Positions 1-64,000 of a DNA stretch of 64,000 nt are shown here, piece by piece. The position numbers and the translations under genes are program-made. Numbering within the stretch: position 1 is the first letter of the stretch; each line of letters opens with the position of its first letter. Source of the DNA: Actinomycetospora lemnae (GTDB lineage Bacteria; Actinomycetota; Actinomycetes; Mycobacteriales; Pseudonocardiaceae); contig NZ_JAQZAO010000007.1 in the NCBI RefSeq assembly GCF_028737315.1, positions 62,001-126,000 on the forward strand, written 5' to 3'. The notes beneath the pieces were generated by a model. It had not been told where the DNA came from and searched no databases. It saw nothing but the letters and a program-made list of their open reading frames with translations.

Positions 1-91
1 CGTCCTCGCCGTCGTCGCGTGGCTGTGGGTGCTGATCCCGTTCGTCTACGGGGTCTACTCCCTCGTCCTCAAGGTGCCGGCGCTCTTCTGA
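1..91 (+). CDS. C-terminal end of a small single-span membrane protein (partial)
   Basis: The frame is open from the left edge to a TGA at 89-91 and gives the last 29 residues, VLAVVAWLWVLIPFVYGVYS then LVLKVPALF. This is one hydrophobic span. The AWLWVxxPFxYGVY pattern resembles the tiny 'MFS transporter small subunit' proteins found beside oxalate/formate-type antiporters in actinobacteria. That family call is from memory of the motif. The start codon and any partner transporter lie outside the window. Confidence 0.6.
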   Translation, partial: VLAVVAWLWVLIPFVYGVYSLVLKVPALF

Positions 92-120
92 GCCGGTCCG
101 GGGCCGCGGGCGACCGGTCG

Positions 121-126
121 TAGCAT
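121..126 (+). promoter_or_regulatory. Candidate -10 box of folC (TAGCAT)
   Basis: TAGCAT fits the actinobacterial TANNNT -10 consensus and begins 11 bases before the GTG at 132. Transcription would start at or next to the start codon, giving a leaderless mRNA. No clear -35 is seen. No Shine-Dalgarno sequence precedes the start, which fits. Confidence 0.5.
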
Positions 127-131
127 CGAGG

Positions 132-1703
132 GTGATGACGAGCGACGACCGATGGGGCTCCGTCCACGCCGACCAGGACGCGTCCGGGGATGCGGACGCC
201 GACGAGCTGGCCCAGCTCCTGGCGATGGCGGGCGGTGCCGACGACTCCGGCTCCGGGCCGGGCGGCGGTGCGCTCGCCGACGCGCTGAGCCAGGGCGTCA
301 CGACGGGCCCGACCGACGACCGGTCCGGTCACGAGCCCGACGACGCCGAGGCGCTCGCGGCGCTGCGCGCCGTGGAGGCCGAGCTCGACGAGCGCTGGCC
401 CGAGACCCGGATCGCGCCGTCGCTCGACCGCATCCGCGCGCTGGTCGAGGTGCTCGGCGACCCGCAGCGGTCCTACCCGGCGATCCACGTCGCCGGCACC
501 AACGGCAAGAGCTCGGTCACGCGGATGATCGACGCGCTGCTGACGCGCATCGGCCCGCGCACGGGGCGGTACACCAGCCCGCACCTGCAGCGGGTCACCG
601 AGCGGATCGCGATCGACGGGGCGCCGATCAGCGCACGGCGCTACGTCGAGATCTACCAGGAGATCGCCCCGTTCCTCGGCATCGTCGACCGCGCGCAGGG
701 CGACGGCCCGAAGCTCTCGAAGTTCGAGGTGCTCACCGGCATGGCCTTCGCCGCGTTCGCGGACGCGCCGGTGGACGTCGCGGTGCTCGAGGTCGGGCTC
801 GGCGGGACCTGGGACGCCACCAACGTCGCCGACGCCGTCGTCGCCGCGATCACGCCGATCGACATCGACCACGTGAACTACCTGGGTCCGGAGCTCGGCG
901 GGATCGCCGCGGAGAAGGCCGGCGTCATCAAGCAGGGCGCCGTCGCCCTCATGGCCGAGCAGTCGCCCGAGGCCGCGAAGGTGCTGCTCGAGCGTGCGGT
1001 GGCGATGGACGCCGAGGTCGCGCGCTCGGGGATGGAGTTCGGGGTGCTCGGGCGCGACGTCGCCGTCGGGGGCCAGCAGCTGCGCCTGCAGGGGCTCGGC
1101 GGCGAGTACGACGACATCTACCTGCCGCTGTTCGGCGAGCACCAAGCGAAGAACGCGGCGCTGGCGCTCGCGAGCGTCGAGGCGTTCTTCGGTGCCGGGG
1201 CGTCGCGCAAGCTCGACATCGACGCCGTCCGCGACGCGTTCGCCTCGGTGCGCGTGCCCGGGCGGCTCGAGCGGCTGCGCTCGGCGCCGACCGTCGTCGT
1301 GGACGCCGCGCACAACCCGCACGGCGCACGGGCGGCGGCCGCCGCGGTGCGCGAGGAGTTCTCGTTCCGCCGGCTGGTCGGGGTCGTCGCGATCCTGGGC
1401 GACAAGGACGCCGAGGGGATCCTCGCCGCGCTCGAGCCGGTGCTCGACGAGGTCGTCGTCACCGCCGTCAGCTCGCCGCGCGCGATGGACGCCGACGAGC
1501 TCGGCAGCCTCGCGGTCGGGTACTTCGGCGCCGACCGCGTGGTCGTCGAGACGCGGATGGACGCCGCGCTCGAGACCGCGATCGGGCTCGCCGAGGAGAC
1601 CGACGACCCCGACACCCCATTTGCCGGCGCGGGCGTGCTGGTGGTGGGTTCGGTCGTCGCGGCCGGCGAGGCTCGCACCCTGCTGGGGCGGGAGCCGCAG
1701 TGA
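132..1703 (+). CDS. folC: Bifunctional folylpolyglutamate synthase / dihydrofolate synthase
   Basis: FolC ligates glutamate to dihydropteroate or tetrahydrofolates with ATP, in the cytoplasm. The protein is 523 residues. The Mur-ligase ATP loop GTNGKSS begins near residue 122, and the C-terminal Mur-ligase domain carries DAAHNPHGARA near residue 390. About 80 acidic, low-complexity residues precede the catalytic domain, longer than in E. coli FolC but common in this order. The start is GTG 132 or the adjacent ATG 135; the -10-like box at 121-126 favours 132. The stop overlaps the next gene (GTGA), so folC and the DUF4233 gene are translationally coupled, as in other actinobacteria. Confidence 0.95.
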   Translation: MMTSDDRWGSVHADQDASGDADADELAQLLAMAGGADDSGSGPGGGALADALSQGVTTGPTDDRSGHEPDDAEALAALRAVEAELDERWPETRIAPSLDRIRALVEVLGDPQRSYPAIHVAGTNGKSSVTRMIDALLTRIGPRTGRYTSPHLQRVTERIAIDGAPISARRYVEIYQEIAPFLGIVDRAQGDGPKLSKFEVLTGMAFAAFADAPVDVAVLEVGLGGTWDATNVADAVVAAITPIDIDHVNYLGPELGGIAAEKAGVIKQGAVALMAEQSPEAAKVLLERAVAMDAEVARSGMEFGVLGRDVAVGGQQLRLQGLGGEYDDIYLPLFGEHQAKNAALALASVEAFFGAGASRKLDIDAVRDAFASVRVPGRLERLRSAPTVVVDAAHNPHGARAAAAAVREEFSFRRLVGVVAILGDKDAEGILAALEPVLDEVVVTAVSSPRAMDADELGSLAVGYFGADRVVVETRMDAALETAIGLAEETDDPDTPFAGAGVLVVGSVVAAGEARTLLGREPQ

Positions 1704-2110
1704 CCACCTCGGGAGACGGAACGGAGCGGAGCTCGACCGTCGGGCCCGACGGCGGCGCGGCGGCGCGCAAGGCGTTCCGCGGGCCGGCGAGCGCCTGCCT
1801 GTCGCTCGAGGTCGTCATCGTGCCGCTCGGCCTGCTCGTCATGGACAAGGTCGAGGGCGGGCTGACGCCGGCGAAGATCGCGTGGGTGGTCGTCCTGACG
1901 CTCGGGATGATCGTCGCGATCGCGACCTTCTCGCGGCCCTGGGGCCTGCCGCTGGCCCTGGGCCTGCAGGTGCTCATGCTGCTCGGCTGGCTCGTGTCCC
2001 CGTCGCTGGGCGTGCTGGGGCTGGTGTTCTGTCTGGTGTGGGCGCTGATGCTGTGGATGCGGCACGAGGTGCTGCGTCGCCAGCGGGAGTGGGCCGAGCG
2101 GGGCGCGTGA
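1700..2110 (+). CDS. DUF4233 family membrane protein
   Basis: This is a 136-residue protein with about four hydrophobic spans (for example ACLSLEVVIVPLGLLVM and LGLQVLMLLGWLVSP) and a basic C-terminal tail (HEVLRRQREWAERGA). It matches the DUF4233 family, almost always found between folC and ndk in actinobacteria; its function is unknown. The GTG start overlaps the folC stop by four bases. The soluble N-terminus contains the peptide GDGTERSSTVG, encoded at 1715-1737 by a copy of the dispersed repeat described in the findings. The repeat therefore seems to have lengthened the variable N-terminal tail. Confidence 0.88.
   Translation: MTTSGDGTERSSTVGPDGGAAARKAFRGPASACLSLEVVIVPLGLLVMDKVEGGLTPAKIAWVVVLTLGMIVAIATFSRPWGLPLALGLQVLMLLGWLVSPSLGVLGLVFCLVWALMLWMRHEVLRRQREWAERGA
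1715..1737 (+). repeat. Dispersed short repeat, copy 1 (inside DUF4233 gene)
   Basis: The segment reads GACGGAACGGAG then CGGAGCTCGAC and shares the 9-mer AGCGGAGCT and the flanks GAC...CGACC with other copies. It is translated in frame as GTERSST, the same frame used by the copy in the acyl-CoA ligase gene. Confidence 0.55.
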
Positions 2111-2120
2111 CCCGGCTCGT

Positions 2121-2126
2121 TAGGCT
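2121..2126 (+). promoter_or_regulatory. Candidate -10 box of ndk (TAGGCT)
   Basis: TAGGCT lies just after the DUF4233 stop and about 40 bases before the ndk start. This would give a short leader that contains the ndk ribosome binding site. No convincing -35 is seen. Confidence 0.4.
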
Positions 2127-2165
2127 CGTGCCCCGTCACTGCGGTACATCTGTGAGGGGAACGAC

Positions 2166-2570
2166 GTGGACGAGCGCACCCTGGTGCTGGTCAAGCCCGA
2201 CGGCGTGGCGCGGGGCCTGGTCGGCGAGGTCATCTCGCGCATCGAGCGCAAGGGCCTGCGCCTGGTGTCGCTGGAGCTGAAGACCGTCGACCGCGGCCTC
2301 GCCGAGCAGCACTACGCCGAGCACGAGGGCAAGGGCTTCTACGAGGACCTGCTGAGCTTCATCACCTCGGCGCCGGTCGCCGCGATGGTCGTCGAGGGCC
2401 CGCGCGCCGTCGCCGCCTTCCGCCAGATCGCCGGCGGCACCGACCCCGTCGAGAAGGCCGTGCCCGGGTCCATCCGCGGCGACCTGGCCCTCGAGACGGG
2501 CTCGAACATCGTGCACGGCTCCGACTCGCCCGAGTCCGCCGAGCGCGAGATCAAGCTCTGGTTCGGCTGA
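2166..2570 (+). CDS. ndk: Nucleoside diphosphate kinase
   Basis: Ndk transfers the gamma phosphate of ATP to nucleoside diphosphates through a phosphohistidine. The 134-residue length is typical. The N-terminal strand [12 protein letters not shown] and the active-site motif NIVHGSDS are present, the catalytic histidine being about residue 117. The GTG start is preceded by a good Shine-Dalgarno sequence (GAGGGG, six bases of spacing). The folC-DUF4233-ndk order is conserved in actinobacteria. A strong hairpin follows the stop codon, so the gene probably ends a transcription unit. Confidence 0.97.
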
Positions 2571-2578
2571 TCGCCTGA

Positions 2579-2609
2579 CGCCGGGTGGGCCCTCCGGGCC
2601 CACCCGGCG
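2579..2609 (+). terminator. Hairpin terminator after ndk
   Basis: A perfect 14-bp inverted repeat, CGCCGGGTGGGCCC and GGGCCCACCCGGCG, flanks a TCC loop nine bases after the ndk stop. There is no T-tract, which is usual for actinobacterial terminators. Confidence 0.75.
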
Positions 2610-2648
2610 GCGTGGCCCCGGGTGGGCCGGACCGCCCGGGCGGCTCGT

Positions 2649-2654
2649 TACCCT
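2649..2654 (+). promoter_or_regulatory. Candidate -10 box (TACCCT) of a leaderless gene
   Basis: TACCCT starts exactly 12 bases before the GTG at 2661 and follows the ndk terminator. This is the spacing seen for leaderless actinobacterial transcripts, and it supports GTG 2661 as the start of the radical SAM gene. Confidence 0.55.
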
Positions 2655-2660
2655 GGGTGG

Positions 2661-4688
2661 GTGGTCGAGTCCGTGTTCGAGAGCCTGGAACCCCTGCTGC
2701 CCCGGGTCCGCAAGCCGGTGCAGTACGTGGGCGGCGAGCGCAACGCGGGGACCAAGCCGTGGGAGTCGGTGCCGGTCCACTGGGCGCTCTGCTACCCCGA
2801 CGCGTACGAGGTCGGGCTGCCCAACCAAGGCCTGATGATCCTCTACGAGGTCCTCAACGAGCGCCCCGACGCGCTCGCCGAGCGCACCTACGCCGTGTGG
2901 CCGGACCTCGCCGCGCTGATGCGCGAGCACGGGGTGCCGCAGTTCACCGTCGACGGCCACCGGCCGGTCGGTGCGTTCGACGTGCTCGGCGTCAGCTTCG
3001 CCACCGAGCTCGGCTACACGAACCTCCTGTCGATCCTCGACCTCGCCGGCATCCCGCTCCGCGCCGCCGACCGCACCACCGAGCACCCCTTGGTGCTCGC
3101 GGGCGGTCATGCGGCGTTCAACCCGGAGCCGGTCGCCGACTTCGTCGACCTCGTCGCCCTGGGCGACGGGGAGGAGGTCGTCGGCGACATCACCGACGTC
3201 GTCAAGGCGGCGCAGACCGAGGGCCTGGACCGGCGGGAGACCCTCGAGCGCCTGGCCGCGGTGCCCGGCGTCTACGTCCCGGGGCTCTACGAGGTCACCT
3301 ACGGCGACGACGGCACCATTGCCGCGGTCACGCCGACCAGCCCGGCGGCCCCGGATCGCGTCCACAAGCGGACGACCTCCGACCTCGACGACTGGCCCTA
3401 CCCCAAGAAGCCGCTCGTGCCGATGGCCGAGACCGTGCACGAGCGGATGAGCGTCGAGATCTTCCGCGGCTGCACGCGCGGGTGCCGCTTCTGCCAGGCC
3501 GGCATGATCACGCGCCCGGTGCGCGAGCGGTCGCCGCAGGGCGTGGGGGAGATGGTCGAGCAGGGGCTGAAGAGCTCGGGCTACCACGAGGTGGGCCTGC
3601 TCTCGCTGTCGTCGGCCGACCACTCGGGCATCGGCGAGATCGCCAAGGGCCTCGCCGACCGCTACGAGGGCACCGGCACCGGGCTGTCCCTGCCCTCCAC
3701 CCGCGTCGACGCGTTCAACGTCACCCTCGCCGAGGAGCTGACGCGCTCCGGCCGCCGCAGTGGCCTGACCTTCGCCCCCGAGGGCGGGTCGGAGCGGCTG
3801 CGCAAGGTGATCAACAAGATGGTCTCCGAGGAGGAGCTCATCGCGACCGTCTCCACCGCGTACGAGCACGGGTGGCGCCAGGTCAAGCTCTACTTCATGT
3901 GCGGTCTGCCGACCGAGACCGACGAGGACGTGCTGCAGATCGCGTCGATGGCCCACGAGGTCATCCGCGCCGGCCGCAAGGCCGCGGGCCGGGGCGACGT
4001 GCGCGCGACGGTGTCGATCGGCGCCTTCGTGCCCAAGCCGCACACGCCGTTCCAGTGGGCCGGGCAGACGGCGCCCGAGGTGGTCGACGCGCGGCTGCGC
4101 AAGCTCCGCGAGGCCATCAACAGCGACCGCTCGCTGGGCCGCAACATCGGCCTGCGCTACCACGACGGGCAGCCCAGCCTGGTCGAGGGCCTGCTCAGCC
4201 GGGGTGACCGGCGAATCGGTCGCGTCATCGAGCGCGCCTGGCGCGAGGGCCAGCAGTTCGACGGCTGGAGCGAGTACTTCTCCTTCGAGCGCTGGGTGGC
4301 GGCCGCCGCGAGCGAGCTCCCCGACCAGGGGGTCGACCTCGCGTGGTTCACCACCCGCGAGCGCGGCGAGCACGAGGTCCTGCCCTGGGACCACCTCGAC
4401 TCCGGGCTCGACCGCGGCTGGCTCTGGGACGACTGGCAGGACGCCCTGGCCGCCGAGGAGCAGGACGACTGCCGCTGGACGCCGTGCTTCGACTGCGGCG
4501 TGTGCCCGACGATGGGCACGGAGATCCAGATTGGCCCGCATCAGGTGATACAGCCGGGGCGTCCCTCGCTGCCGATCACGCCGGTCGAGCACCGCACGTC
4601 CACCCCTGTCCGCAACCCCGCCTTCGCGACCACCGCGACCACCGCGACCACCGCGACCACCGCGACCGCGGCGGGGCGTGCGGAGTGA
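2661..4688 (+). CDS. TIGR03960-family B12-binding-like radical SAM protein
   Basis: The protein is 675 residues from GTG 2661. The N-terminal B12-binding-like half contains CYPDAYEVGLPNQGLMILYE. The radical SAM half carries the cluster motif GCTRGCRFCQAG, with cysteines at about 271, 275 and 278 that bind a 4Fe-4S cluster. A C-terminal CFDCGVC element may bind another metal or cluster. TIGR03960 proteins nearly always occur with a TIGR03936 (DUF2344) partner, found here one gene downstream, and often next to rne/rng. The reaction is unknown; tRNA or rRNA modification is only a guess from context. The last ~15 residues come from a 9-bp tandem repeat. The frame is also open upstream to 2622, but a -10-like box lies in that stretch. 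Confidence 0.9.
   Translation: MVESVFESLEPLLPRVRKPVQYVGGERNAGTKPWESVPVHWALCYPDAYEVGLPNQGLMILYEVLNERPDALAERTYAVWPDLAALMREHGVPQFTVDGHRPVGAFDVLGVSFATELGYTNLLSILDLAGIPLRAADRTTEHPLVLAGGHAAFNPEPVADFVDLVALGDGEEVVGDITDVVKAAQTEGLDRRETLERLAAVPGVYVPGLYEVTYGDDGTIAAVTPTSPAAPDRVHKRTTSDLDDWPYPKKPLVPMAETVHERMSVEIFRGCTRGCRFCQAGMITRPVRERSPQGVGEMVEQGLKSSGYHEVGLLSLSSADHSGIGEIAKGLADRYEGTGTGLSLPSTRVDAFNVTLAEELTRSGRRSGLTFAPEGGSERLRKVINKMVSEEELIATVSTAYEHGWRQVKLYFMCGLPTETDEDVLQIASMAHEVIRAGRKAAGRGDVRATVSIGAFVPKPHTPFQWAGQTAPEVVDARLRKLREAINSDRSLGRNIGLRYHDGQPSLVEGLLSRGDRRIGRVIERAWREGQQFDGWSEYFSFERWVAAAASELPDQGVDLAWFTTRERGEHEVLPWDHLDSGLDRGWLWDDWQDALAAEEQDDCRWTPCFDCGVCPTMGTEIQIGPHQVIQPGRPSLPITPVEHRTSTPVRNPAFATTATTATTATTATAAGRAE
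4626..4667 (+). repeat. 9-bp tandem repeat (GCGACCACC)n in a gene 3' end
   Basis: Four complete GCGACCACC units plus a partial fifth encode a run of Ala-Thr-Thr at the C-terminus of the radical SAM protein. Gain or loss of a unit keeps the frame. Confidence 0.9.
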
Positions 4689-5277
4689 GCGGGGCCGAGC
4701 GCCCGTGAGCGCGGCCGGGTCGCGCCCCGATCAGCCCCGGTCACCGGAGCGGACGGAAGCGCCGGCAGGTACGGAACGTCCCGCGCCCGAGGTCCGGGTG
4801 CGCCGGGCGGGCCCGACCGACGGCGACGCGGTCGCGGCGCTGCGCCGTGCCTGGGTCGAGCAGCGCGGCCGCGCCGCGCCGGGCGAGGACCCGGGCTTCG
4901 AGCAGGTCTTCGCGACGTGGTGGCGCGCCGAGCTCTCGCACCACGTCGTGTGGGTGGCCGAGGCGGAGAGCGGCGACGGCTGGGACGTCGTCGGGTCCCT
5001 CGACGTCGCCGAGGTCGCCGCCATGCCCGCGCCCGGGCGGCCGGGGGAGCGGTGGGGCTACGTCGGCAGCCTCGTCGCGCTCGGGGCCGCGCCGCGCGGG
5101 GTACCCCGCAAGCTCCTCGGCGCGGCCGTCGCCCACGCCCGCGAGCGAGGGCTGGTGCGGCTGGTGCTGCGCCCCTCGCCGGCGGGCGCGGCCTTCTACC
5201 GCGCCGCCGGGTTCGCCCCGGCCGGCGACGACATCGTGGTCCTCCCCACCGGCGGGGGACCGGGAGGGACGAGCTGA
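4678..5277 (+). CDS. GNAT-family N-acetyltransferase
   Basis: The 199-residue protein has an N-terminal low-complexity stretch of about 40 residues, then a GNAT fold starting EVRVRRAGPTDGDAVAALRRAW. The acetyl-CoA region is VPRKLLGAAVAHARERG and the end is AAFYRAAGFAPAGDDIVVLP. The substrate is unknown. Motif A is weak (no clean RxxGxG/A). The start could be GTG 4678, overlapping the upstream gene by 11 bases, or GTG 4705; neither has a clear ribosome binding site. The gene lies between two genes whose products usually act together, with an overlap at its 3' end, so it is co-transcribed with them. Confidence 0.75.
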   Translation: MRSERGRAPVSAAGSRPDQPRSPERTEAPAGTERPAPEVRVRRAGPTDGDAVAALRRAWVEQRGRAAPGEDPGFEQVFATWWRAELSHHVVWVAEAESGDGWDVVGSLDVAEVAAMPAPGRPGERWGYVGSLVALGAAPRGVPRKLLGAAVAHARERGLVRLVLRPSPAGAAFYRAAGFAPAGDDIVVLPTGGGPGGTS

Positions 5278-6101
5278 TGGCGGAGACGCAGGCCGGACGG
5301 CCCTCGGCGCTCACGGCCAAGGCCGGCGACGCGCCGCACCCGTCGGCGCCGGTCGTCGGGAAGCTGCGCATGCGCTACGCCAAGCGCGGGCGGGCGCGGT
5401 TCAGCTCGCACCGCGACATCGCGCGGACGATGGAGTGGACGCTGCGCCGCGCGGGGGTGCCGGTGGCGCTGTCGCAGGGGTTCAGCCCGCACCCGCGGCT
5501 CTCGTGGATCGGCGCCGCTCCCACGGGCGCGGCGAGCGAGGCGGAGTACCTCGAGATCGGCGTCACCGAGCACCTCGACCCGGCGCTCGTGGCCCGCGAG
5601 GTCGACGCGGTGCTGCCCGACGGGCTCGCCGTCATCGAGGTCGTGCCGGCGGGACCGGGCGCGCTCGCCGACCGGATCGACGCCAGCCGCTGGGAGATCG
5701 AGACGCCCGGCGTGTCCGACGACACCCTCGCGCCGGCGATCGCGGCGTTCCTCGCCGCCCCGGAGGTGTCGGTGGAACGCGTCACGAAGAACGGCCCGAA
5801 GCCGCTGGACGTGCGAGCAGCGGTCGCCGAACTGCGTCTTTCGCTCACCCGGACGGACGAACCGGTCGACGCCGACCGGGAGGACCGTGCACGAGCGGCG
5901 ACGTGTGGGAGACTGACGGCGGTCGTACGGCACACCACGCCGGCCGCACGACCCGACGATGTGTGCAGTGCCCTCCGCGCCGTCGCCGGCCTCGAGTTCC
6001 CGGAGCCCAACAGGGCCACCCGGTGGGCGCAGGGACGGCTCGACGAGCGCGGGGAGCTGATCGACCCGCTCGCGGCGGACCGCGCGGCACCCACCGCGTA
6101 G
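5277..6101 (+). CDS. TIGR03936-family (DUF2344) radical-SAM-linked protein
   Basis: The protein is 274 residues from an ATG sharing one base with the upstream stop (TGATG). The domain begins at KLRMRYAKRGRARFSSHRDI and contains the conserved LSQGFSPHPRLSW stretch. The family is defined by its linkage or fusion to TIGR03960 radical SAM proteins and its position before the RNase E/G gene. It probably forms a functional pair with the product of 2661-4688. The biochemical role is not established. The region to the next gene (6102-6283) shows no further gene and should hold the rne leader. Confidence 0.88.
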   Translation: MAETQAGRPSALTAKAGDAPHPSAPVVGKLRMRYAKRGRARFSSHRDIARTMEWTLRRAGVPVALSQGFSPHPRLSWIGAAPTGAASEAEYLEIGVTEHLDPALVAREVDAVLPDGLAVIEVVPAGPGALADRIDASRWEIETPGVSDDTLAPAIAAFLAAPEVSVERVTKNGPKPLDVRAAVAELRLSLTRTDEPVDADREDRARAATCGRLTAVVRHTTPAARPDDVCSALRAVAGLEFPEPNRATRWAQGRLDERGELIDPLAADRAAPTA

Positions 6102-6283
6102 TCCCCAGGACGGGCCCGGTCGGCCTCGGTGCTCCCACATCGGCGACCGCACGGTCCGACGGCTCCCGAACTCGCCGGCCGTGCCGCAATCGGCGGCCGT
6201 CCCCGACGACCGCCCAGGCGAGACCACGCGAGGCCCCCGTGTGGCCGCGACCCCCGGGTCGCGCCCGGGGGCGGAGGAGATGG

Positions 6284-9200
6284 ATGACCGACATCGACAC
6301 CCCCTCCGGCGGAGACTCCGCCGCGGGGGGTTCCGTCGCACCCGGACGCCCCGACGACGCGGTTCTGGCCGCGCTCCCGGACAAGGCGCGGGTGCACGCC
6401 CTGGCCCGCGTCCTGGGCACGTCCAGCCGCGAGCTGCTGGCCGTGCTCGCCCGGCTCGGGGTGGGGGCGCGCAGCGCGCAGTCCAGCGTCGACCGTGGCG
6501 TCGTCGCCCGGGTCGTCGAGGACCTGTTCCCGACGCCGGGTGCCCCGGCCGGCACCACCGTGGCCGGTCCGATCGCCGAGGCCACCCCGAGCGCCGCGCC
6601 GGTGCTCGACGACCTGCCGGAGCCCGCGGACTCGGTCTCAGCGCTCGACACCGCCCCTGACACCACAGACGACACCACTGGTGTCGCGGACAGTGCCGGA
6701 GAGAGTGTCGGTGACGCCGCGACGACCCTGCCCGGCCAGGCGCCCGCGAGCGCGCCGAGCGTGGCCGCGCCGGCCTTCGCCGCGCCGATGTTCCTGGCGC
6801 CCGAGTCGACGAGCACCCCGGAGGCCGCGCCGTCCCGCACGCGCCGCCGTCGGGGCAGCCGCTCCACCGGCGTCGTGACCCCGGGCGAGGCCACCGAGAC
6901 CGAGACCACCGGCGAGCCCACGCCCGCCGAGGACGAGCAGCCCGCCACCACCGAGGCGTCCACCCCGGCCGACACCACCGCGGCGCCCGAGAGCGGGCCC
7001 GAGTCGGGCGAGCCCGGCGACGGTGACGACGACGAGGACGGCGGCCGCCGCCGTCGGCGCCGCGGGCGCCGCGGGCGCGGGCGCGGCCGCGGCGGCAGCG
7101 ACGACACCGACGGCAGCGACACCGGCGAGGGCGGCGACGCCGAGGGCGACGACCAGGGCGAGTCGGACGACGCGTCGGGTGACAGCTCCGCCGAGACCGA
7201 CGCGGGCGACGACGACAGCGGCGACGACGAGGACACCGCCGAGGGCAGCGAGGGCGAGTCGTCCGGCGGCTCGCGGCGGCGTCGTCGCCGGCGTCGTCGC
7301 TCCTCCGACGCCGACAGCTCGTCGGGCGACACCCCCACCGAGGGCGACGACCCGCCGGACACCGTCACCCACGTCCGCGACCGGGTCGAGCGCCCCGAGG
7401 GCGGCCGCTCGTCCAACGACGAGGTGCGCGGGGTCAAGGGCTCGACGCGGCTCGAGGCCAAGCGCCAGCGTCGCCGCGACGGCCGCGAGTCCGGACGCCG
7501 CCGCCCGGCGATCCTCTCGGAGTCGGAGTTCCTGGCCCGCCGCGAGGCCGTCGAGCGCACGATGGTCGTGCGCCAGCAGGCCGGCCGCAGCCAGATCGGG
7601 GTGCTCGAGGACGGCGTCCTCGTGGAGCACTTCGTGGCGGGCGAGGGCCAGAACTCGATGGTCGGCAACGTCTACCTCGGCCGGGTGCAGAACGTGCTCC
7701 CGTCGATGGAGGCGGCGTTCGTCGACATCGGCCGGGGCCGCAACGCCGTGCTCTACGCCGGCGAGGTCAACTGGGACGCCTCGGGCCTCGAGGGCAAGCA
7801 GCGCAAGATCGAGCAGGCGCTCTCGACCGGCGACCAGGTGCTCGTCCAGGTCACGAAGGACCCGGTCGGCCACAAGGGCGCCCGCCTGACCACCCAGATC
7901 AGCCTGCCCGGCCGCTTCCTCGTCTACGTGCCCGCGGGCGGGGCCACCGGCATCAGCCGCAAGCTCCCCGACACCGAGCGCAAGCGCCTCAAGGAGATCC
8001 TCAAGCGGATCGTCCCCGACGAGTCGGGCGTGATCATCCGTACGGCCGCCGAGGGCGTCAGCGAGGAGGACCTCGAGCGCGACGTCCGCCGGCTCACCGC
8101 GCAGTGGGAGGCGATCGAGAAGTCGGCCTCCGGCGCGAAGAGCGCGAAGGGCCCGACGCTGGTCTACGAGGAGCCCGACCTCCTCATCCGCGTCGTCCGC
8201 GACATGTTCAACGAGGACTTCTCCTCGCTCGTCGTCTCCGGCGAGCGGGCGTGGGAGACCCTCGAGGGCTACGTCTCGCACGTCGCGCCCGAGCTCGCGG
8301 GGCGCCTGACGCGTCACGTCGGTCCGCAGGACGTGTTCGCCGCGTACCGGATCGACGAGCAGCTGATCAAGGCGCTCGACCGCAAGGTCTGGCTGCCCTC
8401 GGGCGGCACGCTGGTCATCGACCGCACCGAGGCGATGACCGTGGTCGACGTCAACACCGGCAAGTTCACCGGCTCCGGCGGCAACCTCGAGGAGACGGTC
8501 ACCCGCAACAACCTCGAGGCCGCCGAGGAGATCGTCCGCCAGCTCCGGCTGCGCGACATCGGCGGGATGATCGTCATCGACTTCATCGACATGGTCCTGG
8601 AGTCGAACCGCGACCTCGTGCTGCGCCGGCTGACCGAGTGCCTGGGCCGCGACCGCACGCGCCACCAGGTCTCCGAGGTCACCTCGCTCGGCCTGGTGCA
8701 GATGACGCGCAAGCGCGTCGGCCAGGGCCTGCTCGACGAGTTCTCGACCACCTGCGAGCACTGCCGCGGCCGCGGCGTCATCGTCTCCACCGAGCCGGTG
8801 ATCGGTCACGACCACGGCGCGTCGGGGTCCAACGGCAGCAGCACGAACGGCCAGGGCGGCTCGACCGGCTCGAACGGATCGAACGGGTCGAACGGCTCGG
8901 GCAAGGGCTCCGGTGAGGGCTCCGGCGGGTCGTCCGGGCGTCGGGGCCGGCGTGGTCGCCGGGCCGAGCGCTCCGAGGGCGCGTCGCCCGCGACGGTCGC
9001 GGCCGCCACCGGCCTGCTGCCCGGCGGCGACGACGAGGACGAGCCGGAGACCGTCGAGACCGCGACCGAGGTCACCGCGGAGGTCACGGCGGAGACCACC
9101 GCCGAGGCCGGCGCCGGGGAGTCGGGCACGGTCGGGGACGGGGACGCCGCCGCCGAGACCGTCGTCGAGGCGGACGAGGCCGAGGTCGAGCTGGAGGCGG

Positions 9201-9598
9201 GCCTCGCGACGGCCAGCGCCGCGGAGGCCGAGGAGACCGACGCCGCCGGCGACGCCGAGTCCGTCGAGCAGACGATCCACGAGGCGGTCCAGGCCGAGGT
9301 CGCCCTGGAGGCCGACCTCGCCGAGCACACCCCGGGGGCCAACGGCACCGTGCCGGAGACGGCGCCGGAGAGCCCCGCCGAGCCCGAGCGCCCGCGCATC
9401 ACGGGCGCCATCGGCGGCGGCAACGGTCACGGCCGGGACGACGGCGTGGTCACGCCTGCGGGGCCGGCGAGACCGGTCGGCGAGGAGCCGACGCCGGAGC
9501 CGGCCGCGGTGCCCACGGGCACCGGCTCGGCCCGTCCGCGGCGGCGTCGCGCCGCGTCCCGTCCGGCCGGTCCGCCGGCGGACGCGTCCAGCAGCTGA
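6284..9598 (+). CDS. rne: Ribonuclease E/G family endoribonuclease with N-terminal IF2_N-like domain
   Basis: This 1104-residue endoribonuclease would process rRNA and mRNA. Residues ~25-80 ([20 protein letters not shown] and following) resemble the IF-2 N-terminal domain. Acidic, arginine-rich low-complexity blocks follow to ~400. The catalytic core starts near [19 protein letters not shown], with an S1 domain ([20 protein letters not shown]). The two metal-binding aspartates lie in VVDVNTGK (about 722) and VIDFIDM (about 766), and the zinc-link cysteines in TCEHCRGRG (about 824 and 827). The C-terminal ~270 residues are disordered, with Asn-Gly-Ser repeats and acidic stretches. The arrangement, with the core between disordered arms, is that of actinobacterial RNase E. 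The ATG at 6284 follows GGAGGAG. Confidence 0.95.
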
Positions 9599-9606
9599 TC
9601 CTCCCG

Positions 9607-9634
9607 GCACCCCGGGGTCCGGACCCCGGGGTGC
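9607..9634 (+). terminator. Perfect 28-bp palindrome after rne
   Basis: GCACCCCGGGGTCC is followed directly by its reverse complement GGACCCCGGGGTGC, eight bases after the rne stop. It would form a very stable hairpin and is best read as the rne terminator. It ends eight bases before the putative rplU -10 box. Confidence 0.7.
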
Positions 9635-9641
9635 GGGCGGG

Positions 9642-9647
9642 TACCCT
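9642..9647 (+). promoter_or_regulatory. Candidate -10 box of rplU-rpmA (TACCCT)
   Basis: TACCCT lies between the palindrome at 9607-9634 and rplU. Use of this box would give a leader of about 115 bases before the rplU ATG. I see no known ribosomal-protein leader motif there. Confidence 0.4.
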
Positions 9648-9768
9648 AGGACGTCGGTGCCCGCCGGGTCACGAGCAAGCCACCCGCGGCACCAGCGCGC
9701 CGGGTCCGCACCGCACGGGCCGCGCCGGAGCCGGAAGCCACACCGTCAGACGAGGAGTCCCGCGGAAG

Positions 9769-10068
9769 ATGTACGCGATCGTGAAGACCGGCGGCAAGCA
9801 GTACAAGGTCGCGGTCGGCGACGTCATCGACGTGGAGCTCCTCGACGGTGACACGGTCGACCTCCAGCCGGTGCTGGTCGTCGACGGCAGCACCGTGCTC
9901 AGCTCGGCGTCCGACCTGGAGAAGGTCTCGATCTCCGGCAACATCGTCGGGGACGCCAAGGGCCCGAAGATCAAGATCATGAAGTACAAGAACAAGACCG
10001 GGTACAAGCGGCGCGTCGGCCACCGCCAGCGCTACAGCCGCCTCGAGGTCACCGACATCTCGAAGTAA
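9769..10068 (+). CDS. rplU: 50S ribosomal protein L21
   Basis: The 99-residue protein begins [20 protein letters not shown] and ends with the basic segment [19 protein letters not shown], both diagnostic of bL21, which binds 23S rRNA in the large subunit. A GAGGAG stretch lies upstream of the ATG. The frame is open further upstream, but homologues start at MYAIVKTGG. rpmA follows after 11 bases, forming the usual L21-L27 operon. Confidence 0.98.
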
Positions 10069-10079
10069 GGGGAGCAGAC

Positions 10080-10349
10080 ATGGCTCACAAGAAGGGTGCG
10101 TCCAGCTCCCGCAACGGTCGCGACTCCAACGCCCAGCGGCTCGGGGTCAAGCGCTTCGGCGGACAGGTCGTCAAGGCCGGCGAGATCCTCGTCCGCCAGC
10201 GCGGCACCAAGTTCCACCCGGGCGTCGGTGTCGGCCGCGGCGGTGACGACACGCTGTTCGCCCTCGTCCCCGGCGCCGTGACCTTCGGGTCGCGCCGTGG
10301 ACGCAAGAACGTCAACGTCATCCCGGCGGAGGAGACCGCCTCCGCCTGA
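10080..10349 (+). CDS. rpmA: 50S ribosomal protein L27
   Basis: The 89-residue protein starts [20 protein letters not shown] and contains [20 protein letters not shown], the bL27 signature. The N-terminal tail reaches toward the peptidyl transferase centre. There is no N-terminal extension needing cleavage, unlike Firmicutes L27. The ribosome binding site GGGGAG precedes the ATG. Repeat copy 2 and a strong terminator follow before obgE. Confidence 0.98.
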
Positions 10350-10355
10350 TCGGTC

Positions 10356-10390
10356 GCACGGAGCGCAGCGGAGCTGCGGCGCCGGAGGCC
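10356..10390 (+). repeat. Dispersed short repeat, copy 2 (intergenic, rpmA-obgE)
   Basis: The core GGAGCGCAGCGGAGCT matches the family core at 15 of 16 positions. It can fold as CGCAGC-GGA-GCTGCG. The flank GCGCCGGAGGCC is shared with the inverted copy after proA (14415-14453). Confidence 0.65.
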
Positions 10391-10416
10391 GATGACAGAC
10401 ATCCAGCAGTACCGTC

Positions 10417-10447
10417 AGGGGTGGGTCCGGGACGCGGACCCACCCCT
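10417..10447 (+). terminator. Terminator of rplU-rpmA
   Basis: A perfect 13-bp stem (AGGGGTGGGTCCG and CGGACCCACCCCT) encloses a 5-base loop and is followed by a pyrimidine-rich TTCGTTCG. It separates rpmA from obgE. Confidence 0.85.
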
Positions 10448-10494
10448 TTCGTTCGTCAGCACCCCTCGAGGACCGGGAAGGACAGCACGCCGCG

Positions 10495-11979
10495 ATGGCC
10501 CGCTTCGTCGACCACGTGACACTGCACGTCACGGCGGGCAGCGGCGGCCACGGCTGCGCGTCGATCCGCCGGGAGAAGTTCGTGCCCCTCGGAGGCCCGG
10601 ACGGCGGCAACGGCGGGCGCGGCGGGGACGTCGTCCTCGTCGTCGACCCCGGTGTGCACACCCTGCTCGACTTCCACCACCGCCCGCACGCGACGGCCGG
10701 CAACGGCCGCCCGGGCCAGGGCAGCTTCCGCAACGGTGCGAACGCCGAGGACATCGAGCTCGCGGTGCCCGAGGGCACGGTCGTGCTCGACGCCGACGGC
10801 GAGGTGCTGCACGACCTCACCGGGACGGGCACGCGGTTCGTCGCCGCCCGCGGCGGGCGGGGCGGGCTCGGCAACGCCGCGCTCGCCGGGCCGTCGCGCA
10901 AGGCGCCCGGCTTCGCGCTGCTGGGGGAGCCCGGCGAATCGCGCGACCTCGTCCTCGAGCTGCGGTCGATGGCCGACGTCGGGCTCGTCGGCTATCCGAG
11001 CGCTGGCAAGTCGTCACTGGTCAGCGCGCTGAGCGCCGCCAAGCCGAAGATTGCCGACTACCCGTTCACCACGCTCGCCCCCAACCTCGGCGTCGTCTCC
11101 GCGGGCGGCAGCACGTTCACCGTCGCCGACGTCCCCGGGCTCATCCCGGGCGCGAGCAGCGGCAAGGGCCTGGGCCTGGACTTCCTGCGGCACATCGAGC
11201 GCTGCTCGGTGCTCGTCCACGTCGTCGACTGCGCGACGTTCGAGCCCGACCGCGACCCGGTCTCGGACATCCGCGCGCTCGAGCACGAGCTCGCGGCCTA
11301 CACCCCGGCCCTGGGCACCGACCTCGCCGCGCGGCCCCGCATCGTCGCCCTCAACAAGATCGACGTGCCGGACGCCGCCGAGCTCGCGGAGATGGTCCAC
11401 GACGACGTGGCGGCGTTCGGCTGGCCGGTCGTCGAGATCTCGACGGCGTCGCACGCGGGGCTCGACCGGCTCGCCTACGCCATGGCCGCCGCGGTCGACG
11501 ACGCCCGCGCGAGCGCGGTGCCCTCGACCGCGCCGCGGGTCGTGCTGCGGCCCACCGCGGTCGACGACACCGGCTTCACCGTCGAGCCGGACCCCGAGGA
11601 AGGGTTCCTCGTCAAGGGCGAGAAGCCCGAGCGGTGGGTCCGCCAGACCGACTTCACCAACGACGAGGCCGTCGGCTACCTCGCCGACCGGCTCGCGCGC
11701 CTCGGCGTCGAGGAGGCCCTCGCCGAGGCGGGCGCGGTGCCCGGCGACATGGTCACCATCGGCGTCCACACCTTCGACTGGGAGCCCTCGACCCCCGCCG
11801 GCGTCGCCGCCATGCGCGGCAACCGGGGCACCGACCCGCGCCTCGAGGGCCAGGGCCTGGCCGAGCGCGCCTCGGCGTCCGAGCGCCGCGCCGCCCGCGA
11901 CGAGCGCCGCCGCCACCGCAGCGACGACGAGCTGGGCGTCGCGCCCTGGCACGAGGACTACGACGAGGACGAGCGGTGA
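10495..11979 (+). CDS. obgE: GTPase Obg (CgtA)
   Basis: Obg is a ribosome-associated GTPase acting in 50S assembly and the stringent response. The 494-residue protein has the glycine-rich Obg domain (1-160, [19 protein letters not shown]), a GTPase domain with P-loop GYPSAGKSS (Lys about 172), the G2/G3 region [22 protein letters not shown] and NKID (about 287), then the OCT domain (about 340-430) and an Arg/Glu-rich tail. The ATG at 10495 gives the normal N-terminus. It overlaps proB by four bases (GTGA), so Obg and proline synthesis genes are co-translated, as in many actinobacteria. Confidence 0.97.
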
Positions 11980-13115
11980 GCGCCCGCGAGGCCGTCGCGG
12001 GCGCGCGGCGACTCGTGGTCAAGATCGGGTCGTCGTCGCTGACCACCGTCGACGGCGGGCTGGACGTCGCCAAGCTCGACGCGCTCGTCGACGCCGTCGC
12101 CGCGCGGGCCGCGGGCACCCAGGTGGTGCTCGTGTCGTCCGGGGCGATCGCGGCCGGCCTGCGCCCGCTCGGGCTGCCGCGGCGGCCCCGCGACCTCGCG
12201 ACGCAGCAGGCCGCGGCCGGCGTCGGGCAGCTGCACCTGACCCGCGCGTACGCCGAGGCCTTCGCCCGCCACGGCCGCACGGTCGGGCAGGTGCTGCTGA
12301 CCTCGCACGACGTGGTGCGCCGCCAGCCCTACCGCAACGCGCAGCGCACGTTCGAGCGCCTGCTCGGCCTCGGTGTCGTGCCGGTGGTCAACGAGAACGA
12401 CACGGTGGCCACCGACGAGATCCGCTTCGGCGACAACGACCGGCTCGCCGCGCTCGTCGCCCACGTGATCTCCGCCGACGCCCTGGTGCTGCTCTCCGAC
12501 GTCGACGGGGTCTACGACGCCGACCCGCGCTCGCCGGGCGCCACGCTCGTCCGCGAGGTGACGGGCGGCGCCGACCTCGCCGGGGTCCGCGTCGGCAAGC
12601 CGTCCTCGCTGGGCACCGGCGGCATGGCGTCCAAGCTCGCGGCCGCCGACCTCGCCAGCGGCGCCGGGGTGCCCGTGCTCGTCGCCTCCGCCGCGGACGC
12701 GACCGCCGCGCTCGCCGGCGCCGGGGTCGGCACGGTGTTCGCGCCCCACGGCCCCCGGCTGTCCGCCCGCCGGTTCTGGCTGCGGCACATGGCCGGCACC
12801 CGCGGGCGCCTGCACCTCGACGACGGCGCCGTGCGGGCCGTGGTCGGGCGCCGCCGCTCGCTGCTCGCGGCCGGCATCACCGGCTCCGACGGCGACTTCG
12901 AGTCCGGGGACGTCGTCGACCTCGTCGACCCGCGCGGGGAGGTCGTCGCCCGCGGCGTCGTCGGCTTCCACGCCGAGGAGCTCCCCGAGATCACCGGCCG
13001 CTCCAGCGACGACCTCCCGCCCGAGCTGCGGCGCGAGGTCGTGCACGCCGACGACCTCGTGCCGGTCGTCCCCACGATCCCGGAACCCGCCCCCGCCGAG
13101 GTGAGCTCGCCGTGA
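11976..13115 (+). CDS. proB: Glutamate 5-kinase
   Basis: ProB phosphorylates glutamate to gamma-glutamyl phosphate, the first step of proline synthesis, and is normally inhibited by proline. The 379-residue protein has the amino-acid kinase domain ([11 protein letters not shown] near the start, [44 protein letters not shown]) and a C-terminal PUA domain (about residues 275-350, [14 protein letters not shown]). The GTG start overlaps the obgE stop, and the proB stop overlaps the proA start, giving a coupled obgE-proB-proA unit. Confidence 0.97.
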
Positions 13116-14404
13116 CCACGACCCCCGCCGACACCCTCACCGCGACCGGCACCGACCCGGCCGCCATCGTCCGCGACTGCGGCCGCCGTGCCGCCGCGGC
13201 CGCCCCGCGGATGGCCGCGGCGGCCGACCACGAGGTCGCCGCCGCACTGCGCGGGATGGCGGCGCTGCTCGCCGAGGCCGCGGACACGGTCCTCACCGCG
13301 AACGCCGCCGACGTCGAGGCCGCCGAGCGCGCGGGCACCACCCCCGCGCTCGTCGACCGCCTGCGCCTCGACCGCGACCGCCTCGACGCCATGGCCGAGA
13401 CGCTGCTGGAGCTCGCCGACGTCCCGGCGCCCGAGACCGACACGGTGCTCGAGGAGCGTCCGGACGGGCTGCGGCTCATCGAGCGCCGCCGTCCGGTCGG
13501 GGTCATCGGCGCGAACTTCGAGGCCCGGCCGAACGTGGTGGTCGACGTCGCCTCGCAGCTGGTGAAGTCGCGCAACGCCGGCGTGCTGCGCACCGGCGGG
13601 GCGGCGCTCGCCTCGGCCACCGCGCTCATGGAGGCCGTCGTCGCCCCCGCCCTCGCGGGAGCGGGCCTCGACCCCGACGCGGTCGTGCTCGTCACCGACC
13701 CGCGCCGGGAGTGCGCGGTCGAGCTGGTCCGGAACCCCGGGCTCATCCCGCTGGTGATCCTGCGCGGGTCCGGCGACACCACCCGCTCCCTCGGCCTCGA
13801 GGCGGCCCAGCACGGCGTGCGCACCCTCGCGCACGCCGACGGTGGCGGCGTGCTCTACGTCGACCGCGCGGCGACCACCGAGCTCGCCCACCACCTCGTC
13901 ACCACGTCGATCGACCGGCTCGGCGTCTGCAACCGGCTCAACCTGCTGCTCGTCGACCGCCACCGTTGGGACGAGCTGGTCCCCGGCCTCGTCGGTCTCC
14001 TCGAGGGCCACGGCGTACGGGCCTCGCTGCCGCCGCACGACCACCCCCTCGGTCACGAGTGGGCGCTCGACGACGGGAACGAGGCCACGGTGACGGTCGC
14101 GCCCGCCGACGGGCCCGCCGACGCCGCGGCGATCGCCAACCGCGAGACCTCGGGCCTGGCCGCGACGATCGTCACCGCCGACGAGGCGGAGGCCCGCACG
14201 TTCCTCGACGCCTACGCCGGCACCGGCGCGTTCTGGAACGCGACGACGCGCCTGCTCGACGGCGTCAAGCTGCGCCGGGTGCCCGAGACCGGCATCAACG
14301 TCGACCACGTCCCGGGCCCGCGCGGGCCGGTGGTGTTCACCGACCTGTGCCTGCGCCAGTTCGTGGTCGTCCCGGCGTCGACGGCGATCGGGCACCCGGA
14401 GTAG
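13112..14404 (+). CDS. proA: Gamma-glutamyl phosphate reductase
   Basis: ProA reduces gamma-glutamyl phosphate with NADPH to glutamate semialdehyde, the second step of proline synthesis. It has 430 residues of the aldehyde dehydrogenase superfamily. The catalytic cysteine lies in [10 protein letters not shown] (about residue 273). The cofactor region is [20 protein letters not shown], and the conserved [15 protein letters not shown] lies near the end. The GTG start overlaps the proB stop (GTGA). The gene ends the plus-strand block; what follows is on the opposite strand. Confidence 0.97.
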
Positions 14405-14414
14405 GACGGTGTCG

Positions 14415-14453
14415 GGCCTCCGGCGCGGCAGCTCCGCTGCGCTCGGCTCGTGC
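14415..14453 (-). repeat. Dispersed short repeat, copy 3 (intergenic, after proA)
   Basis: Read on the minus strand, GAGCGCAGCGGAGCTGCC followed by GCGCCGGAGGCC nearly repeats copy 2. The 194-bp gap 14405-14598 otherwise holds no supportable gene. The minus strand between the repeat and the SRPBCC stop is open for about 45 codons (APPQVVELLSRLATGLFGPW) but has no start codon, so it may be a gene remnant. Confidence 0.6.
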
Positions 14454-14598
14454 CGGTGGGCGCGGCCCGACGCCCGTCGCGCTCGGTGTCGACGGGGTCG
14501 ACGCGCGTCCACGGGCCGAACAGCCCGGTCGCGAGGCGGCTGAGCAGCTCGACGACCTGCGGCGGCGCCCCGGTCCGGGTGACGGCAGGGGAGGGTGG

Positions 14599-15057
14599 TC
14601 AGCCCCCGGCCTCGGCGATCTCCTTGATCTTCCGCAGCGTCCCGCGCATGTTCGCCCGGTTGGTGCGCCCCCGCGCCCGGCCGGCGATCGCCCAGTAGAT
14701 CCGGGTCCCCGCGCTCGGGGTGAGCCGGAAGGACTCGGTGACGTCGGTGCCATCGCCCGCGGGCACGAAGCGGTAGTGCCAGTTGTTGATCGGCCGCCCG
14801 CCGACCAGCACCTCGAACCCGAACTCGCGGCCCGGCTCGCAAGCCGTGATGCGGCACGTCGACCAGTAGGTGGGCCCGCGCCCGTTGCGCAGCACGTGGC
14901 CGCGGAAGCGCTTGCCGACCGCCGGCCCGGTGGCGCCGTCGAGCCACTCGGCCTCGAAGGTCTCCTCGCTGTAGCGGTGGGTCTGGGTGACGTCGGCGAC
15001 GAGGGCCCACACGGTCTCGGGTGCGGCCCGGACGTGCTCGGTCACGGCGTCCTGCAT
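14599..15057 (-). CDS. SRPBCC (START-like) family protein
   Basis: The 152-residue protein has a START/Bet v1-like fold signature: MQDAVTEHVRAAPETVWALV at the N-terminus, VADVTQTHRYSEETFEAEWL, a central GREFGFEVLVGGRPINNWHY, and a C-terminal helix with many Arg/Lys (RARGRTNRANMRGTLRKIKE). Such proteins bind hydrophobic ligands or act as aromatase/cyclase-like enzymes; the ligand is unknown. It is probably the last gene of a minus-strand unit with the HhH and ligase genes, 21 bases after the former. Confidence 0.8.
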   Translation of the reverse strand: MQDAVTEHVRAAPETVWALVADVTQTHRYSEETFEAEWLDGATGPAVGKRFRGHVLRNGRGPTYWSTCRITACEPGREFGFEVLVGGRPINNWHYRFVPAGDGTDVTESFRLTPSAGTRIYWAIAGRARGRTNRANMRGTLRKIKEIAEAGG

Positions 15058-15078
15058 CGGTGTGACTCCTCGCGTGTC

Positions 15079-15774
15079 TCAGCGGCCGAGCACGACGCCG
15101 CGGTCGCGCACGAGGTCCCAGACGTCGTAGGGCAGGTCCGCCCAGGCGAAGACGTCGTCGACGGTGGCGAACCGCCCGGCGGCGCCGCGGCACGCCACGA
15201 TGCGCTCGGCATGGGCGGGCGCGATCCCGCAGGTCCTGGCGATCACGGGTCCGGGCGCGGTGTTGAGGTCGACGAGCCCGCCGTCGTCGTAGGCGCGCGG
15301 CAGGTCGGGGCGCCCGACGCGCAGGTCCCGGGCCAGCAGCGGGTCGTCGGCGGCGAGGCGGCGGGCCTCGGTGCGGCGCGTCCGGGCGGCCAGGGCCGCC
15401 TCGACGGCCGGGTCCGGGGGCGGCCGGTCCCAGCTCGTCGGCTTCGCGCGGGGGCCGAACACCTGGGGCCGGAGGACGATCAGGGCCACGAGGCCCGCGA
15501 CGAAGCCGGTCCAGATGCCCGCGGTCGCGAGGCCTCCGGCGACCCCGACGAGACGGCCCTCGGGGTCGCGCCCGGCCGCGCCGGCGCCGACGAACGTCGC
15601 GACCAGGAGGACGAGCGCCGCGACCAGGACCGCGATGTGGCCCGGGCGCCGGGTGCGGACCGCCGCGTGGGCGAGCGGCACCGGGAGCAGCAGGCCGGCG
15701 CTGAGCACGTGCACGAGGAACCACCACCCGCCCCGGGTGAACCAGGTCCCGGGACGGGTGCCCACCGTCGTCAT
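15079..15774 (-). CDS. Membrane protein with C-terminal helix-hairpin-helix domain
   Basis: The 231-residue protein has three predicted membrane spans (about 17-38, 45-66, 77-100) and a linker of charged residues. It ends with a ComEA-like helix-hairpin-helix region, GLVDLNTAPGPVIARTCGIA followed by AHAERIVACRGAAGRFATVD (about 165-231). The DLNTA start and RGxxGxFxxVDD repeat resemble ComEA and Nup/PsbU-type HhH motifs that bind nucleic acid or protein. No function is known. The ATG shares one base with the upstream ligase stop (TGATG), so the two are translationally coupled. Confidence 0.72.
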   Translation of the reverse strand: MTTVGTRPGTWFTRGGWWFLVHVLSAGLLLPVPLAHAAVRTRRPGHIAVLVAALVLLVATFVGAGAAGRDPEGRLVGVAGGLATAGIWTGFVAGLVALIVLRPQVFGPRAKPTSWDRPPPDPAVEAALAARTRRTEARRLAADDPLLARDLRVGRPDLPRAYDDGGLVDLNTAPGPVIARTCGIAPAHAERIVACRGAAGRFATVDDVFAWADLPYDVWDLVRDRGVVLGR

Positions 15775-17318
15775 CAGGTCGACAGCTGGTCGCGCAGGAC
15801 GCGCTTGAGGAGCTTGCCCGACTGGTTGCGGGGCAGCTCGTCGACGAAGTGGACGTGCTTCGGGGTCTTGTAGCCCGCGAGGCGCGCACGGACGTGGGCG
15901 ATGAGGTCGTCCCGCAGGGTCGAGCTCCGCTCGGCGTCGTCTCCCGCGGCGGAGACCTCCGGCTTCGTCACCACGAACGCCGTCACGGCCTCGATCCACC
16001 GCTCGTCGGGGGTGCCGATCACCGCGACCTCGGCGACCGCCGCGTGGGTGTAGAGCGCGTCCTCCACCTCGCGGGACGCGACGAGCACCCCGCCGGTGTT
16101 GATCACGTCCTTGATCCGGTCGACGACGGTGATGTAGCCCTGCTCGTCGATGCGCACGAGGTCGCCGGAGTGGAACCAGCCGTCGCGGAAGGCCTCGGCG
16201 GTCTCGTCGGGCTTGTCCCAGTAGCCCTCGCAGAGCTGCGGGGAGCGGTAGACCACCTCGCCGATGCCGCCGGGCTCGACGTCGTCGCCGTCGTCGTCGA
16301 TCACCCGCAGCTCGACGAACAGCACCGGGCGCCCGCACGACTCGGGACGCTCGTCGTGCTCCTCGGGCTGCAGCACGGTGGCCAACGGGCCGATCTCGGA
16401 CTGGCCGAAGCAGTTGTAGACGCCGAGCGCGGGCAGCGCCTCGCGGAGCCTGGTCAGGATCGGCACCGGCATGATCGACGCGCCGTAGAACGCCTTGCGC
16501 AGGCTCGTCAGGTCGCGGGTCGAGAAGTCGGCGTGGTTGACCAGCGGCACCCACACCGTCGGCGCCAGGAAGATCGCCCCGATGCCGTCGGCCTCGATCC
16601 GGCGGAGGATCTCCGGGATGTCCGGCGCCTCCATGAGGAAGTTGGTGGCGCCGACCATGAGGTAGGGCATGAGGAAGAGCTGCATGCCGGCCGAGTGGTA
16701 CAGCGGCATGGCGTGCAGCGGGCGGTCGTCCTCCGACATCGCCAGCGCGTGCACGCCCGAGACGTACTCGTGCACGAGGCCGCGGTGGGTCATCATCGCG
16801 CCTTTGGGCCGCGAGGTCGTGCCCGAGGTGTAGAGCAGCTGGACGAGGTCGGTGTCGGCGACGGTCGCGAGGATCTCGGGCAGCTCGCCGCTGCTGGCCC
16901 GCTCGAGCAGCGAGCCGGGCGCGTCGCGCAGCGGCACGACCTGCTTGGGCTGGGCGGGCAGCGCATCGACGGGGCCCGCCAGCGCCGGGTCGATGAGCAG
17001 CAGTCGGCTGCCCGACTGCTCGACGAGGTAGCCGAGCTCCTCGCCGGTCAGCGCGTAGTTGATCGGCACGTGCACCGCGCCGAGCCGCGCGCAGCCCAGG
17101 AACGCGAGCAGGTAGGCGTCGGAGTTCTTGCCGTAGGTGGCGACGCGGTCGCCCGCGCCGATCCCGAGCTCACCGAGGAACCCGGCGGCCCGGGTGACGG
17201 CGTCGTCGAGCTCGCGGTAGGTCCAGGTGCGGTCGGCGAAGTGCAGGGCGACACGGTCGGGGGTGCGGCGCGCGCTGCGGGCCAGCACCCCGTCCACCGT
17301 GCTCGAGCGGGTGTCCAC
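15774..17318 (-). CDS. Acyl-CoA synthetase (AMP-dependent, FadD-like)
   Basis: This 514-residue ANL-superfamily enzyme would activate a carboxylic acid to acyl-AMP and then acyl-CoA. The P-loop LLYTSGTTSRPKG is at ~161-173, the A5 motif is YNCFGQSEIGPL, A7 is WFHSGDLVRID, A8 is VDRIKDVINTGG, and the catalytic lysine in NQSGKLLKR is ~502. The acid is unknown; neighbours give no clear pathway. A stretch near 457-466 (GDDAERSSTLR) lies where homologues have a short loop and is encoded by a dispersed repeat copy. The ATG start gives the usual N-terminus (DGVLARSARRTPDRVALHF). It heads a coupled unit with the HhH membrane protein. Confidence 0.92.
   Translation of the reverse strand: MDTRSSTVDGVLARSARRTPDRVALHFADRTWTYRELDDAVTRAAGFLGELGIGAGDRVATYGKNSDAYLLAFLGCARLGAVHVPINYALTGEELGYLVEQSGSRLLLIDPALAGPVDALPAQPKQVVPLRDAPGSLLERASSGELPEILATVADTDLVQLLYTSGTTSRPKGAMMTHRGLVHEYVSGVHALAMSEDDRPLHAMPLYHSAGMQLFLMPYLMVGATNFLMEAPDIPEILRRIEADGIGAIFLAPTVWVPLVNHADFSTRDLTSLRKAFYGASIMPVPILTRLREALPALGVYNCFGQSEIGPLATVLQPEEHDERPESCGRPVLFVELRVIDDDGDDVEPGGIGEVVYRSPQLCEGYWDKPDETAEAFRDGWFHSGDLVRIDEQGYITVVDRIKDVINTGGVLVASREVEDALYTHAAVAEVAVIGTPDERWIEAVTAFVVTKPEVSAAGDDAERSSTLRDDLIAHVRARLAGYKTPKHVHFVDELPRNQSGKLLKRVLRDQLST
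15917..15943 (-). repeat. Dispersed short repeat, copy 4 (inside acyl-CoA ligase gene)
   Basis: On the minus strand the segment reads GAGACGACGCC then GAGCGGAGCTCGACCC. Its flanks GAGACG and CTCGACC match copies 1 and 6. It encodes DDAERSST in frame, in the variable loop of the C-terminal ligase domain. Confidence 0.55.
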
Positions 17319-17360
17319 GGGGTGAGTTCTCTCCTCGGCGTCGCCGATGGGGGTCGACCG

Positions 17361-18254
17361 TCAGGCGTGGGCGTCACCGACGGCGATCTCGCCGCCGGCG
17401 CTGACGTCGGCGTACACGCCGGCGCAGGCCCACTTCCCGCCGACGACGGGGTGGGAGATGTCGATGCGGTTGTTCTTGGCGACCGTGCGCAGGGTGTTGC
17501 GGTCCTCGGGGAGGTCCTGCTGCGCCATCGTCGTCATGACGCAGCGCATGGTCTGGAAGCTGAACGCGAGCCGGACGTCGTCGCCCAGCGTCATCTCGCG
17601 GCCCGGCCAGTCGTTCTCGACGAACCCCGGCTCGGTGTCGCTGAGGACGACGTTGGGGCGGTAGCGGCGGGCGTCGAAGTCGCTCTCGGGCGCGAGCTCG
17701 CGCAGGCGCTGCAGCGTCGACTCGGTGATGACGTGCATGGCGCACAGGTCGTAGAAGCGCCCGGGCGGGGCGAACCCGGCGACGTCGAAGTGGCTGATGG
17801 CCTCGCCGGTGTCCTCCTGGCGCTTCGTGGTCGCCTCGATGATGTGCTCGGGTCCCAGCTCGGCGCGCTCGACACCCTCGATGTCGACCCAGAGCTCCTC
17901 GAACGCCACGCCGTCCGGCGGCGTCGTGATCAGCTTGACCTCGCGGCCGAGGACGTCGGAGAGCGCCTGGTCGATGTCGGGGTCGTCGCTGCGGCGGGTG
18001 GAGCCGTCCGGGAACGTGATGACCACCGGCGGCGCGGCCTCGCCGGGCACGGGCTCGCCGGTGTACGCGGCGGAGAACCCGAGGAGCTTCGCCCACCGCT
18101 TGGGCACCTTCGCGCTGGCGACGATGCCGGTCTCGACGTCGAGCACGGCGTAGGCGCGGTCGCCGATCACACCCCGCTCGTCGATCACGGCACGGCTGAG
18201 GGTCTCCCCGAGCATCGACTTGACGGGATAGCGGTACAGGGCGGCGATCGTCAC
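17361..18254 (-). CDS. MOSC domain-containing protein (YcbX/mARC-like)
   Basis: The 297-residue protein has an N-terminal MOSC beta-barrel (LYRYPVKSMLGETLSRAVID, with GDRAYAVLD) and a C-terminal MOSC domain (RRYRPNVVLSDTEPGFVEND). A conserved cysteine in FQTMRCVMTTM probably ligates molybdenum cofactor. The family reduces N-hydroxylated compounds or carries sulfur for cofactor maturation; the substrate here is unknown. The start is GTG. The segment before it contains TAAGCC about 13 bases upstream, a possible weak -10. Confidence 0.87.
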   Translation of the reverse strand: MTIAALYRYPVKSMLGETLSRAVIDERGVIGDRAYAVLDVETGIVASAKVPKRWAKLLGFSAAYTGEPVPGEAAPPVVITFPDGSTRRSDDPDIDQALSDVLGREVKLITTPPDGVAFEELWVDIEGVERAELGPEHIIEATTKRQEDTGEAISHFDVAGFAPPGRFYDLCAMHVITESTLQRLRELAPESDFDARRYRPNVVLSDTEPGFVENDWPGREMTLGDDVRLAFSFQTMRCVMTTMAQQDLPEDRNTLRTVAKNNRIDISHPVVGGKWACAGVYADVSAGGEIAVGDAHA

Positions 18255-18303
18255 ACCGCAGGGCTTACCACCCGGGAGGTGTCGGCGGGAACCGTCCGCC
18301 CGG

Positions 18304-18663
18304 TCAGGACGCCTCGCCGGTGGACTCCGGGTGCGCCCGGCGCTCCCGGCGCTCCCGGTACTCGCGGCGGGAGAGGTGCAGCGAGATCGTGCCGGGGACG
18401 ACCATGAGCGTCACCGCGACGAGCGCGGCCGCCCACGGCCCCGGCAGCACCACGACGAGGACGACGACCACCACGGCGACCTGGATCACCAGGTTCACCA
18501 CGCGGTCGGACAGGTGGGACCGCCACGTCGCCGTCGGGCGCAGGCGCATGCTCAGCGCCGGGTCGTCGCCTGCGAGACGGGCCTCGAGGTCGAGCAGCGC
18601 GCGCTCCTCGCGGTCGGAGAGCGGGCGCGGCTCGGACGGCTCCGGCAGGCCGGGCATCGTCAT
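18304..18663 (-). CDS. DUF3040 family small membrane protein
   Basis: The 119-residue protein starts MTMPGLPEPSEPRPLSDREE and continues RALLDLEARLAGDDPALSMR, the DUF3040 signature of actinobacteria. Two hydrophobic spans (VVNLVIQVAVVVVVLVVVLP and AAALVAVTLMVVPGTISLHL) follow, and the tail is strongly basic (SRREYRERRERRAHPE). The function is unknown. I chose the ATG at 18663 because GAGAGGA lies upstream at proper spacing; the frame stays open to 18729. Confidence 0.82.
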   Translation of the reverse strand: MTMPGLPEPSEPRPLSDREERALLDLEARLAGDDPALSMRLRPTATWRSHLSDRVVNLVIQVAVVVVVLVVVLPGPWAAALVAVTLMVVPGTISLHLSRREYRERRERRAHPESTGEAS

Positions 18664-18780
18664 GCTCGGGTCCTCTCGTCGACGGGAGGGCGCGGCGAGG
18701 CCGGGATCAGAACCCGACATTTCGCCCACGAGTGTCGACGGTGGGGCTGAAGATCGCCTGAGAGCGGGGTGTGGACCCCC

Positions 18781-20916
18781 TCAGCCCGTGGTGGCCAGCA
18801 CGAACGGCAGCACGGCCGGCGCGCCGGCCCGTCGCAGCAGGGCGGCCGCGACGGTGATCGTCCAGCCGGAGTCGGCGACGTCGTCGACGAGCAGGACCGG
18901 GCCCGCGCTCGGGTCCGTGCCGGCCGGGACCGAGAGCCGCGACCACACCTCGGCGAGGCGCTGCGCGGAGTTGGGCGGCTCGGGCTCGGCGTCGTCCTCC
19001 GGGTCCTCGTAGATCGGCGGGGCGGTGTCGGCGAGCGCGCCGAGCAGCGGCAGGCGCCCGATGCTCGCGATGCGCTGGGCGAAGCTCTCGACGAGCACCG
19101 GCCGGCGCCGGCTGGGCAGCCAGACGACGCCCGCCGGGCGCTGCGCCCAGTCCCAGCCCCTGAGCACCTCGACCGCGGCGTCGACGGCGGGGTCGGGCAC
19201 GAGGTCGTCCGCGCGCAGCAGCGGGCGCAGGCGCGGACCCCACCCGACGTCGGTGAGCCGCCCGAGCGCGCGGCCCTCCTCGGCCGCCTCCTCGGGCTTG
19301 ATCTTGCCCTTGAGCGGGACGTCGAGGACGTCCATGCCGCTGGGCCACTGCTTGCGCGGCGCGAGCGGCACCCCCGGCCGGTCGAGCGTCGTCTGCGCCT
19401 GGACGCGCACGTCCTCGCCGATGGTCGGGTCGTACCGCTCGCCGGTGCAGTTGTCGCAGCGCCCGCACGGCGCGGCGCCGGGGTCGTCGAGCTGGCGGCG
19501 CAGGAACTCCATGCGGCAGCCGTCGGTGGCGATGTAGTCGAGCATCGCCTGCTGCTCGGCCCGCCGGGCCTTCGCGAGGCCGAGGTAGCGGCGGCCGTCG
19601 TACTCCCAGGGCTGCCCGGTGGCCTCCCAACCGCCCTTGACCCGGCGGACGGCGCCGTCGGTGTCGAGCACCTTGAGCATCATCTCCAGCCGGCCCCGGC
19701 TGAGCTCCACCCGCGGCTCGAGGGCCGCGGTGGACACGGGGCGGCCGGCGTCGCCGAGCACCGAGAGGGCCACCCTGACCTGCGGCTCGGCGGGGAAGGC
19801 CAGGGATGCGAAGTACGCCCAGATGTCGCGGTCCTCCGGGCCGGGCAGCAGCAGCACCTCGGCGCGCTCGACGCCGCGGCCCGCGCGCCCGATCTGCTGG
19901 TAGTAGGCCACCGGCGACTGCGGCGCCCCGAGGTGGACGACGAACCCGAGGTCGGGCTTGTCGAAGCCCATGCCCAGCGCGCTCGTCGCCACCAGGGCCT
20001 TGACGCGGTTCGCCAGCAGGTCGTCCTCGGCGCGCTCGCGCTCGGCCGGATCGGTCTTGCCGGTGTAGGCGGCGACGGCGTGCCCCCGCTCGCGCAGGAA
20101 CGCCGCGAGCTCGTCGGCGGCCGAGACCGTGAGCGTGTAGACGATGCCCGACCCCGGCAGGTCGTCGAGGTGCTGGGCGAGCCAGGCGAACCGGTCGGCG
20201 CCCTTGTCCAGCGGCAGGACGCCGAGGCGCAGCGACTCCCGGTCGAGCTCGCCGCGCAGCACGAGCGCCTCCGCGTTCGACTGCGACACCCCCAGCTGGT
20301 CGGCGACGTCGCTGGTCACCCGGTCGTTCGCGGTGGCCGTGGTGGCGAGCACCGGGACGCCGGCGGGGAGCTCGGCGATGAGCGTGCGCAGGCGGCGGTA
20401 GTCGGGCCGGAAGTCGTGCCCCCAGTCGGAGATGCAGTGCGCCTCGTCGACCACGAGCAGGCCGGCGGTGCGGCTGAGCTCGGGGAGCACCTGGTCGCGG
20501 AACTCGGGGTTGTTGAGCCGCTCCGGGCTGACGAGCAGCACGTCGACCGCGCCCGCCTGGACCTGCGCGTAGACGTCCTGCCAATCGTCGGTGTTGGCGG
20601 AGTTGACCGTCACCGCGTGGATGCCGGCCCGCCCGGCCGCGTCGATCTGGTTGCGCATCAGCGCGAGCAGCGGGCTCACGATGACCGTCGGCCCGCCGCC
20701 GCGGGCGCGGATGAGCGCCGTGGCGACGAAGTACACCGCGCTCTTGCCCCACCCCGTGCGCTGCACCACCAGCGCCCGGCGCCCCTCGGCGACCAGCGCG
20801 TGGATCGCCGCCCACTGGTCCTCGCGCAGCGCGGCGTCGGGACCGGCGAGCCGCTGCAGCGTGGCCTCGGCGTCGGCGCGCAGGTCGGTGTCGGTGGGTG
20901 CCGTCATGCTCCCCAT
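18781..20916 (-). CDS. RecQ-family ATP-dependent DNA helicase fused to a phosphoribosyltransferase-like domain
   Basis: The 711-residue protein has RecQ helicase motifs: Q-motif REDQWAAI, motif I RTGWGKSA (Lys ~58), DEAH box VVDEAHCISDWGHDFR (~157-160), TATATANDRV, and motif VI QQIGRAGRG. The RecQ zinc-binding cysteines lie in GCRMEFLRR and PCGRCDNC. The last ~110 residues contain VLLVDDVADSGWTITVAAAL, the PRPP-binding loop of type I phosphoribosyltransferases. RecQ unwinds recombination intermediates; the added domain is known in actinobacterial RecQ-like proteins but its substrate is not. The start may be ATG 20916 or ATG 20907. Confidence 0.92.
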   Translation of the reverse strand: MGSMTAPTDTDLRADAEATLQRLAGPDAALREDQWAAIHALVAEGRRALVVQRTGWGKSAVYFVATALIRARGGGPTVIVSPLLALMRNQIDAAGRAGIHAVTVNSANTDDWQDVYAQVQAGAVDVLLVSPERLNNPEFRDQVLPELSRTAGLLVVDEAHCISDWGHDFRPDYRRLRTLIAELPAGVPVLATTATANDRVTSDVADQLGVSQSNAEALVLRGELDRESLRLGVLPLDKGADRFAWLAQHLDDLPGSGIVYTLTVSAADELAAFLRERGHAVAAYTGKTDPAERERAEDDLLANRVKALVATSALGMGFDKPDLGFVVHLGAPQSPVAYYQQIGRAGRGVERAEVLLLPGPEDRDIWAYFASLAFPAEPQVRVALSVLGDAGRPVSTAALEPRVELSRGRLEMMLKVLDTDGAVRRVKGGWEATGQPWEYDGRRYLGLAKARRAEQQAMLDYIATDGCRMEFLRRQLDDPGAAPCGRCDNCTGERYDPTIGEDVRVQAQTTLDRPGVPLAPRKQWPSGMDVLDVPLKGKIKPEEAAEEGRALGRLTDVGWGPRLRPLLRADDLVPDPAVDAAVEVLRGWDWAQRPAGVVWLPSRRRPVLVESFAQRIASIGRLPLLGALADTAPPIYEDPEDDAEPEPPNSAQRLAEVWSRLSVPAGTDPSAGPVLLVDDVADSGWTITVAAALLRRAGAPAVLPFVLATTG

Positions 20917-20998
20917 CGTGACCGACGGGTCCGACAGCGCGGGGGCGGTCCCGGGAAGACCGAGGAAGTCAGGGTCGCCTCACCAGGAAGGGGAACGC

Positions 20999-21073
20999 AT
21001 GCCGGAGATCTCCGACGAGGCCGCGTTTCGCGCCGTCGTGTCCGAGCCGCCGCGGCGGACCAACCGGTACTAG
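20999..21073 (+). CDS. Possible 24-residue peptide with strong ribosome binding site
   Basis: ATG 20999 is preceded by GGAAGGGG at ideal spacing and opens a 24-codon frame, MPEISDEAAFRAVVSEPPRR then TNRY, ending in TAG. The last four bases overlap the 3' end of the convergent membrane protein gene. I recognise no family. It could be a real small protein, an upstream peptide, or the remnant of a longer gene. Confidence 0.4.
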   Translation: MPEISDEAAFRAVVSEPPRRTNRY

Positions 21074-22560
21074 CCGGTGCGGTGGGTGACCACCGGGATC
21101 GCCTCGGTGGGGCTCGCGGCGAGCCGTGCCTCGTCCTCCTCGGCCTCGAACAGGGCGTCCCCGTCCTCGGGGTGGCCGGTGCCGGCGTAGCGGACGTCGA
21201 GACCGCCGTCACGGCCGTCGTCGGAGCGGCGCAGGGCCAGCGCGCTGGTGGCCGCACCGAGGAGCAGCAGCGCGCCGAGGTTCTCGCCCAGCTCCTCGAG
21301 GTGGTAGGCGAGCACCTCCGCGACCCGGCCGCCGGTGCCCTGGGCGAGGACCACGCCCTGGACGCCCTCGAGGCCCAGCGCGAAGGAGAACAGCACGCCG
21401 AGCCCGACCACGAGGAGCCATCGGGGCCGGCCGCGCAGGCGCAGCGCGAGCAGGCCGACGGCGACCGCGATCACCAGGGCGACGGCCGCCCCGGGCACGA
21501 CCCAGTAGAAGGAGAAGTTCCGACCGGGGTCGTCGGCGGCGGCGGCGCCCTCGGGGCGCACGAGATCGCCCACCCGCTCGTGGATGGAGGTCATGTCGTC
21601 GAGCGACATGCCCGCGAGGATCGCCGCGGTGACCAGCCACCCGGCCGCCCCGCGGGCACCTGTCGCCCGGCCGACCAGCCCCGCGACCAGGTGCGCCGCC
21701 GCGGCGGTCACGAGGAGGCCGACGCTCCACCAGGTCGGCACGTTCCCCTCGCCGTCGACGTCGAGGTACCCGACCCACTGCGCGAGCTTCGGGCCGGGCG
21801 CCGGCACCGCCAGCGTCAGCAGCAGGCTCATCGCGGCCAGGCCCGGCGTCACGACGAGGAGCAGGACCCAGGCCCGCGCCCGGCGGGGGACGGTCGGGAG
21901 GTCGCGTGGGGCGGCGTCCGGGAGGTCGGAGACCAGGTGGACCGCCGTCTCGCCGCGGGCCGCGTGCAGCGCCGTCACCACGACGGCCAGGAGCCCGGCC
22001 GCCCCGAGCCCCTGCACACCCTCGGCGACCGCCGCGAGGACACGCCCGCCGTCACCGAGTGCGCGGACGACGAGCTCGCCGCCGAGGGCGCCGACGCCGA
22101 AGGTCACCAGCGCGGCGACCAGCCGGCGGCCGTCGCGCAGCCGCCGGGCGAGGAGGGCGAACGGGGTCGCGAGCAGGAGCCCGGCCACGACGGCCGGGAC
22201 GAGCCAGTCGGTGGTCAGGGGGTTGCTGCCCACGGCCTGCCGGGCGAGGCCGTCGATGCGCGTGTGCAGGCCGGTCGCGACGCACAGCGACGCCACGGCC
22301 GCCGCGGCGCCGGCGGCGACCCAGCACCGGGAGCCGAACCGCCCGCGCGTCGCGGCGACCACCGCGTTGGCGAGGCACGCGAGGACCGTGGCGAGCAGCA
22401 CCGTCGCGGCGAGCCAGGTCGGGAGGTTGTAGGGCTCGAGCACGTCGACGTAGGCCCAGAGGCCGGAGGGTGCCGGGCGGACGAGGGCGACGACGACCGA
22501 CAGCAGCGTCAGCGTCGTGATCGCGGTGGCCAGCGCCACCAGGAGCCGCTTGACGTTCAC
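21070..22560 (-). CDS. Multi-pass membrane protein with two homologous halves
   Basis: The 496-residue protein has about 12-14 hydrophobic spans. Two halves align by eye: YVDVLEPYNLPTWLAATVLL (near residue 38) matches GYLDVDGEGNVPTWWSVGLL (near 265), and VAEGVQGLGAAGLLAVV matches YHLEELGENLGALLLLG. The second half keeps polar residues typical of a family of unassigned bacterial membrane proteins (SLDDMTSIHERVGDL, LEGVQG, HLEELGENLGA); the first half has lost most of them. Only the second half may therefore be catalytic or metal-binding, with the first structural. The GTG start gives MNVKRLLVALATAITTLTLL. The C-terminal tail is acidic and cytoplasmic-looking. The function is unknown. Confidence 0.8.
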   Translation of the reverse strand: MNVKRLLVALATAITTLTLLSVVVALVRPAPSGLWAYVDVLEPYNLPTWLAATVLLATVLACLANAVVAATRGRFGSRCWVAAGAAAAVASLCVATGLHTRIDGLARQAVGSNPLTTDWLVPAVVAGLLLATPFALLARRLRDGRRLVAALVTFGVGALGGELVVRALGDGGRVLAAVAEGVQGLGAAGLLAVVVTALHAARGETAVHLVSDLPDAAPRDLPTVPRRARAWVLLLVVTPGLAAMSLLLTLAVPAPGPKLAQWVGYLDVDGEGNVPTWWSVGLLVTAAAAHLVAGLVGRATGARGAAGWLVTAAILAGMSLDDMTSIHERVGDLVRPEGAAAADDPGRNFSFYWVVPGAAVALVIAVAVGLLALRLRGRPRWLLVVGLGVLFSFALGLEGVQGVVLAQGTGGRVAEVLAYHLEELGENLGALLLLGAATSALALRRSDDGRDGGLDVRYAGTGHPEDGDALFEAEEDEARLAASPTEAIPVVTHRTG

Positions 22561-22706
22561 CTCACGTTCAACGAGGTGGCCGGGAGGTGGGTTGCTGCGC
22601 TACCGGGGTGTCGTCGCGTGTTCGCCCGACCCGGGGATCCCCCGGAGACGGGGAGTGACCCCGTGTCGACCACATCGCCGAGACATCACGGGGCGCGCGA
22701 GGCAGG

Positions 22707-23606
22707 ATGCGGCCCGTGAGCACCGAGCCGGTCGGCGAGAAGGCCCAGAAGGCCCTGTTCGACTCCGTCGACGACGTCGTCACCCGGCTCGCCGACGTCG
22801 GCTACCTGGCGTCCACCGCCGTGGCGACCACCGTCTTCCTCGCCGACCGCCTCGGCAAGCCGCTGCTGGTCGAGGGCCCGGCGGGCGTCGGCAAGACGGA
22901 GCTGGCGCGCGCGGTGGCCGACGCGACGGGTGCGGGGCTCGTGCGGCTGCAGTGCTACGAGGGCATCGACGAGGCCCGCGCGCTCTACGAGTGGAACCAC
23001 GCCAAGCAGCTGCTGCGGATCACCGCGAGCCAGGGTGAGCCCTGGGACGACACCCGCGACGACGTGTTCTCCGAGGAGTTCCTGCTGCCCCGCCCGCTGC
23101 TCACCGCGATCCGCCGCGAGGAGCCGACGGTGCTGCTCGTCGACGAGACCGACAAGGCCGACGTCGAGGTGGAGGGCCTGCTGCTGGAGGTGCTCGGCGA
23201 CTTCCAGGTCACCGTGCCCGAGTGGGGCACGATCACCGCGAACCAGCGCCCGTTCACGCTGCTGACCTCGAACGCGACCCGCGAGCTGTCCGAGGCCCTC
23301 AAGCGCCGCTGCCTCTTCCTGCACCTCGACTTCCCCGACCCCGAGCTCGAGCGCCGCATCGTGCTCGCCCGCGTGCCGCAGCTGCCCGAGGCGCTCGCCG
23401 AGGAGCTCGTGCGCATCGTCGGCGTGCTGCGCGGTATCCAGCTGCGCAAGGCGCCGTCGGTGTCGGAGACGATCGACTGGGGCCGCACGTTGCTCGCTCT
23501 CGGCCTCGACACCCTCGACGACGAGACCGTGCGCTCGACCCTCGGCGTCGTCCTCAAGCACCAGGCCGACGCCCAGCGGGCGGTGGCGGAGCTCCGGCTG
23601 AACTGA
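22707..23606 (+). CDS. MoxR-family AAA+ ATPase
   Basis: The 299-residue AAA+ protein has Walker A EGPAGVGKTEL, Walker B VLLVDETDKAD, sensor-1 TSNATRELSEAL and the arginine finger region KRRCLFLHLDFP. The closest type is the CoxD/MoxR group, which remodels a partner together with a VWA protein to insert metals or activate enzymes. The partner VWA gene follows through a mini-cistron. The start is ATG 22707 or GTG 22716, the latter 13 bases after a CAGGAT box. The 146 bases before it hold the divergent promoters of this gene and of the membrane protein; no other gene is visible. Confidence 0.9.
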   Translation: MRPVSTEPVGEKAQKALFDSVDDVVTRLADVGYLASTAVATTVFLADRLGKPLLVEGPAGVGKTELARAVADATGAGLVRLQCYEGIDEARALYEWNHAKQLLRITASQGEPWDDTRDDVFSEEFLLPRPLLTAIRREEPTVLLVDETDKADVEVEGLLLEVLGDFQVTVPEWGTITANQRPFTLLTSNATRELSEALKRRCLFLHLDFPDPELERRIVLARVPQLPEALAEELVRIVGVLRGIQLRKAPSVSETIDWGRTLLALGLDTLDDETVRSTLGVVLKHQADAQRAVAELRLN

Positions 23607-23650
23607 TGAGCGCGCCTACGGACACGCAGCGAAGCGGAGCTGGACGCTGA
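23606..23650 (+). CDS. 14-codon mini-cistron between MoxR and VWA genes
   Basis: The MoxR stop (TGA 23604-23606) shares its last base with an ATG. Fourteen codons (MSAPTDTQRSGAGR) run to a TGA at 23648-23650, whose last base is the first base of the VWA gene's ATG. Most of it is dispersed repeat copy 5 (23621-23645). It may pass ribosomes from MoxR to VWA rather than make a useful peptide. Without it, the two genes would probably overlap directly as TGATG. Confidence 0.5.
   Translation: MSAPTDTQRSGAGR
23621..23645 (+). repeat. Dispersed short repeat, copy 5 (MoxR-VWA junction)
   Basis: The exact core GCAGCGAAGCGGAGCT sits between GACAC and GGAC. It is read in the mini-cistron as DTQRSGAG, the same frame as the copies in the VWA and luciferase-like genes. 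Confidence 0.7.
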
Positions 23651-25134
23651 TGGTCGTCACCGGCGGCCTGCCGGCCCACCTCGTCGACTTCGTCGGCGCG
23701 CTGCGGCGGGCCGGGATCGCGGTGGGCCCGGGGGAGTCGGTGGACGCCGCGGCGGTGATCGCCGAGCTCGACCTCCTGCGCCGCGAGCAGGTGCGCGAGG
23801 GACTGGCGGCGGCGATGCTGCGCCGCTCGGGGCAACGGGCGGTGTTCGACGCGCTGTTCGACCTGTGGTTCCCGCTGGGGCAGGGCGCCGCGCTGGGCGA
23901 GGTCGCGCTGCCCTACGCCGACGACGGGTCGGTCGACGTCGAGGCCCTGCGCGACCTGCTCGCCGGCCTGCTGCGCGACGGAGACACCGCGGCGATGGCC
24001 GAGCTGGCGCGCGCGATCGTCGACGGGCTGGGCGCCGTCGGACGGGGCCAGGGCCAGGGCGGCCAGGGGCAGGGCCAGGGCGGGGGCGGCGGCGACCGCG
24101 GCGAGGGTGGGGGCGGGCGCCCGTCGACGTGGTCGGCCTACCAGGCCCTCAACGCCGTGCGGCCCGAGACGCTGCTGGCCCGCGTGCTCGCCGACCTGCG
24201 CCGGGGCCGGGAGACGCAGCGCAGCGGAGCTCGACCCGACGGGGCGTGGGACAGCCCGTTCGCCGAGGAGGTGTCGCGGCGCGAGGTGCGGGAGCGGATC
24301 GCGGCGTTCCGGCGGATGGTCACCGACGAGACGCGCCGGCGAGGTGCGGAGATCCGCGGGCGGGAGGCGGCGGCGCGTACCGGGGTGCCCAAGCAGGGCG
24401 ACCGCGTCGACTTCCTCACCGCGAACTCCGAGCAGCTCGCCGACCTGCGCCGCCGCGTCGCCCCGCTCGCGCGCCACCTCGCGTCACGGCTCGCCGCGCG
24501 TCGCCGGCGCGCGCGCCGCGGCCCGATCGACCTGCGCCGTACGCTGCGCCGCTCGATGTCCACCGGCGGGGTGCCGATGCGCCCGGCGTTCCGCCGCCCG
24601 CGTCCCGGGCGCCCGGAGCTGGTGCTGTTCTGCGACGTGTCCGGCTCGGTGGCGGGGTTCAGCCACTTCACGATGATGCTGGTCCAGGCCCTGCGCGAGC
24701 AGTTCTCCCGCATCCGGATCTTCTGCTTCGTCGACGGCTGCGTCGAGGTCACCGATCTCTTCGGCCCGAACGCCGACCTCGGCGGCGTCATGGCCGACAT
24801 CACCGCGCGGCCCGGGCTCATCGCGTTCGACGGCCACAGCGACTACGGCTCGGCGCTCGGGCGCTTCCGGGAGGGCTGGCCGGACGTCGTGGGCCCGCGG
24901 ACCTCGCTGCTCGTGCTCGGTGACGCCCGCACCAACTACCGCGACCCGAACCTCACCGTCCTCGGCGACCTCGCCGAGCGGGCACGGCACGCGCACTGGC
25001 TCAACCCCGAGCCGCAGGCGCAGTGGGGCACCGGCGACTCGGCGGCCCGCCGCTACGGCCAGGTCGTCCCGATGCACGAGTGCCGCACGGCCGCCCAGCT
25101 CGCGGGCGTGGTGTCGGGACTGCTGCCGGTGTGA
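23650..25134 (+). CDS. VWA domain protein (CoxE-like), partner of MoxR
   Basis: The 494-residue protein has an N-terminal CoxE-like helical region (AHLVDFVGALRRAGIAVGPG), a Gly/Gln-rich linker (about 132-157), a basic middle and a C-terminal von Willebrand A domain. The MIDAS metal site starts with DVSGSVAGFS (Asp about 329), and a threonine/aspartate arm lies in HSDYGSALGRF. CoxE-type proteins work with MoxR ATPases in maturing metal enzymes such as CO dehydrogenase; no such target gene is in the window. Residues 188-196 (ETQRSGARP) come from dispersed repeat copy 6, next to the low-complexity linker. Translation starts within the mini-cistron stop. Confidence 0.9.
   Translation: MVVTGGLPAHLVDFVGALRRAGIAVGPGESVDAAAVIAELDLLRREQVREGLAAAMLRRSGQRAVFDALFDLWFPLGQGAALGEVALPYADDGSVDVEALRDLLAGLLRDGDTAAMAELARAIVDGLGAVGRGQGQGGQGQGQGGGGGDRGEGGGGRPSTWSAYQALNAVRPETLLARVLADLRRGRETQRSGARPDGAWDSPFAEEVSRREVRERIAAFRRMVTDETRRRGAEIRGREAAARTGVPKQGDRVDFLTANSEQLADLRRRVAPLARHLASRLAARRRRARRGPIDLRRTLRRSMSTGGVPMRPAFRRPRPGRPELVLFCDVSGSVAGFSHFTMMLVQALREQFSRIRIFCFVDGCVEVTDLFGPNADLGGVMADITARPGLIAFDGHSDYGSALGRFREGWPDVVGPRTSLLVLGDARTNYRDPNLTVLGDLAERARHAHWLNPEPQAQWGTGDSAARRYGQVVPMHECRTAAQLAGVVSGLLPV
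24211..24236 (+). repeat. Dispersed short repeat, copy 6 (inside VWA gene)
   Basis: GAGAC, the exact core GCAGCGCAGCGGAGCT and CGACC. It is translated in frame as ETQRSGARP in a region between the Gly/Gln linker and the conserved SPFAEEVSRREVRERI. Confidence 0.7.
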
Positions 25135-25153
25135 GCGCACCGCGCCGACGCTC

Positions 25154-25159
25154 TAGGCT
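25154..25159 (+). promoter_or_regulatory. Candidate -10 box of nadD (TAGGCT), leaderless
   Basis: TAGGCT begins exactly 12 bases before the nadD ATG, the spacing expected when transcription starts at the first base of the start codon. No Shine-Dalgarno sequence is present. Confidence 0.55.
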
Positions 25160-25165
25160 GATCGG

Positions 25166-25801
25166 ATGAGCGGCCGCCGGATCGGGGTCATGGGCGGCAC
25201 CTTCGACCCCATTCACCACGGTCACCTCGTGGCCGCCAGCGAGGCGCAGATCCGGTTCGCGCTCGACGAGGTCGTGTTCGTGCCGACCGGGCGGCCCTAC
25301 CGCAAGGCCGGCTACGCGGTCAGCTCGGCCGAGGACCGCTACCTCATGACCGTGATCGCCACGGCGTCGAACCCGCGGTTCACGGTCAGCCGCGTCGACG
25401 TCGACCGCGACGGGCCCACCTACACCGTCGACACCCTGCAGGACCTGGCGGCGATCTTCCCCGACGACGAGCTCTTCTTCATCACCGGCGCGGACGCCCT
25501 CGAGCAGATCCTGTCGTGGCACCGCGCCGACGAGATGTTCCGGCTCGCGCACTTCGTCGGCGTCACCCGGCCCGGCTTCGACCTCGACGGCGACCACCTG
25601 CCCCACGGCGCCGTGAGCCTGCTCGAGGTGCCGGCGATGGCGATCTCCTCGACCGCGTGCCGGGAGCGTGTCGCCGCGGGGGAGCCGGTCTGGTACCTCG
25701 TGCCCGACGGCGTCGTGCAGTACATCGCCAAGCGCGGGCTCTACCGGCCGCGCGGGCAGGGCTGGGTGCTCGGTCCGACCGAGCACGTCGCCTCGGAGTA
25801 G
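25166..25801 (+). CDS. nadD: Nicotinate-nucleotide adenylyltransferase
   Basis: NadD adenylates nicotinate mononucleotide with ATP to deamido-NAD, a required step of NAD synthesis. The 211-residue protein has the nucleotidyltransferase motif [12 protein letters not shown] near the N-terminus and the second motif [11 protein letters not shown] near residue 160. The [13 protein letters not shown] stretch is typical of the NadD family. The ATG at 25166 is fixed by the conserved N-terminus. nadD-rsfS-gpgP-octT is the mycobacterial order, here interrupted by three other genes. Confidence 0.97.
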
Positions 25802-25969
25802 CCGTCGGCCATCTCAGGACACGATCGAGTGACGACTTCGCGTTTCAACTAACACGCGCCGTGATCGACCCGAGATCCGCGGTGGGAGCCGCGCCCGCCC
25901 GGGGCGGCCCGCTCGGGGGAGAGTGATCTCGGTGCTGGCGTCGCGACCCGTCCACACCCGCGCCCGCTG

Positions 25970-26407
25970 ATGGGCCGGCACTACGCCCCGGACGACGGGG
26001 ACGACGAGGTCGACGGGGACGACGAGCAGCGCCGGCGCCGTGCGTGGGCCGACGCCCCGGGCGGGTTCACGCGCGCCGGGACGCAGGGCCCGCGCACGCC
26101 GCCGGACGGCGCGATCCCGGTCCAGCCGGTCGTCGAGCGGCCGGCGCCGCCGGACGGCGGCTGGGGCCCCTGGCCCCCGGAGGCGTTGCGCGACCACCAC
26201 CACCCGACGCTCCTGCCCGCCGTCGCGGCCACCCCGGCGGGGACCGGGCGGCGGAGCGGTCGGCGGCCGGGCGCCCTCCCGACCGCCGCGATCACCGCCC
26301 TCGTCGTCCTGCTCGTCGGGCTCGGCGTGGTGCTCGCGCGACCCGACCTGGCCGGACCGCTCCTGCCCACCACGGGCGAGGTCGCCTCGGTCACGGAGGG
26401 GCGGTAG
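25970..26407 (+). CDS. Hypothetical single-pass membrane protein
   Basis: The 145-residue protein has an acidic N-terminus (DDGDDEVDGDDEQRRRRAWA), a long Pro/Gly-rich cytoplasmic part, one membrane span (AAITALVVLLVGLGVVLA, about residues 107-124) and a short outer tail. No domain is recognised. A larger LytR-like membrane protein often sits at this position between nadD and rsfS in relatives, so this may be a reduced or unrelated replacement. The start is the ATG at 25970. The 168 bases upstream hold a less GC-rich patch (about 25830-25860) that could contain a promoter, and no gene. Confidence 0.6.
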   Translation: MGRHYAPDDGDDEVDGDDEQRRRRAWADAPGGFTRAGTQGPRTPPDGAIPVQPVVERPAPPDGGWGPWPPEALRDHHHPTLLPAVAATPAGTGRRSGRRPGALPTAAITALVVLLVGLGVVLARPDLAGPLLPTTGEVASVTEGR

Positions 26408-26414
26408 CCGCCGC

Positions 26415-26828
26415 TCAGCCCTGGCGGTGCACCGCCGTCGGGGCGATGCGGAGGATGAGGTGCGTCTGCCCCGGGCGGTGCCAGGGGTAGGGCCGCCCGA
26501 GGTAGCGCCGGGCGAGCGACTCGAGGTGCTCGACGGCCCCGACCGGAGTGACGTCGACGACCCGCCCGCGCACCGTCACGACCCGGCCCGAGCGTCGCGC
26601 GTCGGCGACCGCGATCGAGACCCGCGGGTCGCGCCGCACGTTGTGGACCTTCGGCAGGCCCTCGACGGCGTTGAGGACGACGTGCACGCCGTCGGTGTCC
26701 GCCCACGTCTCGGAGGTCTCCGGCGTGCCGTCGGGCCTGACCGTCGCGAGGAAGCACGGGTTCGCGCCGCGCAGGAGGGCGACGACGTCCTCCGGGAGGC
26801 GCTCCTCCTGCTGTGGCGCGACGGTCAT
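26415..26828 (-). CDS. Pyridoxamine 5'-phosphate oxidase-like / F420-dependent family protein
   Basis: This 137-residue split beta-barrel flavin-binding protein contains PCFLATVRPDGTPETSETWA and LPKVHNVRRDPRVSIAVADA, then RRYLGRPYPWHRPG. This pattern is that of actinobacterial PPOX-class enzymes that use F420H2 or FMN (Rv-type PPOX or FDOR-B). The substrate is unknown. It converges with the preceding gene, with seven bases between stops. Confidence 0.85.
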   Translation of the reverse strand: MTVAPQQEERLPEDVVALLRGANPCFLATVRPDGTPETSETWADTDGVHVVLNAVEGLPKVHNVRRDPRVSIAVADARRSGRVVTVRGRVVDVTPVGAVEHLESLARRYLGRPYPWHRPGQTHLILRIAPTAVHRQG

Positions 26829-26910
26829 CGCCGGTCGTGGTCCTCCGTGTCGGCTCCCGGACGCCGACCACGGTAGGGACCGGCGGCACCGGGCCGTGCG
26901 CGGGGGTTCG

Positions 26911-28068
26911 TCAGCCGCCGAACGCGAGCACGGAGGCGGTGAACGCGTGCAGGTGGTTGCGCGACGCGACGGGCCCGATCTCGCCGGCGGCGAAGAACCC
27001 GGCGACCCCCTCCGGCGACAGGCCGCGCCGGACGGCGGCGACGTCGTGGTCGGCGTCGGGGAACATGGCCCGCCCGCGCCCGTTGCACGAGAACAGCAGC
27101 GCGCCGGCCGTGCCGCCCTCGCCGCGGAAGCGCGTCATGAGCCAGTCGAGGTCGGCGTCGGCGCTCGCGGCGTCGCGGACCTGGAACCGCACGGTGCGGC
27201 CCACCTCGACGACGTCGCCGATCGTCACCGTGCCCTGCTCGGGGTCGGCGCCGACGACGCCGCGGATGAGGAAGTCGCCCTGGCGGTGGTCGTCGGCGTA
27301 CTCGTCCATCGCGACGCCGAGGTGCAGGCCCTGCGCGACCATCTGCTGCTCGCGCTCGTCGAGCTCGCTGACGATCTGCTCGAGCTTCCGGTAGGCGGGC
27401 TGTCCGGCGAGGCCCTGCAGGTGCGGGCCCTCGGCGGCCGTGACCGTCATCGTCGGCCCGACGGGCCGGCACCCCTGGCTGACCAGCGTGCGGACCCGGA
27501 CGTCGCCGCCGATCGTCACGCCGACGACACCGCGCTCGTGGACGACGCCGTCGAGGAAGAGCCGCGTCGCCCCCGCGCCGCCCGGGCCGGAGGCGAGCCC
27601 GCCGACCAGCGGCAGCCCGCGCAGCGCCTCGCCGGACTGCTCGACGAAGCCCTGGATCGGGAAGGTGTAGGGGTCGGCGAGCACGATCGCGACCTCGTCG
27701 GCGTCGGTGCGGGCGGGCATGCCGCCGACGGTGATGCCGGTCTCGGTGCGGGTCGCGTGCAGGCGGAACGGGGTCAGCGACGCGTCGGGCAGCGCGGCCG
27801 CCCACACCGCGACGGCCGGGCGCGACTCGACCCCGCGCCCGTCGCCGATCACCCCGCCCGCGCTGCAGCCGATGGCCACCCGCGCACCCGCGACCTGCAT
27901 GGCCCGCTCGCCGGCGCGCGCCATCTCGTCGGGGTCGGGGTGGCAGACGAAGACCGCGAGCAGGTCGGGACGCCGCCCGCCGAGCGGTGCCGTGGCCTGC
28001 GCGACCGCGTTCTCGGCGGCCGCCACCAGGTCGGCGCCCTGGGCCAGTCCGTCCCCGAAGTCCGGCAT
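26911..28068 (-). CDS. FIST N- and C-domain sensory protein
   Basis: The 385-residue protein has the FIST N domain (DLLAVFVCHPDPDEMARAGE, RVAIGCSAGGVIGDGRGVE) and the FIST C domain (LGVAMDEYADDHRQGDFLIR, ALLFSCNGRGRAMFPDADHD). FIST proteins are thought to bind small molecules such as amino acids and act in signalling. No kinase or cyclase domain is attached and none is next door. The ATG at 28068 has a CATACT box at -12 to -7, a possible leaderless promoter. Confidence 0.88.
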   Translation of the reverse strand: MPDFGDGLAQGADLVAAAENAVAQATAPLGGRRPDLLAVFVCHPDPDEMARAGERAMQVAGARVAIGCSAGGVIGDGRGVESRPAVAVWAAALPDASLTPFRLHATRTETGITVGGMPARTDADEVAIVLADPYTFPIQGFVEQSGEALRGLPLVGGLASGPGGAGATRLFLDGVVHERGVVGVTIGGDVRVRTLVSQGCRPVGPTMTVTAAEGPHLQGLAGQPAYRKLEQIVSELDEREQQMVAQGLHLGVAMDEYADDHRQGDFLIRGVVGADPEQGTVTIGDVVEVGRTVRFQVRDAASADADLDWLMTRFRGEGGTAGALLFSCNGRGRAMFPDADHDVAAVRRGLSPEGVAGFFAAGEIGPVASRNHLHAFTASVLAFGG

Positions 28069-28138
28069 CGGACAAGTATGCGACCTCGGGCCGGGACGGC
28101 GCGCCCGCGCGACGAGGTGACCGGTCCGGCGCGTCGAG

Positions 28139-28144
28139 TACCAT
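28139..28144 (+). promoter_or_regulatory. Candidate -10 box of rsfS-gpgP-octT (TACCAT)
   Basis: TACCAT lies 40 bases before the rsfS GTG in the 110-bp gap shared with the divergent FIST gene. It fits TANNNT; no clear -35. Confidence 0.45.
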
Positions 28145-28178
28145 CGGGTCGCCCGTTCCGCCGTCCCCGAAGGGTTTC

Positions 28179-28577
28179 GTGGCCGTCACCGACCGCGCGC
28201 GCCGTCTGGCCGAGACCGCCGCGCTCGCCGCCGCCGACAAGCTGGCCCAGGACGTCGTCGCCATCGACGTGTCCGAGCGCCTCCCGCTCACCGACGCCTT
28301 CGTCATCGCGTCGGCACCCAACGAGCGCCAGGTGCAGGCGATCGTCGACAGCGTCGAGGAGAAGCTGCGCGGCCTCGACGCCAAGCCGGTGCGCCGCGAG
28401 GGCACCCAGGAGGCCCGGTGGGTGCTCCTGGACTTCGCCGACATCGTCGTCCACGTGCTGCACAGCGAGGAGCGGGAGTTCTACGGCCTCGAGCGGCTGT
28501 GGAAGGACTGCCCCGCCGTGCCGCTGCCCGCCGAGGTGTACGGGCCGCCGGCCGACCAGACCGCTGCCGGCGAGTGA
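28179..28577 (+). CDS. rsfS: Ribosomal silencing factor RsfS (Iojap)
   Basis: RsfS binds L14 on the 50S subunit and blocks subunit joining when nutrients are short. The 132-residue protein matches: AADKLAQDVVAIDVSERLPL, DAFVIASAPNERQVQAIVDS, WVLLDFADIVVHVLHSEERE and FYGLERLWKDCP. The start is GTG 28179 (VAVTDRARRLAETAALAA); the frame is open upstream, but homologues begin here. The stop overlaps the next gene (GTGA). Confidence 0.95.
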   Translation: MAVTDRARRLAETAALAAADKLAQDVVAIDVSERLPLTDAFVIASAPNERQVQAIVDSVEEKLRGLDAKPVRREGTQEARWVLLDFADIVVHVLHSEEREFYGLERLWKDCPAVPLPAEVYGPPADQTAAGE

Positions 28578-29188
28578 CCCTCCACCGGCTCGTCCTCGCC
28601 CGGCACGGCCGGACGACGTGGAACGCCGAGAGCCGCATGCAGGGGCGGCTCGACCCGGACCTCGACGACCTCGGGCGCGCCCAGGCCCTCGCCGCCGCGC
28701 CCGTCCTCGCCACGTACGAGCCGGCGCTGCTCGTCGCGTCCGACCAGGTCCGGGCGTGGCGCACCGCCGAGGCCGTCGCGAAGGAGACCGGGCTCGTCGC
28801 GCGTCCGGAGCCGCGGCTGCGCGAGACGTCGGTGGGTGACTGGGAGGGTCTGACCGGGGGCGAGGTCTCCGCGGGCTGGCCCGGCGGGCTCGAGTCCTGG
28901 CGCACCGACCCGACCTGGGCGCCCCCGAACGGCGAGTCCCGCGTCGACGTCGCCGAGCGCGCCCGGCCCGTCCTCGGCGAGCTGGCCGACGAGCTGGCCG
29001 ACAGCGACGAGGAGCAGACGGCGATGGTCGTCGCCCACGGTGGCACGATCATCGCGCTGACGGCCTCGACCCTGGGCTGGCCGCTCGAGACGTGGCCGAC
29101 GCTGCAGCCGCTCGCCAACTGCGGCTGGGCGGTCCTCGAGCACCGCATCGACCGCTGGCGCCTGCGGGCGTGGGGCCTGGGGGCGTGA
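28574..29188 (+). CDS. gpgP: Histidine phosphatase, probable glucosyl-3-phosphoglycerate phosphatase
   Basis: The 204-residue protein has the phosphoglycerate-mutase-like catalytic motif VLARHGRTTWNAESRMQGRL (phosphohistidine near residue 11), RETSVGDWEGLT and the second histidine in VVAHGGTIIAL. Its place between rsfS and octT equals that of mycobacterial Rv2419c (GpgP), which removes phosphate from glucosyl-3-phosphoglycerate to give glucosylglycerate, the primer of methylglucose lipopolysaccharide. The specific substrate is inferred from synteny. GTGA overlaps join it to both neighbours. Confidence 0.82.
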   Translation: MTLHRLVLARHGRTTWNAESRMQGRLDPDLDDLGRAQALAAAPVLATYEPALLVASDQVRAWRTAEAVAKETGLVARPEPRLRETSVGDWEGLTGGEVSAGWPGGLESWRTDPTWAPPNGESRVDVAERARPVLGELADELADSDEEQTAMVVAHGGTIIALTASTLGWPLETWPTLQPLANCGWAVLEHRIDRWRLRAWGLGA

Positions 29189-29907
29189 GCTCCGGGCCGG
29201 TCCTGGTCGTCATCGCCGACTCGCTGTCCTTCCACGGACCGGACCGCGCCGAGCCCGCCGACGAGCCCCGCCTGTGGCCGCACGTGGCCGCGTCCTCGCT
29301 GGGCGGGCGGGCGGAGCTGCACGCGGGCCTGGGGTGGACCGCGCGGCACGCGTGGCGGGCGATGGTCGGCGACCCGCGCATCTGGGCATCGCTGCGGCAC
29401 GCCGACGCCGTGGTCCTCGGCGTCGGGGGCATGGACACCCTGCCCTCCCCGGTGCCGACGGCCCTGCGCGAGCTGATCCCGGCGATCCACGCGCCGCGGG
29501 TGCGCCGGGTGGTGCGGGACGCCCACGCCTGGGTGACGCCGCGGGCGGCGCGGGCGCTGGGGTCCGCCGGTCCGGTGGCGCTGGCGGCGGGAGAGACGGT
29601 GCGGCACCTGGAGCGGCTGCGGGTGGCGGTGACGACGCTGATCCCGGGGCTGCCGGTGGTCGGGATGCTGCCGGCGGTGCACCGGTCGCCGTTCTACGGC
29701 GAGGTGCACGCCGGGCGGGACCGGCACGTCGCGGCGATGCGCGCCTGGGCGTCCTCGACCGGTGTGCGGCTGGTGGACCCCGCGCCCCTGGTCGCCGACC
29801 ATGTCCTCGGCGGCCACGGCAACCCCGACGGCATCCACTGGGGCTGGGACGCGCACGTCCTGGTCGGCGAGGCGGTGGGAGCCGAGGTGCGCCGGGCCCT
29901 GGCCTGA
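29185..29907 (+). CDS. octT: SGNH-type diglucosylglycerate octanoyltransferase
   Basis: The 240-residue protein resembles mycobacterial Rv2418c (OctT), which adds octanoate to diglucosylglycerate in methylglucose lipopolysaccharide synthesis. The N-terminal VLVVIADSLSFHGP carries the serine of the SGNH block I, GVGGMDTLPSPVP the middle block, and NPDGIHWGWDAHVLV the Asp/His pair at the end. The gene starts inside the gpgP stop (GTGA), so rsfS, gpgP and octT are translationally linked. Function is inferred from order and motif. Confidence 0.82.
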   Translation: MSSGPVLVVIADSLSFHGPDRAEPADEPRLWPHVAASSLGGRAELHAGLGWTARHAWRAMVGDPRIWASLRHADAVVLGVGGMDTLPSPVPTALRELIPAIHAPRVRRVVRDAHAWVTPRAARALGSAGPVALAAGETVRHLERLRVAVTTLIPGLPVVGMLPAVHRSPFYGEVHAGRDRHVAAMRAWASSTGVRLVDPAPLVADHVLGGHGNPDGIHWGWDAHVLVGEAVGAEVRRALA

Positions 29908-29960
29908 TCGCCGTCCGGGGACCAGGCTCGTCCCGGGGGACGACGCGGGGGAGGTCATCG

Positions 29961-30392
29961 ATGACGACGGTCGTGCACCGCGTGGACGTCGACGCCGACG
30001 CGGAGAAGGTGTTCGACGAGGTCGCCGACCTGCGCACCGAGACGCTGTGGAACCCTGCCGCCCGGCGGATCGACCTGCTCACGCGGGAGCCGATCGGGGT
30101 CGGGACGCGGTACGAGGGGTCCTGGCTGGGGTCCGGGCGCGGCACGGCCGAGATCGTGGCGTTCGAGCGGCCGAGGCACTGGCGCACGCGCTGTTGGTTC
30201 CGCGGGCTCGTGGTGGACCTGGTCGGCGACGTCGTCCCCGACGGTCGCGCGTGCCGCCTGACGCTGACGATCGAGCTCGCGGTCTCGCCGCCGCTGCGGC
30301 CCCTGCTGCCCGTGATGGCCGCGGTGCTGCGCCTGGCGGGGCGGGGGAACATGCGCCGGCTCGAGCGGTTGCTGACGATGCCGGGGGTCTGA
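29961..30392 (+). CDS. SRPBCC family protein
   Basis: The 143-residue START-like protein begins MTTVVHRVDVDADAEKVFDE and continues VADLRTETLWNPAARRIDLL, with GVGTRYEGSWLGSGRGTAEI in the middle and a basic C-terminal helix (RLAGRGNMRRLERLLTMPGV). The ATG is preceded by GGGGGAGG at good spacing. The ligand is unknown. It lies downstream of octT and may share its transcript. Confidence 0.78.
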   Translation: MTTVVHRVDVDADAEKVFDEVADLRTETLWNPAARRIDLLTREPIGVGTRYEGSWLGSGRGTAEIVAFERPRHWRTRCWFRGLVVDLVGDVVPDGRACRLTLTIELAVSPPLRPLLPVMAAVLRLAGRGNMRRLERLLTMPGV

Positions 30393-30515
30393 GCGGGCCC
30401 TCGTCCTCGGCCGTCCGGCGGTCCTCGTCGGTCGGCGGCGCGATCCGGCGTCCCCAGCCCCGGCGGCTGTCCCCAGGGCGGTGCTCGGTGCTGTCGCCAC
30501 GGGGCCGCTGCTTCC

Positions 30516-30521
30516 TAGCGT
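30516..30521 (+). promoter_or_regulatory. Candidate -10 box of comEA-comEC (TAGCGT)
   Basis: TAGCGT begins 13 bases before the ATG at 30529 with no Shine-Dalgarno sequence between, suggesting a leaderless comEA transcript. The same TAGCGT plus seven bases precedes the gene starting at 50698. Confidence 0.5.
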
Positions 30522-30528
30522 CCCGCGC

Positions 30529-31674
30529 ATGGCCCGCTCCGCCCCGCCCGACGCCGACGGCACCCGCGCACGCCTGCGGGCGCTCGGTGGGCGTGGCGAT
30601 CGCTGGGGTGGGCGCGAGGACGTCGAGGTCGGGGCCTCGGGCGAGCGGGTCGCCGGTGACGCGACGAGTGCCGCGGGGGAGCGGGTCGGCTGGCCCGGCG
30701 CGGCGCCGGGCACGCCGGCCGCGCGGCTGCGCCTGCCGCGCGTGGCGATGGTGCCCGGTGACGGTGCTCGCCGGTCGCTCGACGCGGAGCAGCACTCCGT
30801 ACCGTCCCCGGACCTGCCACCCGAGGAGTCCCGCGCCTCGCCGCGGGCGGACCCGTGGTGGGACGACGACGAGGACGACCCGCCGCCCTCCCGCGGCAGC
30901 GCCTGGGATCCACCCGCGCGGGGCGAGCGCGTCCGCCGGTGGGCGGAACGGTGGATGCCGGCGTCGTGGGTGGGCGCCCGCTGGGATCCGGGACGCACCG
31001 GCGCGCTGGCCCTCGCCGCGGTGGCCGCCGTCGCGGCGGTGGTGGCCGCGGTCGGCGTGTGGTCCGACCGCCCGGTGCCCGAGCCCGTGCCCGCGCTGCC
31101 CCTGGTCGCGGGCGCGCCGCCGGCCCCGTCGCTGCCCTCGTCCGTGCCCTCGTCCGTGCCCCTGGCGGCGGGCGCCCCGCCGCTCCCGGCCGAGGGACCG
31201 ATCGTGGTGTCGGTGTCCGGGAAGGTGGAGCGCCCGGGGCTCGTGCGGATCCCACCGGGCAGCCGCGTCGGCGACGCCATCGACGCGGCCGGGGGCGCCA
31301 CGCCCGAGGCGGACCTGACCGGTCTCAACCTCGCCGCGCGGATCAACGACGGCGAGCAGGTCGTGGTGGGCGTGCCCACCCCGGTCACCCCGCCGGCGGG
31401 AGGTGCCGGGGCTGCCGGGGCCGCCGGGGCTGCCGGGGCTGCGGCGGCACCGGCCGGGGGCGCGCCGGGTGGTGCCCCGGGCGGCCGGCTCGACCTCAAC
31501 ACCGCCACCCTCGAGCAGCTCGACCAGCTCCCCGGCGTCGGCCCGGTCACCGCCCAGCGGATCCTCGAGTGGCGCACCCAGAACGGCCGGTTCGGGGCGA
31601 TCGAGCAGCTGCAGGAGGTCAGCGGGATCGGCGACGCCCGCTTCGCCAACCTCCGCGACCTGGTCACGGTGTGA
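30529..31674 (+). CDS. comEA: ComEA family DNA-binding protein
   Basis: The 381-residue protein has a long, disordered cytoplasmic N-terminus (about 1-155), one membrane span (GALALAAVAAVAAVVAAVGV, about 158-178), an SLBB domain (IVVSVSGKVERPGLVRIPPG, about 224-285), an Ala/Gly-rich linker and two helix-hairpin-helix motifs (RLDLNTATLEQLDQLPGVGP and GRFGAIEQLQEVSGIGDARF, about 318-381). This is the layout of actinobacterial ComEA, which binds DNA outside the membrane for uptake through ComEC. ATG 30529 fits the -10 box at 30516. It overlaps comEC by four bases. Confidence 0.92.
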   Translation: MARSAPPDADGTRARLRALGGRGDRWGGREDVEVGASGERVAGDATSAAGERVGWPGAAPGTPAARLRLPRVAMVPGDGARRSLDAEQHSVPSPDLPPEESRASPRADPWWDDDEDDPPPSRGSAWDPPARGERVRRWAERWMPASWVGARWDPGRTGALALAAVAAVAAVVAAVGVWSDRPVPEPVPALPLVAGAPPAPSLPSSVPSSVPLAAGAPPLPAEGPIVVSVSGKVERPGLVRIPPGSRVGDAIDAAGGATPEADLTGLNLAARINDGEQVVVGVPTPVTPPAGGAGAAGAAGAAGAAAAPAGGAPGGAPGGRLDLNTATLEQLDQLPGVGPVTAQRILEWRTQNGRFGAIEQLQEVSGIGDARFANLRDLVTV

Positions 31675-34130
31675 ACGGCCGGCGCCCGTCGCGGCGCAGA
31701 GAACGGCCGGTCCCGGCCTCGGACGCGCCGCCGGGCCCGCCGCGCCCGTCGCCGACCCGGGCTCCCGAGCTCCCGGCCCCGCCCGACCTGCGGCTGGTCC
31801 CCGCGGCGCTGGCGTCGTGGGGCGTCGCGATCGCCGCGCTCACCGTCGGCTGGGGCGTCGCGCTGGTGCTGGTGGCGCTGGCCGTGGTGGCCGTGGTGAT
31901 CGCGGCGCGCCGATCCCGTGCCGGAGGCGTGCGGGCCGTGGTCGTCGCCGCGTGCGGGTGCGCGGCGGCCGTGGGGCTCGTCGCCGGCCTGGGCGCCTTC
32001 GCCGTCGCCGACCATCCGCTGCGCCCGGCCACCGGCAACGGTGTGTCCGCGCGCCTCGACCTCGTCCTCACCACCGACCCGCGCCCGATCCGCTCGACGG
32101 TTCCCGGACCGGGGCGGGTCGTGGTGCGCGGCGAGCTGGTGGGCGGCCAGGTCGGCGCCGGACCCGGCTGGCGCGCCGGGGGCCGCGTCGTGCTGATCGC
32201 CCCCGCCGACGAGTGGGGCGGCCTGCTGCCCGGCCAGCTCGTGACCGCCCGGGGGCGACTCGCCCCGCCCGACCGTGCCGACCTCACCGTCGCGGTCCTG
32301 CAGGTCCGTGGGCCCCCGCGCGCCGTCGGCCCGGTGCCGGCCCTCCAGCGCGCGGCCGGCGATCTGCGCGGTGGCCTGCGTGACGCGGCCCGCGCGGTGC
32401 TCGCCGAGGACCCGGCGGGCCTGCTGCCGGGCCTCGTCGTCGGCGACACCTCGGGGGTCTCGCCGGGACTCGACGACGACTTCCGCACCGCCGGCCTCGC
32501 CCACCTGACGGCCGTGTCCGGGACGAACGTGGCGATCGTCTGCGGCGCGGTGCTGCTGCTCGCCCGCCTCGGGCGGCTCGGCCCCCGGACCGCCGCGGTG
32601 CTCGCGGGGCTGGCGCTGGTCGGGTTCGTCGTGCTCGCCCGGCCGTCACCGAGCGTGCTGCGGGCGGCCGTGATGGGCGGGGTCACGGTGCTCGCGCTCG
32701 CGGTGGGCCGCCGGCGATCGGTGGTGCCGGCGCTGTGCGCGGCGATCGTGGTGCTGCTCCTCGTCGACCCGGGGCTCGCGACCGACCCGGGGTTCGCGCT
32801 GTCGGTCCTGGCCACCGGGGCGCTGGTGCTGCTCGCGCCGGGGTTCGTCGCGCGGATGCGGGCGCGCCGGGTGCCGCCGGGCGTGGCCGAGGCGCTCGCG
32901 GTGCCCGTCGCCGCGCACGTCGTCACCGCGCCGGTGATCGCCGGGCTGTTCGGCGAGGTCAGCCTCGTCGCGGTGGTGGCGAACCTGCTCGCGGCCCCGG
33001 TCGTCGCGCCGGTGACGGTGCTCGGGGTGGCGGCTGCGGCGCTCGCCCCGGCGTGGACGGCGGGCGCGCACGCCCTCGTGGGGGCCGCGGGGCCCGGGGT
33101 CACGTGGCTGGTGTGGGTCGCGCGCCGGTGCGCGGCGGTCCCGGGTGCGACGCTGGCGTGGCCGGGCGGGGTGACCGGGGGCCTGGCGCTCGCCGGGGTC
33201 GTCGTGCTGGTCGCCGCGGCGCTGCGGTGGCGGCGCCTGCGGGCGGTGGTGGCCGCGGTGCTGGTGGGCGCGCTGCTGGTCCTCGTGCCGACGCGGGTCG
33301 TCCCGCCGGGCTGGCCGCCGGCGCACTGGTCGCTGGTGGCCTGCGACGTCGGGCAGGGGGACGCGCTCGTGCTGGCGACCGGCGAGCCGGGACGGGCGGT
33401 GCTCGTCGACGCCGGCCCGGACGCCGGGGCGATCGACGGGTGCCTGGCGCGGCTGGGGGTGCGGTCGCTGGCGCTGGTGGTGCTCACGCACCTGCACGCC
33501 GACCACGTCGGGGGCCTCGCCGGCGCCCTCGCGGGCCGCGCGGTCGGCGGGATCGGGCTGGGTCCGGCCCGCGCGCCCGCGGACACGCTCGCGCAGGTCG
33601 TGCGCCGGGCGGGCGCCGCCGGGGCCCCGGTGGTCGGCGTGGGGCGGGGCACGGTGATGCGCTGGCCGGGGCTGGTGCTCGAGGTCCTCGGGCCGGTGCA
33701 CGCGTCGGCGTACGTCGACGGGGAGGACGGGTCCGCGGTCAACGACACCTCGGTCGTCCTGCGCGCGCACACCCCGGTCGGGCGGGTGCTGCTGCCCGGC
33801 GACGCGGAGCTGTCGTCGCAGTCGTCGCTGCTGGGCTCGGGGTCGGACCTGCAGGCCGAGATCCTCAAGGTGCCCCACCACGGCTCGCGGTCCTCGCTGC
33901 CGACCTTCCTGACGGCCGCGCGCGCCTCGTTGGCGCTGGTCAGCGTGGGGCGCGGCAACACCTACGGGCACCCGAACCCGGGGGTGGTGGGCCTGCTCGC
34001 CCGCACCGGGGCGCTCGTGCGCCGCACCGACGAGTCGGGCGACCTCGCGGTCGTCGCCATGCCCGGCCCCCGCGCACCGCCCGCGGTCGTCGCCCGGGGC
34101 GATCCGCGCCCCGACCCGAAGCGGCGGTGA
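31671..34130 (+). CDS. comEC: ComEC/Rec2 family DNA channel and nuclease-like protein
   Basis: The 819-residue protein has an N-terminal DUF4131-like region, a central competence domain with about eight membrane spans (VGDTSGVSPGLDDDFRTAGL, AHLTAVSGTNVAIVCG) and a C-terminal metallo-beta-lactamase domain. The latter contains VACDVGQGDALVLAT, the metal motif THLHADH (His 607, His 609, Asp 611, His 612), LPGDAE and VPHHGSRSS. ComEC carries one DNA strand into the cell. The metal site looks intact, so degrading activity is possible. GTGA overlap with comEA. Whether the organism is transformable cannot be told from here. Confidence 0.93.
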   Translation: MNGRRPSRRRERPVPASDAPPGPPRPSPTRAPELPAPPDLRLVPAALASWGVAIAALTVGWGVALVLVALAVVAVVIAARRSRAGGVRAVVVAACGCAAAVGLVAGLGAFAVADHPLRPATGNGVSARLDLVLTTDPRPIRSTVPGPGRVVVRGELVGGQVGAGPGWRAGGRVVLIAPADEWGGLLPGQLVTARGRLAPPDRADLTVAVLQVRGPPRAVGPVPALQRAAGDLRGGLRDAARAVLAEDPAGLLPGLVVGDTSGVSPGLDDDFRTAGLAHLTAVSGTNVAIVCGAVLLLARLGRLGPRTAAVLAGLALVGFVVLARPSPSVLRAAVMGGVTVLALAVGRRRSVVPALCAAIVVLLLVDPGLATDPGFALSVLATGALVLLAPGFVARMRARRVPPGVAEALAVPVAAHVVTAPVIAGLFGEVSLVAVVANLLAAPVVAPVTVLGVAAAALAPAWTAGAHALVGAAGPGVTWLVWVARRCAAVPGATLAWPGGVTGGLALAGVVVLVAAALRWRRLRAVVAAVLVGALLVLVPTRVVPPGWPPAHWSLVACDVGQGDALVLATGEPGRAVLVDAGPDAGAIDGCLARLGVRSLALVVLTHLHADHVGGLAGALAGRAVGGIGLGPARAPADTLAQVVRRAGAAGAPVVGVGRGTVMRWPGLVLEVLGPVHASAYVDGEDGSAVNDTSVVLRAHTPVGRVLLPGDAELSSQSSLLGSGSDLQAEILKVPHHGSRSSLPTFLTAARASLALVSVGRGNTYGHPNPGVVGLLARTGALVRRTDESGDLAVVAMPGPRAPPAVVARGDPRPDPKRR

Positions 34131-34167
34131 GGGTGGCGGCGGTGAGGGTGGTGGTGCGGACGCCGGC

Positions 34168-34198
34168 GCGGACCCGTGGCCCGAGGACACGGGTCCGC
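34168..34198. terminator. Bidirectional terminator between comEC and thrC
   Basis: Perfect 11-bp arms GCGGACCCGTG and CACGGGTCCGC enclose a 9-base loop between the convergent ends of comEC (34130) and thrC (34206). A direct repeat of CGGTGAGGGTGG (34126-34150) lies just before it. Confidence 0.75.
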
Positions 34199-34205
34199 GA
34201 TCGAC

Positions 34206-35468
34206 CTAGAGCCCCAGCGCCTCGCGCACGGCCTTCGAGGTGGCCGGGATCGTCGCCTTGGGGCCGACCTGGTGCTCGATCGCGTCGAGGGTCTTCAGGC
34301 CGTCGCCGGTGATGAGCAGGACGGTGTCGGCGTCGGGGTCGAGGTCGCCGGACTCCACCATCTTCCTGGCGTTGGCCACGGTGACGCCGCCGGCGGTCTC
34401 GGCGAACACGCCCTCGGTGCGGGCGAGCAGCCGGATGCCGTCGCGGACCTCCTCGTCGGTGACGTCGGTGATCGTGCCGCCGCAGCGGCGCACGGCGTCG
34501 AGGACGTAGGGGCCGTCGGCGGGGTTCCCGATCGCGAGCGACCGGGCGATCGTGTCCGGCTTCTGCGGGCGGACGACGTCGGTGCCCTCGCGGAAGGCGG
34601 TCGACACCGGCGAGCACCCGGCGGCCTGGGCGCCGAACACCTTGTAGTCGGTGTCGTCGACCAGCCCGAGCGAGATCAGCTCGCCGTAGGCCTTGTCGAC
34701 CTTGGTCAGCTGCGAGCCCGACGCGATCGGGATGACGGTCTGGGCCGGCACGCGCCAGCCGAGCTGCTCGGCGACCTCGTAGCCGAGGGTCTTCGAGCCC
34801 TCGGCGTAGTAGGGCCGGACGTTGACGTTGACGAACGCCCAGTCCTCCTGCTCGAACGCGAGCTCGGTGGCGAGGCGGTTGACGTCGTCGTAGGTGCCCT
34901 CGCAGGCCAGGAGGTTGGTGTCGTACACCGCGGTCATGAGGATCTTCGCGCGCTCGAGGGAGGCGGGGATCAGCACGACCGAGTCCCAGCCGGCGCGGGC
35001 GGCCGCGGCGGCGGTGGCGTTGGCGAGGTTGCCCGTCGACGGGCAGGCCAGGACGGAGAAGCCGAGCTCGCGGGCGGCGGCGAGGGCGACGCCCACGACG
35101 CGGTCCTTGAAGGAGTGGGTCGGGTTGCCGGTGTCGTCCTTGACCCACAGGTTCTTGATCCCGAGCGCCGCGCCGAGGCGGTCGGCCTTCAGCAGGCGGG
35201 TGAAGCCGGGGTCGGTGTTCGGGATCGTCTCCACGGTGCTCGGCACGGGGAGCAGCGACTTGTAGCGCCAGATGCTGCGGGGGCCGCGCTCGATGTCGGC
35301 GCGGGTGACGCGGCCGAAGTCGTAGGCGATCTCGAGGGGCCCGAAGCACTGCGGACACGCGAACTCGGCGGCGAGGTCCATGCGGTGGCCGCAGGCCCGG
35401 CAGGACAGGGCGGCGGCGGGGCCCAGGTCGTAGCCGGTACTGGTCGTCGGCTGGGCAGTCAGCGTCAT
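34206..35468 (-). CDS. thrC: Threonine synthase
   Basis: ThrC converts O-phosphohomoserine to threonine with PLP. The 420-residue protein starts with a zinc-ribbon-like segment (CRACGHRM...CPQC) and has the PLP lysine in THSFKDRVVG (near residue 122) and the phosphate-binding CPSTGNLANA. The presence of a zinc ribbon and the length place it in the long, plant/actinobacterial type. O-phosphohomoserine is also used for methionine in some organisms, and the gene carries a SAM riboswitch in its leader, so methyl-donor supply probably controls it. The ATG follows GAGGAGG. Confidence 0.96.
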   Translation of the reverse strand: MTLTAQPTTSTGYDLGPAAALSCRACGHRMDLAAEFACPQCFGPLEIAYDFGRVTRADIERGPRSIWRYKSLLPVPSTVETIPNTDPGFTRLLKADRLGAALGIKNLWVKDDTGNPTHSFKDRVVGVALAAARELGFSVLACPSTGNLANATAAAAARAGWDSVVLIPASLERAKILMTAVYDTNLLACEGTYDDVNRLATELAFEQEDWAFVNVNVRPYYAEGSKTLGYEVAEQLGWRVPAQTVIPIASGSQLTKVDKAYGELISLGLVDDTDYKVFGAQAAGCSPVSTAFREGTDVVRPQKPDTIARSLAIGNPADGPYVLDAVRRCGGTITDVTDEEVRDGIRLLARTEGVFAETAGGVTVANARKMVESGDLDPDADTVLLITGDGLKTLDAIEHQVGPKATIPATSKAVREALGL

Positions 35469-35482
35469 GGCAGGAAGTCCTC

Positions 35483-35590
35483 CTCATCTTCCCCGCGGAC
35501 GGGTCGGAATTGGCACCGTGATCGCCCGCAGAACGCTGGCGCCGGTTGCCGGGGTGTCATCGGGCCGGTCCCTCTACCCCTCTGGATGAG
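35483..35590 (-). promoter_or_regulatory. SAM-I (S-box) riboswitch in the thrC leader
   Basis: On the minus strand, P1 is CTCATC (35590-35585) pairing with GATGAG (35488-35483). The conserved core AGAGGGGTAGAGGGAC, GGCCCGATGA, CCCCGGCAACC and GGTGCCAATTCC (35517-35506) is present, and CCCG-TCCG-CGGG forms P4. These are the consensus elements of SAM-I. The Shine-Dalgarno sequence GAGGAGG (35485-35479) shares its first three bases with the 3' strand of P1. SAM binding, which stabilises P1, would therefore hide it and repress translation. No terminator hairpin with a T-tract is seen. About 175 bases remain between this and holA, holding the two divergent promoters (minus TAGTGT at 35640-35635 is a candidate). 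Confidence 0.93.
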
Positions 35591-35764
35591 CCGTATGCGG
35601 TTGTGCGGCGTCCCCCTGGGACATCCGGCGGAGAACACTACGGGACGCCGACCGGACCGACCACCGCCCGACCCGGGGCGAGACGCTCCTCACGGCCGCG
35701 TCGTCGCGTGGCCGTGCCGTCGCCGGACGCCGGGCCCGTCGGGGGCGCGTGGAACCATGAGGGC

Positions 35765-36802
35765 GTGAGCCCGTCGAGCACGTCCGACGCCCCGGGTCCG
35801 CTGCACCTGGTCGTCGGGGACGAGGGTCTGCTGGTCGAGCGGGCGGTGGCGCGGGCGATCGCGGCGGCACGCGACGCCGACCCGGCCGTCGAGGTCACCC
35901 GGCTCCCGGCCGGCGAGCTCACGGCGGGCGGGCTGGGCGAGCTGGTCAGCCCGTCACTGTTCGCGGAGTCGCGGGTCGTCGTCGTGGAGAACGGCCATGA
36001 CGCGGGCGCCGAGGTGACGACGCTGCTGCTCGACTACGCCAAGGCGCCGAGCGACGGCGTCACGCTCGTCGTCGTGCACCGCGGCCCGCCGAAGAGCGCC
36101 GGGCGCCGCCCCGCCAAGGGCGCCGCGAAGGGGGGCAAGGGCGGCGGCAAGGGTGACGCGCTGCTCGAGGGCCTGCGCAGCGCCGGGGCCACCGAGGCGT
36201 CCGCGGCGTCCCTGTCCGACGACGAGCGGGCCGACTTCGTGCGCACCGAGGTCCGCCAGGCCGGCGGCAAGATCACCGGTGAGGCGCTCGGCCTGCTCAT
36301 GGACGCCGTCGGCTCCGACCTGCGCGAGCTCGCCGCCGCCGCGTCCCAGCTCGCGTCCGACTCGGGCGGCCACGTGGACGCCGACGCCGTGCGGGCCTTC
36401 CACCGCGGGCGCGCCGAGGTCACGGGCTTCGCGGTGGCCGACCGGGCCATGACCGGCGACCGCACCGGCGCGCTGGAGGCCCTGCGCTGGGCGCTGGACA
36501 CCGGCGTGCCGCACGTCGTCGTCGCCGACGCCCTGGCCGACGGCGTGCGCACCGCCGCGCGGGTCGGCGCCGTCGGGCGCGGCGACCCGTACAGCCTCGC
36601 GTCGTCGCTGAAGATGCCGCCGTGGAAGGTGCGCCGGGGCCAGCAGAACGGTCGCGGCTGGTCGGCCGAGGGGCTCGCGCGGGCGATGGGCGTCGTCGCC
36701 GACCTCAACGCCGACGTCAAGGGTGCTGCGGCCGACCCGTCCTACGCGCTCGAGCACGCCGTGGAGCTCGTCGTCGCGGCCCGGGGGAGTGCCCGCCGCT
36801 GA
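35765..36802 (+). CDS. holA: DNA polymerase III subunit delta
   Basis: HolA is the subunit of the clamp loader that opens the beta clamp. The 345-residue protein matches: PLHLVVGDEGLLVERAVARA at the start, LVSPSLFAESRVVVVENGHD, GLLMDAVGSDLRELAAAASQ and YSLASSLKMPPWKVRRGQQN. The linker at 115-135 is Lys/Gly-rich (KSAGRRPAKGAAKGGKGGGK). The start is GTG 35765; an AACCAT box begins 12 bases before it, a possible leaderless promoter. Two hairpins separate it from the convergent rpsT. Confidence 0.94.
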   Translation: MSPSSTSDAPGPLHLVVGDEGLLVERAVARAIAAARDADPAVEVTRLPAGELTAGGLGELVSPSLFAESRVVVVENGHDAGAEVTTLLLDYAKAPSDGVTLVVVHRGPPKSAGRRPAKGAAKGGKGGGKGDALLEGLRSAGATEASAASLSDDERADFVRTEVRQAGGKITGEALGLLMDAVGSDLRELAAAASQLASDSGGHVDADAVRAFHRGRAEVTGFAVADRAMTGDRTGALEALRWALDTGVPHVVVADALADGVRTAARVGAVGRGDPYSLASSLKMPPWKVRRGQQNGRGWSAEGLARAMGVVADLNADVKGAAADPSYALEHAVELVVAARGSARR

Positions 36803-36842
36803 GGACCCGTCCAAGATCGAAGGACGGATACGGACGTTCAAC

Positions 36843-36865
36843 GTCAGCGAAGGCACTTCGCTGAC
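36843..36865 (+). terminator. Terminator hairpin after holA
   Basis: GTCAGCGAAG and CTTCGCTGAC form a perfect 10-bp stem with a GCA loop, 40 bases after the holA stop. Confidence 0.7.
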
Positions 36866-36880
36866 ACCATCCCGCACACG

Positions 36881-36922
36881 CGACACGGCCCGCCCCCGGC
36901 GCACCGGGGACGGGCCGTGTCG
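36881..36922 (-). terminator. Long terminator hairpin after rpsT
   Basis: CGACACGGCCCG (36881-36892) pairs with CGGGCCGTGTCG (36911-36922), continued inside by CCCCGG and CCGGGG around a CGCA loop. The 42-base hairpin sits 15 bases past the rpsT stop and could stop transcription from both sides. Confidence 0.8.
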
Positions 36923-36937
36923 AGCGGGAGGGGCCGG

Positions 36938-37231
36938 TCAGGCCGGGGTCTTGCCCGCCTTGGCGTCGACCGTGAAGCGCTCGGCGCGGTGGGCCATGCG
37001 CGACTTCTTGTTCGCCGCCTGGTTCTTGTGGATGACGCCCTTGCTGACGGCCTTGTCGAGGAGACGGGCGGCCTCGCGCTGACGCGTGGTGGCCTGCTCC
37101 TGGTCGCCACCCTCGACGGCCTCGCGGTAGCGGCGGATCGCGGTCTTGATGCGCGACTTGACGGCCTTGTTCTTGCGGCGCGCCTCCTCGTTCTTGCGGA
37201 TGCGCTTGACCTGCTGCTTGATGTTCGCCAC
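36938..37231 (-). CDS. rpsT: 30S ribosomal protein S20
   Basis: The 97-residue, lysine/arginine-rich protein starts [20 protein letters not shown] and contains [15 protein letters not shown] and [18 protein letters not shown], typical of bS20, which binds 16S rRNA early in 30S assembly. The start codon is GTG. It is encoded opposite to holA and lepA, as in mycobacteria. A possible -10 (TAACCT on the minus strand, 37319-37314) would give a leader of about 75 bases. Confidence 0.97.
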
Positions 37232-37402
37232 GGAGTTCTCGGACCTCGTCTGTCGGTGCTGTACGGCTCACGGGAGCGCGCGGGGGCGCTCGACCGCCTC
37301 ACGCAGTACGACGAGGTTACCAACCCCGCACATCGCAGAAGGTCACCGGGCCTCGTGGGACGATGGGGGGGAGCCGGCCGAGTCGAGAGCGCGAGGAACC
37401 CG

Positions 37403-39316
37403 TTGAGCCAGACCACCCAGCAGTCCGCCGATACCCCCGGACGGCCGGGCACGAAGGGCTTCGCGGACGAGACGTTCACGCCGCCCGCGCAGATCCGCAA
37501 CTTCTGCATCATCGCCCACATCGACCACGGCAAGTCGACGCTGGCCGACCGGATGCTGCAGCTCACGGGCGTCCTCGGCGAGCGCGCCTACCGCGCGCAG
37601 TACCTCGACCGCATGGACATCGAGCGCGAGCGCGGCATCACGATCAAGGCGCAGAACGTGCGCCTGCCCTGGTACGCCGCGGGCCCCGACGGCGAGATGC
37701 GCGACCACGTCCTGCACCTCATCGACACCCCGGGCCACGTCGACTTCACCTACGAGGTCAGCCGCTCGCTGGCCGCGTGCGAGGGCGCGATCCTGCTGGT
37801 CGACGCCGCGCAGGGCATCGAGGCGCAGACCCTGGCCAACCTCTACCTGGCCATGGAGCACGACCTCGAGATCATCCCGGTGCTCAACAAGATCGACCTG
37901 CCGGCCGCCGAGCCCGAGCGCTACGCCGAGGAGATCGCGCACCTCATCGGCTGCGAGCCCGACGAGGTCCTGCGCATCAGCGCCAAGACCGGTGACGGCG
38001 TCGAGGCGGTGCTCGACGAGGTCGTGCGCCGCGTCCCGGCCCCGGTCGGCGACGCCGACGCCCCGGCGCGCGCCATGATCTTCGACTCGGTCTACGACAC
38101 CTACCGCGGCGTCGTCACCTACATCCGCGTCGTCGACGGCCGGATCACCCCGCGCGAGCGCATCAGGATGATGTCGACCGGCGCGGTCCACGAGCTGCTC
38201 GAGGTCGGGATCATCTCGCCGGACCAGAAGCCCTGCCAGGGGCTCGGCGTCGGCGAGGTGGGCTACCTCATGACCGGCGTCAAGGACGTCCGCCAGTCGC
38301 GCGTCGGCGACACCGTCACCTGGGAGCGCAAGGGCGCCACCGAGCCCCTCGGCGGGTACCGCGACCCGCAGCCGATGGTGTACTCCGGCCTCTATCCCAT
38401 CGACGGGTCGGACTACCCGATCCTGCGCGACGCGCTGGACCGCCTGCGGCTCAACGACGCCGCCCTGTCCTACGAGCCGGAGACGTCGGCGGCGCTGGGC
38501 TTCGGGTTCCGCTGCGGCTTCCTCGGCCTGCTGCACCTGGAGATCACCCGCGACCGGCTCGAGCGCGAGTACGGCCTCGACCTCATCTCCACGGCGCCCA
38601 ACACCGTCTACCGCGTCGTGCTCGACGACGGCGGGGAGGTGGAGGTCACCAACCCCGCGGAGTGGCCCGAGGGCAAGGTCGCGACGATCTACGAGCCGAT
38701 CACCAAGGTCTCGGTGCTCGCCCCGTCCGACTTCGTCGGGCCGATCATGGAGCTCTGCCAGTCGCGGCGCGGGTCGCTCGAGGGCATGGACTACCTGTCC
38801 GACAGTCGCGTCGAGCTGCGCTACACGATGCCGCTCGCCGAGATCATCTTCGACTTCTTCGACGTGCTGAAGTCGCGCACCCGCGGCTACGCTTCGCTGA
38901 ACTACGAGCCCGCCGGCGAGCAGGCCGCCGACCTGGTCAAGGTCGACATCCTGCTGCAGGGCGAGCCCGTCGACGCGTTCTCGGCGATCGTGCACAAGGA
39001 CGCGGCCTACGCCTACGGCAACGACATGGCCGGCAAGCTGCGCGAGCTCATCCCGCGCCAGCAGTTCGAGGTGCCGATCCAGGCCGCCATCGGCTCGCGG
39101 ATCATCGCCCGCGAGACCATCCGCGCCATCCGCAAGGACGTGCTCTCCAAGTGCTACGGCGGGGACATCACCCGCAAGCGCAAGCTGCTCGAGAAGCAGA
39201 AGGAGGGCAAGAAGCGGATGAAGACCATCGGGCGGGTCGACGTCCCGCAGGAGGCCTTCGTCGCGGCGCTGTCGACCGACCAGAACGCGGTGGACAAGGC
39301 GAAGTCGAAGAAGTAG
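37403..39316 (+). CDS. lepA: Elongation factor 4 (LepA)
   Basis: LepA is a ribosome-dependent GTPase that back-translocates or aids 30S assembly. From TTG 37403, preceded by GAGGAA, it has 637 residues. GTPase motifs: HIDHGKST (from residue 39), [16 protein letters not shown]. Domain II starts near [20 protein letters not shown], and the LepA-specific C-terminal domain ends [20 protein letters not shown]. Residues 1-30 ([16 protein letters not shown]) are variable. The usual holA-rpsT-lepA order holds. Confidence 0.95.
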
Positions 39317-39365
39317 TCCACTCCTGGACGACCCCGCGGTGAGCGGCCGGGAATGTCCACTCGCG

Positions 39366-39371
39366 TAGACT
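39366..39371 (+). promoter_or_regulatory. Candidate -10 box of the DEAD-box helicase gene (TAGACT)
   Basis: TAGACT lies 106 bases before the GTG at 39472, giving a leader of about 95 bases. Long 5' leaders are common for DEAD-box RNA helicase genes that are cold-induced or autoregulated, but no specific motif is seen. Confidence 0.45.
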
Positions 39372-39471
39372 GGTTGTCAGCGCCGAGCTGTCGGCCTGGG
39401 TGGGACCTCGCGGTGTGAGCGGGTCCGCGGACAGCTCTCGTTGTCCGAGCTCCCTCTCCCGAAAGATCTAC

Positions 39472-41382
39472 GTGACCAACGCTGCTGTCCTGTCCGATCA
39501 CGACGTCGAGCTCGTCGACGTGATCTCCCCCTCGACCCCGGAGGCGTCCGACGCCTCCGACGACGCCGCCGACGCCGCGGCCATCGACGACCGGCCCACG
39601 GGCGAGGACGTCGAGAACACCGACGAGAACACCGACGAGACCTCCGTCGAGAACACCGACGAGACCGACGAGACGCCGGCCTCGGGCTTCGCCGCGCTCG
39701 GGCTCGCGGAGCGGTTGCTGCCGACCCTGGTCCAGTCCGGGTTCGACACGCCGACGCCGATCCAGGCCGAGACGATCCCGCTGCTGCTCTCGGGCCGCGA
39801 CGTCCTCGGCCTCGCACAGACCGGCACCGGCAAGACCGCCGCGTTCGCGCTGCCGATCCTCTCGGCGATCGACCCGGCGCAGAAGGGCGTCCAGGCCCTC
39901 GTGCTGACGCCGACCCGCGAGCTCGCGATCCAGGTCGCCGAGGCCGTCGAGCGCCTCGGCGCCGGTGTCCCGGGCCTCGAGGTCGTCCAGCTCTACGGCG
40001 GCGCGCCCTACGGTCCGCAGCTGCACGGGCTGCGCCGCGGCGGGCAGATCGTCGTCGGCACCCCCGGCCGCGTGGCCGACCACCTCGAGAAGGGCACGCT
40101 CGACCTCTCGCGGGTCGCGCACTTCGTCCTCGACGAGGCCGACGAGATGCTGCAGATGGGCTTCCTCGAGGAGGTCGAGGCGCTCTTCGAGCGGCTTCCC
40201 GACGACCGTCAGGTCGCCCTGTTCTCGGCGACGATGCCCGCGGCGATCCGCGAGGTCTCGCGCCGGCACCTCAACGCGCCGGCCGAGGTCTCGATCAAGT
40301 CGAAGACCCAGACGGCGGTGAACACCCGCCAGCGCTACGTCGTGCTGCCCGAGCGGCAGAAGGCCGACGCGCTGTCGCGGATCCTGCAGGTCGAGGACTT
40401 CGACGCCTGCCTGGTGTTCGTGCGCACCCGCCAGAACACCACGGACGTCACCGAGGCGCTGCACCGCCGCGGCTTCGCGGCCGTCGCGATCTCCGGCGAC
40501 CTGTCGCAGCCGCAGCGCGAGAAGACGATCGGCGACCTGCGCGCCGGCAAGATCGACGTGCTGGTGGCCACCGACGTCGCCGCCCGCGGCCTCGACGTCG
40601 ACCGCATCTCGCTCGTCGTCAACCACGACCTGCCGCCCGACTCCGAGTCCTACGTGCACCGCATCGGTCGCACCGGCCGGGCCGGGCGCAGCGGCGAGGC
40701 GATCTCGTTCGTCACCCGCGGCCAGATCCGCACGATGCGGATGATCGAGGGCGTCACCAAGCAGAAGGCCGAGGAGATGTCGGTGCCGGGCACCGACGAG
40801 GTCAACGAGGTGCGCAAGCGCCGCTTCGCCGACCGCATCACCGGCACCCTCGACGGCACCGTCGCCGGCGGCGACGCGATGGACGTCTTCCGCGGGATCG
40901 TCGGCGACTACGTCGCCGAGACCGGGGTCGACCCGATGGAGCTGGCGGCGTCGCTGGCCAAGATGGTCCAGGGCGACAAGCCGCTGCTGGTCGAGGACCT
41001 GCCCGCCCCGCCGCCGCGCGGCGAGCGCCCCGACCGCAAGGGCCCCAAGCCCGAGCGCGGCCAGGGTCGCGGCAAGGCGCCGTCCTGGTCGGTCGGGTCG
41101 GGCACCGACACCTACCGCATCGACGTCGGCCACAACCAGCGCGTGCGGCCGGGCGCCATCGTCGGGGCCATCGCCAACGAGGCCGGCCTCGACTCGGCGC
41201 ACATCGGGCACATCGACATCCGCACCGACCACACGCTGGTCGAGCTGCCCGCCGACGTGCCCGGACCCGTGGTCAAGCGCCTGCAGCGCGCCCGCGTCGC
41301 CGGCCGCCCGATGGGCCTGCGCCGCGCGTCGGGCGACGAGGCGGCGTCCTCGCGCGGATCCCGCGGCCCCAAGCGTCGGTAG
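39472..41382 (+). CDS. DEAD-box ATP-dependent RNA helicase (DeaD/CsdA-like)
   Basis: The 636-residue RNA helicase has an acidic N-terminus with Glu-Asn-Thr-Asp repeats, a Q motif (TPTPIQAETIP), motif I AQTGTGKTAAF (from ~115), DEAD box (221-224), SAT motif (FSATMP) and motif VI HRIGRTGRAGRSG. The C-terminal DbpA-like RNA-binding domain (TYRIDVGHNQRVRPGAIVGA) precedes a basic tail. This architecture fits DeaD, which helps ribosome assembly and RNA turnover, often with RNase E. The GTG at 39472 follows GAAAG at good spacing; the frame is open upstream to 39400. Within the N-terminus, GAGAACACCGAC is repeated (39611-39673). Confidence 0.93.
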   Translation: MTNAAVLSDHDVELVDVISPSTPEASDASDDAADAAAIDDRPTGEDVENTDENTDETSVENTDETDETPASGFAALGLAERLLPTLVQSGFDTPTPIQAETIPLLLSGRDVLGLAQTGTGKTAAFALPILSAIDPAQKGVQALVLTPTRELAIQVAEAVERLGAGVPGLEVVQLYGGAPYGPQLHGLRRGGQIVVGTPGRVADHLEKGTLDLSRVAHFVLDEADEMLQMGFLEEVEALFERLPDDRQVALFSATMPAAIREVSRRHLNAPAEVSIKSKTQTAVNTRQRYVVLPERQKADALSRILQVEDFDACLVFVRTRQNTTDVTEALHRRGFAAVAISGDLSQPQREKTIGDLRAGKIDVLVATDVAARGLDVDRISLVVNHDLPPDSESYVHRIGRTGRAGRSGEAISFVTRGQIRTMRMIEGVTKQKAEEMSVPGTDEVNEVRKRRFADRITGTLDGTVAGGDAMDVFRGIVGDYVAETGVDPMELAASLAKMVQGDKPLLVEDLPAPPPRGERPDRKGPKPERGQGRGKAPSWSVGSGTDTYRIDVGHNQRVRPGAIVGAIANEAGLDSAHIGHIDIRTDHTLVELPADVPGPVVKRLQRARVAGRPMGLRRASGDEAASSRGSRGPKRR

Positions 41383-41394
41383 GGCGCGCGACGA

Positions 41395-42540
41395 TCAGGA
41401 GCGGTCGGCGCGTCGTCGGCCGTCGGTGACGAGCCCGTCATCGACGGCCGCGCCGAGTCGCGGCTGGTAGTGGCGCGTGAAGATCGTCGACATCAGTTCG
41501 CGGCGGCTCCCCACGCCCGCCTTCTCGAACACAGCGCGCAAGTGGTCCTGGACCGTGTAGGCCGACATGTGCAGCGATGCCGCGATCTGCTTGGTGCTGC
41601 GTCCCCGCAGCACCTGCTCGGTCACCTCACGCTCCCGGACCGTCAGACCGTAGACGTCGAGAACCACCGCGATCAGGTCGTTCAGGCCCGCGGGGCCCAC
41701 CGACACCGCGGTCCGACCACCGTCGAGAGGCCAGGCGTGGAGCGCGGCCCAGCGCCCGGTGCGGGTGAACGCGCACGAGCGCGCGGGCCTCTCGGGGTTG
41801 GCCATCGAGTGCGACACGAGAGCGCGCAGGGTGTTCGGCGTGCGCGTGCCTCGGACTCCTGACTCCTGCAACTCGTTCAGCCACCGCTCGGCTGTCGGGC
41901 TGCTCGAGATGATCGTGTGGTCGCCGTCCACCACCGTGAGGCCCGGGGCATCGGGTAGATCTCCGAAGTCGGCGCCCTCGAGTGCCAGGGACGCCCGGAC
42001 GGCATCGGCCACCGGTGCGGCCAAGCCGCGTGCCACGGCCACGTCGCCGGCGGAGAAGCCCGCGCTGCCGCTGCGACACCACACCAACAGGCCCCACACG
42101 TACGGGCCGTGGCGGAGGACGACCCGCATCTCATCGGACATCCCGAGCGGTCGGAGGATGTCCCGGTAGTAGGTGTCGGCGGGCAGCTCGTCGCGCGCCG
42201 ACTCGCTCAGGACGCTGACCGTCGCCCGCCGAGCGACGAGGGCGCGGAGGTTGTCCGCGCCCTCGTGGTCGACGTGCTCGATCTCGAACATCCGCGGCAG
42301 CACCTCGTCGGGGAACGAGGAGTCGTGGACGCCGCCCGTGTCGAGCAGTGTGGCCGGGTCGAGCAGGACGGCGCACGAGAAGTCCGCGGGCACCCGGTGG
42401 CCCAGGGCGCCTGCGGCCGCCCGAAGGACCTCGACCGCGGGCATGGTGGCGCGGACGGAGCGGCGGAAGGTCCGTACCGCCGACTCTGCGGCATCGCGGG
42501 CGACCACGACCACGGAGTGTAAGGCGCGAGCGCCGTCCAT
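41395..42540 (-). CDS. LuxR-family transcriptional regulator with GAF-like sensor domain
   Basis: The 381-residue protein has an N-terminal GAF-like domain (FSCAVLLDPATLLDTGGVHD, PRMFEIEHVDHEGADNLRAL), a PAS-like middle (GLTVVDGDHTIISSSPTAER) and a C-terminal LuxR helix-turn-helix (LTVREREVTEQVLRGRSTKQ, IAASLHMSAYTVQDHLRAVF). The ligand is unknown. The family is common in actinobacteria and often controls neighbouring oxidoreductases, so the divergent FAD gene is a possible target. I take ATG 42540; an internal ATG near 42444 (MPAVEVLRAAAG) is equally usual for relatives, and the frame stays open to 42642. Confidence 0.85.
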   Translation of the reverse strand: MDGARALHSVVVVARDAAESAVRTFRRSVRATMPAVEVLRAAAGALGHRVPADFSCAVLLDPATLLDTGGVHDSSFPDEVLPRMFEIEHVDHEGADNLRALVARRATVSVLSESARDELPADTYYRDILRPLGMSDEMRVVLRHGPYVWGLLVWCRSGSAGFSAGDVAVARGLAAPVADAVRASLALEGADFGDLPDAPGLTVVDGDHTIISSSPTAERWLNELQESGVRGTRTPNTLRALVSHSMANPERPARSCAFTRTGRWAALHAWPLDGGRTAVSVGPAGLNDLIAVVLDVYGLTVREREVTEQVLRGRSTKQIAASLHMSAYTVQDHLRAVFEKAGVGSRRELMSTIFTRHYQPRLGAAVDDGLVTDGRRRADRS

Positions 42541-42880
42541 CCCAGCTTTCTGGGGTACGCAGGAGATCCGCGTGGACCTAGCGTGATCAGCGTCGTCGGC
42601 CGGCCCATCGGGGGGTGGGCCGGCCGACGTGCTCCGCTTCATCGCGGCTCCTCATCCGCCCCTGAGCACGTCGCGCCTCACGGCTCCGTCCTGGCGGCCG
42701 GCAGTCCCCGTGGTGCTCATCGCCGGTGCCTGCTCGTACCGGCTCGAGCACCGATGAGGACCTCCCGAGATGCGGCCGTGTCCCATCGGGATGTCTCGTC
42801 GGGATGCGCTCGCGCGCCCGGGTGGTTGACCCTGCAGGAGCAGGGGCACTCACCCGGGGACGGCGCGGAGGAGCGGACTG
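42541..42880. other. Divergent intergenic region with a 13-bp-stem hairpin
   Basis: The 340-bp gap between the LuxR gene (minus) and the FAD protein gene (plus) has no supportable gene; a plus-strand frame of 131 codons (42583-42978) is a shadow with no family-like pattern. GTCGGCCGGCCCA (42595-42607) pairs perfectly with TGGGCCGGCCGAC (42616-42628) around a TCGGGGGG loop. No gene ends next to it. A degenerate repeat-like GAAGCGGAGCACG lies on the minus strand near 42640. Confidence 0.6.
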
Positions 42881-44848
42881 GTGCCACGGTCGGTCGTGAT
42901 CGTCGGGGGTGGACCCCGCGGGACGGGTGTCCTGGAACGCCTGGCCGCGAGCGCGCCGGAGTTCCTGCCTCCGGGTGAGGTGCTCGACGTCCACCTCGTC
43001 GACCCCTACCCCCAGGGCGCAGGGCGCATCTGGCGCGAGGACCAGTCGGCGCTGCTGTGGATGAACTCCATGGCCGCCGACGTCACGATGTTCACCGACG
43101 ACAGCGTGCGCTGTGACGGGCCCATCGTGCCCGGCCCGTCGCTCTACGAGTGGGCCGTGGCGGTCCGCGACGGCGAGCTGGACGGCGAGACGGTCCCCGA
43201 CGGCCCCGTCGGCGACGAGCTGCGGGCCCTCGGACCGGCGACGTTCGCCACCCGGCGCCTCCAGAGCCACTACCTGGACTTCGTGCTGCGCCGTGTCCTC
43301 GCGACCCTGCCGCCGCAGGTCCGCGTGCACCGGCACGGCACGCGCGCGGTCGGGCTGCGGCGCGGCACCCCGGACACGGTGTTCCTCGAGGGCGGTGGCG
43401 AGCTGCCCGCCGACGTGCTCGTGCTCGCCTCCGGCCACCTCGACGCGGCGCCCACCGAGGACGAGGCGGCGCTCGCCGCGCACGCCGACGCGCACGGGCT
43501 GCGCTACTTCCCGCCGGAGCAGACCACCGACTCCGACCTCGACCGCATCCCCGCCGGCGACACCGTGATCGCCCGCGGGATGGGCCTGGCGTTCATCGAC
43601 CTCGTGGTGCTGCTGTTCGAGGGGCGCGGCGGCCGGTTCCGCGACCGCGGTGACGGCGCGCTCGACTACGAGCCCTCCGGCCGCGAGCCCGTCGTGCACG
43701 TCGGCTCCGGCCGTGGCGTGCCGTACCACGCGAAGACCGAGTACGCCCTGCGCGGACCGCGGCCCCCGCTGCCGCGCTTCCTCGGCCCCGACGAGATCGC
43801 CGCCTTCGTCCGGCGCGGCGACGTCGACCTGCGCCGCGACGTGTGGCCGCTCATGGCCAAGGAGGTCGGCTGGGCCTACTACCACGAGCTGTTCGCCGGC
43901 CACCCCGACCGCGTGCGCGGCGTCTGGGACGACTTCGCGCTGCGCTTCGCGGAGCTCGACTGGTACACGCCCGCGATGTGGGAGCTCGTCGCCGGGTTCG
44001 TCCCCGACCCCGCCGACCGGCTCGACTTCGAGCGGATGGACCGGCCGCTCGCCGACGTCTGCGAGTCCGACCTCGCGAGGCTGCAGGAGCGTCTGCGCAG
44101 CTACGTCCTCGACGACCTCGAGCGCCACGTCGACGACCGCTACACCGCCGAGCTCGGGGCGTTCGTCGGGCTGCTGAGCGTGTTCGCGCAGGTCGCGGAG
44201 CTCGCGGGGACGACGGCGCTCACGCCGCGCTCGCGCGCCCAGGACCTCGCCTGGTGGCAGAACTTCTTCAGCTCGCTCGCCAGCGGCCCGCCCGGGCCGC
44301 GCCTGCGCCAGCTGCTCGCGCTCTCCCGCGCCGGCTACGTCGTGTTCCTCGGGGCGGGCCTGCGCGTCGAGCCGGTCGACGGCGTCTTCCGGGCCACCAG
44401 CGCCTCGCTCGACGGCGTCGCCGTCACCGCGCAGACGTTCGTCGAGGCGCGCCTGTCGTCGCCGAGCGTGAGCCGCAGCGACGACCCGATGCTCGCCGGC
44501 CTGCACGCCGAGGGCCTGCTCGACGAGGAGACGCTGCGCGAGGAGCACACCGACGACGGGGGACAGGCCGTGCACGCCGCCGACGCCGCCGTCGCGCACT
44601 CCGGGGCGTCGGTGACCCTGCACAACACGGGCCTGGTACGGGTGCGTTCCTCGGACTTCCGCCTCGTCGACGCGCAGGGCCGTCCCGACCCCTGCCGGTT
44701 CGCGATCGGACCGCACACCAACGTGCGGCTGCCCGGGGCGTTCACCCGCCCGAACACCAACGCGCTGAGCTTCCGCGCCAACGACGCCCTGGCGCGCGCG
44801 GCGCTCGACGTCCTGGCCGCGGAACTCACGAGTCGACGCTCGGCCTGA
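42881..44848 (+). CDS. FAD/NAD(P)-binding protein (HnlA-like)
   Basis: The 655-residue protein has an N-terminal dinucleotide-binding motif VIVGGGPRGTGVLERLA, characteristic of the FAD-NAD(P)-binding family PF13454 found in actinobacteria and fungi (ornithine-monooxygenase-like N-terminus). WREDQSALLWMNSMAADVTM and YALRGPRPPLPRFLGPDEIA are also typical. The reaction is unknown. GGAGGAG lies 8 bases before the GTG start. It is followed after four bases by an alpha/beta hydrolase, so the two probably form an operon under the divergent LuxR protein. Confidence 0.85.
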   Translation: MPRSVVIVGGGPRGTGVLERLAASAPEFLPPGEVLDVHLVDPYPQGAGRIWREDQSALLWMNSMAADVTMFTDDSVRCDGPIVPGPSLYEWAVAVRDGELDGETVPDGPVGDELRALGPATFATRRLQSHYLDFVLRRVLATLPPQVRVHRHGTRAVGLRRGTPDTVFLEGGGELPADVLVLASGHLDAAPTEDEAALAAHADAHGLRYFPPEQTTDSDLDRIPAGDTVIARGMGLAFIDLVVLLFEGRGGRFRDRGDGALDYEPSGREPVVHVGSGRGVPYHAKTEYALRGPRPPLPRFLGPDEIAAFVRRGDVDLRRDVWPLMAKEVGWAYYHELFAGHPDRVRGVWDDFALRFAELDWYTPAMWELVAGFVPDPADRLDFERMDRPLADVCESDLARLQERLRSYVLDDLERHVDDRYTAELGAFVGLLSVFAQVAELAGTTALTPRSRAQDLAWWQNFFSSLASGPPGPRLRQLLALSRAGYVVFLGAGLRVEPVDGVFRATSASLDGVAVTAQTFVEARLSSPSVSRSDDPMLAGLHAEGLLDEETLREEHTDDGGQAVHAADAAVAHSGASVTLHNTGLVRVRSSDFRLVDAQGRPDPCRFAIGPHTNVRLPGAFTRPNTNALSFRANDALARAALDVLAAELTSRRSA

Positions 44849-44852
44849 TCTG

Positions 44853-45704
44853 ATGGGGAGCGTGGAGCTCCCCGCACCGGTCCGCATCGCGCTGCCCGAC
44901 ATCGTGCTCTCGGTGCTCGACGCCGGGAGCGGCCCGGCCGTCGTGCTCCTGCACGGCTTCCCCGACCGCGCGTCGCTGTGGCGCGCGCAGGCCGAGGCGC
45001 TCGTCGCCGCCGGCTACCGGGTGATCGCCCCGGACCTGCGCGGCTTCGGCGACAGCGACCGCCCCGACGACGTCGACGCCTACCGCATCCACCGCTCGGT
45101 GGCCGACGTGCTCGCGCTGCTCGACGAGCGCGGCGTCGAGCGGGCCGCGGTGGTCGGGCACGACTTCGGGTCGGTCGTCGGCTGGGCGCTCGCCCTGCGC
45201 AGCGACCGCGTCACGCGCTACGCGGCCCTGGCCGTCGGGCACCCCGAGGCGTTCCGCGCCGCGGGCCTCGAGCAGCGGGCCCTGTCCTGGTACATGCTGT
45301 GGTTCCGGTTCCCGGGCGTGGCCGAGGAGGTCCTGCCCGTCGACGACTGGGCGCTCCTGCGCCGCTGGCTGCACCGCGACGCCGACGACGACCTCGTGCG
45401 CACGCAGATCGCCGACCTCGCCCGGCCGGGCGCGCTCGTCGCGGGCCTGAACTGGTACCGCGCCAACATCGACCCGCGCACCTTCGTCGACGAGTCCCCG
45501 CTCGGCCTGCCGCGGCTGACGATCCCGGTGCTGGGGATGCACGGCGAGGCGGACGTCGCGCTGGGCGAGGCGCAGATGACCGGGTCGGCGCGCTACCTCG
45601 ACGGCCCGTTCACCTACGTCCCCGTGCCCGGCGGTGACCACTGGCTCCCCGCCCGCCACCCCGACGCGGTCACCGACGCCCTGCTGCGCTTCCTGGCCTC
45701 GTGA
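44853..45704 (+). CDS. Alpha/beta hydrolase, epoxide-hydrolase-like
   Basis: The 283-residue protein has the oxyanion motif LLHGFPDRASLWRAQ, the nucleophile elbow VVGHDFGSVVG with aspartate as nucleophile, and the catalytic histidine in PVPGGDHWLPARH. An Asp nucleophile with HGFP is typical of epoxide hydrolases and haloalkane dehalogenases; fluoroacetate-type hydrolases are an alternative. The substrate is not known. The ATG is four bases after the FAD gene stop. The stop codon lies inside the 40-bp palindrome. Confidence 0.85.
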   Translation: MGSVELPAPVRIALPDIVLSVLDAGSGPAVVLLHGFPDRASLWRAQAEALVAAGYRVIAPDLRGFGDSDRPDDVDAYRIHRSVADVLALLDERGVERAAVVGHDFGSVVGWALALRSDRVTRYAALAVGHPEAFRAAGLEQRALSWYMLWFRFPGVAEEVLPVDDWALLRRWLHRDADDDLVRTQIADLARPGALVAGLNWYRANIDPRTFVDESPLGLPRLTIPVLGMHGEADVALGEAQMTGSARYLDGPFTYVPVPGGDHWLPARHPDAVTDALLRFLAS

Positions 45705-45740
45705 GCGAACTTTGGAGCTATAGCTCCAAAGTTCGCTCAC
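45701..45740. repeat. Perfect 40-bp palindrome with TATA centre (copy A)
   Basis: GTGAGCGAACTTTGGAGCTA is followed directly by its reverse complement TAGCTCCAAAGTTCGCTCAC. It begins with the stop codon of the hydrolase and ends six bases before the stop of the convergent gene, so it can act as a terminator for both. It is much less GC-rich than its surroundings. A diverged copy lies at 53639-53678. Confidence 0.9.
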
Positions 45741-45746
45741 AGAGGG

Positions 45747-46712
45747 CTAACGGGTGAAGACGATCTTGCCGGCCGTGACGCCGTCGAGCATCGACCGGAA
45801 GCCGTCCTCGGCCTCGGTCATCGGCAGCTCCTGGCCGATCTCCGGCGCGATGCCCGTGGCGGCGACGAAGTCGAGCAGGTCGCGCAGCTCGGACAGCGTG
45901 CCCATCGTCGAGCCGACGAGGTTCTTCTGCAGGAAGAACATCTGCGCGAGCTCGGCGGGCGGCTGGTTGCCCGACGTCGCGCCCGAGCAGACGATCGTGC
46001 CGCCGGGCACGAGCGCGCGCACCGAGTGCTTCCAGGTCGCCTCGCCGACGGTCTCGAACACCGCCTGCACCTTGCCCGGCAGCTTCCCGTTCGACTCGAA
46101 CACCTGGTGCGCGCCGAGGCGCAGGGCGAGCTCGCGCTTCTCGTCGGTGCGCCCGGTGACCCAGACCTGCATCCCGGCCGCGCGCCCGAGCTGGATCAGC
46201 GCCGTCGACACCCCGCCCGACGCGCCCTGCACGAGCATCGTCTGCCCGCCGCGCAGGCCCGACTTGGTGAACAGCATCCGGTAGGCGGTGAGCCATGCCG
46301 TCCCCATGACCGCGCCGGCCGTGGCCGTCATGCCCTCCGGGCGGGGCAGCGCGTTGCGCTTCGGGACGACGACGTAGTCGGCGAAGCTGCCCTGCGCCCA
46401 CTCGGTGAGCATCTTGCGGGACGGGTCGAGGGTCTCGTCGTCCTTCCAGTCCGGATCGCCCATGAGCGAGTGCAGGACGACCGGGGTGCCGTCGTCGAGG
46501 GTCCCGGCGCCGTCGCAGCCCAGGATCATGGGGAACTGGTCCTCCTTGATCCCGACGCCGCGCAGCGTCCACAGGTCGTGCATGTTGAGGCTCGCCGCCT
46601 CGACCTTGACCCGCACCCAGCCCTCGGGGACCTCGGGATCGGGTCGCTCGCCCACCACGAGGGAGGCGAGCGGGTCGTCGGCGTTGGGCTCGGAGGCGTA
46701 GACCGCGAACAT
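45747..46712 (-). CDS. Zinc-type alcohol dehydrogenase-like / quinone oxidoreductase (MDR family)
   Basis: The 321-residue medium-chain reductase has a GroES-like N-terminal fold (VRVKVEAASLNMHDLWTLRG), PMILGCDGAGTLDDG and the Rossmann motif MLVQGASGGVSTALIQLGRA. No structural zinc cysteine cluster is seen. It probably reduces an enone or quinone with NADPH. I start at ATG 46712, 13 bases after a TAGGTT box on the minus strand; the longer frame would cover that box. Confidence 0.87.
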   Translation of the reverse strand: MFAVYASEPNADDPLASLVVGERPDPEVPEGWVRVKVEAASLNMHDLWTLRGVGIKEDQFPMILGCDGAGTLDDGTPVVLHSLMGDPDWKDDETLDPSRKMLTEWAQGSFADYVVVPKRNALPRPEGMTATAGAVMGTAWLTAYRMLFTKSGLRGGQTMLVQGASGGVSTALIQLGRAAGMQVWVTGRTDEKRELALRLGAHQVFESNGKLPGKVQAVFETVGEATWKHSVRALVPGGTIVCSGATSGNQPPAELAQMFFLQKNLVGSTMGTLSELRDLLDFVAATGIAPEIGQELPMTEAEDGFRSMLDGVTAGKIVFTR

Positions 46713-46719
46713 GTCCCGC

Positions 46720-46725
46720 AACCTA
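46720..46725 (-). promoter_or_regulatory. Candidate -10 box (TAGGTT) of the MDR gene
   Basis: TAGGTT on the minus strand begins 13 bases before the ATG at 46712, again the leaderless pattern. The divergent hydrolase gene starts at 46813. Confidence 0.5.
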
Positions 46726-46812
46726 TCCGGGACGGCTCGCGGCACGCCCGATGAGTTCGGGCGCCGCGCGGAGTTGACACCGGTGACGACACCCCGCACC
46801 GAGGAGCCCCCC

Positions 46813-47580
46813 ATGACCAGCCCCACCGCCACCGGCGCCCGCGCCCCGCTGCCCGGCCTCGACGTCTACTACGAGGACCACGGCGCGGGCGACCCGCTCG
46901 TCCTGCTCCACGGCGGCGCGCAGACCCTCGACCTCAGCTTCGGCGCCCTCATCCCGCTGCTGACCCCGCACCACCGGGTCGTCCCGATCGAGCTCCAGGG
47001 CCACGGGCGCACCCCCGACCCCGACGACCGCGAGATCACGCTGGCGCGGATGGCCGACGACGTCGTCGGTGTCCTCGACCACCTGGGCCTCGCGCGTGCC
47101 GACGTCCTCGGCGCCAGCTGGGGCGGGCTCGTCGCGCTGGAGACCGCGGTGCGCCACCCCGACCGCGTCGACCGGCTGGTGCTCGCGGCCGTGCACACCC
47201 GCAAGGACGGCTACCACGCCGAGATCCACGACCCGTCGACCTACGCGACGTCCACCCGCATGCCGACCGAGGAGGACTTCGGCGCCATGGTCGCGGAGTA
47301 CGAGCGGTACGGGCTGTCCACCTTCGAGCAGGTGGTCACGAAGCTCGACCCGATCGTCACCGCGGAGGAGAACTGGACGCCCGCGCAGCTCGCCGGCGTC
47401 ACGGCCCGCACGCTGGTGATGATCGGCGACCACGACTTCGTGCGCGTCGACCACGCCGTCGCCATGGCCGACGCGATCCCGGACGCCGCGCTGGCCGTCC
47501 TCCCGCGGACGAAGCACACCGAGGTGGTCGGCCGGGTCGGGATCGTCGCCCCGATCCTCGAGGACTTCCTGGCCCGCTGA
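46813..47580 (+). CDS. Alpha/beta fold hydrolase (serine type)
   Basis: The 255-residue protein has VLLHGGAQTLDLSFG, the nucleophile elbow VLGASWGGLVALE (Ser), an aspartate in VMIGDHDFVRVDH and histidine in PRTKHTEVV. This is the serine carboxylesterase/lactonase or C-C hydrolase type. The substrate is unknown. ATG 46813 is preceded by GAGGAG; the frame is open upstream to 46711 across the divergent promoter region. Confidence 0.85.
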   Translation: MTSPTATGARAPLPGLDVYYEDHGAGDPLVLLHGGAQTLDLSFGALIPLLTPHHRVVPIELQGHGRTPDPDDREITLARMADDVVGVLDHLGLARADVLGASWGGLVALETAVRHPDRVDRLVLAAVHTRKDGYHAEIHDPSTYATSTRMPTEEDFGAMVAEYERYGLSTFEQVVTKLDPIVTAEENWTPAQLAGVTARTLVMIGDHDFVRVDHAVAMADAIPDAALAVLPRTKHTEVVGRVGIVAPILEDFLAR

Positions 47581-47601
47581 CCGGCGTCGGACACGCCCGC
47601 G

Positions 47602-47607
47602 TACCGT
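47602..47607 (+). promoter_or_regulatory. Candidate -10 box (TACCGT)
   Basis: TACCGT begins 13 bases before the GTG at 47615, again the near-leaderless spacing. Confidence 0.45.
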
Positions 47608-47614
47608 CGACGGC

Positions 47615-47860
47615 GTGCTGCGAGCCGTCGCGACCTGGTGGGACGGCGTCGAGCTGTGGCTGACCCAGCTCGACTTCGCCGTCCAGGTCGTCCTCGTCGT
47701 GGCCGTGGTCGGGCCGGTGTGCTGGGGCGCGGCCGCGGTCATCGACACCGTCGTCGAGCGCTCCGTGGCGGCGCGCCTGGAGGCCGCCGAGCGCCGGGCG
47801 GAACGGCGGGCAGACCAGCAGGCGGAGACCCGGGCGGACGTCTCCACCGGGGAGCCCTGA
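47615..47860 (+). CDS. Small hypothetical membrane protein
   Basis: The 81-residue protein has one hydrophobic span (FAVQVVLVVAVVGPVCWGAA, about 22-42) and a helical, Arg/Glu/Ala-rich tail (RLEAAERRAERRADQQAETR) that may form a coiled coil. I recognise no family. The start is GTG with a -10-like box nearby. Confidence 0.6.
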   Translation: MLRAVATWWDGVELWLTQLDFAVQVVLVVAVVGPVCWGAAAVIDTVVERSVAARLEAAERRAERRADQQAETRADVSTGEP

Positions 47861-47865
47861 GCCCC

Positions 47866-47949
47866 GTGGACCGGCGCACCGCCCGGATCTGGGTCTCGCT
47901 GACCCTGATCGCCCTGCTCGTGCTCGTGATCGTCGTCAACCTCGTCTGA
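47866..47949 (+). CDS. Putative 27-residue single-span membrane peptide
   Basis: From GTG 47866 the frame reads VDRRTARIWVSLTLI then ALLVLVIVVNLV and stops at 47949. It is a short basic head and one hydrophobic helix, five bases after the previous stop. The reading is typical of a small membrane protein, but its shortness leaves doubt. Confidence 0.5.
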   Translation: MDRRTARIWVSLTLIALLVLVIVVNLV

Positions 47950-47955
47950 CGGGCG

Positions 47956-48747
47956 CTACTCCTGCGGGACCCAGGACGGCGCGCGCTTCTCGGCGAACGC
48001 GGCCATGCCCTCCTGACCCTCCTCGGAGGCGAAGAACTCCGAGGACAGGGCGAGCATCGCCTCGAGGTCCTGGGCGAGGTGCTCGCCACGGTCGCGGCGC
48101 AGCATCGCCTTCGTCGCCGCGAGGGCGCGGGGCCCGCCGCGGGCGAGCATGTCGGTGTACCGGGCCACCTCGGTGTCGAGGCCGTCGGCGTCCACGGCGC
48201 TGTTGATCAGGCCGATGGCGGCGGCGCGGTCGGCGTCGAAGGTCTCGCCGGTGAGCATCAGCTCGTGCGCGGCGCGGGGGAGCAGGCGGGGGAGCACGGT
48301 CGCCGAGATGACGGCGGGGACGACGCCGATGCGCACCTCGCTGAAGGCAAAGGTGGCCTCCCGGGCGGCGACGGCGATGTCGCACGCGGAGACCAGGCCG
48401 ACCCCGCCGGCGCGGGCCGGACCGGCCAGCCGGGCGACGACGGGCGTGTCGGAGTACCAGAGCGCGGTGAGGATCGCGGGGAACTCGTTGACGCCCTGGT
48501 CGGACGAGCCGGCGCCGCGGGACTCGCGCAGGTCCATGCCCGAGCAGAACACCGGGCCGGTGTGGGTGAGGACGATGACGCGCACGGCCTCGTCGTCGAT
48601 GGCCGTGTCGAGGTGCGCGGTGAGCTCCCGGCGCAGCTGGGCGGACAGGGCGTTGCGGTTGCGCGGCGAGTCGAGGGTGATCGTCGCCGTGCCGCCCGCG
48701 ACGTCGAGGTGCACCAGTTCGTCGTGATCCTCAGCCATGCCGGTCAC
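47956..48747 (-). CDS. Enoyl-CoA hydratase/isomerase family protein
   Basis: The 263-residue crotonase-fold protein has TATITLDSPRNRNALSAQLR, the oxyanion segments CSGMDLRE and PARAGGVGLVSACD, and FSEVRIGVVPAVIS. It probably hydrates or isomerises an enoyl-CoA in fatty-acid or related breakdown. The usual first catalytic glutamate lies in ARAGG... where many hydratases have E; here alanine/arginine occupy it, as in isomerase-type members. The start is ATG 48747 or 48738. Confidence 0.88.
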   Translation of the reverse strand: MTGMAEDHDELVHLDVAGGTATITLDSPRNRNALSAQLRRELTAHLDTAIDDEAVRVIVLTHTGPVFCSGMDLRESRGAGSSDQGVNEFPAILTALWYSDTPVVARLAGPARAGGVGLVSACDIAVAAREATFAFSEVRIGVVPAVISATVLPRLLPRAAHELMLTGETFDADRAAAIGLINSAVDADGLDTEVARYTDMLARGGPRALAATKAMLRRDRGEHLAQDLEAMLALSSEFFASEEGQEGMAAFAEKRAPSWVPQE

Positions 48748-48886
48748 TGTGACACGGACCGGATCGCCCGCCCGCGGGTGACGCGCGAGCGCACCGGGGT
48801 GCGACGTGCGTACCCGCGCCCTGCGCGACCCGGCCGCCCACGGGGCCCGGGAGGTCGGCCGCTGCGTGCCGGTCGACGAGTTCCTG

Positions 48887-49891
48887 TCACCGCCCGGACC
48901 CCACCGGCCGCCACCGCAGGGGCCGGGGGAGCACGACGATCTTCCCGGTGGCCCGGTCGCCCTCCATGATCGAGTGGGCGTCCCGGATGCGTTCGATCGG
49001 GAACACCTGCCCGAGCGGGACGGTCGCGCGCCCGGCGGCGACGTCGTCGAGGAAGCCCTGCAGCACGGACGCGGGGAGGTCGGTCGCCTCGCCGCCGTAG
49101 GCGGTCAGCCGGACCCCGCGCGGCAGGTAGTCGATGGGGTAGAAGTCCGGCACGGTCCACCGGTTCGACAGCATTCCGGCGAAGCACACGACGCCGTGCC
49201 GACGCGTCGCGCGCAGGGTGTCGGGCAGCGTCGGGGTGCCGACGAGCTCGAGCGCGGTGTCGACGCCGTCGCCGAGCACCTCGTGCACCTGCGCGGCGAC
49301 CTCGCCGTCGTCGACGAGCACGTGGTCGACACCGAGCGCGCGCAGCCGCTCCGCCTTGGACTCCGAACGGGTCGTCGCGAGCACGGTCAGGCCGCGGGCC
49401 TTCGCGAGCACCGCGGCCGCCATCCCCACCGACGACGTCCCGCCGCGCACCAGCAGCGACTGGCCGGGCCGCACGTCGAGGCCGTCGGTCAGGGCGCCGT
49501 GCGCGGTCTGCAGCATCTCGGGCACCGCGCCGATGGTGGGCCAGGGCAGGTCGCTGTAGAACGCGATGACCTGCGACGCCGGCACGCAGGTGTACTCGGC
49601 ATAGCCGCCGTCGAACGTGCGGCCCATCCCGCCCATCATCGTCACGACCTGCTGCCCGGGCACGAACTCGCCGCCGGGGCAGACCGCCACCACGCCCGCC
49701 GCCTCGATGCCGGGCACGCGCGGGAACGTCACGCCCTCGGCGAGCCCGAGGCGGGTGTGCAGCTCGGAGCGGTTGATGCCGAACGCCTTGACCGCGATGA
49801 GCACCTGGCCCGGCTCGGGCTCCGGGACGATGAGGTCCTTGATCTGCAGGGCGGTCAGGTCGCCCGGCCCGCTGAGCACCACCGCGCGCAT
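48887..49891 (-). CDS. Zinc-binding dehydrogenase-like quinone oxidoreductase (MDR family)
   Basis: The 334-residue protein has MRAVVLSGPGDLTALQIKDL, the GroES-like fold (IAVKAFGINRSELHTRLGLA), a Rossmann motif LLVRGGTSSVGMAAAVLAKA and RPLRWRPV at the end. It resembles NADPH:quinone reductases without a zinc site. It is the second MDR enzyme in this region and not close in sequence to the first. The ATG at 49891 gives the standard N-terminus. Confidence 0.88.
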   Translation of the reverse strand: MRAVVLSGPGDLTALQIKDLIVPEPEPGQVLIAVKAFGINRSELHTRLGLAEGVTFPRVPGIEAAGVVAVCPGGEFVPGQQVVTMMGGMGRTFDGGYAEYTCVPASQVIAFYSDLPWPTIGAVPEMLQTAHGALTDGLDVRPGQSLLVRGGTSSVGMAAAVLAKARGLTVLATTRSESKAERLRALGVDHVLVDDGEVAAQVHEVLGDGVDTALELVGTPTLPDTLRATRRHGVVCFAGMLSNRWTVPDFYPIDYLPRGVRLTAYGGEATDLPASVLQGFLDDVAAGRATVPLGQVFPIERIRDAHSIMEGDRATGKIVVLPRPLRWRPVGSGR

Positions 49892-49948
49892 CCTCGCCAC
49901 GGCGACGATCCTGCCGCCCGGGCGAGGATCACGGGAAGCACGGAGCAC

Positions 49949-50698
49949 TCACGCCAGGCACTCGGCGAGCAGGCCCACGACGTCGTCCCACGCCCGCTGC
50001 GCGTGCCGCGCGTGGTACCCGACGCCGGGGAGCACGGCCTGGCCGTACTCGCCGTCGGTGGTGACCGACCCGTCGGGGTTGGTCGGCGGGTGGTGGAAGG
50101 CGTGCTGCGCGCCGCCGTAGACCACGAGGCGCCAGTCGACGCCCGCCTCCTGCATCTCGGCGGCGAAGGCCTCGCGCTGCGCCGGCGGCTGGATCGGGTC
50201 CTCCGACCCGACGCCGGCCCACACCGGGCAGGGGATGTTCGCGGCCTCGCCGGGCCGGCCCGTGATCAGCCCGTTGACGGTCGCGATCGCCCGCAGCGGG
50301 ACGCCGGCGCGCCCGAGCTCCAGCCCGATCGCGCCCCCGGTGCCGTAGCCGATCGCGGCGACGCGGTCGGGGTCGGTGCGGGGCTCGGCGCGCAGCACGT
50401 CGAGCGCCGCGTGCCCGATGTCGCGCAGCCGCTCGGGGTCGCCGAGCAGCGGCATGACGCGCGCCAGCATCTCCTGGGGGTCGTCGAACCACCGCCCGCC
50501 GTGGATGTCGAACGCCAGCGCGACGTACCCGAGCTCGGCCAGCGCGTCGGCGCGGCGGCGCTGGAACGCGTTGAGCCCCGGCCCCTCGGGTCCGACGAGG
50601 ACCGCGGGGCGCGGGCCGTCGCCGCTCGGCAGCGCGAGGTGGGACACCATCGTCAGCCCGTCGGCCGGGTACTCGACCGAGCGCGTGGTCACCGTCAT
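49949..50698 (-). CDS. Dienelactone-hydrolase-like protein with altered nucleophile position
   Basis: The 249-residue alpha/beta hydrolase has VEYPADGLTMVSHLALPSGD, YVALAFDIHGGRWFDD, AGVGSEDPIQPPAQREAF and the catalytic histidine in YGGAQHAFHHPP. At the nucleophile elbow, where the family has G-x-C-x-G-G, the sequence is IGYGTGGAIGLEL. The Cys (or Ser) position is Gly. The same GYGTGG motif may occur in related mycobacterial proteins (from memory), so it is probably a conserved subgroup, not a sequencing error. It may be a binding protein or use another residue. A TAGCGT box lies 13 bases before the ATG. Confidence 0.85.
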   Translation of the reverse strand: MTVTTRSVEYPADGLTMVSHLALPSGDGPRPAVLVGPEGPGLNAFQRRRADALAELGYVALAFDIHGGRWFDDPQEMLARVMPLLGDPERLRDIGHAALDVLRAEPRTDPDRVAAIGYGTGGAIGLELGRAGVPLRAIATVNGLITGRPGEAANIPCPVWAGVGSEDPIQPPAQREAFAAEMQEAGVDWRLVVYGGAQHAFHHPPTNPDGSVTTDGEYGQAVLPGVGYHARHAQRAWDDVVGLLAECLA

Positions 50699-50705
50699 GA
50701 CCGGG

Positions 50706-50711
50706 ACGCTA
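50706..50711 (-). promoter_or_regulatory. Candidate -10 box (TAGCGT) of the dienelactone-hydrolase-like gene
   Basis: TAGCGT on the minus strand begins 13 bases before ATG 50698. It is identical in sequence and spacing to the comEA box. Confidence 0.5.
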
Positions 50712-50856
50712 GGGACCGCACGCCTCGCACGGGCCCGTGTTCGCGGCCGGCGGACGGTGCGCTACACGCGGCGTAGGCGTTGCCGGGCTCCGGGACGATC
50801 CTCGCCCGGTTCCGTGGCGGCCGCGACGACCCTGCCGCGCAGGGCTGCGCGGGACC

Positions 50857-52230
50857 TCAGGACGACGCCGGTCTCTCAGCCCGGCCGAAGCCCGCGTCGG
50901 CGCTCAGGTCCCGGTCGCGGGTCTCGCGATAGGACAGGACGGCGACCAACGTCAGCACCGAGCTCGCGGCGACGTAGGCCGCGATCGCGTAGCCGGTGCC
51001 GAAGGCCGAGAGCAGGGCCACCGAGATGATCGGCGCGAGCCCGCCCGCGGCCACCGAGGCCAGCTGGTAGCCGATGGACACACCCGAGTAGCGGACCTTC
51101 GTGCCGAACAGCTCGGACAGGAAGGCCGCCTGCGGCCCGTACATGGCGCCGTGCAGGACGAGGCCGACGACGACCGCGAGGGCGGTGAGGGCGAAGCTCT
51201 CGGTGTTGAGCAGGGCGAAGAACGCGAACGCCCAGAGGCCCACCCCGGCGGCGCCGAACACGTAGACCGGCCGGCGCCCGACCCGGTCGGAGACCGCGCC
51301 CCAGAGCGGGATCGTCACGACGTGCACCGCGGCGCCGATGAGGACCGCGCCCAGCACGAACGACGACGGCAGACCGAACTGCTGGGTCATGTAGGTCGAG
51401 ATGACGATCGTGAAGATGTAGTAGGAGACGTTCTCGGCGAAGCGCGCGCCCATCGCCGTGACGACCTCGCGGGGGTAACGACGGAACACCTCGAGGATCG
51501 GCATGCTGTCCTTCGCGGTGGTCCCGTCCGTCCGCTCCGCGGCCGCCGCGGCCGCGCGCTCCTGGGCCTGGCGGAACACCGGTGACTCCTCGACCGAGAG
51601 CCGCACGTAGAGCCCGATGCCGATGAGGATCGCGGAGAGCAGGAAGGGGATGCGCCAACCCCAGTCCTGGAAGGCCGCCTCGGACTGCACGACGGCCAGC
51701 AGCGCGAGCAGGCCGTTGGCGAGCAGCTGCCCGGCGGGCGCCCCGGCCTGCGGCCAGCTCGCCCAGAATCCGCGACGCTTGGGGTCGCCGTGCTCGGAGA
51801 CGATGAGCACCGCTCCGCCCCACTCGCCGCCGAGCGCGAAGCCCTGGATCAGGCGCAGGAGCACCAGCAGCAGCGGCGCGGCGAGACCGATGGTCGCGTA
51901 GCCGGGCAGCAGGCCGATGAGGAACGTCGAGACGCCCATCATCATCAGGCTGACGACGAGGAGCTTCTTGCGACCGATCTTGTCGCCGTAGTGACCGAAG
52001 ACGAGCCCGCCCAGCGGCCGGGCGATGAAGCCGATCGCGAAGGTGCCGAAGGACAACAGGGTGCCCGCGACGGGGTCGGCGTCGGGGAAGAACACCGCGG
52101 GGAAGACGATCGCCGCGGCGACGCCGTAGAGGAAGAAGTCGTACCACTCGACGGTGGTGCCGAGCATGCTCGCGGCGACCACCTTGACGATGGGCGTGCG
52201 GGAGGGTGCCCGTGATGGCGACGCGCTCAT
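50857..52230 (-). CDS. MHS-family major facilitator transporter (metabolite:H+ symporter)
   Basis: The 457-residue, 12-span MFS protein begins AASMLGTTVEWYDFFLYGVA, the MHS signature, with the loop 2-3 motif GHYGDKIGRKKLL and LIQGFALGGEWGGAVLIVSE. The loop between spans 6 and 7 carries an Ala-rich segment. Relatives carry shikimate, proline/betaine, citrate or alpha-ketoglutarate; the substrate here is not determined. The ATG at 52230 has TACGGT about 14 bases upstream. Confidence 0.92.
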   Translation of the reverse strand: MSASPSRAPSRTPIVKVVAASMLGTTVEWYDFFLYGVAAAIVFPAVFFPDADPVAGTLLSFGTFAIGFIARPLGGLVFGHYGDKIGRKKLLVVSLMMMGVSTFLIGLLPGYATIGLAAPLLLVLLRLIQGFALGGEWGGAVLIVSEHGDPKRRGFWASWPQAGAPAGQLLANGLLALLAVVQSEAAFQDWGWRIPFLLSAILIGIGLYVRLSVEESPVFRQAQERAAAAAAERTDGTTAKDSMPILEVFRRYPREVVTAMGARFAENVSYYIFTIVISTYMTQQFGLPSSFVLGAVLIGAAVHVVTIPLWGAVSDRVGRRPVYVFGAAGVGLWAFAFFALLNTESFALTALAVVVGLVLHGAMYGPQAAFLSELFGTKVRYSGVSIGYQLASVAAGGLAPIISVALLSAFGTGYAIAAYVAASSVLTLVAVLSYRETRDRDLSADAGFGRAERPASS

Positions 52231-52385
52231 GAGCGGGAACCGTAGGCGTCCGGATCGTCCTGTACATCACGGAAGCCCGGCTTTCGTCCACCCAGTGCTG
52301 CCCGAGGGGTCGTCTGCACGATCACCTGCCCCGTGTCGGCGGAACGCTCGCGCTGCAGAGGTGCGACGTCCCGCCCGGGCCGACC

Positions 52386-52405
52386 GTCCCCCACCCGGGT
52401 GGGAC
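52386..52405 (-). terminator. Hairpin after the PLP lyase gene
   Basis: GTCCCCCACCCGGGTGGGAC, centred on the perfect palindrome CCACCCGGGTGG (52391-52402), lies just beyond the stop at 52408. Confidence 0.55.
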
Positions 52406-52407
52406 GA

Positions 52408-53610
52408 TCACGCACGGATCGTGTCCAGCGCGGCCGCGAGGTCGGCGATGAGGTCGTCGGGGTCCTCCAGCCCGACCGAGAAGCGCAGGTGCCCGTAGCG
52501 GCGGAACTCCTCGGGCCAGCGCGCGGCCCGCGCCCCGGTGGTGCCGACGTGGACGATGAGGCTCTCGTCGTGGCCGAGCGAGACCGCGGAGGTGACGACG
52601 CGCAGGTCGGCGACGAACCGGTTCTGCAGCGCGGCGTCGCCGTCGAGGGCGAAGGCCATCATCCAGCCGTGGCCGCGCCCGCCGAGCTGGCGCGTCGCGA
52701 GCGCGTGCTGCGGGTGGTCGGGCAGGCCGGGGTAGGTCACGTAGGCGACGGCCGGGTGGTCGGCGAGGAACTCCGCGACCCGCTGCGCCGACGTGACGTG
52801 CTGGCGCAGGCGCAGCGGCAGGGTGATCGCGCCCCGGGAGATCAGCCAGGCGTTGAACGGCGAGACCACGCCGCCGACGTCGACCATCGCCTCGGCCCGG
52901 ATCGCGTCGATGTGCTCCCGGGCGCCGACGACCACGCCGCCCATCGCGTCACCGTGCCCGTTGATGACCTTGGTCAGCGAGTGCACGACGAGGTCGGCCC
53001 CGTCGGCCAGCGGCCGGTAGAGCGGGGGCGGGGTGAACGTGGAGTCCACCGACAGCAGCGCCCCGCCGCCGTGCGCGATCTCCGCGACGGCCGCGATGTC
53101 GCACACCCGCGTCGTCGGGTTGGCGATGACCTCGGTGTGCACGAGCTTCGTGTTCGGGCGCATGGCCGCCCGAACGACGTCGGGGTCGCTCGTGTCGACG
53201 AACGTCGCCTCGACGCCGTAGCGCGCCGGCAGGATGTCGGCGAAGAGCCGCCAGCTCGCCTCGTAGGTGACGTCGGAGACCACCGCGTGGTCGCCGGTGC
53301 GCAGGAACGTGAAGAACACCCCGTGCAGCGCGGCGACACCGGTCGCGAGCACGACGGCGTCCTCACCGCCCTCGAGCAGCGCGAGCTTCTGCTGCAGCGC
53401 GCGCTGGTTGGCCCCGGTGTTGCGGGTGTAGAGCGGCACGTCGAACCCCGACCACGACAGCTCCTCGGGGTTCTCCGGCAGCGCGTAGGAGTTCGCCATG
53501 ACGATCGGCGTGCGGATCGCCCCGCTCCCCGCGTCGACGGCGTTGCCGGCGTGCACGGCCTGCGTCGCGAACCCGAGGGTGTCGGGGTGGCGCTTGTCGG
53601 GGCGGGTCAC
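52408..53610 (-). CDS. Cys/Met-metabolism PLP-dependent enzyme (gamma-lyase/cystathionine lyase-like)
   Basis: The 400-residue fold-type I PLP enzyme has FATQAVHAGNAVDAGSGAIR, YTRNTGANQRALQQKLALLE, and the PLP lysine in VHSLTKVINGHGDAMGGVVV. Candidate activities are cystathionine gamma- or beta-lyase, methionine gamma-lyase or O-acylhomoserine sulfhydrylase. Several usual residues (YxRxxNPT, HSxTKY) are altered, so the substrate is uncertain. Closeness to DszA/NtaA monooxygenases suggests sulfur metabolism. The gene lies downstream of palindrome copy B. Confidence 0.88.
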   Translation of the reverse strand: MTRPDKRHPDTLGFATQAVHAGNAVDAGSGAIRTPIVMANSYALPENPEELSWSGFDVPLYTRNTGANQRALQQKLALLEGGEDAVVLATGVAALHGVFFTFLRTGDHAVVSDVTYEASWRLFADILPARYGVEATFVDTSDPDVVRAAMRPNTKLVHTEVIANPTTRVCDIAAVAEIAHGGGALLSVDSTFTPPPLYRPLADGADLVVHSLTKVINGHGDAMGGVVVGAREHIDAIRAEAMVDVGGVVSPFNAWLISRGAITLPLRLRQHVTSAQRVAEFLADHPAVAYVTYPGLPDHPQHALATRQLGGRGHGWMMAFALDGDAALQNRFVADLRVVTSAVSLGHDESLIVHVGTTGARAARWPEEFRRYGHLRFSVGLEDPDDLIADLAAALDTIRA

Positions 53611-53638
53611 GCCGGGGATGGTGTCACTCCGGCTGGTC

Positions 53639-53678
53639 GTGAGCGGACTTTCGAGGTATAGCTCGAAAGATCGCTCAC
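53639..53678. repeat. Imperfect 40-bp palindrome with TATA centre (copy B)
   Basis: GTGAGCGGACTTTCGAGGTA is followed by TAGCTCGAAAGATCGCTCAC; 18 of 20 positions pair. It shares GTGAGCG, ACTTT, TATAGCTC and CGCTCAC with copy A at 45701-45740. It lies 15 bases beyond the stop of the minus-strand monooxygenase gene and can serve as its terminator. Confidence 0.88.
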
Positions 53679-53692
53679 GGACGGCGTCCGGC

Positions 53693-55078
53693 CTACGCCT
53701 CCACGCTGACCGCGGCGACGGTGGTGGGGGAGGGCCGGAGGCCGAGGTGCTCGCGCAGGGTCGTGCCCTCGTACTCGGTGCGGAACGAGCCCTTCTCCTG
53801 CAGCAGCGGCACGACCTGGTCGACGAACGGGTCCATCCCGCCCGGCGTGATGTGCGGGACCAGCACGAACCCGTCCGACGCGTCGGACTGCACGAACTCG
53901 TCGATCGTGTCCGCGACGCGCTGCGGGGTCCCGACGAACGTGTGGCGCCCGTTCTTGCGGATGACGACCTCGCGCAGCGAGAGCCCCTCGCGCTCGCCGA
54001 GCTCGCGCCACTCGTTCGCGGTCGCGACCGGGTCGCGGTACATCCGCACGCTCGCCCGGCCCTTCGAGATGTGGCCCCCGGAGTCGACGTCGTCGTCGGT
54101 CTTCGGGTCGAACGAGGGGACGGGGCCGTCGGGGTCGACGTCGGAGAGGTCGCGGTTCCAGACCTGCTCGGCGAACGCGATCGCCGTCGCCGGCCCGACC
54201 TGCTGGTACTGGACCTGCCGCGCGTTCTCCGCGGCCTCCTCCTCGGTGTCCCCGAGCACGAAGGTCGCCGCCGGCAGGATCTTGAGGTCCTCGGGGCGCC
54301 GGCCGAACTTCTCCAGCCGCCGCTTCACGTCCGCGTAGAACTCCTGGCCGGCCTCCAGCTCCGCGTGCCGCGTGAAGATCGCGTCCGCGCTCGAGGCGGC
54401 GAACTCGCGACCCTCCTCGGAGTCGCCGGCCTGGATGATCACCGGACGCCCCTGTGGGCTGCGCGGCACCGGGAAGCGCCCGGAGATGTCGAACTGGTCC
54501 GAGCGGATCGCGAACCGCCCGGCGTCGCCGTGGCGCAGGAACTGCCCGGACGCGGCGTCGGCGAGCACGTCGTCGGCGTCCCACGAGTCCCACAGGGCCT
54601 GCGCGGTCGCGAGCATCTCCTGGGCGCGCAGGTAGCGCTTGTCCTTGGGCAGGTAGCCGCCGCGGCGGAAGTTCTCGCCGGTGAACTCGTCCCAGCTGGT
54701 CACGACGTTCCAGGCCGCGCGCCCGCCCGAGAGGTGGTCGAGCGTCGCGAGCTTGCGGGCGACGTCGAGCGGCTCGTTGAACGTCGAGTTGACGGTGCCG
54801 GCCAGGCCGATGTGGTCGGTGACGGCGGCGAGCGCCTGCAGGATCGCGACGTTGTCGGGGCGGCCCATGACGTCGAGGTCGTAGATGCGCCCGCCCTGCT
54901 CGCGCAGCCGCAGGCCCTCGGCGAGGAACAGGAAGTCGAACTTGCCCCGCTCCGCGGTCTGCGCGAAGCGGCGGAACGATGCGAACTCGATGTGGTTGCC
55001 CGACGCGGGGTCGCTCCAGACCGTCGTGTTGTTGACGCCGGGGAAGTGGGCGGCGAGGTGGATCTGCTTCTTCGCCAT
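53693..55078 (-). CDS. NtaA/SnaA/DszA-family FMN-dependent monooxygenase
   Basis: The 461-residue luciferase-like protein begins KKQIHLAAHFPGVNNTTVWS and has FDFLFLAEGLRLREQGGRIY, GLAGTVNSTFNEPLDVARKL and SGGRAAWNVVTSWDEFTGEN, the DszA/NtaA signature. Enzymes of this group use reduced FMN from a separate reductase to cleave C-S or C-N bonds (sulfones, nitrilotriacetate). The substrate is unknown. It is 10 bases downstream of a second luciferase-like gene in the same direction. Confidence 0.92.
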   Translation of the reverse strand: MAKKQIHLAAHFPGVNNTTVWSDPASGNHIEFASFRRFAQTAERGKFDFLFLAEGLRLREQGGRIYDLDVMGRPDNVAILQALAAVTDHIGLAGTVNSTFNEPLDVARKLATLDHLSGGRAAWNVVTSWDEFTGENFRRGGYLPKDKRYLRAQEMLATAQALWDSWDADDVLADAASGQFLRHGDAGRFAIRSDQFDISGRFPVPRSPQGRPVIIQAGDSEEGREFAASSADAIFTRHAELEAGQEFYADVKRRLEKFGRRPEDLKILPAATFVLGDTEEEAAENARQVQYQQVGPATAIAFAEQVWNRDLSDVDPDGPVPSFDPKTDDDVDSGGHISKGRASVRMYRDPVATANEWRELGEREGLSLREVVIRKNGRHTFVGTPQRVADTIDEFVQSDASDGFVLVPHITPGGMDPFVDQVVPLLQEKGSFRTEYEGTTLREHLGLRPSPTTVAAVSVEA

Positions 55079-55088
55079 GGTGTCCTCC

Positions 55089-56252
55089 TCAGACCTGCGC
55101 GTAGCGGTCGGCGGGCCGCGCGAGGCCGAAGTGGCCCCGCAGCGTGTCGGCGTCGTAGGCGGTGCGGAACAGCCCCCGGCGCTGCAGCTCGGGGACGAGC
55201 TCGCGCGTGATGCGGGGCAGGTCGTGGGCGGTGACGGCCGGGCGCAGCCGGGCGCCGGCGAGCCCGGTCGCGTGCCAGGACTCGAGGACGTCGGCGACGT
55301 CGCCGACCGTGCCGGTGAGGATGCGGGCGTCGCTGCGCAGCTCCTCGCCGTCGGTCGCGTCGAGGCGGGCCAGGCGCTCGCGGGCGGCGTCGACGCTGTC
55401 GTCGAGCACGACGAGCAGGTCGCCGAGGACGCGCAGCTCCTCGCCCGTGCGCCCCACCGACGCCTCCTCGGCGCGGACCTGGCGCAGGATGGCCTCCGCG
55501 TCGCCGGTCGGGCCGGCGCGCCCCACCCCGCCGGGCGTCACGAAGACGAGGTCGGCGCCGCGGGCCGCGAGCCGGTAGGCGACGTCGACGTGCGCGAGCG
55601 CGCTGACCAGCGGCTGGCCCTGCGGCGGGCGGGGGGTGATCGAGGGCCCGCGCACCGAGAAGTGGGCGCCGGAGAAGTCGATGTAGTGCAGCTTGTCGCG
55701 GTCGACGAACCGGCCGGTCGCGGCGTCGCGGATCTCGGCGTCGTCCTCCCACGAGTCCCACAGCCGGCGCTGGACCTCGATGTGGTCGGCCGCCTCGTCG
55801 AACAGGCCCTCGTGGCTCTCCGCGCCGTACTCCCGGCGCCCGAACAGGGCGTACTCGTCCGCGCGCGACGACACCTTGACCCGCACCCCGGCCCGCCCGG
55901 TCGTCACGTAGTCGAGCGTCGCGATCTCGGTGGAGACGTGGAAGGGCTCGGTGTGCGTCGCGACGACCGTCGGTACCAGCCCGATCCGGCTCGTCACCGG
56001 CCCGACGCGCAGGGCGACGAGCTGGGCGTCGAGGCGTCCCTGCGCGCGGTCGGCGCGGTCGGTGTCGAGGGCGAAGGAGTCCTCGAACGTGACGAGGTCG
56101 AGCAGGCCCGCCTCGGCCTCGCGGACCTGGTCGACCCAGAAGCCCGCGGTGAACAGCTCGTCGGCACGGGCGCCGGGCTCGCGCCACGACGCCGGGTGCC
56201 AGCCGGTGCCGTCGAGGGCGACCGCCAGGTGCAGCGCTGACTCCTGGGTCAT
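55089..56252 (-). CDS. LLM-class flavin-dependent oxidoreductase
   Basis: The 387-residue luciferase-like protein has LHLAVALDGTGWHPASWREP, VTFEDSFALDTDRADRAQGR, TEPFHVSTEIATLDYVTTGR and PPQGQPLVSALAHVDVAYRL. It is related to the DszA group but shorter. The pair probably forms an operon, possibly including the GNAT gene upstream. No flavin reductase is visible nearby. Confidence 0.88.
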   Translation of the reverse strand: MTQESALHLAVALDGTGWHPASWREPGARADELFTAGFWVDQVREAEAGLLDLVTFEDSFALDTDRADRAQGRLDAQLVALRVGPVTSRIGLVPTVVATHTEPFHVSTEIATLDYVTTGRAGVRVKVSSRADEYALFGRREYGAESHEGLFDEAADHIEVQRRLWDSWEDDAEIRDAATGRFVDRDKLHYIDFSGAHFSVRGPSITPRPPQGQPLVSALAHVDVAYRLAARGADLVFVTPGGVGRAGPTGDAEAILRQVRAEEASVGRTGEELRVLGDLLVVLDDSVDAARERLARLDATDGEELRSDARILTGTVGDVADVLESWHATGLAGARLRPAVTAHDLPRITRELVPELQRRGLFRTAYDADTLRGHFGLARPADRYAQV

Positions 56253-56266
56253 GGTCCTCCTGTCCG

Positions 56267-56968
56267 CTACGTCCGCGCGGGGACGTCGCTCGGGACGGTC
56301 AGGGCGGTGAAGTCGGGGCGGGCGCGCAACCGGAAGCCGAGGGCCTCGTAGAGCCGGATCGCGCCGATGTTCGACGCCGAGGCGTGCAGGAACGGGATCT
56401 CGCCCCGCGCCCGGATGCCGGCGGCGACGGCCAGGACGAGCCGGGTCGCGAGCCCCCGGCCGCGGTGCGCCGCGTCGGTGCAGACCGCGCTGATCTCGGT
56501 GTACCCGGGTGGGTGCAGGCGCTCACCGGCCATGGCGACGAGTTCGCCGTCCTCGACGACGCCCAGGTAGGTGCCCGTGGCGATGGTCCGCGGCCCGAAC
56601 GGCCCGGGACGCGTACGGGCGACGAGCTCGCGCATCGCCGGGACGTCGTCGGGGCCGAGGCGGACCAGGTCGGGGTCGTCGTGACCCGTGACCTCGTCGC
56701 CGACGAGCTGGACCCCGGCCATGGTCCGCGCGACCTCGAGGCCGGCGGGGTCGAGGAGCCCGAAGGCCGGGACGACCGTGGTGTTGCCGGGCCCGACGAG
56801 CGCGGCGACGTCGTCCCACTCGGCCGCGCTGCGGGGCTCGGCGAGGAACGGCGTGACGTCGGGGTCGTAGCGCCGTGCGTCCCCGAGGGCCTGCGCCAGG
56901 TGCGCGTGGGCGCCGAGCAGGGAGCTGCGGACCGGCTCGTCGAGCGGCCCGGGGTGTCCGGGTGCCAC
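56267..56968 (-). CDS. GNAT-family N-acetyltransferase
   Basis: The 233-residue protein has an N-terminal linker domain and a C-terminal GNAT fold. Motif A, AVCTDAAHRGRGLATRLVLA, contains the acetyl-CoA loop RGRGLA, followed by PFLHASASNIGAIRLYEALG. This layout matches the FR47-like GNAT group. The acceptor is unknown. It starts 14 bases before the first luciferase-like gene and may be co-transcribed. Confidence 0.87.
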   Translation of the reverse strand: MAPGHPGPLDEPVRSSLLGAHAHLAQALGDARRYDPDVTPFLAEPRSAAEWDDVAALVGPGNTTVVPAFGLLDPAGLEVARTMAGVQLVGDEVTGHDDPDLVRLGPDDVPAMRELVARTRPGPFGPRTIATGTYLGVVEDGELVAMAGERLHPPGYTEISAVCTDAAHRGRGLATRLVLAVAAGIRARGEIPFLHASASNIGAIRLYEALGFRLRARPDFTALTVPSDVPART

Positions 56969-57026
56969 TCAGGCGACAACCGCCCGCGCCGCGACACCAT
57001 TCCGGCCCGGTGCGGCTCCGCCGCAG

Positions 57027-57503
57027 GTGATGACACGGGGGAGCGGAGCTGACGCTCACGGACGTCGCCTCGCCCCGGAGCGGGTGCTCACCGAGGACCC
57101 GCCGGCCTTCGTCGGTGCCTGCCGGCCGCGGCGGATGCTCGTGCCCTCGGCGTTCTGCCAGGGGCCGGCGCGGCGGTCGGTCGCGGAGGCGCGCCCGCGT
57201 CTCCCCGGCGTCGCCGCGTCGCGGGCGCCGCGCGTCGACGAGGTCGCCGCGTCCGTCGAGGCGGCCTGGGCGTCGCTGCACGCCGTCGCCGCAGCCCCCG
57301 CGACCGCCGGGCCGCGCGACCAGGCGGCGCTGCGCCACGAGGCCGCGCGGCTCGCCGGCGAGGCGACGCGGCTCGAGGCGGCCGTCGTCGGCGGCGCGGG
57401 CTACGTCGCCGACAGCGCCACCGCCCGCCGCTTGCGCGAGGCCGCGTCCCTCCCCGTGCAGGCGCCTACCGAGGCCCTGCTCGAGCACCGGACCCCGGCG
57501 TGA
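57027..57503 (+). pseudogene. Probable remnant of an acyl-CoA dehydrogenase C-terminus
   Basis: The 158-codon frame ends with a stretch that looks like the last helices of an acyl-CoA dehydrogenase: HEAARLAGEATRLEAAVVGG, AGYVADSATARRLREAASLP, VQAPTEALLEHR. The N-terminal two-thirds of such a protein are missing, and the first codons (MMTRGSGADAHGRR) come from dispersed repeat copy 7. No other open frame supplies the lost part. I read it as a decayed gene cut at the repeat; a small genuine protein is possible. Confidence 0.5.
57031..57054 (+). repeat. Dispersed short repeat, copy 7 (at the 5' end of the remnant)
   Basis: TGACACGGGGGAG then CGGAGCTGACG keeps the 9-mer AGCGGAGCT and the leading GACAC. 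It is a weaker match (about 13 of 16 core positions). It is followed by the remnant and preceded by a GCGGCTCCGCCGC palindrome (57012-57024). Confidence 0.45.
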
Positions 57504-57515
57504 CACCGAAGCATC

Positions 57516-58112
57516 TCAGCCCCGCGCCCGGACGGCCGAGAGCACCAGCTCGATCCCGCCGTCGGCGACGTCCTGGAACGACCCCAGCGCGTCGGGGTCG
57601 CGGACCCATCGGAAGACCACACCCATGTAGACGTCGGACAGGGTGCGCGCGGCCTCGGCGACGTCGACGTCCGCTGCGACCTCCCCGCGCTCCTGGCCCT
57701 CGCGCAGCAGGGGCCGCAGGTCGGCCAGGAGCTGGGACTCGTAGCGGATCGGGCCGGTCGCCGCGGTCCAGCCGAGCATCATCTGCCGGGTCAGCTCCGG
57801 CTCCGCCTCGACCAGCCGGCTGATCAGGCGGAAGTAGGCGCGGATGCGCTCCGGCGCCGGCTCGTCGGTCGACTCCGTGATCACCTCGACGGCGTCGTCG
57901 GCCATGCGCCGGGTCCACAGCATCGGGATGTCGCCCTTGCTGGGGAAATGGTTGAACGCCGTGCGCCGCGACGTGCCCGCCCGCTCGGCGATGTCCGCCA
58001 TCGTCGTGTCCTCGTAGCCGCGCTCCACGAACAGCGCGGCCGCCGCCTCGTAGAGGACGTCCCTCGTCGCGGACGCGCGTCCGCCCCCGGCGCCCTGCTC
58101 GGCCGCGCTCAC
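57516..58112 (-). CDS. TetR-family transcriptional repressor
   Basis: The 198-residue protein has an N-terminal DNA-binding domain (TRDVLYEAAAALFVERGYED then TTMADIAERAGTSRRTAFNH, FPSKGDI) and a variable C-terminal ligand domain. It is encoded divergently from the P450 gene, with two inverted palindromic sites between, so it most likely represses the P450/MBL/FAH genes and itself. I start at GTG 58112 (MSAAEQGAGGG); the frame is open to 58253 across the operators. Confidence 0.9.
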   Translation of the reverse strand: MSAAEQGAGGGRASATRDVLYEAAAALFVERGYEDTTMADIAERAGTSRRTAFNHFPSKGDIPMLWTRRMADDAVEVITESTDEPAPERIRAYFRLISRLVEAEPELTRQMMLGWTAATGPIRYESQLLADLRPLLREGQERGEVAADVDVAEAARTLSDVYMGVVFRWVRDPDALGSFQDVADGGIELVLSAVRARG

Positions 58113-58135
58113 CGTCGCTCCCGTCGTCGTGACGC

Positions 58136-58165
58136 TTGACACGTCCTGCACTCGGGTGCAACTGT
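58136..58165 (+). promoter_or_regulatory. Candidate promoter of the P450 operon
   Basis: A perfect -35 TTGACA (58136-58141) is followed 18 bases later by AACTGT (58160-58165) as a weak -10. The operator at 58147-58160 lies between, so a bound repressor would block polymerase. Confidence 0.55.
58147..58160. promoter_or_regulatory. Operator O1 (TGCACTCGGGTGCA)
   Basis: The 14-base site has inverted arms TGCAC and GTGCA. It is the exact reverse complement of O2 at 58181-58194. Two such copies between a TetR gene and its neighbour are the expected repressor sites. A GTTCCGGAAC palindrome (58164-58173) sits between them. Confidence 0.8.
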
Positions 58166-58180
58166 TCCGGAACCGCCACC

Positions 58181-58194
58181 TGCACCCGAGTGCA
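58181..58194. promoter_or_regulatory. Operator O2 (TGCACCCGAGTGCA)
   Basis: The reverse complement of O1, centred 34 bases from it and 22-35 bases before the P450 start codon. It can block leader passage or pair with O1 through one repressor dimer of dimers. Confidence 0.8.
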
Positions 58195-58215
58195 ACCCTC
58201 TCACCAGGGAGAAGT

Positions 58216-59405
58216 ATGTCCAACGTAGCTGCGGCGCCGCGGCCCGACGCCATCGACCTGTACCGGATCGAGGCCCTGCGCGACCCCTACCCCCTCTACG
58301 CCGAGCTGCGCGGGCATGGGCCGGCCACCTACGAGCCGGAGCGCGGGATCTGGCTCGTGCCCGGCTACGCCGAGGCCGCCGCGGTCCTGCGCGACCACCG
58401 CCGCTTCGTGTCCGGCGACGGCGCCACCTACGAGAGCGCACTCGGCCGCACCGAGCGCTATCCGCTGATCGAGACCGACCCGCCGGAACACACCCGCATC
58501 CGCCGGGCCGTCCAGCCGCCGTTCGCCCGGGCCGAGATCGAGACGCTGCGGCGGGGGATCGAGGCCGCCGCCACCACGATCGTCGACCAGGCGCTCGCGC
58601 AGGGGGAGGTCGACGCCGTCCCGGCACTGGCCCAGCCGATGCCCGACCGCGCGATGGAGATGCTCACCGGCCTCACCCCGCCGAGCTGCCAGGCATTGGT
58701 CGACTGGAGCGACGCCGTCGTGCGTGCCCAGGAGCCGGCGGCCGACCCGCGGCACACCGAGCTCCTGCTCGAGGCCCTGACGTGGCTGGGCGAGGACGGC
58801 ATCCCCGGCCTGCCCGCCCACTGCCTCGGACGGCTGATCATGGACGGCGGCTCCACCGGCGGGCTCGACCCGGAGGGCCCCGAGCGCCTGATGACGCTGG
58901 CCTCCATCTGGCTGGCCGGGATCGACTCCACCGGCGCGCTCCTGGGCAACGCGATCGACGCGTTCATCGAGCAGCCGGACCAGTGGGACCTGCTGCGGTC
59001 CCGCCCCGACCTCGTCCCGAACGCGGTCGAGGAGCTGCTGCGCTTCGAGGCGCCGTTCCGCGTCTTCTACCGCCGCACCCGCGACGAGGCCGAGGTCGCC
59101 GGGGTCGCGATCCCCGCCGGCGCCACGGTCTGCGCGGTCCTGGGGTCGACGGGCCGCGACCCCCGGCAGTTCGCCGACCCGGACCGGCTGGACGTCACCC
59201 GGGAGAACGCCCGCACGCACCTCGCGCTCGGCACGTCGATCCACCTGTGCCTCGGCGCCCCGCTGGCGCGGACGGAGGCGACCGCGATGCTCACCGAGCT
59301 CACCCGCCGGGTGCGCCGCTTCGAGCGCACCGGCGACGCGGTGCGCAGCCCCAGCGGCACCATGCGCAAGTTCGACGCGCTGCCGGTCCGCCTGGTGGCG
59401 GCGTG

Positions 59406-59406
<1 letters not shown>
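58216..59406 (+). CDS. Cytochrome P450
   Basis: The 396-residue soluble P450 has the I-helix motif ASIWLAGIDSTGALLG, the ExxR motif EELLRFEAP, and the haem-binding stretch LALGTSIHLCLGAPLAR with the ligand Cys about residue 345. The usual Phe seven residues before it is Leu. It would hydroxylate or otherwise oxidise a small molecule, with electrons from a ferredoxin not found in the window. The ATG follows AGGGAGA. It overlaps the MBL gene by one base and leads a TetR-controlled unit. Confidence 0.93.
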
Positions 59407-60346
<940 letters not shown>

Positions 60347-60350
<4 letters not shown>

Positions 60351-61321
60351 AGATCGCCCGCATCGAGGTCGACGGGGCCCGCCGGGTCGGTGTCGTCGAC
60401 GGGGACCGGGTCCAGCCGCTCGCGGCCCACGTCACCGTGGAGGAGGTGCTCGCCGCGACGCCGGCCGAGCGCACCGCGCTCGTCGACCGGGCCGCCGACG
60501 GCGCGCCGCGTCCGTTGTCGGACATGCGGCTGCTCGCGCCGGTGGCGCCCCCGACCCTGCGCGACCACATCACCTTCGAGGAGCACCTCGAGGGCAGCCT
60601 CAAGCTGCTCGGCCGCACGGCACCACCCCCGGAGTGGTACGAGCAGCCCGTCTTCTACTTCTCCAACACCAATGCCGTCATCGGGCCGGACGAGCCGGTC
60701 GCGGTGCCGCCGGGGTGCGAGCGGCTCGACTTCGAGCTCGAGCTCGCCGCCGTCATCGGCCGGCCCGGACGGGACCTGACCCCCGAGCAGGCGGGCGACC
60801 ACATCGCCGGGTACACGCTGTTCAACGACTGGTCCGCCCGTGACCTCATGGCGCCGGTGATCCCCGTGGGCCTCGGTCCGGTCAAGGGCAAGGACTTCGC
60901 CAACACCCTCGGACCGTGGATCGTCACCGCCGACGAGCTGGCGCCCTTCCGTCGGGACGACCGGCTGGCGCTGGAGATGCACGCGGAGGTCAACGGCGTC
61001 CCGCTGCCGGGCGGCGGGGACACCTCGGCGAGCATGGCGTGGTCGTTCGAGGAGATCGTCGCCTACGCCTCGCGCGGGGCGGAGCTGCGGACCGGTGACG
61101 TGCTCGCGTCGGGGACCTGCGGCACGGGCTGCCTGCTCGAGTACTGGGCCCAGGCGGGCGACGCGGCGCCGCCGCCGCTGCGGCCGGGGGACGTCGTCAC
61201 GCTGGTCGTGGAGGGCATCGGGTCGGTGTCGAACCGCGTCGTCGCGGGTGCCGAGCCGGTGCCCGTGCCGAAGGCCCGGGTCGGGCACGCGCGACGGCCC
61301 CGTCCGTGGACGAGTACCTGA
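60347..61321 (+). CDS. Fumarylacetoacetate hydrolase family protein
   Basis: The 324-residue FAH-fold protein has the metal-binding glutamates in FELELAAVIG, then GYTLFNDWSARDLMAPV, VKGKDFANTLGPWIVTADEL and SGTCGTGCLLEYW. The family cleaves C-C bonds of beta-diketo acids or acts as decarboxylase/isomerase in aromatic catabolism (HpcE-like). With the P450 and MBL genes it makes a coupled three-gene cassette, perhaps for ring oxidation, hydrolysis and C-C cleavage. The order of steps is inferred. Confidence 0.9.
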
Positions 61322-61342
61322 TCGTGTCGTTCGGCGGTGTCC

Positions 61343-61360
61343 CCGCTCGGGCCCGAGCGG
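61343..61360 (+). terminator. 18-bp palindrome after the FAH gene
   Basis: CCGCTCGGG and CCCGAGCGG are adjacent inverted arms 21 bases after the FAH stop. They may terminate the P450 operon before the cupin gene. Confidence 0.5.
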
Positions 61361-61364
61361 TGAC

Positions 61365-61408
61365 CATGGTCGTCCACCACCACCACGGCACGGACGGGGA
61401 CGACCATG
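61365..61408 (+). promoter_or_regulatory. Inverted repeat enclosing the cupin start codon
   Basis: CATGGTCGTCC (61365-61375) is the exact reverse complement of GGACGACCATG (61398-61408), whose last three bases are the cupin ATG. If transcribed, the 11-bp stem would hide the start codon and the G-rich stretch before it. A CAC repeat (histidine-codon-like) sits in the loop. Confidence 0.5.
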
Positions 61409-61744
61409 CTCAAGCTCTCCCTCGACGCCTGCGCCCGCCAGCAGCTCACGGCGGCGCGCAGCAGCTCGGCCGGGCGCGCCGCCCACACGGTGGTGGGCGG
61501 GCACGGCAACGTCATGCGCCAGACGGTCATCGCGCTGACGGGCGGTCGCGAGCTCGGCGAGCACGAGAACCCCGGCGAGGCGACGCTGGTCGTGCTGCAC
61601 GGCCGGGTGCGGCTCGTGTCGGAGAAGGACTCGTGGGACGGGCGCCGGGGCGACCTGCTCGTCGTGTCCGACGGCCGCCACCGGCTCGAGGCCGTCGAGG
61701 ACGCAGTGGTCCTGCTGACGGTGGCCAAGCTCGCTCAGAAGTAG
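61406..61744 (+). CDS. Cupin-fold protein
   Basis: The 112-residue small protein has the cupin pattern RQTVIALTGGRELGEHENPG, EATLVVLHGRVRLVSEKDSW and GDLLVVSDGRHRLEAVEDAV. In place of three metal histidines only H-E-N and a final H remain, so metal binding is uncertain. It resembles small cupins of unknown role. The stop overlaps the convergent acyl-CoA dehydrogenase gene by ten bases. Confidence 0.8.
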   Translation: MLKLSLDACARQQLTAARSSSAGRAAHTVVGGHGNVMRQTVIALTGGRELGEHENPGEATLVVLHGRVRLVSEKDSWDGRRGDLLVVSDGRHRLEAVEDAVVLLTVAKLAQK

Positions 61745-62931
61745 CCGTTCGTCGGGAGCGGGGCCCCGGTGACGAGGTGCCGGCCGATGGCGGCCGCCTT
61801 GTAGCTCGCCGGGTTGTGCAGCGTGATCGTGCGGATGTTGCGCCAGTGCCGGTCGAGGTTGCGGGCGCGGCTGGACGCCGAGGCCCCGCCGACGTCGAAC
61901 AGGGTCGTCGCCGCGTCCAGGGCGACGCGGTCGAGGTGCACCTTCACCGACGTGTGCGCGAGCGACGCCGCGAGCAGCAGCTCCTCGGTCGGCTCGCCCT
62001 CCGCCCACGCCGCCATCACCGCGTCGATCGCGTCGGCCGCGGTGAGCACCGCCGCCTGCGCGGTCCACGCCGTCGCCGACAGCCGGCCGACGACCTCGTG
62101 CAGGATCGGGTCGTCGACGGCCTGCGGCGTGGGCGCGTGCTCGAAGGTGCGGCTGCGCGCGCGGACCACGCCGGCCGCGTCCGTGGCCACCGAGCGCAGG
62201 ATCCCGGCGACCAGCGCGTGCAGGTAGAGCTGCAGGAACGCGACGTCGCCCGGTGGGCGCGGCTCGAGGCGCGGCCGCGACCCCAGCACGTCGCGGGGCT
62301 CGACGGCCACGTCGGTGAACGTCGTCGTGCCGGTGCCCGTCCGGCTCTGGCCCATGCCGTCCCAGTCGTCGACGACGTCCACGCCGGCGCGGTCGGCGGG
62401 CACCATCACCGTGGCGACCCGGTCCTCGGGCACCCGGGCCGCGACCGCGATCCAGTCCGCGTAGAGCGTCCCGGTGCTGTAGTACTTCGTGCCGTTGAGG
62501 ACCAGGCGGCCGTCGACCTCCTCGAGCCGGGTGTCGAACTCGTGCCCGCCCGCCGCGGCCGGGCCGGTCTCGCTGATCGCGTTGCCGAACACCTTCCCGG
62601 CGCGGATCTCGTCGAGCCACCGCCGGCGGACGTCCCGGTCGGGGTGGCGCAGGAAGCCGATGACCTGGCTGTAGTGGGTGCGCAGCACGTGGGCGACGAT
62701 CGGGTCGGCCTCGGCGAGGTCGACGACGAACGCCAGCACCTCCCGCACCGACGCGCCGCGCCCGCCCTCGTCCACCGGCAGCGACAGCGCGCCCAGCCCG
62801 GCGCGCGCCACCACGGCCACCTCCCCGAACGGCGAGGCGTCGGTCCGCTCCCGCTCCGCGGCGCCCGCGGCGATCCCGGCGAGCAGCGCGGCGACCTCGG
62901 GCTCGGCGGCGGTCCGCGACGCGGGGCTCAC
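61735..62931 (-). CDS. Acyl-CoA dehydrogenase-like flavin monooxygenase (DszC/SfnB-like)
   Basis: The 398-residue acyl-CoA dehydrogenase-fold protein has GLGALSLPVDEGGRGASVRE, HYSQVIGFLRHPDRDVRRRW, GNAISETGPAAAGG and NGTKYYSTGTLYADWIAV. The end ARNLDRHWRNIRTITLHNPA lacks the catalytic glutamate typical of true dehydrogenases. This places it with DszC/SfnB/NtaA-partner monooxygenases, which need reduced FMN. The GTG start overlaps the upstream luciferase-like gene (GTGA), which supports a shared pathway. The substrate is unknown, organosulfur being most likely. Confidence 0.88.
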   Translation of the reverse strand: MSPASRTAAEPEVAALLAGIAAGAAERERTDASPFGEVAVVARAGLGALSLPVDEGGRGASVREVLAFVVDLAEADPIVAHVLRTHYSQVIGFLRHPDRDVRRRWLDEIRAGKVFGNAISETGPAAAGGHEFDTRLEEVDGRLVLNGTKYYSTGTLYADWIAVAARVPEDRVATVMVPADRAGVDVVDDWDGMGQSRTGTGTTTFTDVAVEPRDVLGSRPRLEPRPPGDVAFLQLYLHALVAGILRSVATDAAGVVRARSRTFEHAPTPQAVDDPILHEVVGRLSATAWTAQAAVLTAADAIDAVMAAWAEGEPTEELLLAASLAHTSVKVHLDRVALDAATTLFDVGGASASSRARNLDRHWRNIRTITLHNPASYKAAAIGRHLVTGAPLPTNGYF

Positions 62932-64000
62932 GGGACGCGGGACGCGCGCAGCGCCCCGGCCGGGTGGCTCGCGTCCGCCCGCGGTCCCGTGCCGCCCAGC
63001 ACCTCGCGCAGCGTCCCGCTCGGCGGGGTCTCCGGCATCCGCCCCCGACGGCGCAGCTCCGGGACGACGAGCGTCGCGACCTGCTCGAACGTGCCGGGCG
63101 TGACCGCGTAGGCGAGGTTGAACCCGTCGGCGCCGGTCTCGTCGATCCAGCGCTCCATCTCGTCGGCGACGTCGGTCGGCGAGCCCACCGCCACCGGCCC
63201 GCGACCACCGACCGCGAGGTGCGCGGCGATCTCGTCGATCGTCCACTCCCGGTCCGGGTCGTCGGTGGTGAACGACGCGAGGGCGGTCTGCCCGGCCTCG
63301 GTGTGCACGTGGCGCAGCGGCTCGTCGGGCGGCACATCGGCGAGGTCGAGCCCGGTCCACCCGCCGAACAGCGCCATCGCGCCCTCGCGCGACGCCGCCG
63401 CGAGGTAGGACTGGTAGAGCTCCTGCGCCGCCGACGACGTCTCCGCCACCACCGGCGCGAGCTGCACGAAGATCGTCACCGACTCGGGGTCACGGCCCGC
63501 CTCGGCGACCGCCGCGCGGATGCCCGCCACCGACTTCGCGACGACACCGGTCGTCGGCCCCGACACGAACACCGCCTCGGCGTGCTTGCCGGCGAACGCC
63601 TTGCCGCGCGACGAGGCGCCCGCCTGGAAGATCGTCGGCGTGCGCTGCGGCGAGGGCTCGCAGAGGAACGGACCCGGCACGTCGAACCACGTGCCGTGGT
63701 GGGCGACGTCGTGGACCTTCGCCGGGTCGGTGTAGACGCCGCGCTCGACGTCGCGGACCACGGCGTCCTCGTCCCAGGAGGTCTCCCAGAGCTTGTAGCA
63801 GACCTCGAGGTACTCCTCGGCCATCGCGTAGCGCTCGTCGTGGGGGAGCTGCCGATTCGATGGTCCGGCTCCGCTGCGCTGCGCGTCCCCCAGCCCCAGG
63901 TTCGCCGCCGCGCTGGACAGGTAGCCGGTGACGACGTTCCAGGCGACCCGGCCCTTCGTCAGGTGGTCGAGCGTCGTGAACCGGCGGGCCAGCGCGTACG
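62928..64000 (-). CDS. NtaA/SnaA/DszA-family FMN-dependent monooxygenase (5' end outside window)
   Basis: The partial protein (about 357 residues seen) starts at the right edge with YALARRFTTLDHLTKGRVAW then NVVTGYLSSAAANLGLGD, and continues LPHDERYAMAEEYLEVCYKL and TIFQAGASSRGKAFAGKHAE, typical of DszA/NtaA proteins. Between GLGD and QLPHDERY, where homologues are contiguous or nearly so, the peptide AQRSGAGPSNR is encoded by dispersed repeat copy 8. An ATG at 63824 would give a shorter product but would lose the conserved N-terminal core. It is coupled to the DszC-like gene. Confidence 0.88.
   Translation of the reverse strand, partial: YALARRFTTLDHLTKGRVAWNVVTGYLSSAAANLGLGDAQRSGAGPSNRQLPHDERYAMAEEYLEVCYKLWETSWDEDAVVRDVERGVYTDPAKVHDVAHHGTWFDVPGPFLCEPSPQRTPTIFQAGASSRGKAFAGKHAEAVFVSGPTTGVVAKSVAGIRAAVAEAGRDPESVTIFVQLAPVVAETSSAAQELYQSYLAAASREGAMALFGGWTGLDLADVPPDEPLRHVHTEAGQTALASFTTDDPDREWTIDEIAAHLAVGGRGPVAVGSPTDVADEMERWIDETGADGFNLAYAVTPGTFEQVATLVVPELRRRGRMPETPPSGTLREVLGGTGPRADASHPAGALRASRVP
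63861..63887 (-). repeat. Dispersed short repeat, copy 8 (inside luciferase-like monooxygenase gene)
   Basis: On the minus strand GACGC is followed by GCAGCGCAGCGGAGCC (15 of 16 core positions) and GGACC. It is translated as DAQRSGAGP in frame, extending a surface loop of the monooxygenase. Confidence 0.65.

Follow-up and report, generated by a model that had tools for sequence, protein, structure and literature searches.

The genome of Actinomycetospora lemnae carries a family of 36-base repeats that is confirmed as real and far above chance, and that is likely to represent very small, non-autonomous mobile insertions with a unit of about 36 bp. At the tested sites the A. lemnae lineage carries whole units where its near relatives carry nothing. 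The unit consists of a 28-bp conserved stretch, GGGA(G/C)ACGCAGCGNAGCGGAGCT(C/G)GACC, and some 8 bases of weak conservation; net inserts most often measure exactly 36 bp, and tandem arrays of the repeat step by the same 36 bp, with linkers specific to each array. In the window, i.e. the whole 64,000-nucleotide stretch of DNA analyzed here, a sequence-only reading had recognized eight copies, and all eight places exist. Scoring against the 28-bp consensus GGGANACGCAGCGNAGCGGAGCTNGACC (25 scored positions) showed that five of these match well, namely those placed at 24211 (25/25), at 1715, 23621 and 63861 (23 each) and at 15917 (22), and that those at 10356 (18) and 14415 (15) resemble an end variant of the repeat, the GCGGCA..TGCCGC type; the eighth, at 57031..57054 on the forward strand (16/25), is unconvincing and unsupported as a member of the family. 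The 9-mer AGCGGAGCT, which the same reading held to be shared above chance, indeed occurs seven times in the window against 0.89 expected from shuffles. Matches in the window to a 16-mer with up to 3 mismatches number 18 against 8.8 expected, so that many of the three-mismatch matches are background. The genome-wide count, suggested earlier as a check, is not at the random level, with 51 exact 16-base cores in the A. lemnae genome against none for the reversed control. Similarly, 264 kb contained 14 copies scoring at least 20/25 against none for the reversed pattern, and 664 kb of arbitrarily chosen A. lemnae stretches contained 27 sites scoring at least 21/25; the genome is estimated to hold about 250-320 copies in total. 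These reversed controls rule out a chance origin. The sequence-only reading did not notice that the unit has a constant length of 36 bp, that it forms tandem arrays with the same period, that it favors the sense strand or that it occurs in Williamsia.

Four copies in the window are read in frame within protein-coding genes and supply two types of peptide, ERSST and QRSGA, as had been described earlier. The 28-bp core at 1711..1738 (forward strand, 23/25) begins at about codon 4 of a gene of the DUF4233 family (1700..2110, forward; PF14017, E 2e-24) and encodes the peptide GDGTERSST, the locus being a net 27 bp longer than in the nearest relative, G015. A 36-bp insert at 15912..15947 on the reverse strand (core 15918-15945) supplies the peptide DDAERSST within the C-terminal domain of an AMP-dependent ligase (AMP-binding enzyme, 15774..17318, reverse; PF00501, E 2e-87), in which the match to PF13193 spans 86 residues against 76 positions of the profile. 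This insert is missing from all 14 other aligned Actinomycetospora sequences, with a net difference of 36 bp relative to G015. More distant Actinomycetospora sequences carry a different short stretch near this site. The gene for a CoxE-like VWA protein (23650..25134, forward; PF05762, E 1e-51, residues 266-487) is associated with two copies. The first, at 23619..23646 (forward, 35 bp net), lies in the leader directly before the start codon and carries a ribosome-site-like GGAG, and G007 carries the longer, composite form at approximately this junction. The second, at 24209..24236 (forward), is a perfect consensus copy (25/25) read in frame as ETQRSGARP ahead of the VWA domain; G007 has a 45-bp insert at the same place, 11 other sequences are empty, and the net difference from G015 is 27 bp by pairwise site comparison or 36 bp by multiple alignment. 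The copy at 63862..63889 (reverse) is of the C-G end type and is read in frame as GDAQRSGAGP; some 36 codons separate it from the end of the in-window piece of a luciferase-like monooxygenase gene (62928..63998, reverse; PF00296, E 3e-32), which may be cut because it extends to the window end. As for the end variants, the copy at 10356..10390 (forward) is situated directly past a stop codon and is shared with G016, G007, G011 and G012 while missing from the other 10 aligned sequences, including G015; the probable copy at 14415..14453 (reverse, 15/25) is intergenic and was seen in no aligned relative, the alignment of that gap being poor.

Comparison with G015, a sister species whose flanks have a median identity of 0.94, provides the principal evidence for insertion. 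Of 47 A. lemnae sites, most of which were picked for their closeness to an exact core, 45 were alignable to G015 and 42 of these are without the element there. One G015 sequence has a good copy (L032, 23/25), and by eye two more sites have a partial (the L016 array) or degenerate (L039) copy. Together with the 14 of 14 empty orthologous sites at 15917, these observations bear out the earlier proposal of clean in-frame insertion, and the insertions into enzyme genes are recent. An ordinary minisatellite, generated by local duplication and slippage only and with no dispersal, would fit the tandem arrays with their 36-bp period and array-specific linkers, as well as the differences in array copy number, e.g. 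five copies in A. lemnae versus one in G015 at L032, or 3, 2 and 1 copies in three Williamsia species at what looks like one locus. However, local slippage cannot account for solitary copies scattered over dozens of unrelated sites whose orthologues are empty; this origin is highly improbable, and as the sole cause it is refuted by the empty sites. Convergent selection, whereby the motif arises by mutation as a useful binding site or peptide, would be in keeping with its strong conservation, the GGAG near starts and the stop-free frames, but the orthologues are without the whole unit, instead of having mutated versions of it, and the hosts are unrelated and the frames differ, making this explanation scarcely credible.

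The net inserts are divisible by 3 at 35 of the 37 sites in genes versus 2 of the 8 outside them (Fisher p 9e-5), a count that includes three sites at which G015 is not empty; when those three are left out, the values are 34/36 and 2/6. Exactly 36 bp are inserted at 24 of the 37 in-gene sites, and the in-gene inserts are frame-keeping and stop-free on the coding strand. Nineteen of the 27 sites in the arbitrarily chosen 664 kb lie in called genes, the called coding share being 0.91, where the calls are those of our own codon-model caller and not an annotation (framing by GC3 only proved unreliable). The hosts are of unrelated function, as the sequence-only reading had maintained, and retain their Pfam domains; they include a class-I tRNA synthetase, UvrC, NirB and an Fpg-like enzyme, with nitrite/nitrate reductase and biotin carboxylase genes recurring by eye among the listed clusters of neighboring frames.

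The copies also display a sense-strand bias, with 58 of 66 in-gene copies (p 2e-10) and all 13 copies between co-directional genes on the sense strand. In Williamsia the corresponding values are 10/10 in genes and 4/5 between co-directional genes, the latter representing fewer independent places, since the same place recurs in different species (L207 = L255, L292 = L296). One reading of this bias is mobility at the RNA level or coupled to transcription, with insertion via RNA or single-stranded DNA of transcribed regions. It explains the bias directly (58/66, 13/13 and the 10/10 in Williamsia genes) and is also favored by the covariation of the ends (see below) and by the eight antisense in-gene copies, which use all three frames (3, 3, 2), so that no single benign antisense frame accounts for the deficit. 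However, selection can also produce the bias, given that 11 of the 13 copies between co-directional genes are at most 27 nt from the next start or overlap it, where a sense copy supplies GGAG; the A. lemnae genome is without the PF00078 reverse transcriptase, and the gene calls come from our own caller. Accordingly, we regard such mobility as a real possibility that falls somewhat short of being probable.

The ends of the unit co-vary as if paired, with the top mutual information among the tested column pairs at -3/+16; as putative terminal inverted repeats they are only imperfect and short. In A. lemnae copies with at most 1 core mismatch the end pairs are 41 GC, 26 CG and 2 mixed; the covariation counts ignore the kinship of copies, whose subfamilies alone could yield part of the signal, and count two Williamsia loci (L280, L281) as Actinomycetospora. 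RNA and DNA folds of the tried forms were no more stable than shuffles (one longer-form sequence reached z -1.7), which rejects a stable hairpin. The previously proposed hairpin-based spread is likewise unsupported, the CGCAGC-GGA-GCTGCG fold on which it drew being that of the rarer end variant. There was no fixed target duplication, and 5 of 24 junctions were entirely without ambiguity. Junction microhomology is raised (mean 1.79 versus 1.09, reached by 2 of 100 control sets), an excess so slight that no transposition signature is visible.

A model of the RAYT-type Y1 transposase recovered nothing in 18 Actinomycetospora genomes, of which 15 are at least 90% complete, and was positive in 5 of 14 control genomes. 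Hence, a REP/RAYT origin was rejected, and a hairpin-driven spread of this type is unlikely because the Y1 model finds nothing in the 18 genomes. The reverse transcriptase domain RVT_1 (PF00078) is found in 4 of the 18 genomes (G003, G004, G007 and G017) but was discarded as the mover, being missing from the A. lemnae genome and most element-rich genomes, and uncorrelated with the element. By eye, no transposase-like neighbor recurs beside the copies among the clusters listed, and a donor gene beside the copies was likewise discounted, as the listed neighbor-frame clusters are mostly one locus seen repeatedly. An autonomous parent with separated left and right halves was dismissed as well, since the orphan halves in 775 kb of A. 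lemnae sequence are by eye mostly degenerate copies, the exceptions being a handful of sites that look like chance matches, a single truncated and a single shortened copy, and the longer composite form. No parent insertion sequence of the 36-bp unit was found.

A second conserved motif is nested in the repeat and also occurs elsewhere. The longer form has the 17-mer core GGGGAGCACGCCGAYAGGG flanked by the same ends, with the same end exchanges by eye, and this core is present in all 18 genomes of the genus (2-39 copies each; control 0); Rfam covariance models gave no credible match at the motifs of 22 loci with the longer form or its core. The 36-bp repeat could have arisen by deletion from a longer, structured element containing this core, and be moved by the same machinery. 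The shared ends and end exchanges around GGGGAGCACGCCGAYAGGG and the occurrence of the core throughout the genus point in this direction. Against it, core counts do not track the short form (17 versus 2 exact short cores in G001), the Williamsia loci examined showed no such core, and nesting of one element within the other is equally likely. We consider this derivation doubtful.

The same 24-mer is found in Actinomycetospora and the distant Williamsia, which are the hosts among the matches listed. The samples of the order and family covered only part of the genera, and the hosts named are those among the matches listed; therefore, other hosts may exist. Copy counts per genome rest on the best 150 scored candidates in each; they reach about this cap in G000, G002 and G007, so that these three hold at least about 150, whereas G015 has 2. 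Exact patterns found no copies in the viral contigs of IMG/VR, and blastn of one 36-nt consensus against phages and plasmids gave no match, a weak result given the short query and low-complexity filter. The literature search yielded nothing on the repeat among the matches listed.

Several known systems offer parallels. Rickettsia palindromic elements are built on a long palindrome of about 100-150 bp with a stable hairpin. A passage of PMC10969869 describes them as small, dispersed elements of about 150 bp, many in frame in unrelated genes. The 36-bp repeat resembles them in being dispersed and inserted in frame in unrelated genes whose orthologues are empty, and its clean in-frame insertions into hosts that keep their Pfam domains imply that it works like them. 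However, it differs from them in its 36-bp size, lack of a stable palindrome, tandem arrays, sense bias, different ends and host phylum. The likeness drawn in the sequence-only reading was thus right in kind, but not as to size, sense bias, ends or a stable palindrome. In cyanobacteria, Elhai et al. reportedly described in 2008 small dispersed repeats that can be nested and inserted into genes, and we know of no in-frame coding predominance or sense bias among them. They are about 20 bp, dispersed and tandem, and possibly mobile, according to passages of PMC2884548 and PMC3116915. As defined in such citing passages, they share with the present repeat a very small size, dispersed and tandem arrangement and apparent mobility, but reside in a different phylum. 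REPs, as portrayed in parts of PMC3116915 and PMC3733652, are mainly extragenic and RAYT-associated, with some inside genes. REP/REPIN sequences are likewise tiny repeats with hundreds of copies and imperfect inverted ends, whereas here 19 of 27 sites are in genes and no Y1 transposase was found. The palindromic amphipathic repeat coding elements (PARCEL), in the portions of PMC2996958 that describe them, are coding and tandem, with a patchy distribution read as horizontal, features that are paralleled here. Those portions present them as arrays of 25-residue repeats in ORFs lacking an assigned function, unlike the mostly single inserts of about 12 residues seen here, whose examined hosts are recognizable enzymes and regulators. 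Finally, like MITEs, the repeat is non-autonomous with co-varying ends that may correspond to short terminal inverted repeats, but its 36-bp unit is much shorter, and there is neither a fixed target duplication nor a parent insertion sequence.

Mechanistically, a putative trans-acting enzyme would recognize the paired ends and carry out insertion with no fixed duplication of the target. Its substrate may be RNA or single strands exposed by transcription, which would give the sense bias, selection being the alternative source. Survival within genes would depend on selection for lengths that are multiples of 3 and for peptides that are hydrophilic and loop-like (e.g. GDAAQRSST and DTQRSGAGP). 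Tentatively, and as a rather unlikely reading, the repeat might define a new class of mobile element of minimal size, consisting of a 36-nt paired-end unit that spreads via RNA or exposed single strands through a putative undescribed enzyme, is selected as a stop-free, frame-keeping, hydrophilic sense peptide, and shares its ends with a longer form around a second motif. Under this new-class reading, such selection would allow the unit to colonize protein genes instead of avoiding them.

Extrapolation from the 19 gene-borne sites in 664 kb suggests that the A. lemnae genome represents a large natural insertion experiment, with ordinary proteins bearing about 170 inserts, each about 12 residues long. 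The family also offers a tractable actinobacterial system for studying the movement of very small mobile repeats that have no known transposase, and for asking whether it is mechanism or selection that orients the copies with transcription.

The dispersed repeat that a sequence-only reading had picked out by eye is real: AGCGGAGCT occurs seven times in the window against 0.89 expected, and the core GCAGCGNAGCGGAGCT occurs 51 times in the 6.06 Mb A. lemnae genome, of which the window is C28:62001-126000, with no occurrence of the pattern read backwards. Alignment of all 51 exact-core copies, several of which form tandem arrays with a 36-bp period, defines a conserved block from GGGA(G/C)AC to (C/G)GACC, followed on its 3' side by about 8 weakly conserved bases and little conservation further out. 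Scored over 25 consensus positions, 14 copies reach at least 20 in 264 kb of A. lemnae DNA (the window and eleven arbitrarily chosen stretches of 15-20 kb) against 0 in the reversed control, which scales to 322 per genome; at least 21 is reached by 27 sites in 664 kb, or about 247 when scaled to the genome. Five of the eight window copies originally listed score 22-25, those at 10356 and 14415 resemble an end variant, and the one at 57031, scoring 16, is unsupported. This variant, GCGGCA..TGCCGC, has complementary end bases and in some copies a longer 3' part, GCGCCGRAGGCC; it is seen at window 10356-10390 and in the fetched loci at L012:1566, L015:1599, L018:1589, L013:1623 and L037:1540.

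The nearest relative, G015, is 85-95% identical to the window region, depending on the piece, yet has almost no copies of the element. The upstream flanks of 47 A. lemnae sites, mostly from loci around exact cores and thus the best-conserved copies, were located in G015 and the regions fetched; 45 were aligned (of the other two, one had a missing flank and one lay at a locus edge), with a median identity of 0.94 over aligned columns. G015 lacks any copy at 42 of these 45 sites; it has a good one (23/25) at L032, and two further sites have, by eye, an incomplete copy (the L016 array) or a degenerate one (L039). With genes called by our own codon-based caller, the net difference is exactly 36 bp at 24 of the 37 sites within genes. 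Differences that are multiples of 3 account for 35/37 sites within genes versus 2/8 outside them (Fisher p 9e-5), where four of the eight differ by 35 bp; dropping the three sites at which G015 is not empty leaves 34/36 versus 2/6. Because multiples of 3 prevail inside genes and are rare outside, the sequence comparison indicates that the inserts in genes are under frame-keeping selection, and they are therefore most likely translated.

At window 15917, all 14 other aligned sequences are without the insert, which demonstrates insertion rather than loss; the more distant of them show a different short stretch nearby. At window 24211 another Actinomycetospora genome, G007, also has an insert, of 45 bp, and 11 other sequences are empty. 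A. lemnae (window 24209-24236) and G007 (G007:C10:24941-24975) are occupied at the same site and G015, the closer relative, is not, which might reflect either recombination between lineages or repeated targeting. The site at window 10356 is common to four relatives and missing in ten. At four single 36-bp sites the one best placement puts the start of the inserted block 0, 1, 2 or 3 bases ahead of the core. Junction ambiguity is only slightly raised, at 1.79 against 1.09 in controls, a level attained in 2 of 100 control sets, so that a fixed target duplication is absent.

Copies within genes lie predominantly on the sense strand (58/66, comprising 43/51 in A. lemnae and 15/15 in the congeneric genomes G005 and G002), as do all 13 copies between co-directional genes; in Williamsia the corresponding counts are 10/10 and 4/5, the latter not all independent. 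The eight antisense copies are spread over all three frames. The frame differs with the type of ends, phases 2/1/0 being represented 31/7/5 times for G-C ends versus 0/10/4 for C-G ends, with one further copy having other ends; the resulting peptide is GDAAQRSST for G-C ends and DTQRSGAGP for C-G ends. At its variable position the core has C at 48, G at 33 and A at 7 of 88 sites and never T; a T would produce TAG in the most frequent frame. The survival of copies is clearly subject to selection. Selection may also underlie the sense bias, since 11 of the 13 located between co-directional genes overlap the next start or stand within 27 nt of it, where a copy in sense orientation can offer its GGAG as a ribosome site.

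Pfam analysis of 20 host proteins shows ordinary genes whose domains are kept despite the inserts. In the window, the insert of an AMP-dependent ligase lies within its C-terminal domain, where 86 residues match 76 profile positions; the other hosts there are a CoxE-like VWA protein, a luciferase-like monooxygenase and a DUF4233 protein. Elsewhere, a NirB-like gene (L029:1-2122) has inserts at three distinct places, all of them 36 bp net relative to the G015 ortholog, a Fpg-like glycosylase and an AidB-like protein have two each, a class-I tRNA synthetase contains a three-copy array, and further hosts include UvrC, a proline/aldehyde dehydrogenase and a P-type ATPase. Thirteen of the 66 sites have the insert within the first ten codons. 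By eye, nitrate/nitrite assimilation genes contain or adjoin elements both in Williamsia muralis (L193:2307-2406) and in A. lemnae (L029), which might be a hot spot or a coincidence.

Covariation was computed for all column pairs over 267 copies, one per array and counted irrespective of kinship, and the highest mutual information is that of columns -3/+16. Among A. lemnae copies with at most one core mismatch this pair is GC in 41, CG in 26 and mixed in 2; in other genus loci (two Williamsia loci included) the counts are 122, 7 and 2, and in Williamsia it is GC in 31/31. The neighboring pair in A. lemnae is A-T in 57, G-C in 5 and mixed in 7. An inner candidate pair, 1/13, is uncompensated, position 1 being G for C in 16/69 with position 13 unchanged. 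The earlier suggestion of a hairpin is not supported, predicted folds being no better than those of shuffled sequences. Since the ends co-vary and the folds equal shuffles, the ends probably pair or act as a recognized inverted repeat, rather than forming a strong palindrome.

Mobility of the 36-bp element is well supported. Given mobility, we consider it probable that a putative trans-acting enzyme recognizes the co-varying ends and inserts the 36-nt unit without a fixed duplication; that RNA or transcription-exposed single strands are the substrate of insertion is a tentative proposal. A Y1 transposase model had no match in the 18 genus genomes, and PF00078 reverse transcriptases are absent from 14 of the 18, A. 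lemnae among them. Array-specific linkers and an unpolarized five-to-one copy difference at L032 suggest that arrays formed by local duplication of the unit. The likeness to Rickettsia palindromic elements drawn previously holds in that the element works like them, as they are described in PMC10969869, but the long palindrome that defines them is missing here. In the way it works it also resembles the cyanobacterial small dispersed repeats as described in PMC2884548 and PMC3116915, and it lacks the features that define REP/REPIN, a RAYT and a mainly extragenic placement. No counterpart described in Actinomycetospora or Williamsia appeared among the matches listed from open-license PMC papers.

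A search for orphan halves recovered a longer form in which RTCAGGGGAGCACGCCGAYAGGG is enclosed by the ends of the 36-bp element, with end exchanges that by eye match those of the latter. Exact copies of the interior's 17-mer core, 2-39 per genome, exist in 18/18 genus genomes (control 0). The second motif also occurs solo, by eye for example in frame in an apparent histidine-kinase gene (L347) and between varied inverted repeats; its locations include L026:1942, L166:13749, L167:1514, L083:15535, L187:3330, L231:4413 and, near position 1501, L319-L348. Rfam gave no credible match for it. It may be either a separate small mobile element that nests in the 36-bp one or the parent element's core. 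A further repeated stretch resembling CCACTGGATTTGCCAGCAGA was seen by eye upstream of the second motif in four species (L328, L336, L338, L341); it could represent either a third element or a single orthologous site.

Exact cores of the 36-bp element are present in 17 of 18 Actinomycetospora genomes, ranging from 0 to 67 each. A sequence-only profile at E 0.01, with 150 candidates scored in each genome, counts 151 in A. lemnae, 147 in G007 and 144 in G002, and 18, 13, 11 and 2 in the poor genomes G004, G003, G001 and G015. Outside the genus, 10/279 genomes of the same family have one or two matches, with reversed control matches in 14/279; among 397 genomes sampled from the order, the 10 with a match are A. 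lemnae, G005 and eight others with one each. A 24-mer scan recovered at least 105 loci, 96 in Actinomycetospora and 9 in Williamsia among the matches listed. Four Williamsia genomes carry 23-49 matches each, at loci of 64-67% G+C, and among the matches are 36-bp arrays as well as an apparently shared locus that has 3 copies in one species, 2 in another and 1 in a third. The identical bases and patchy occurrence in two distant genera suggest that the element has been horizontally transferred.
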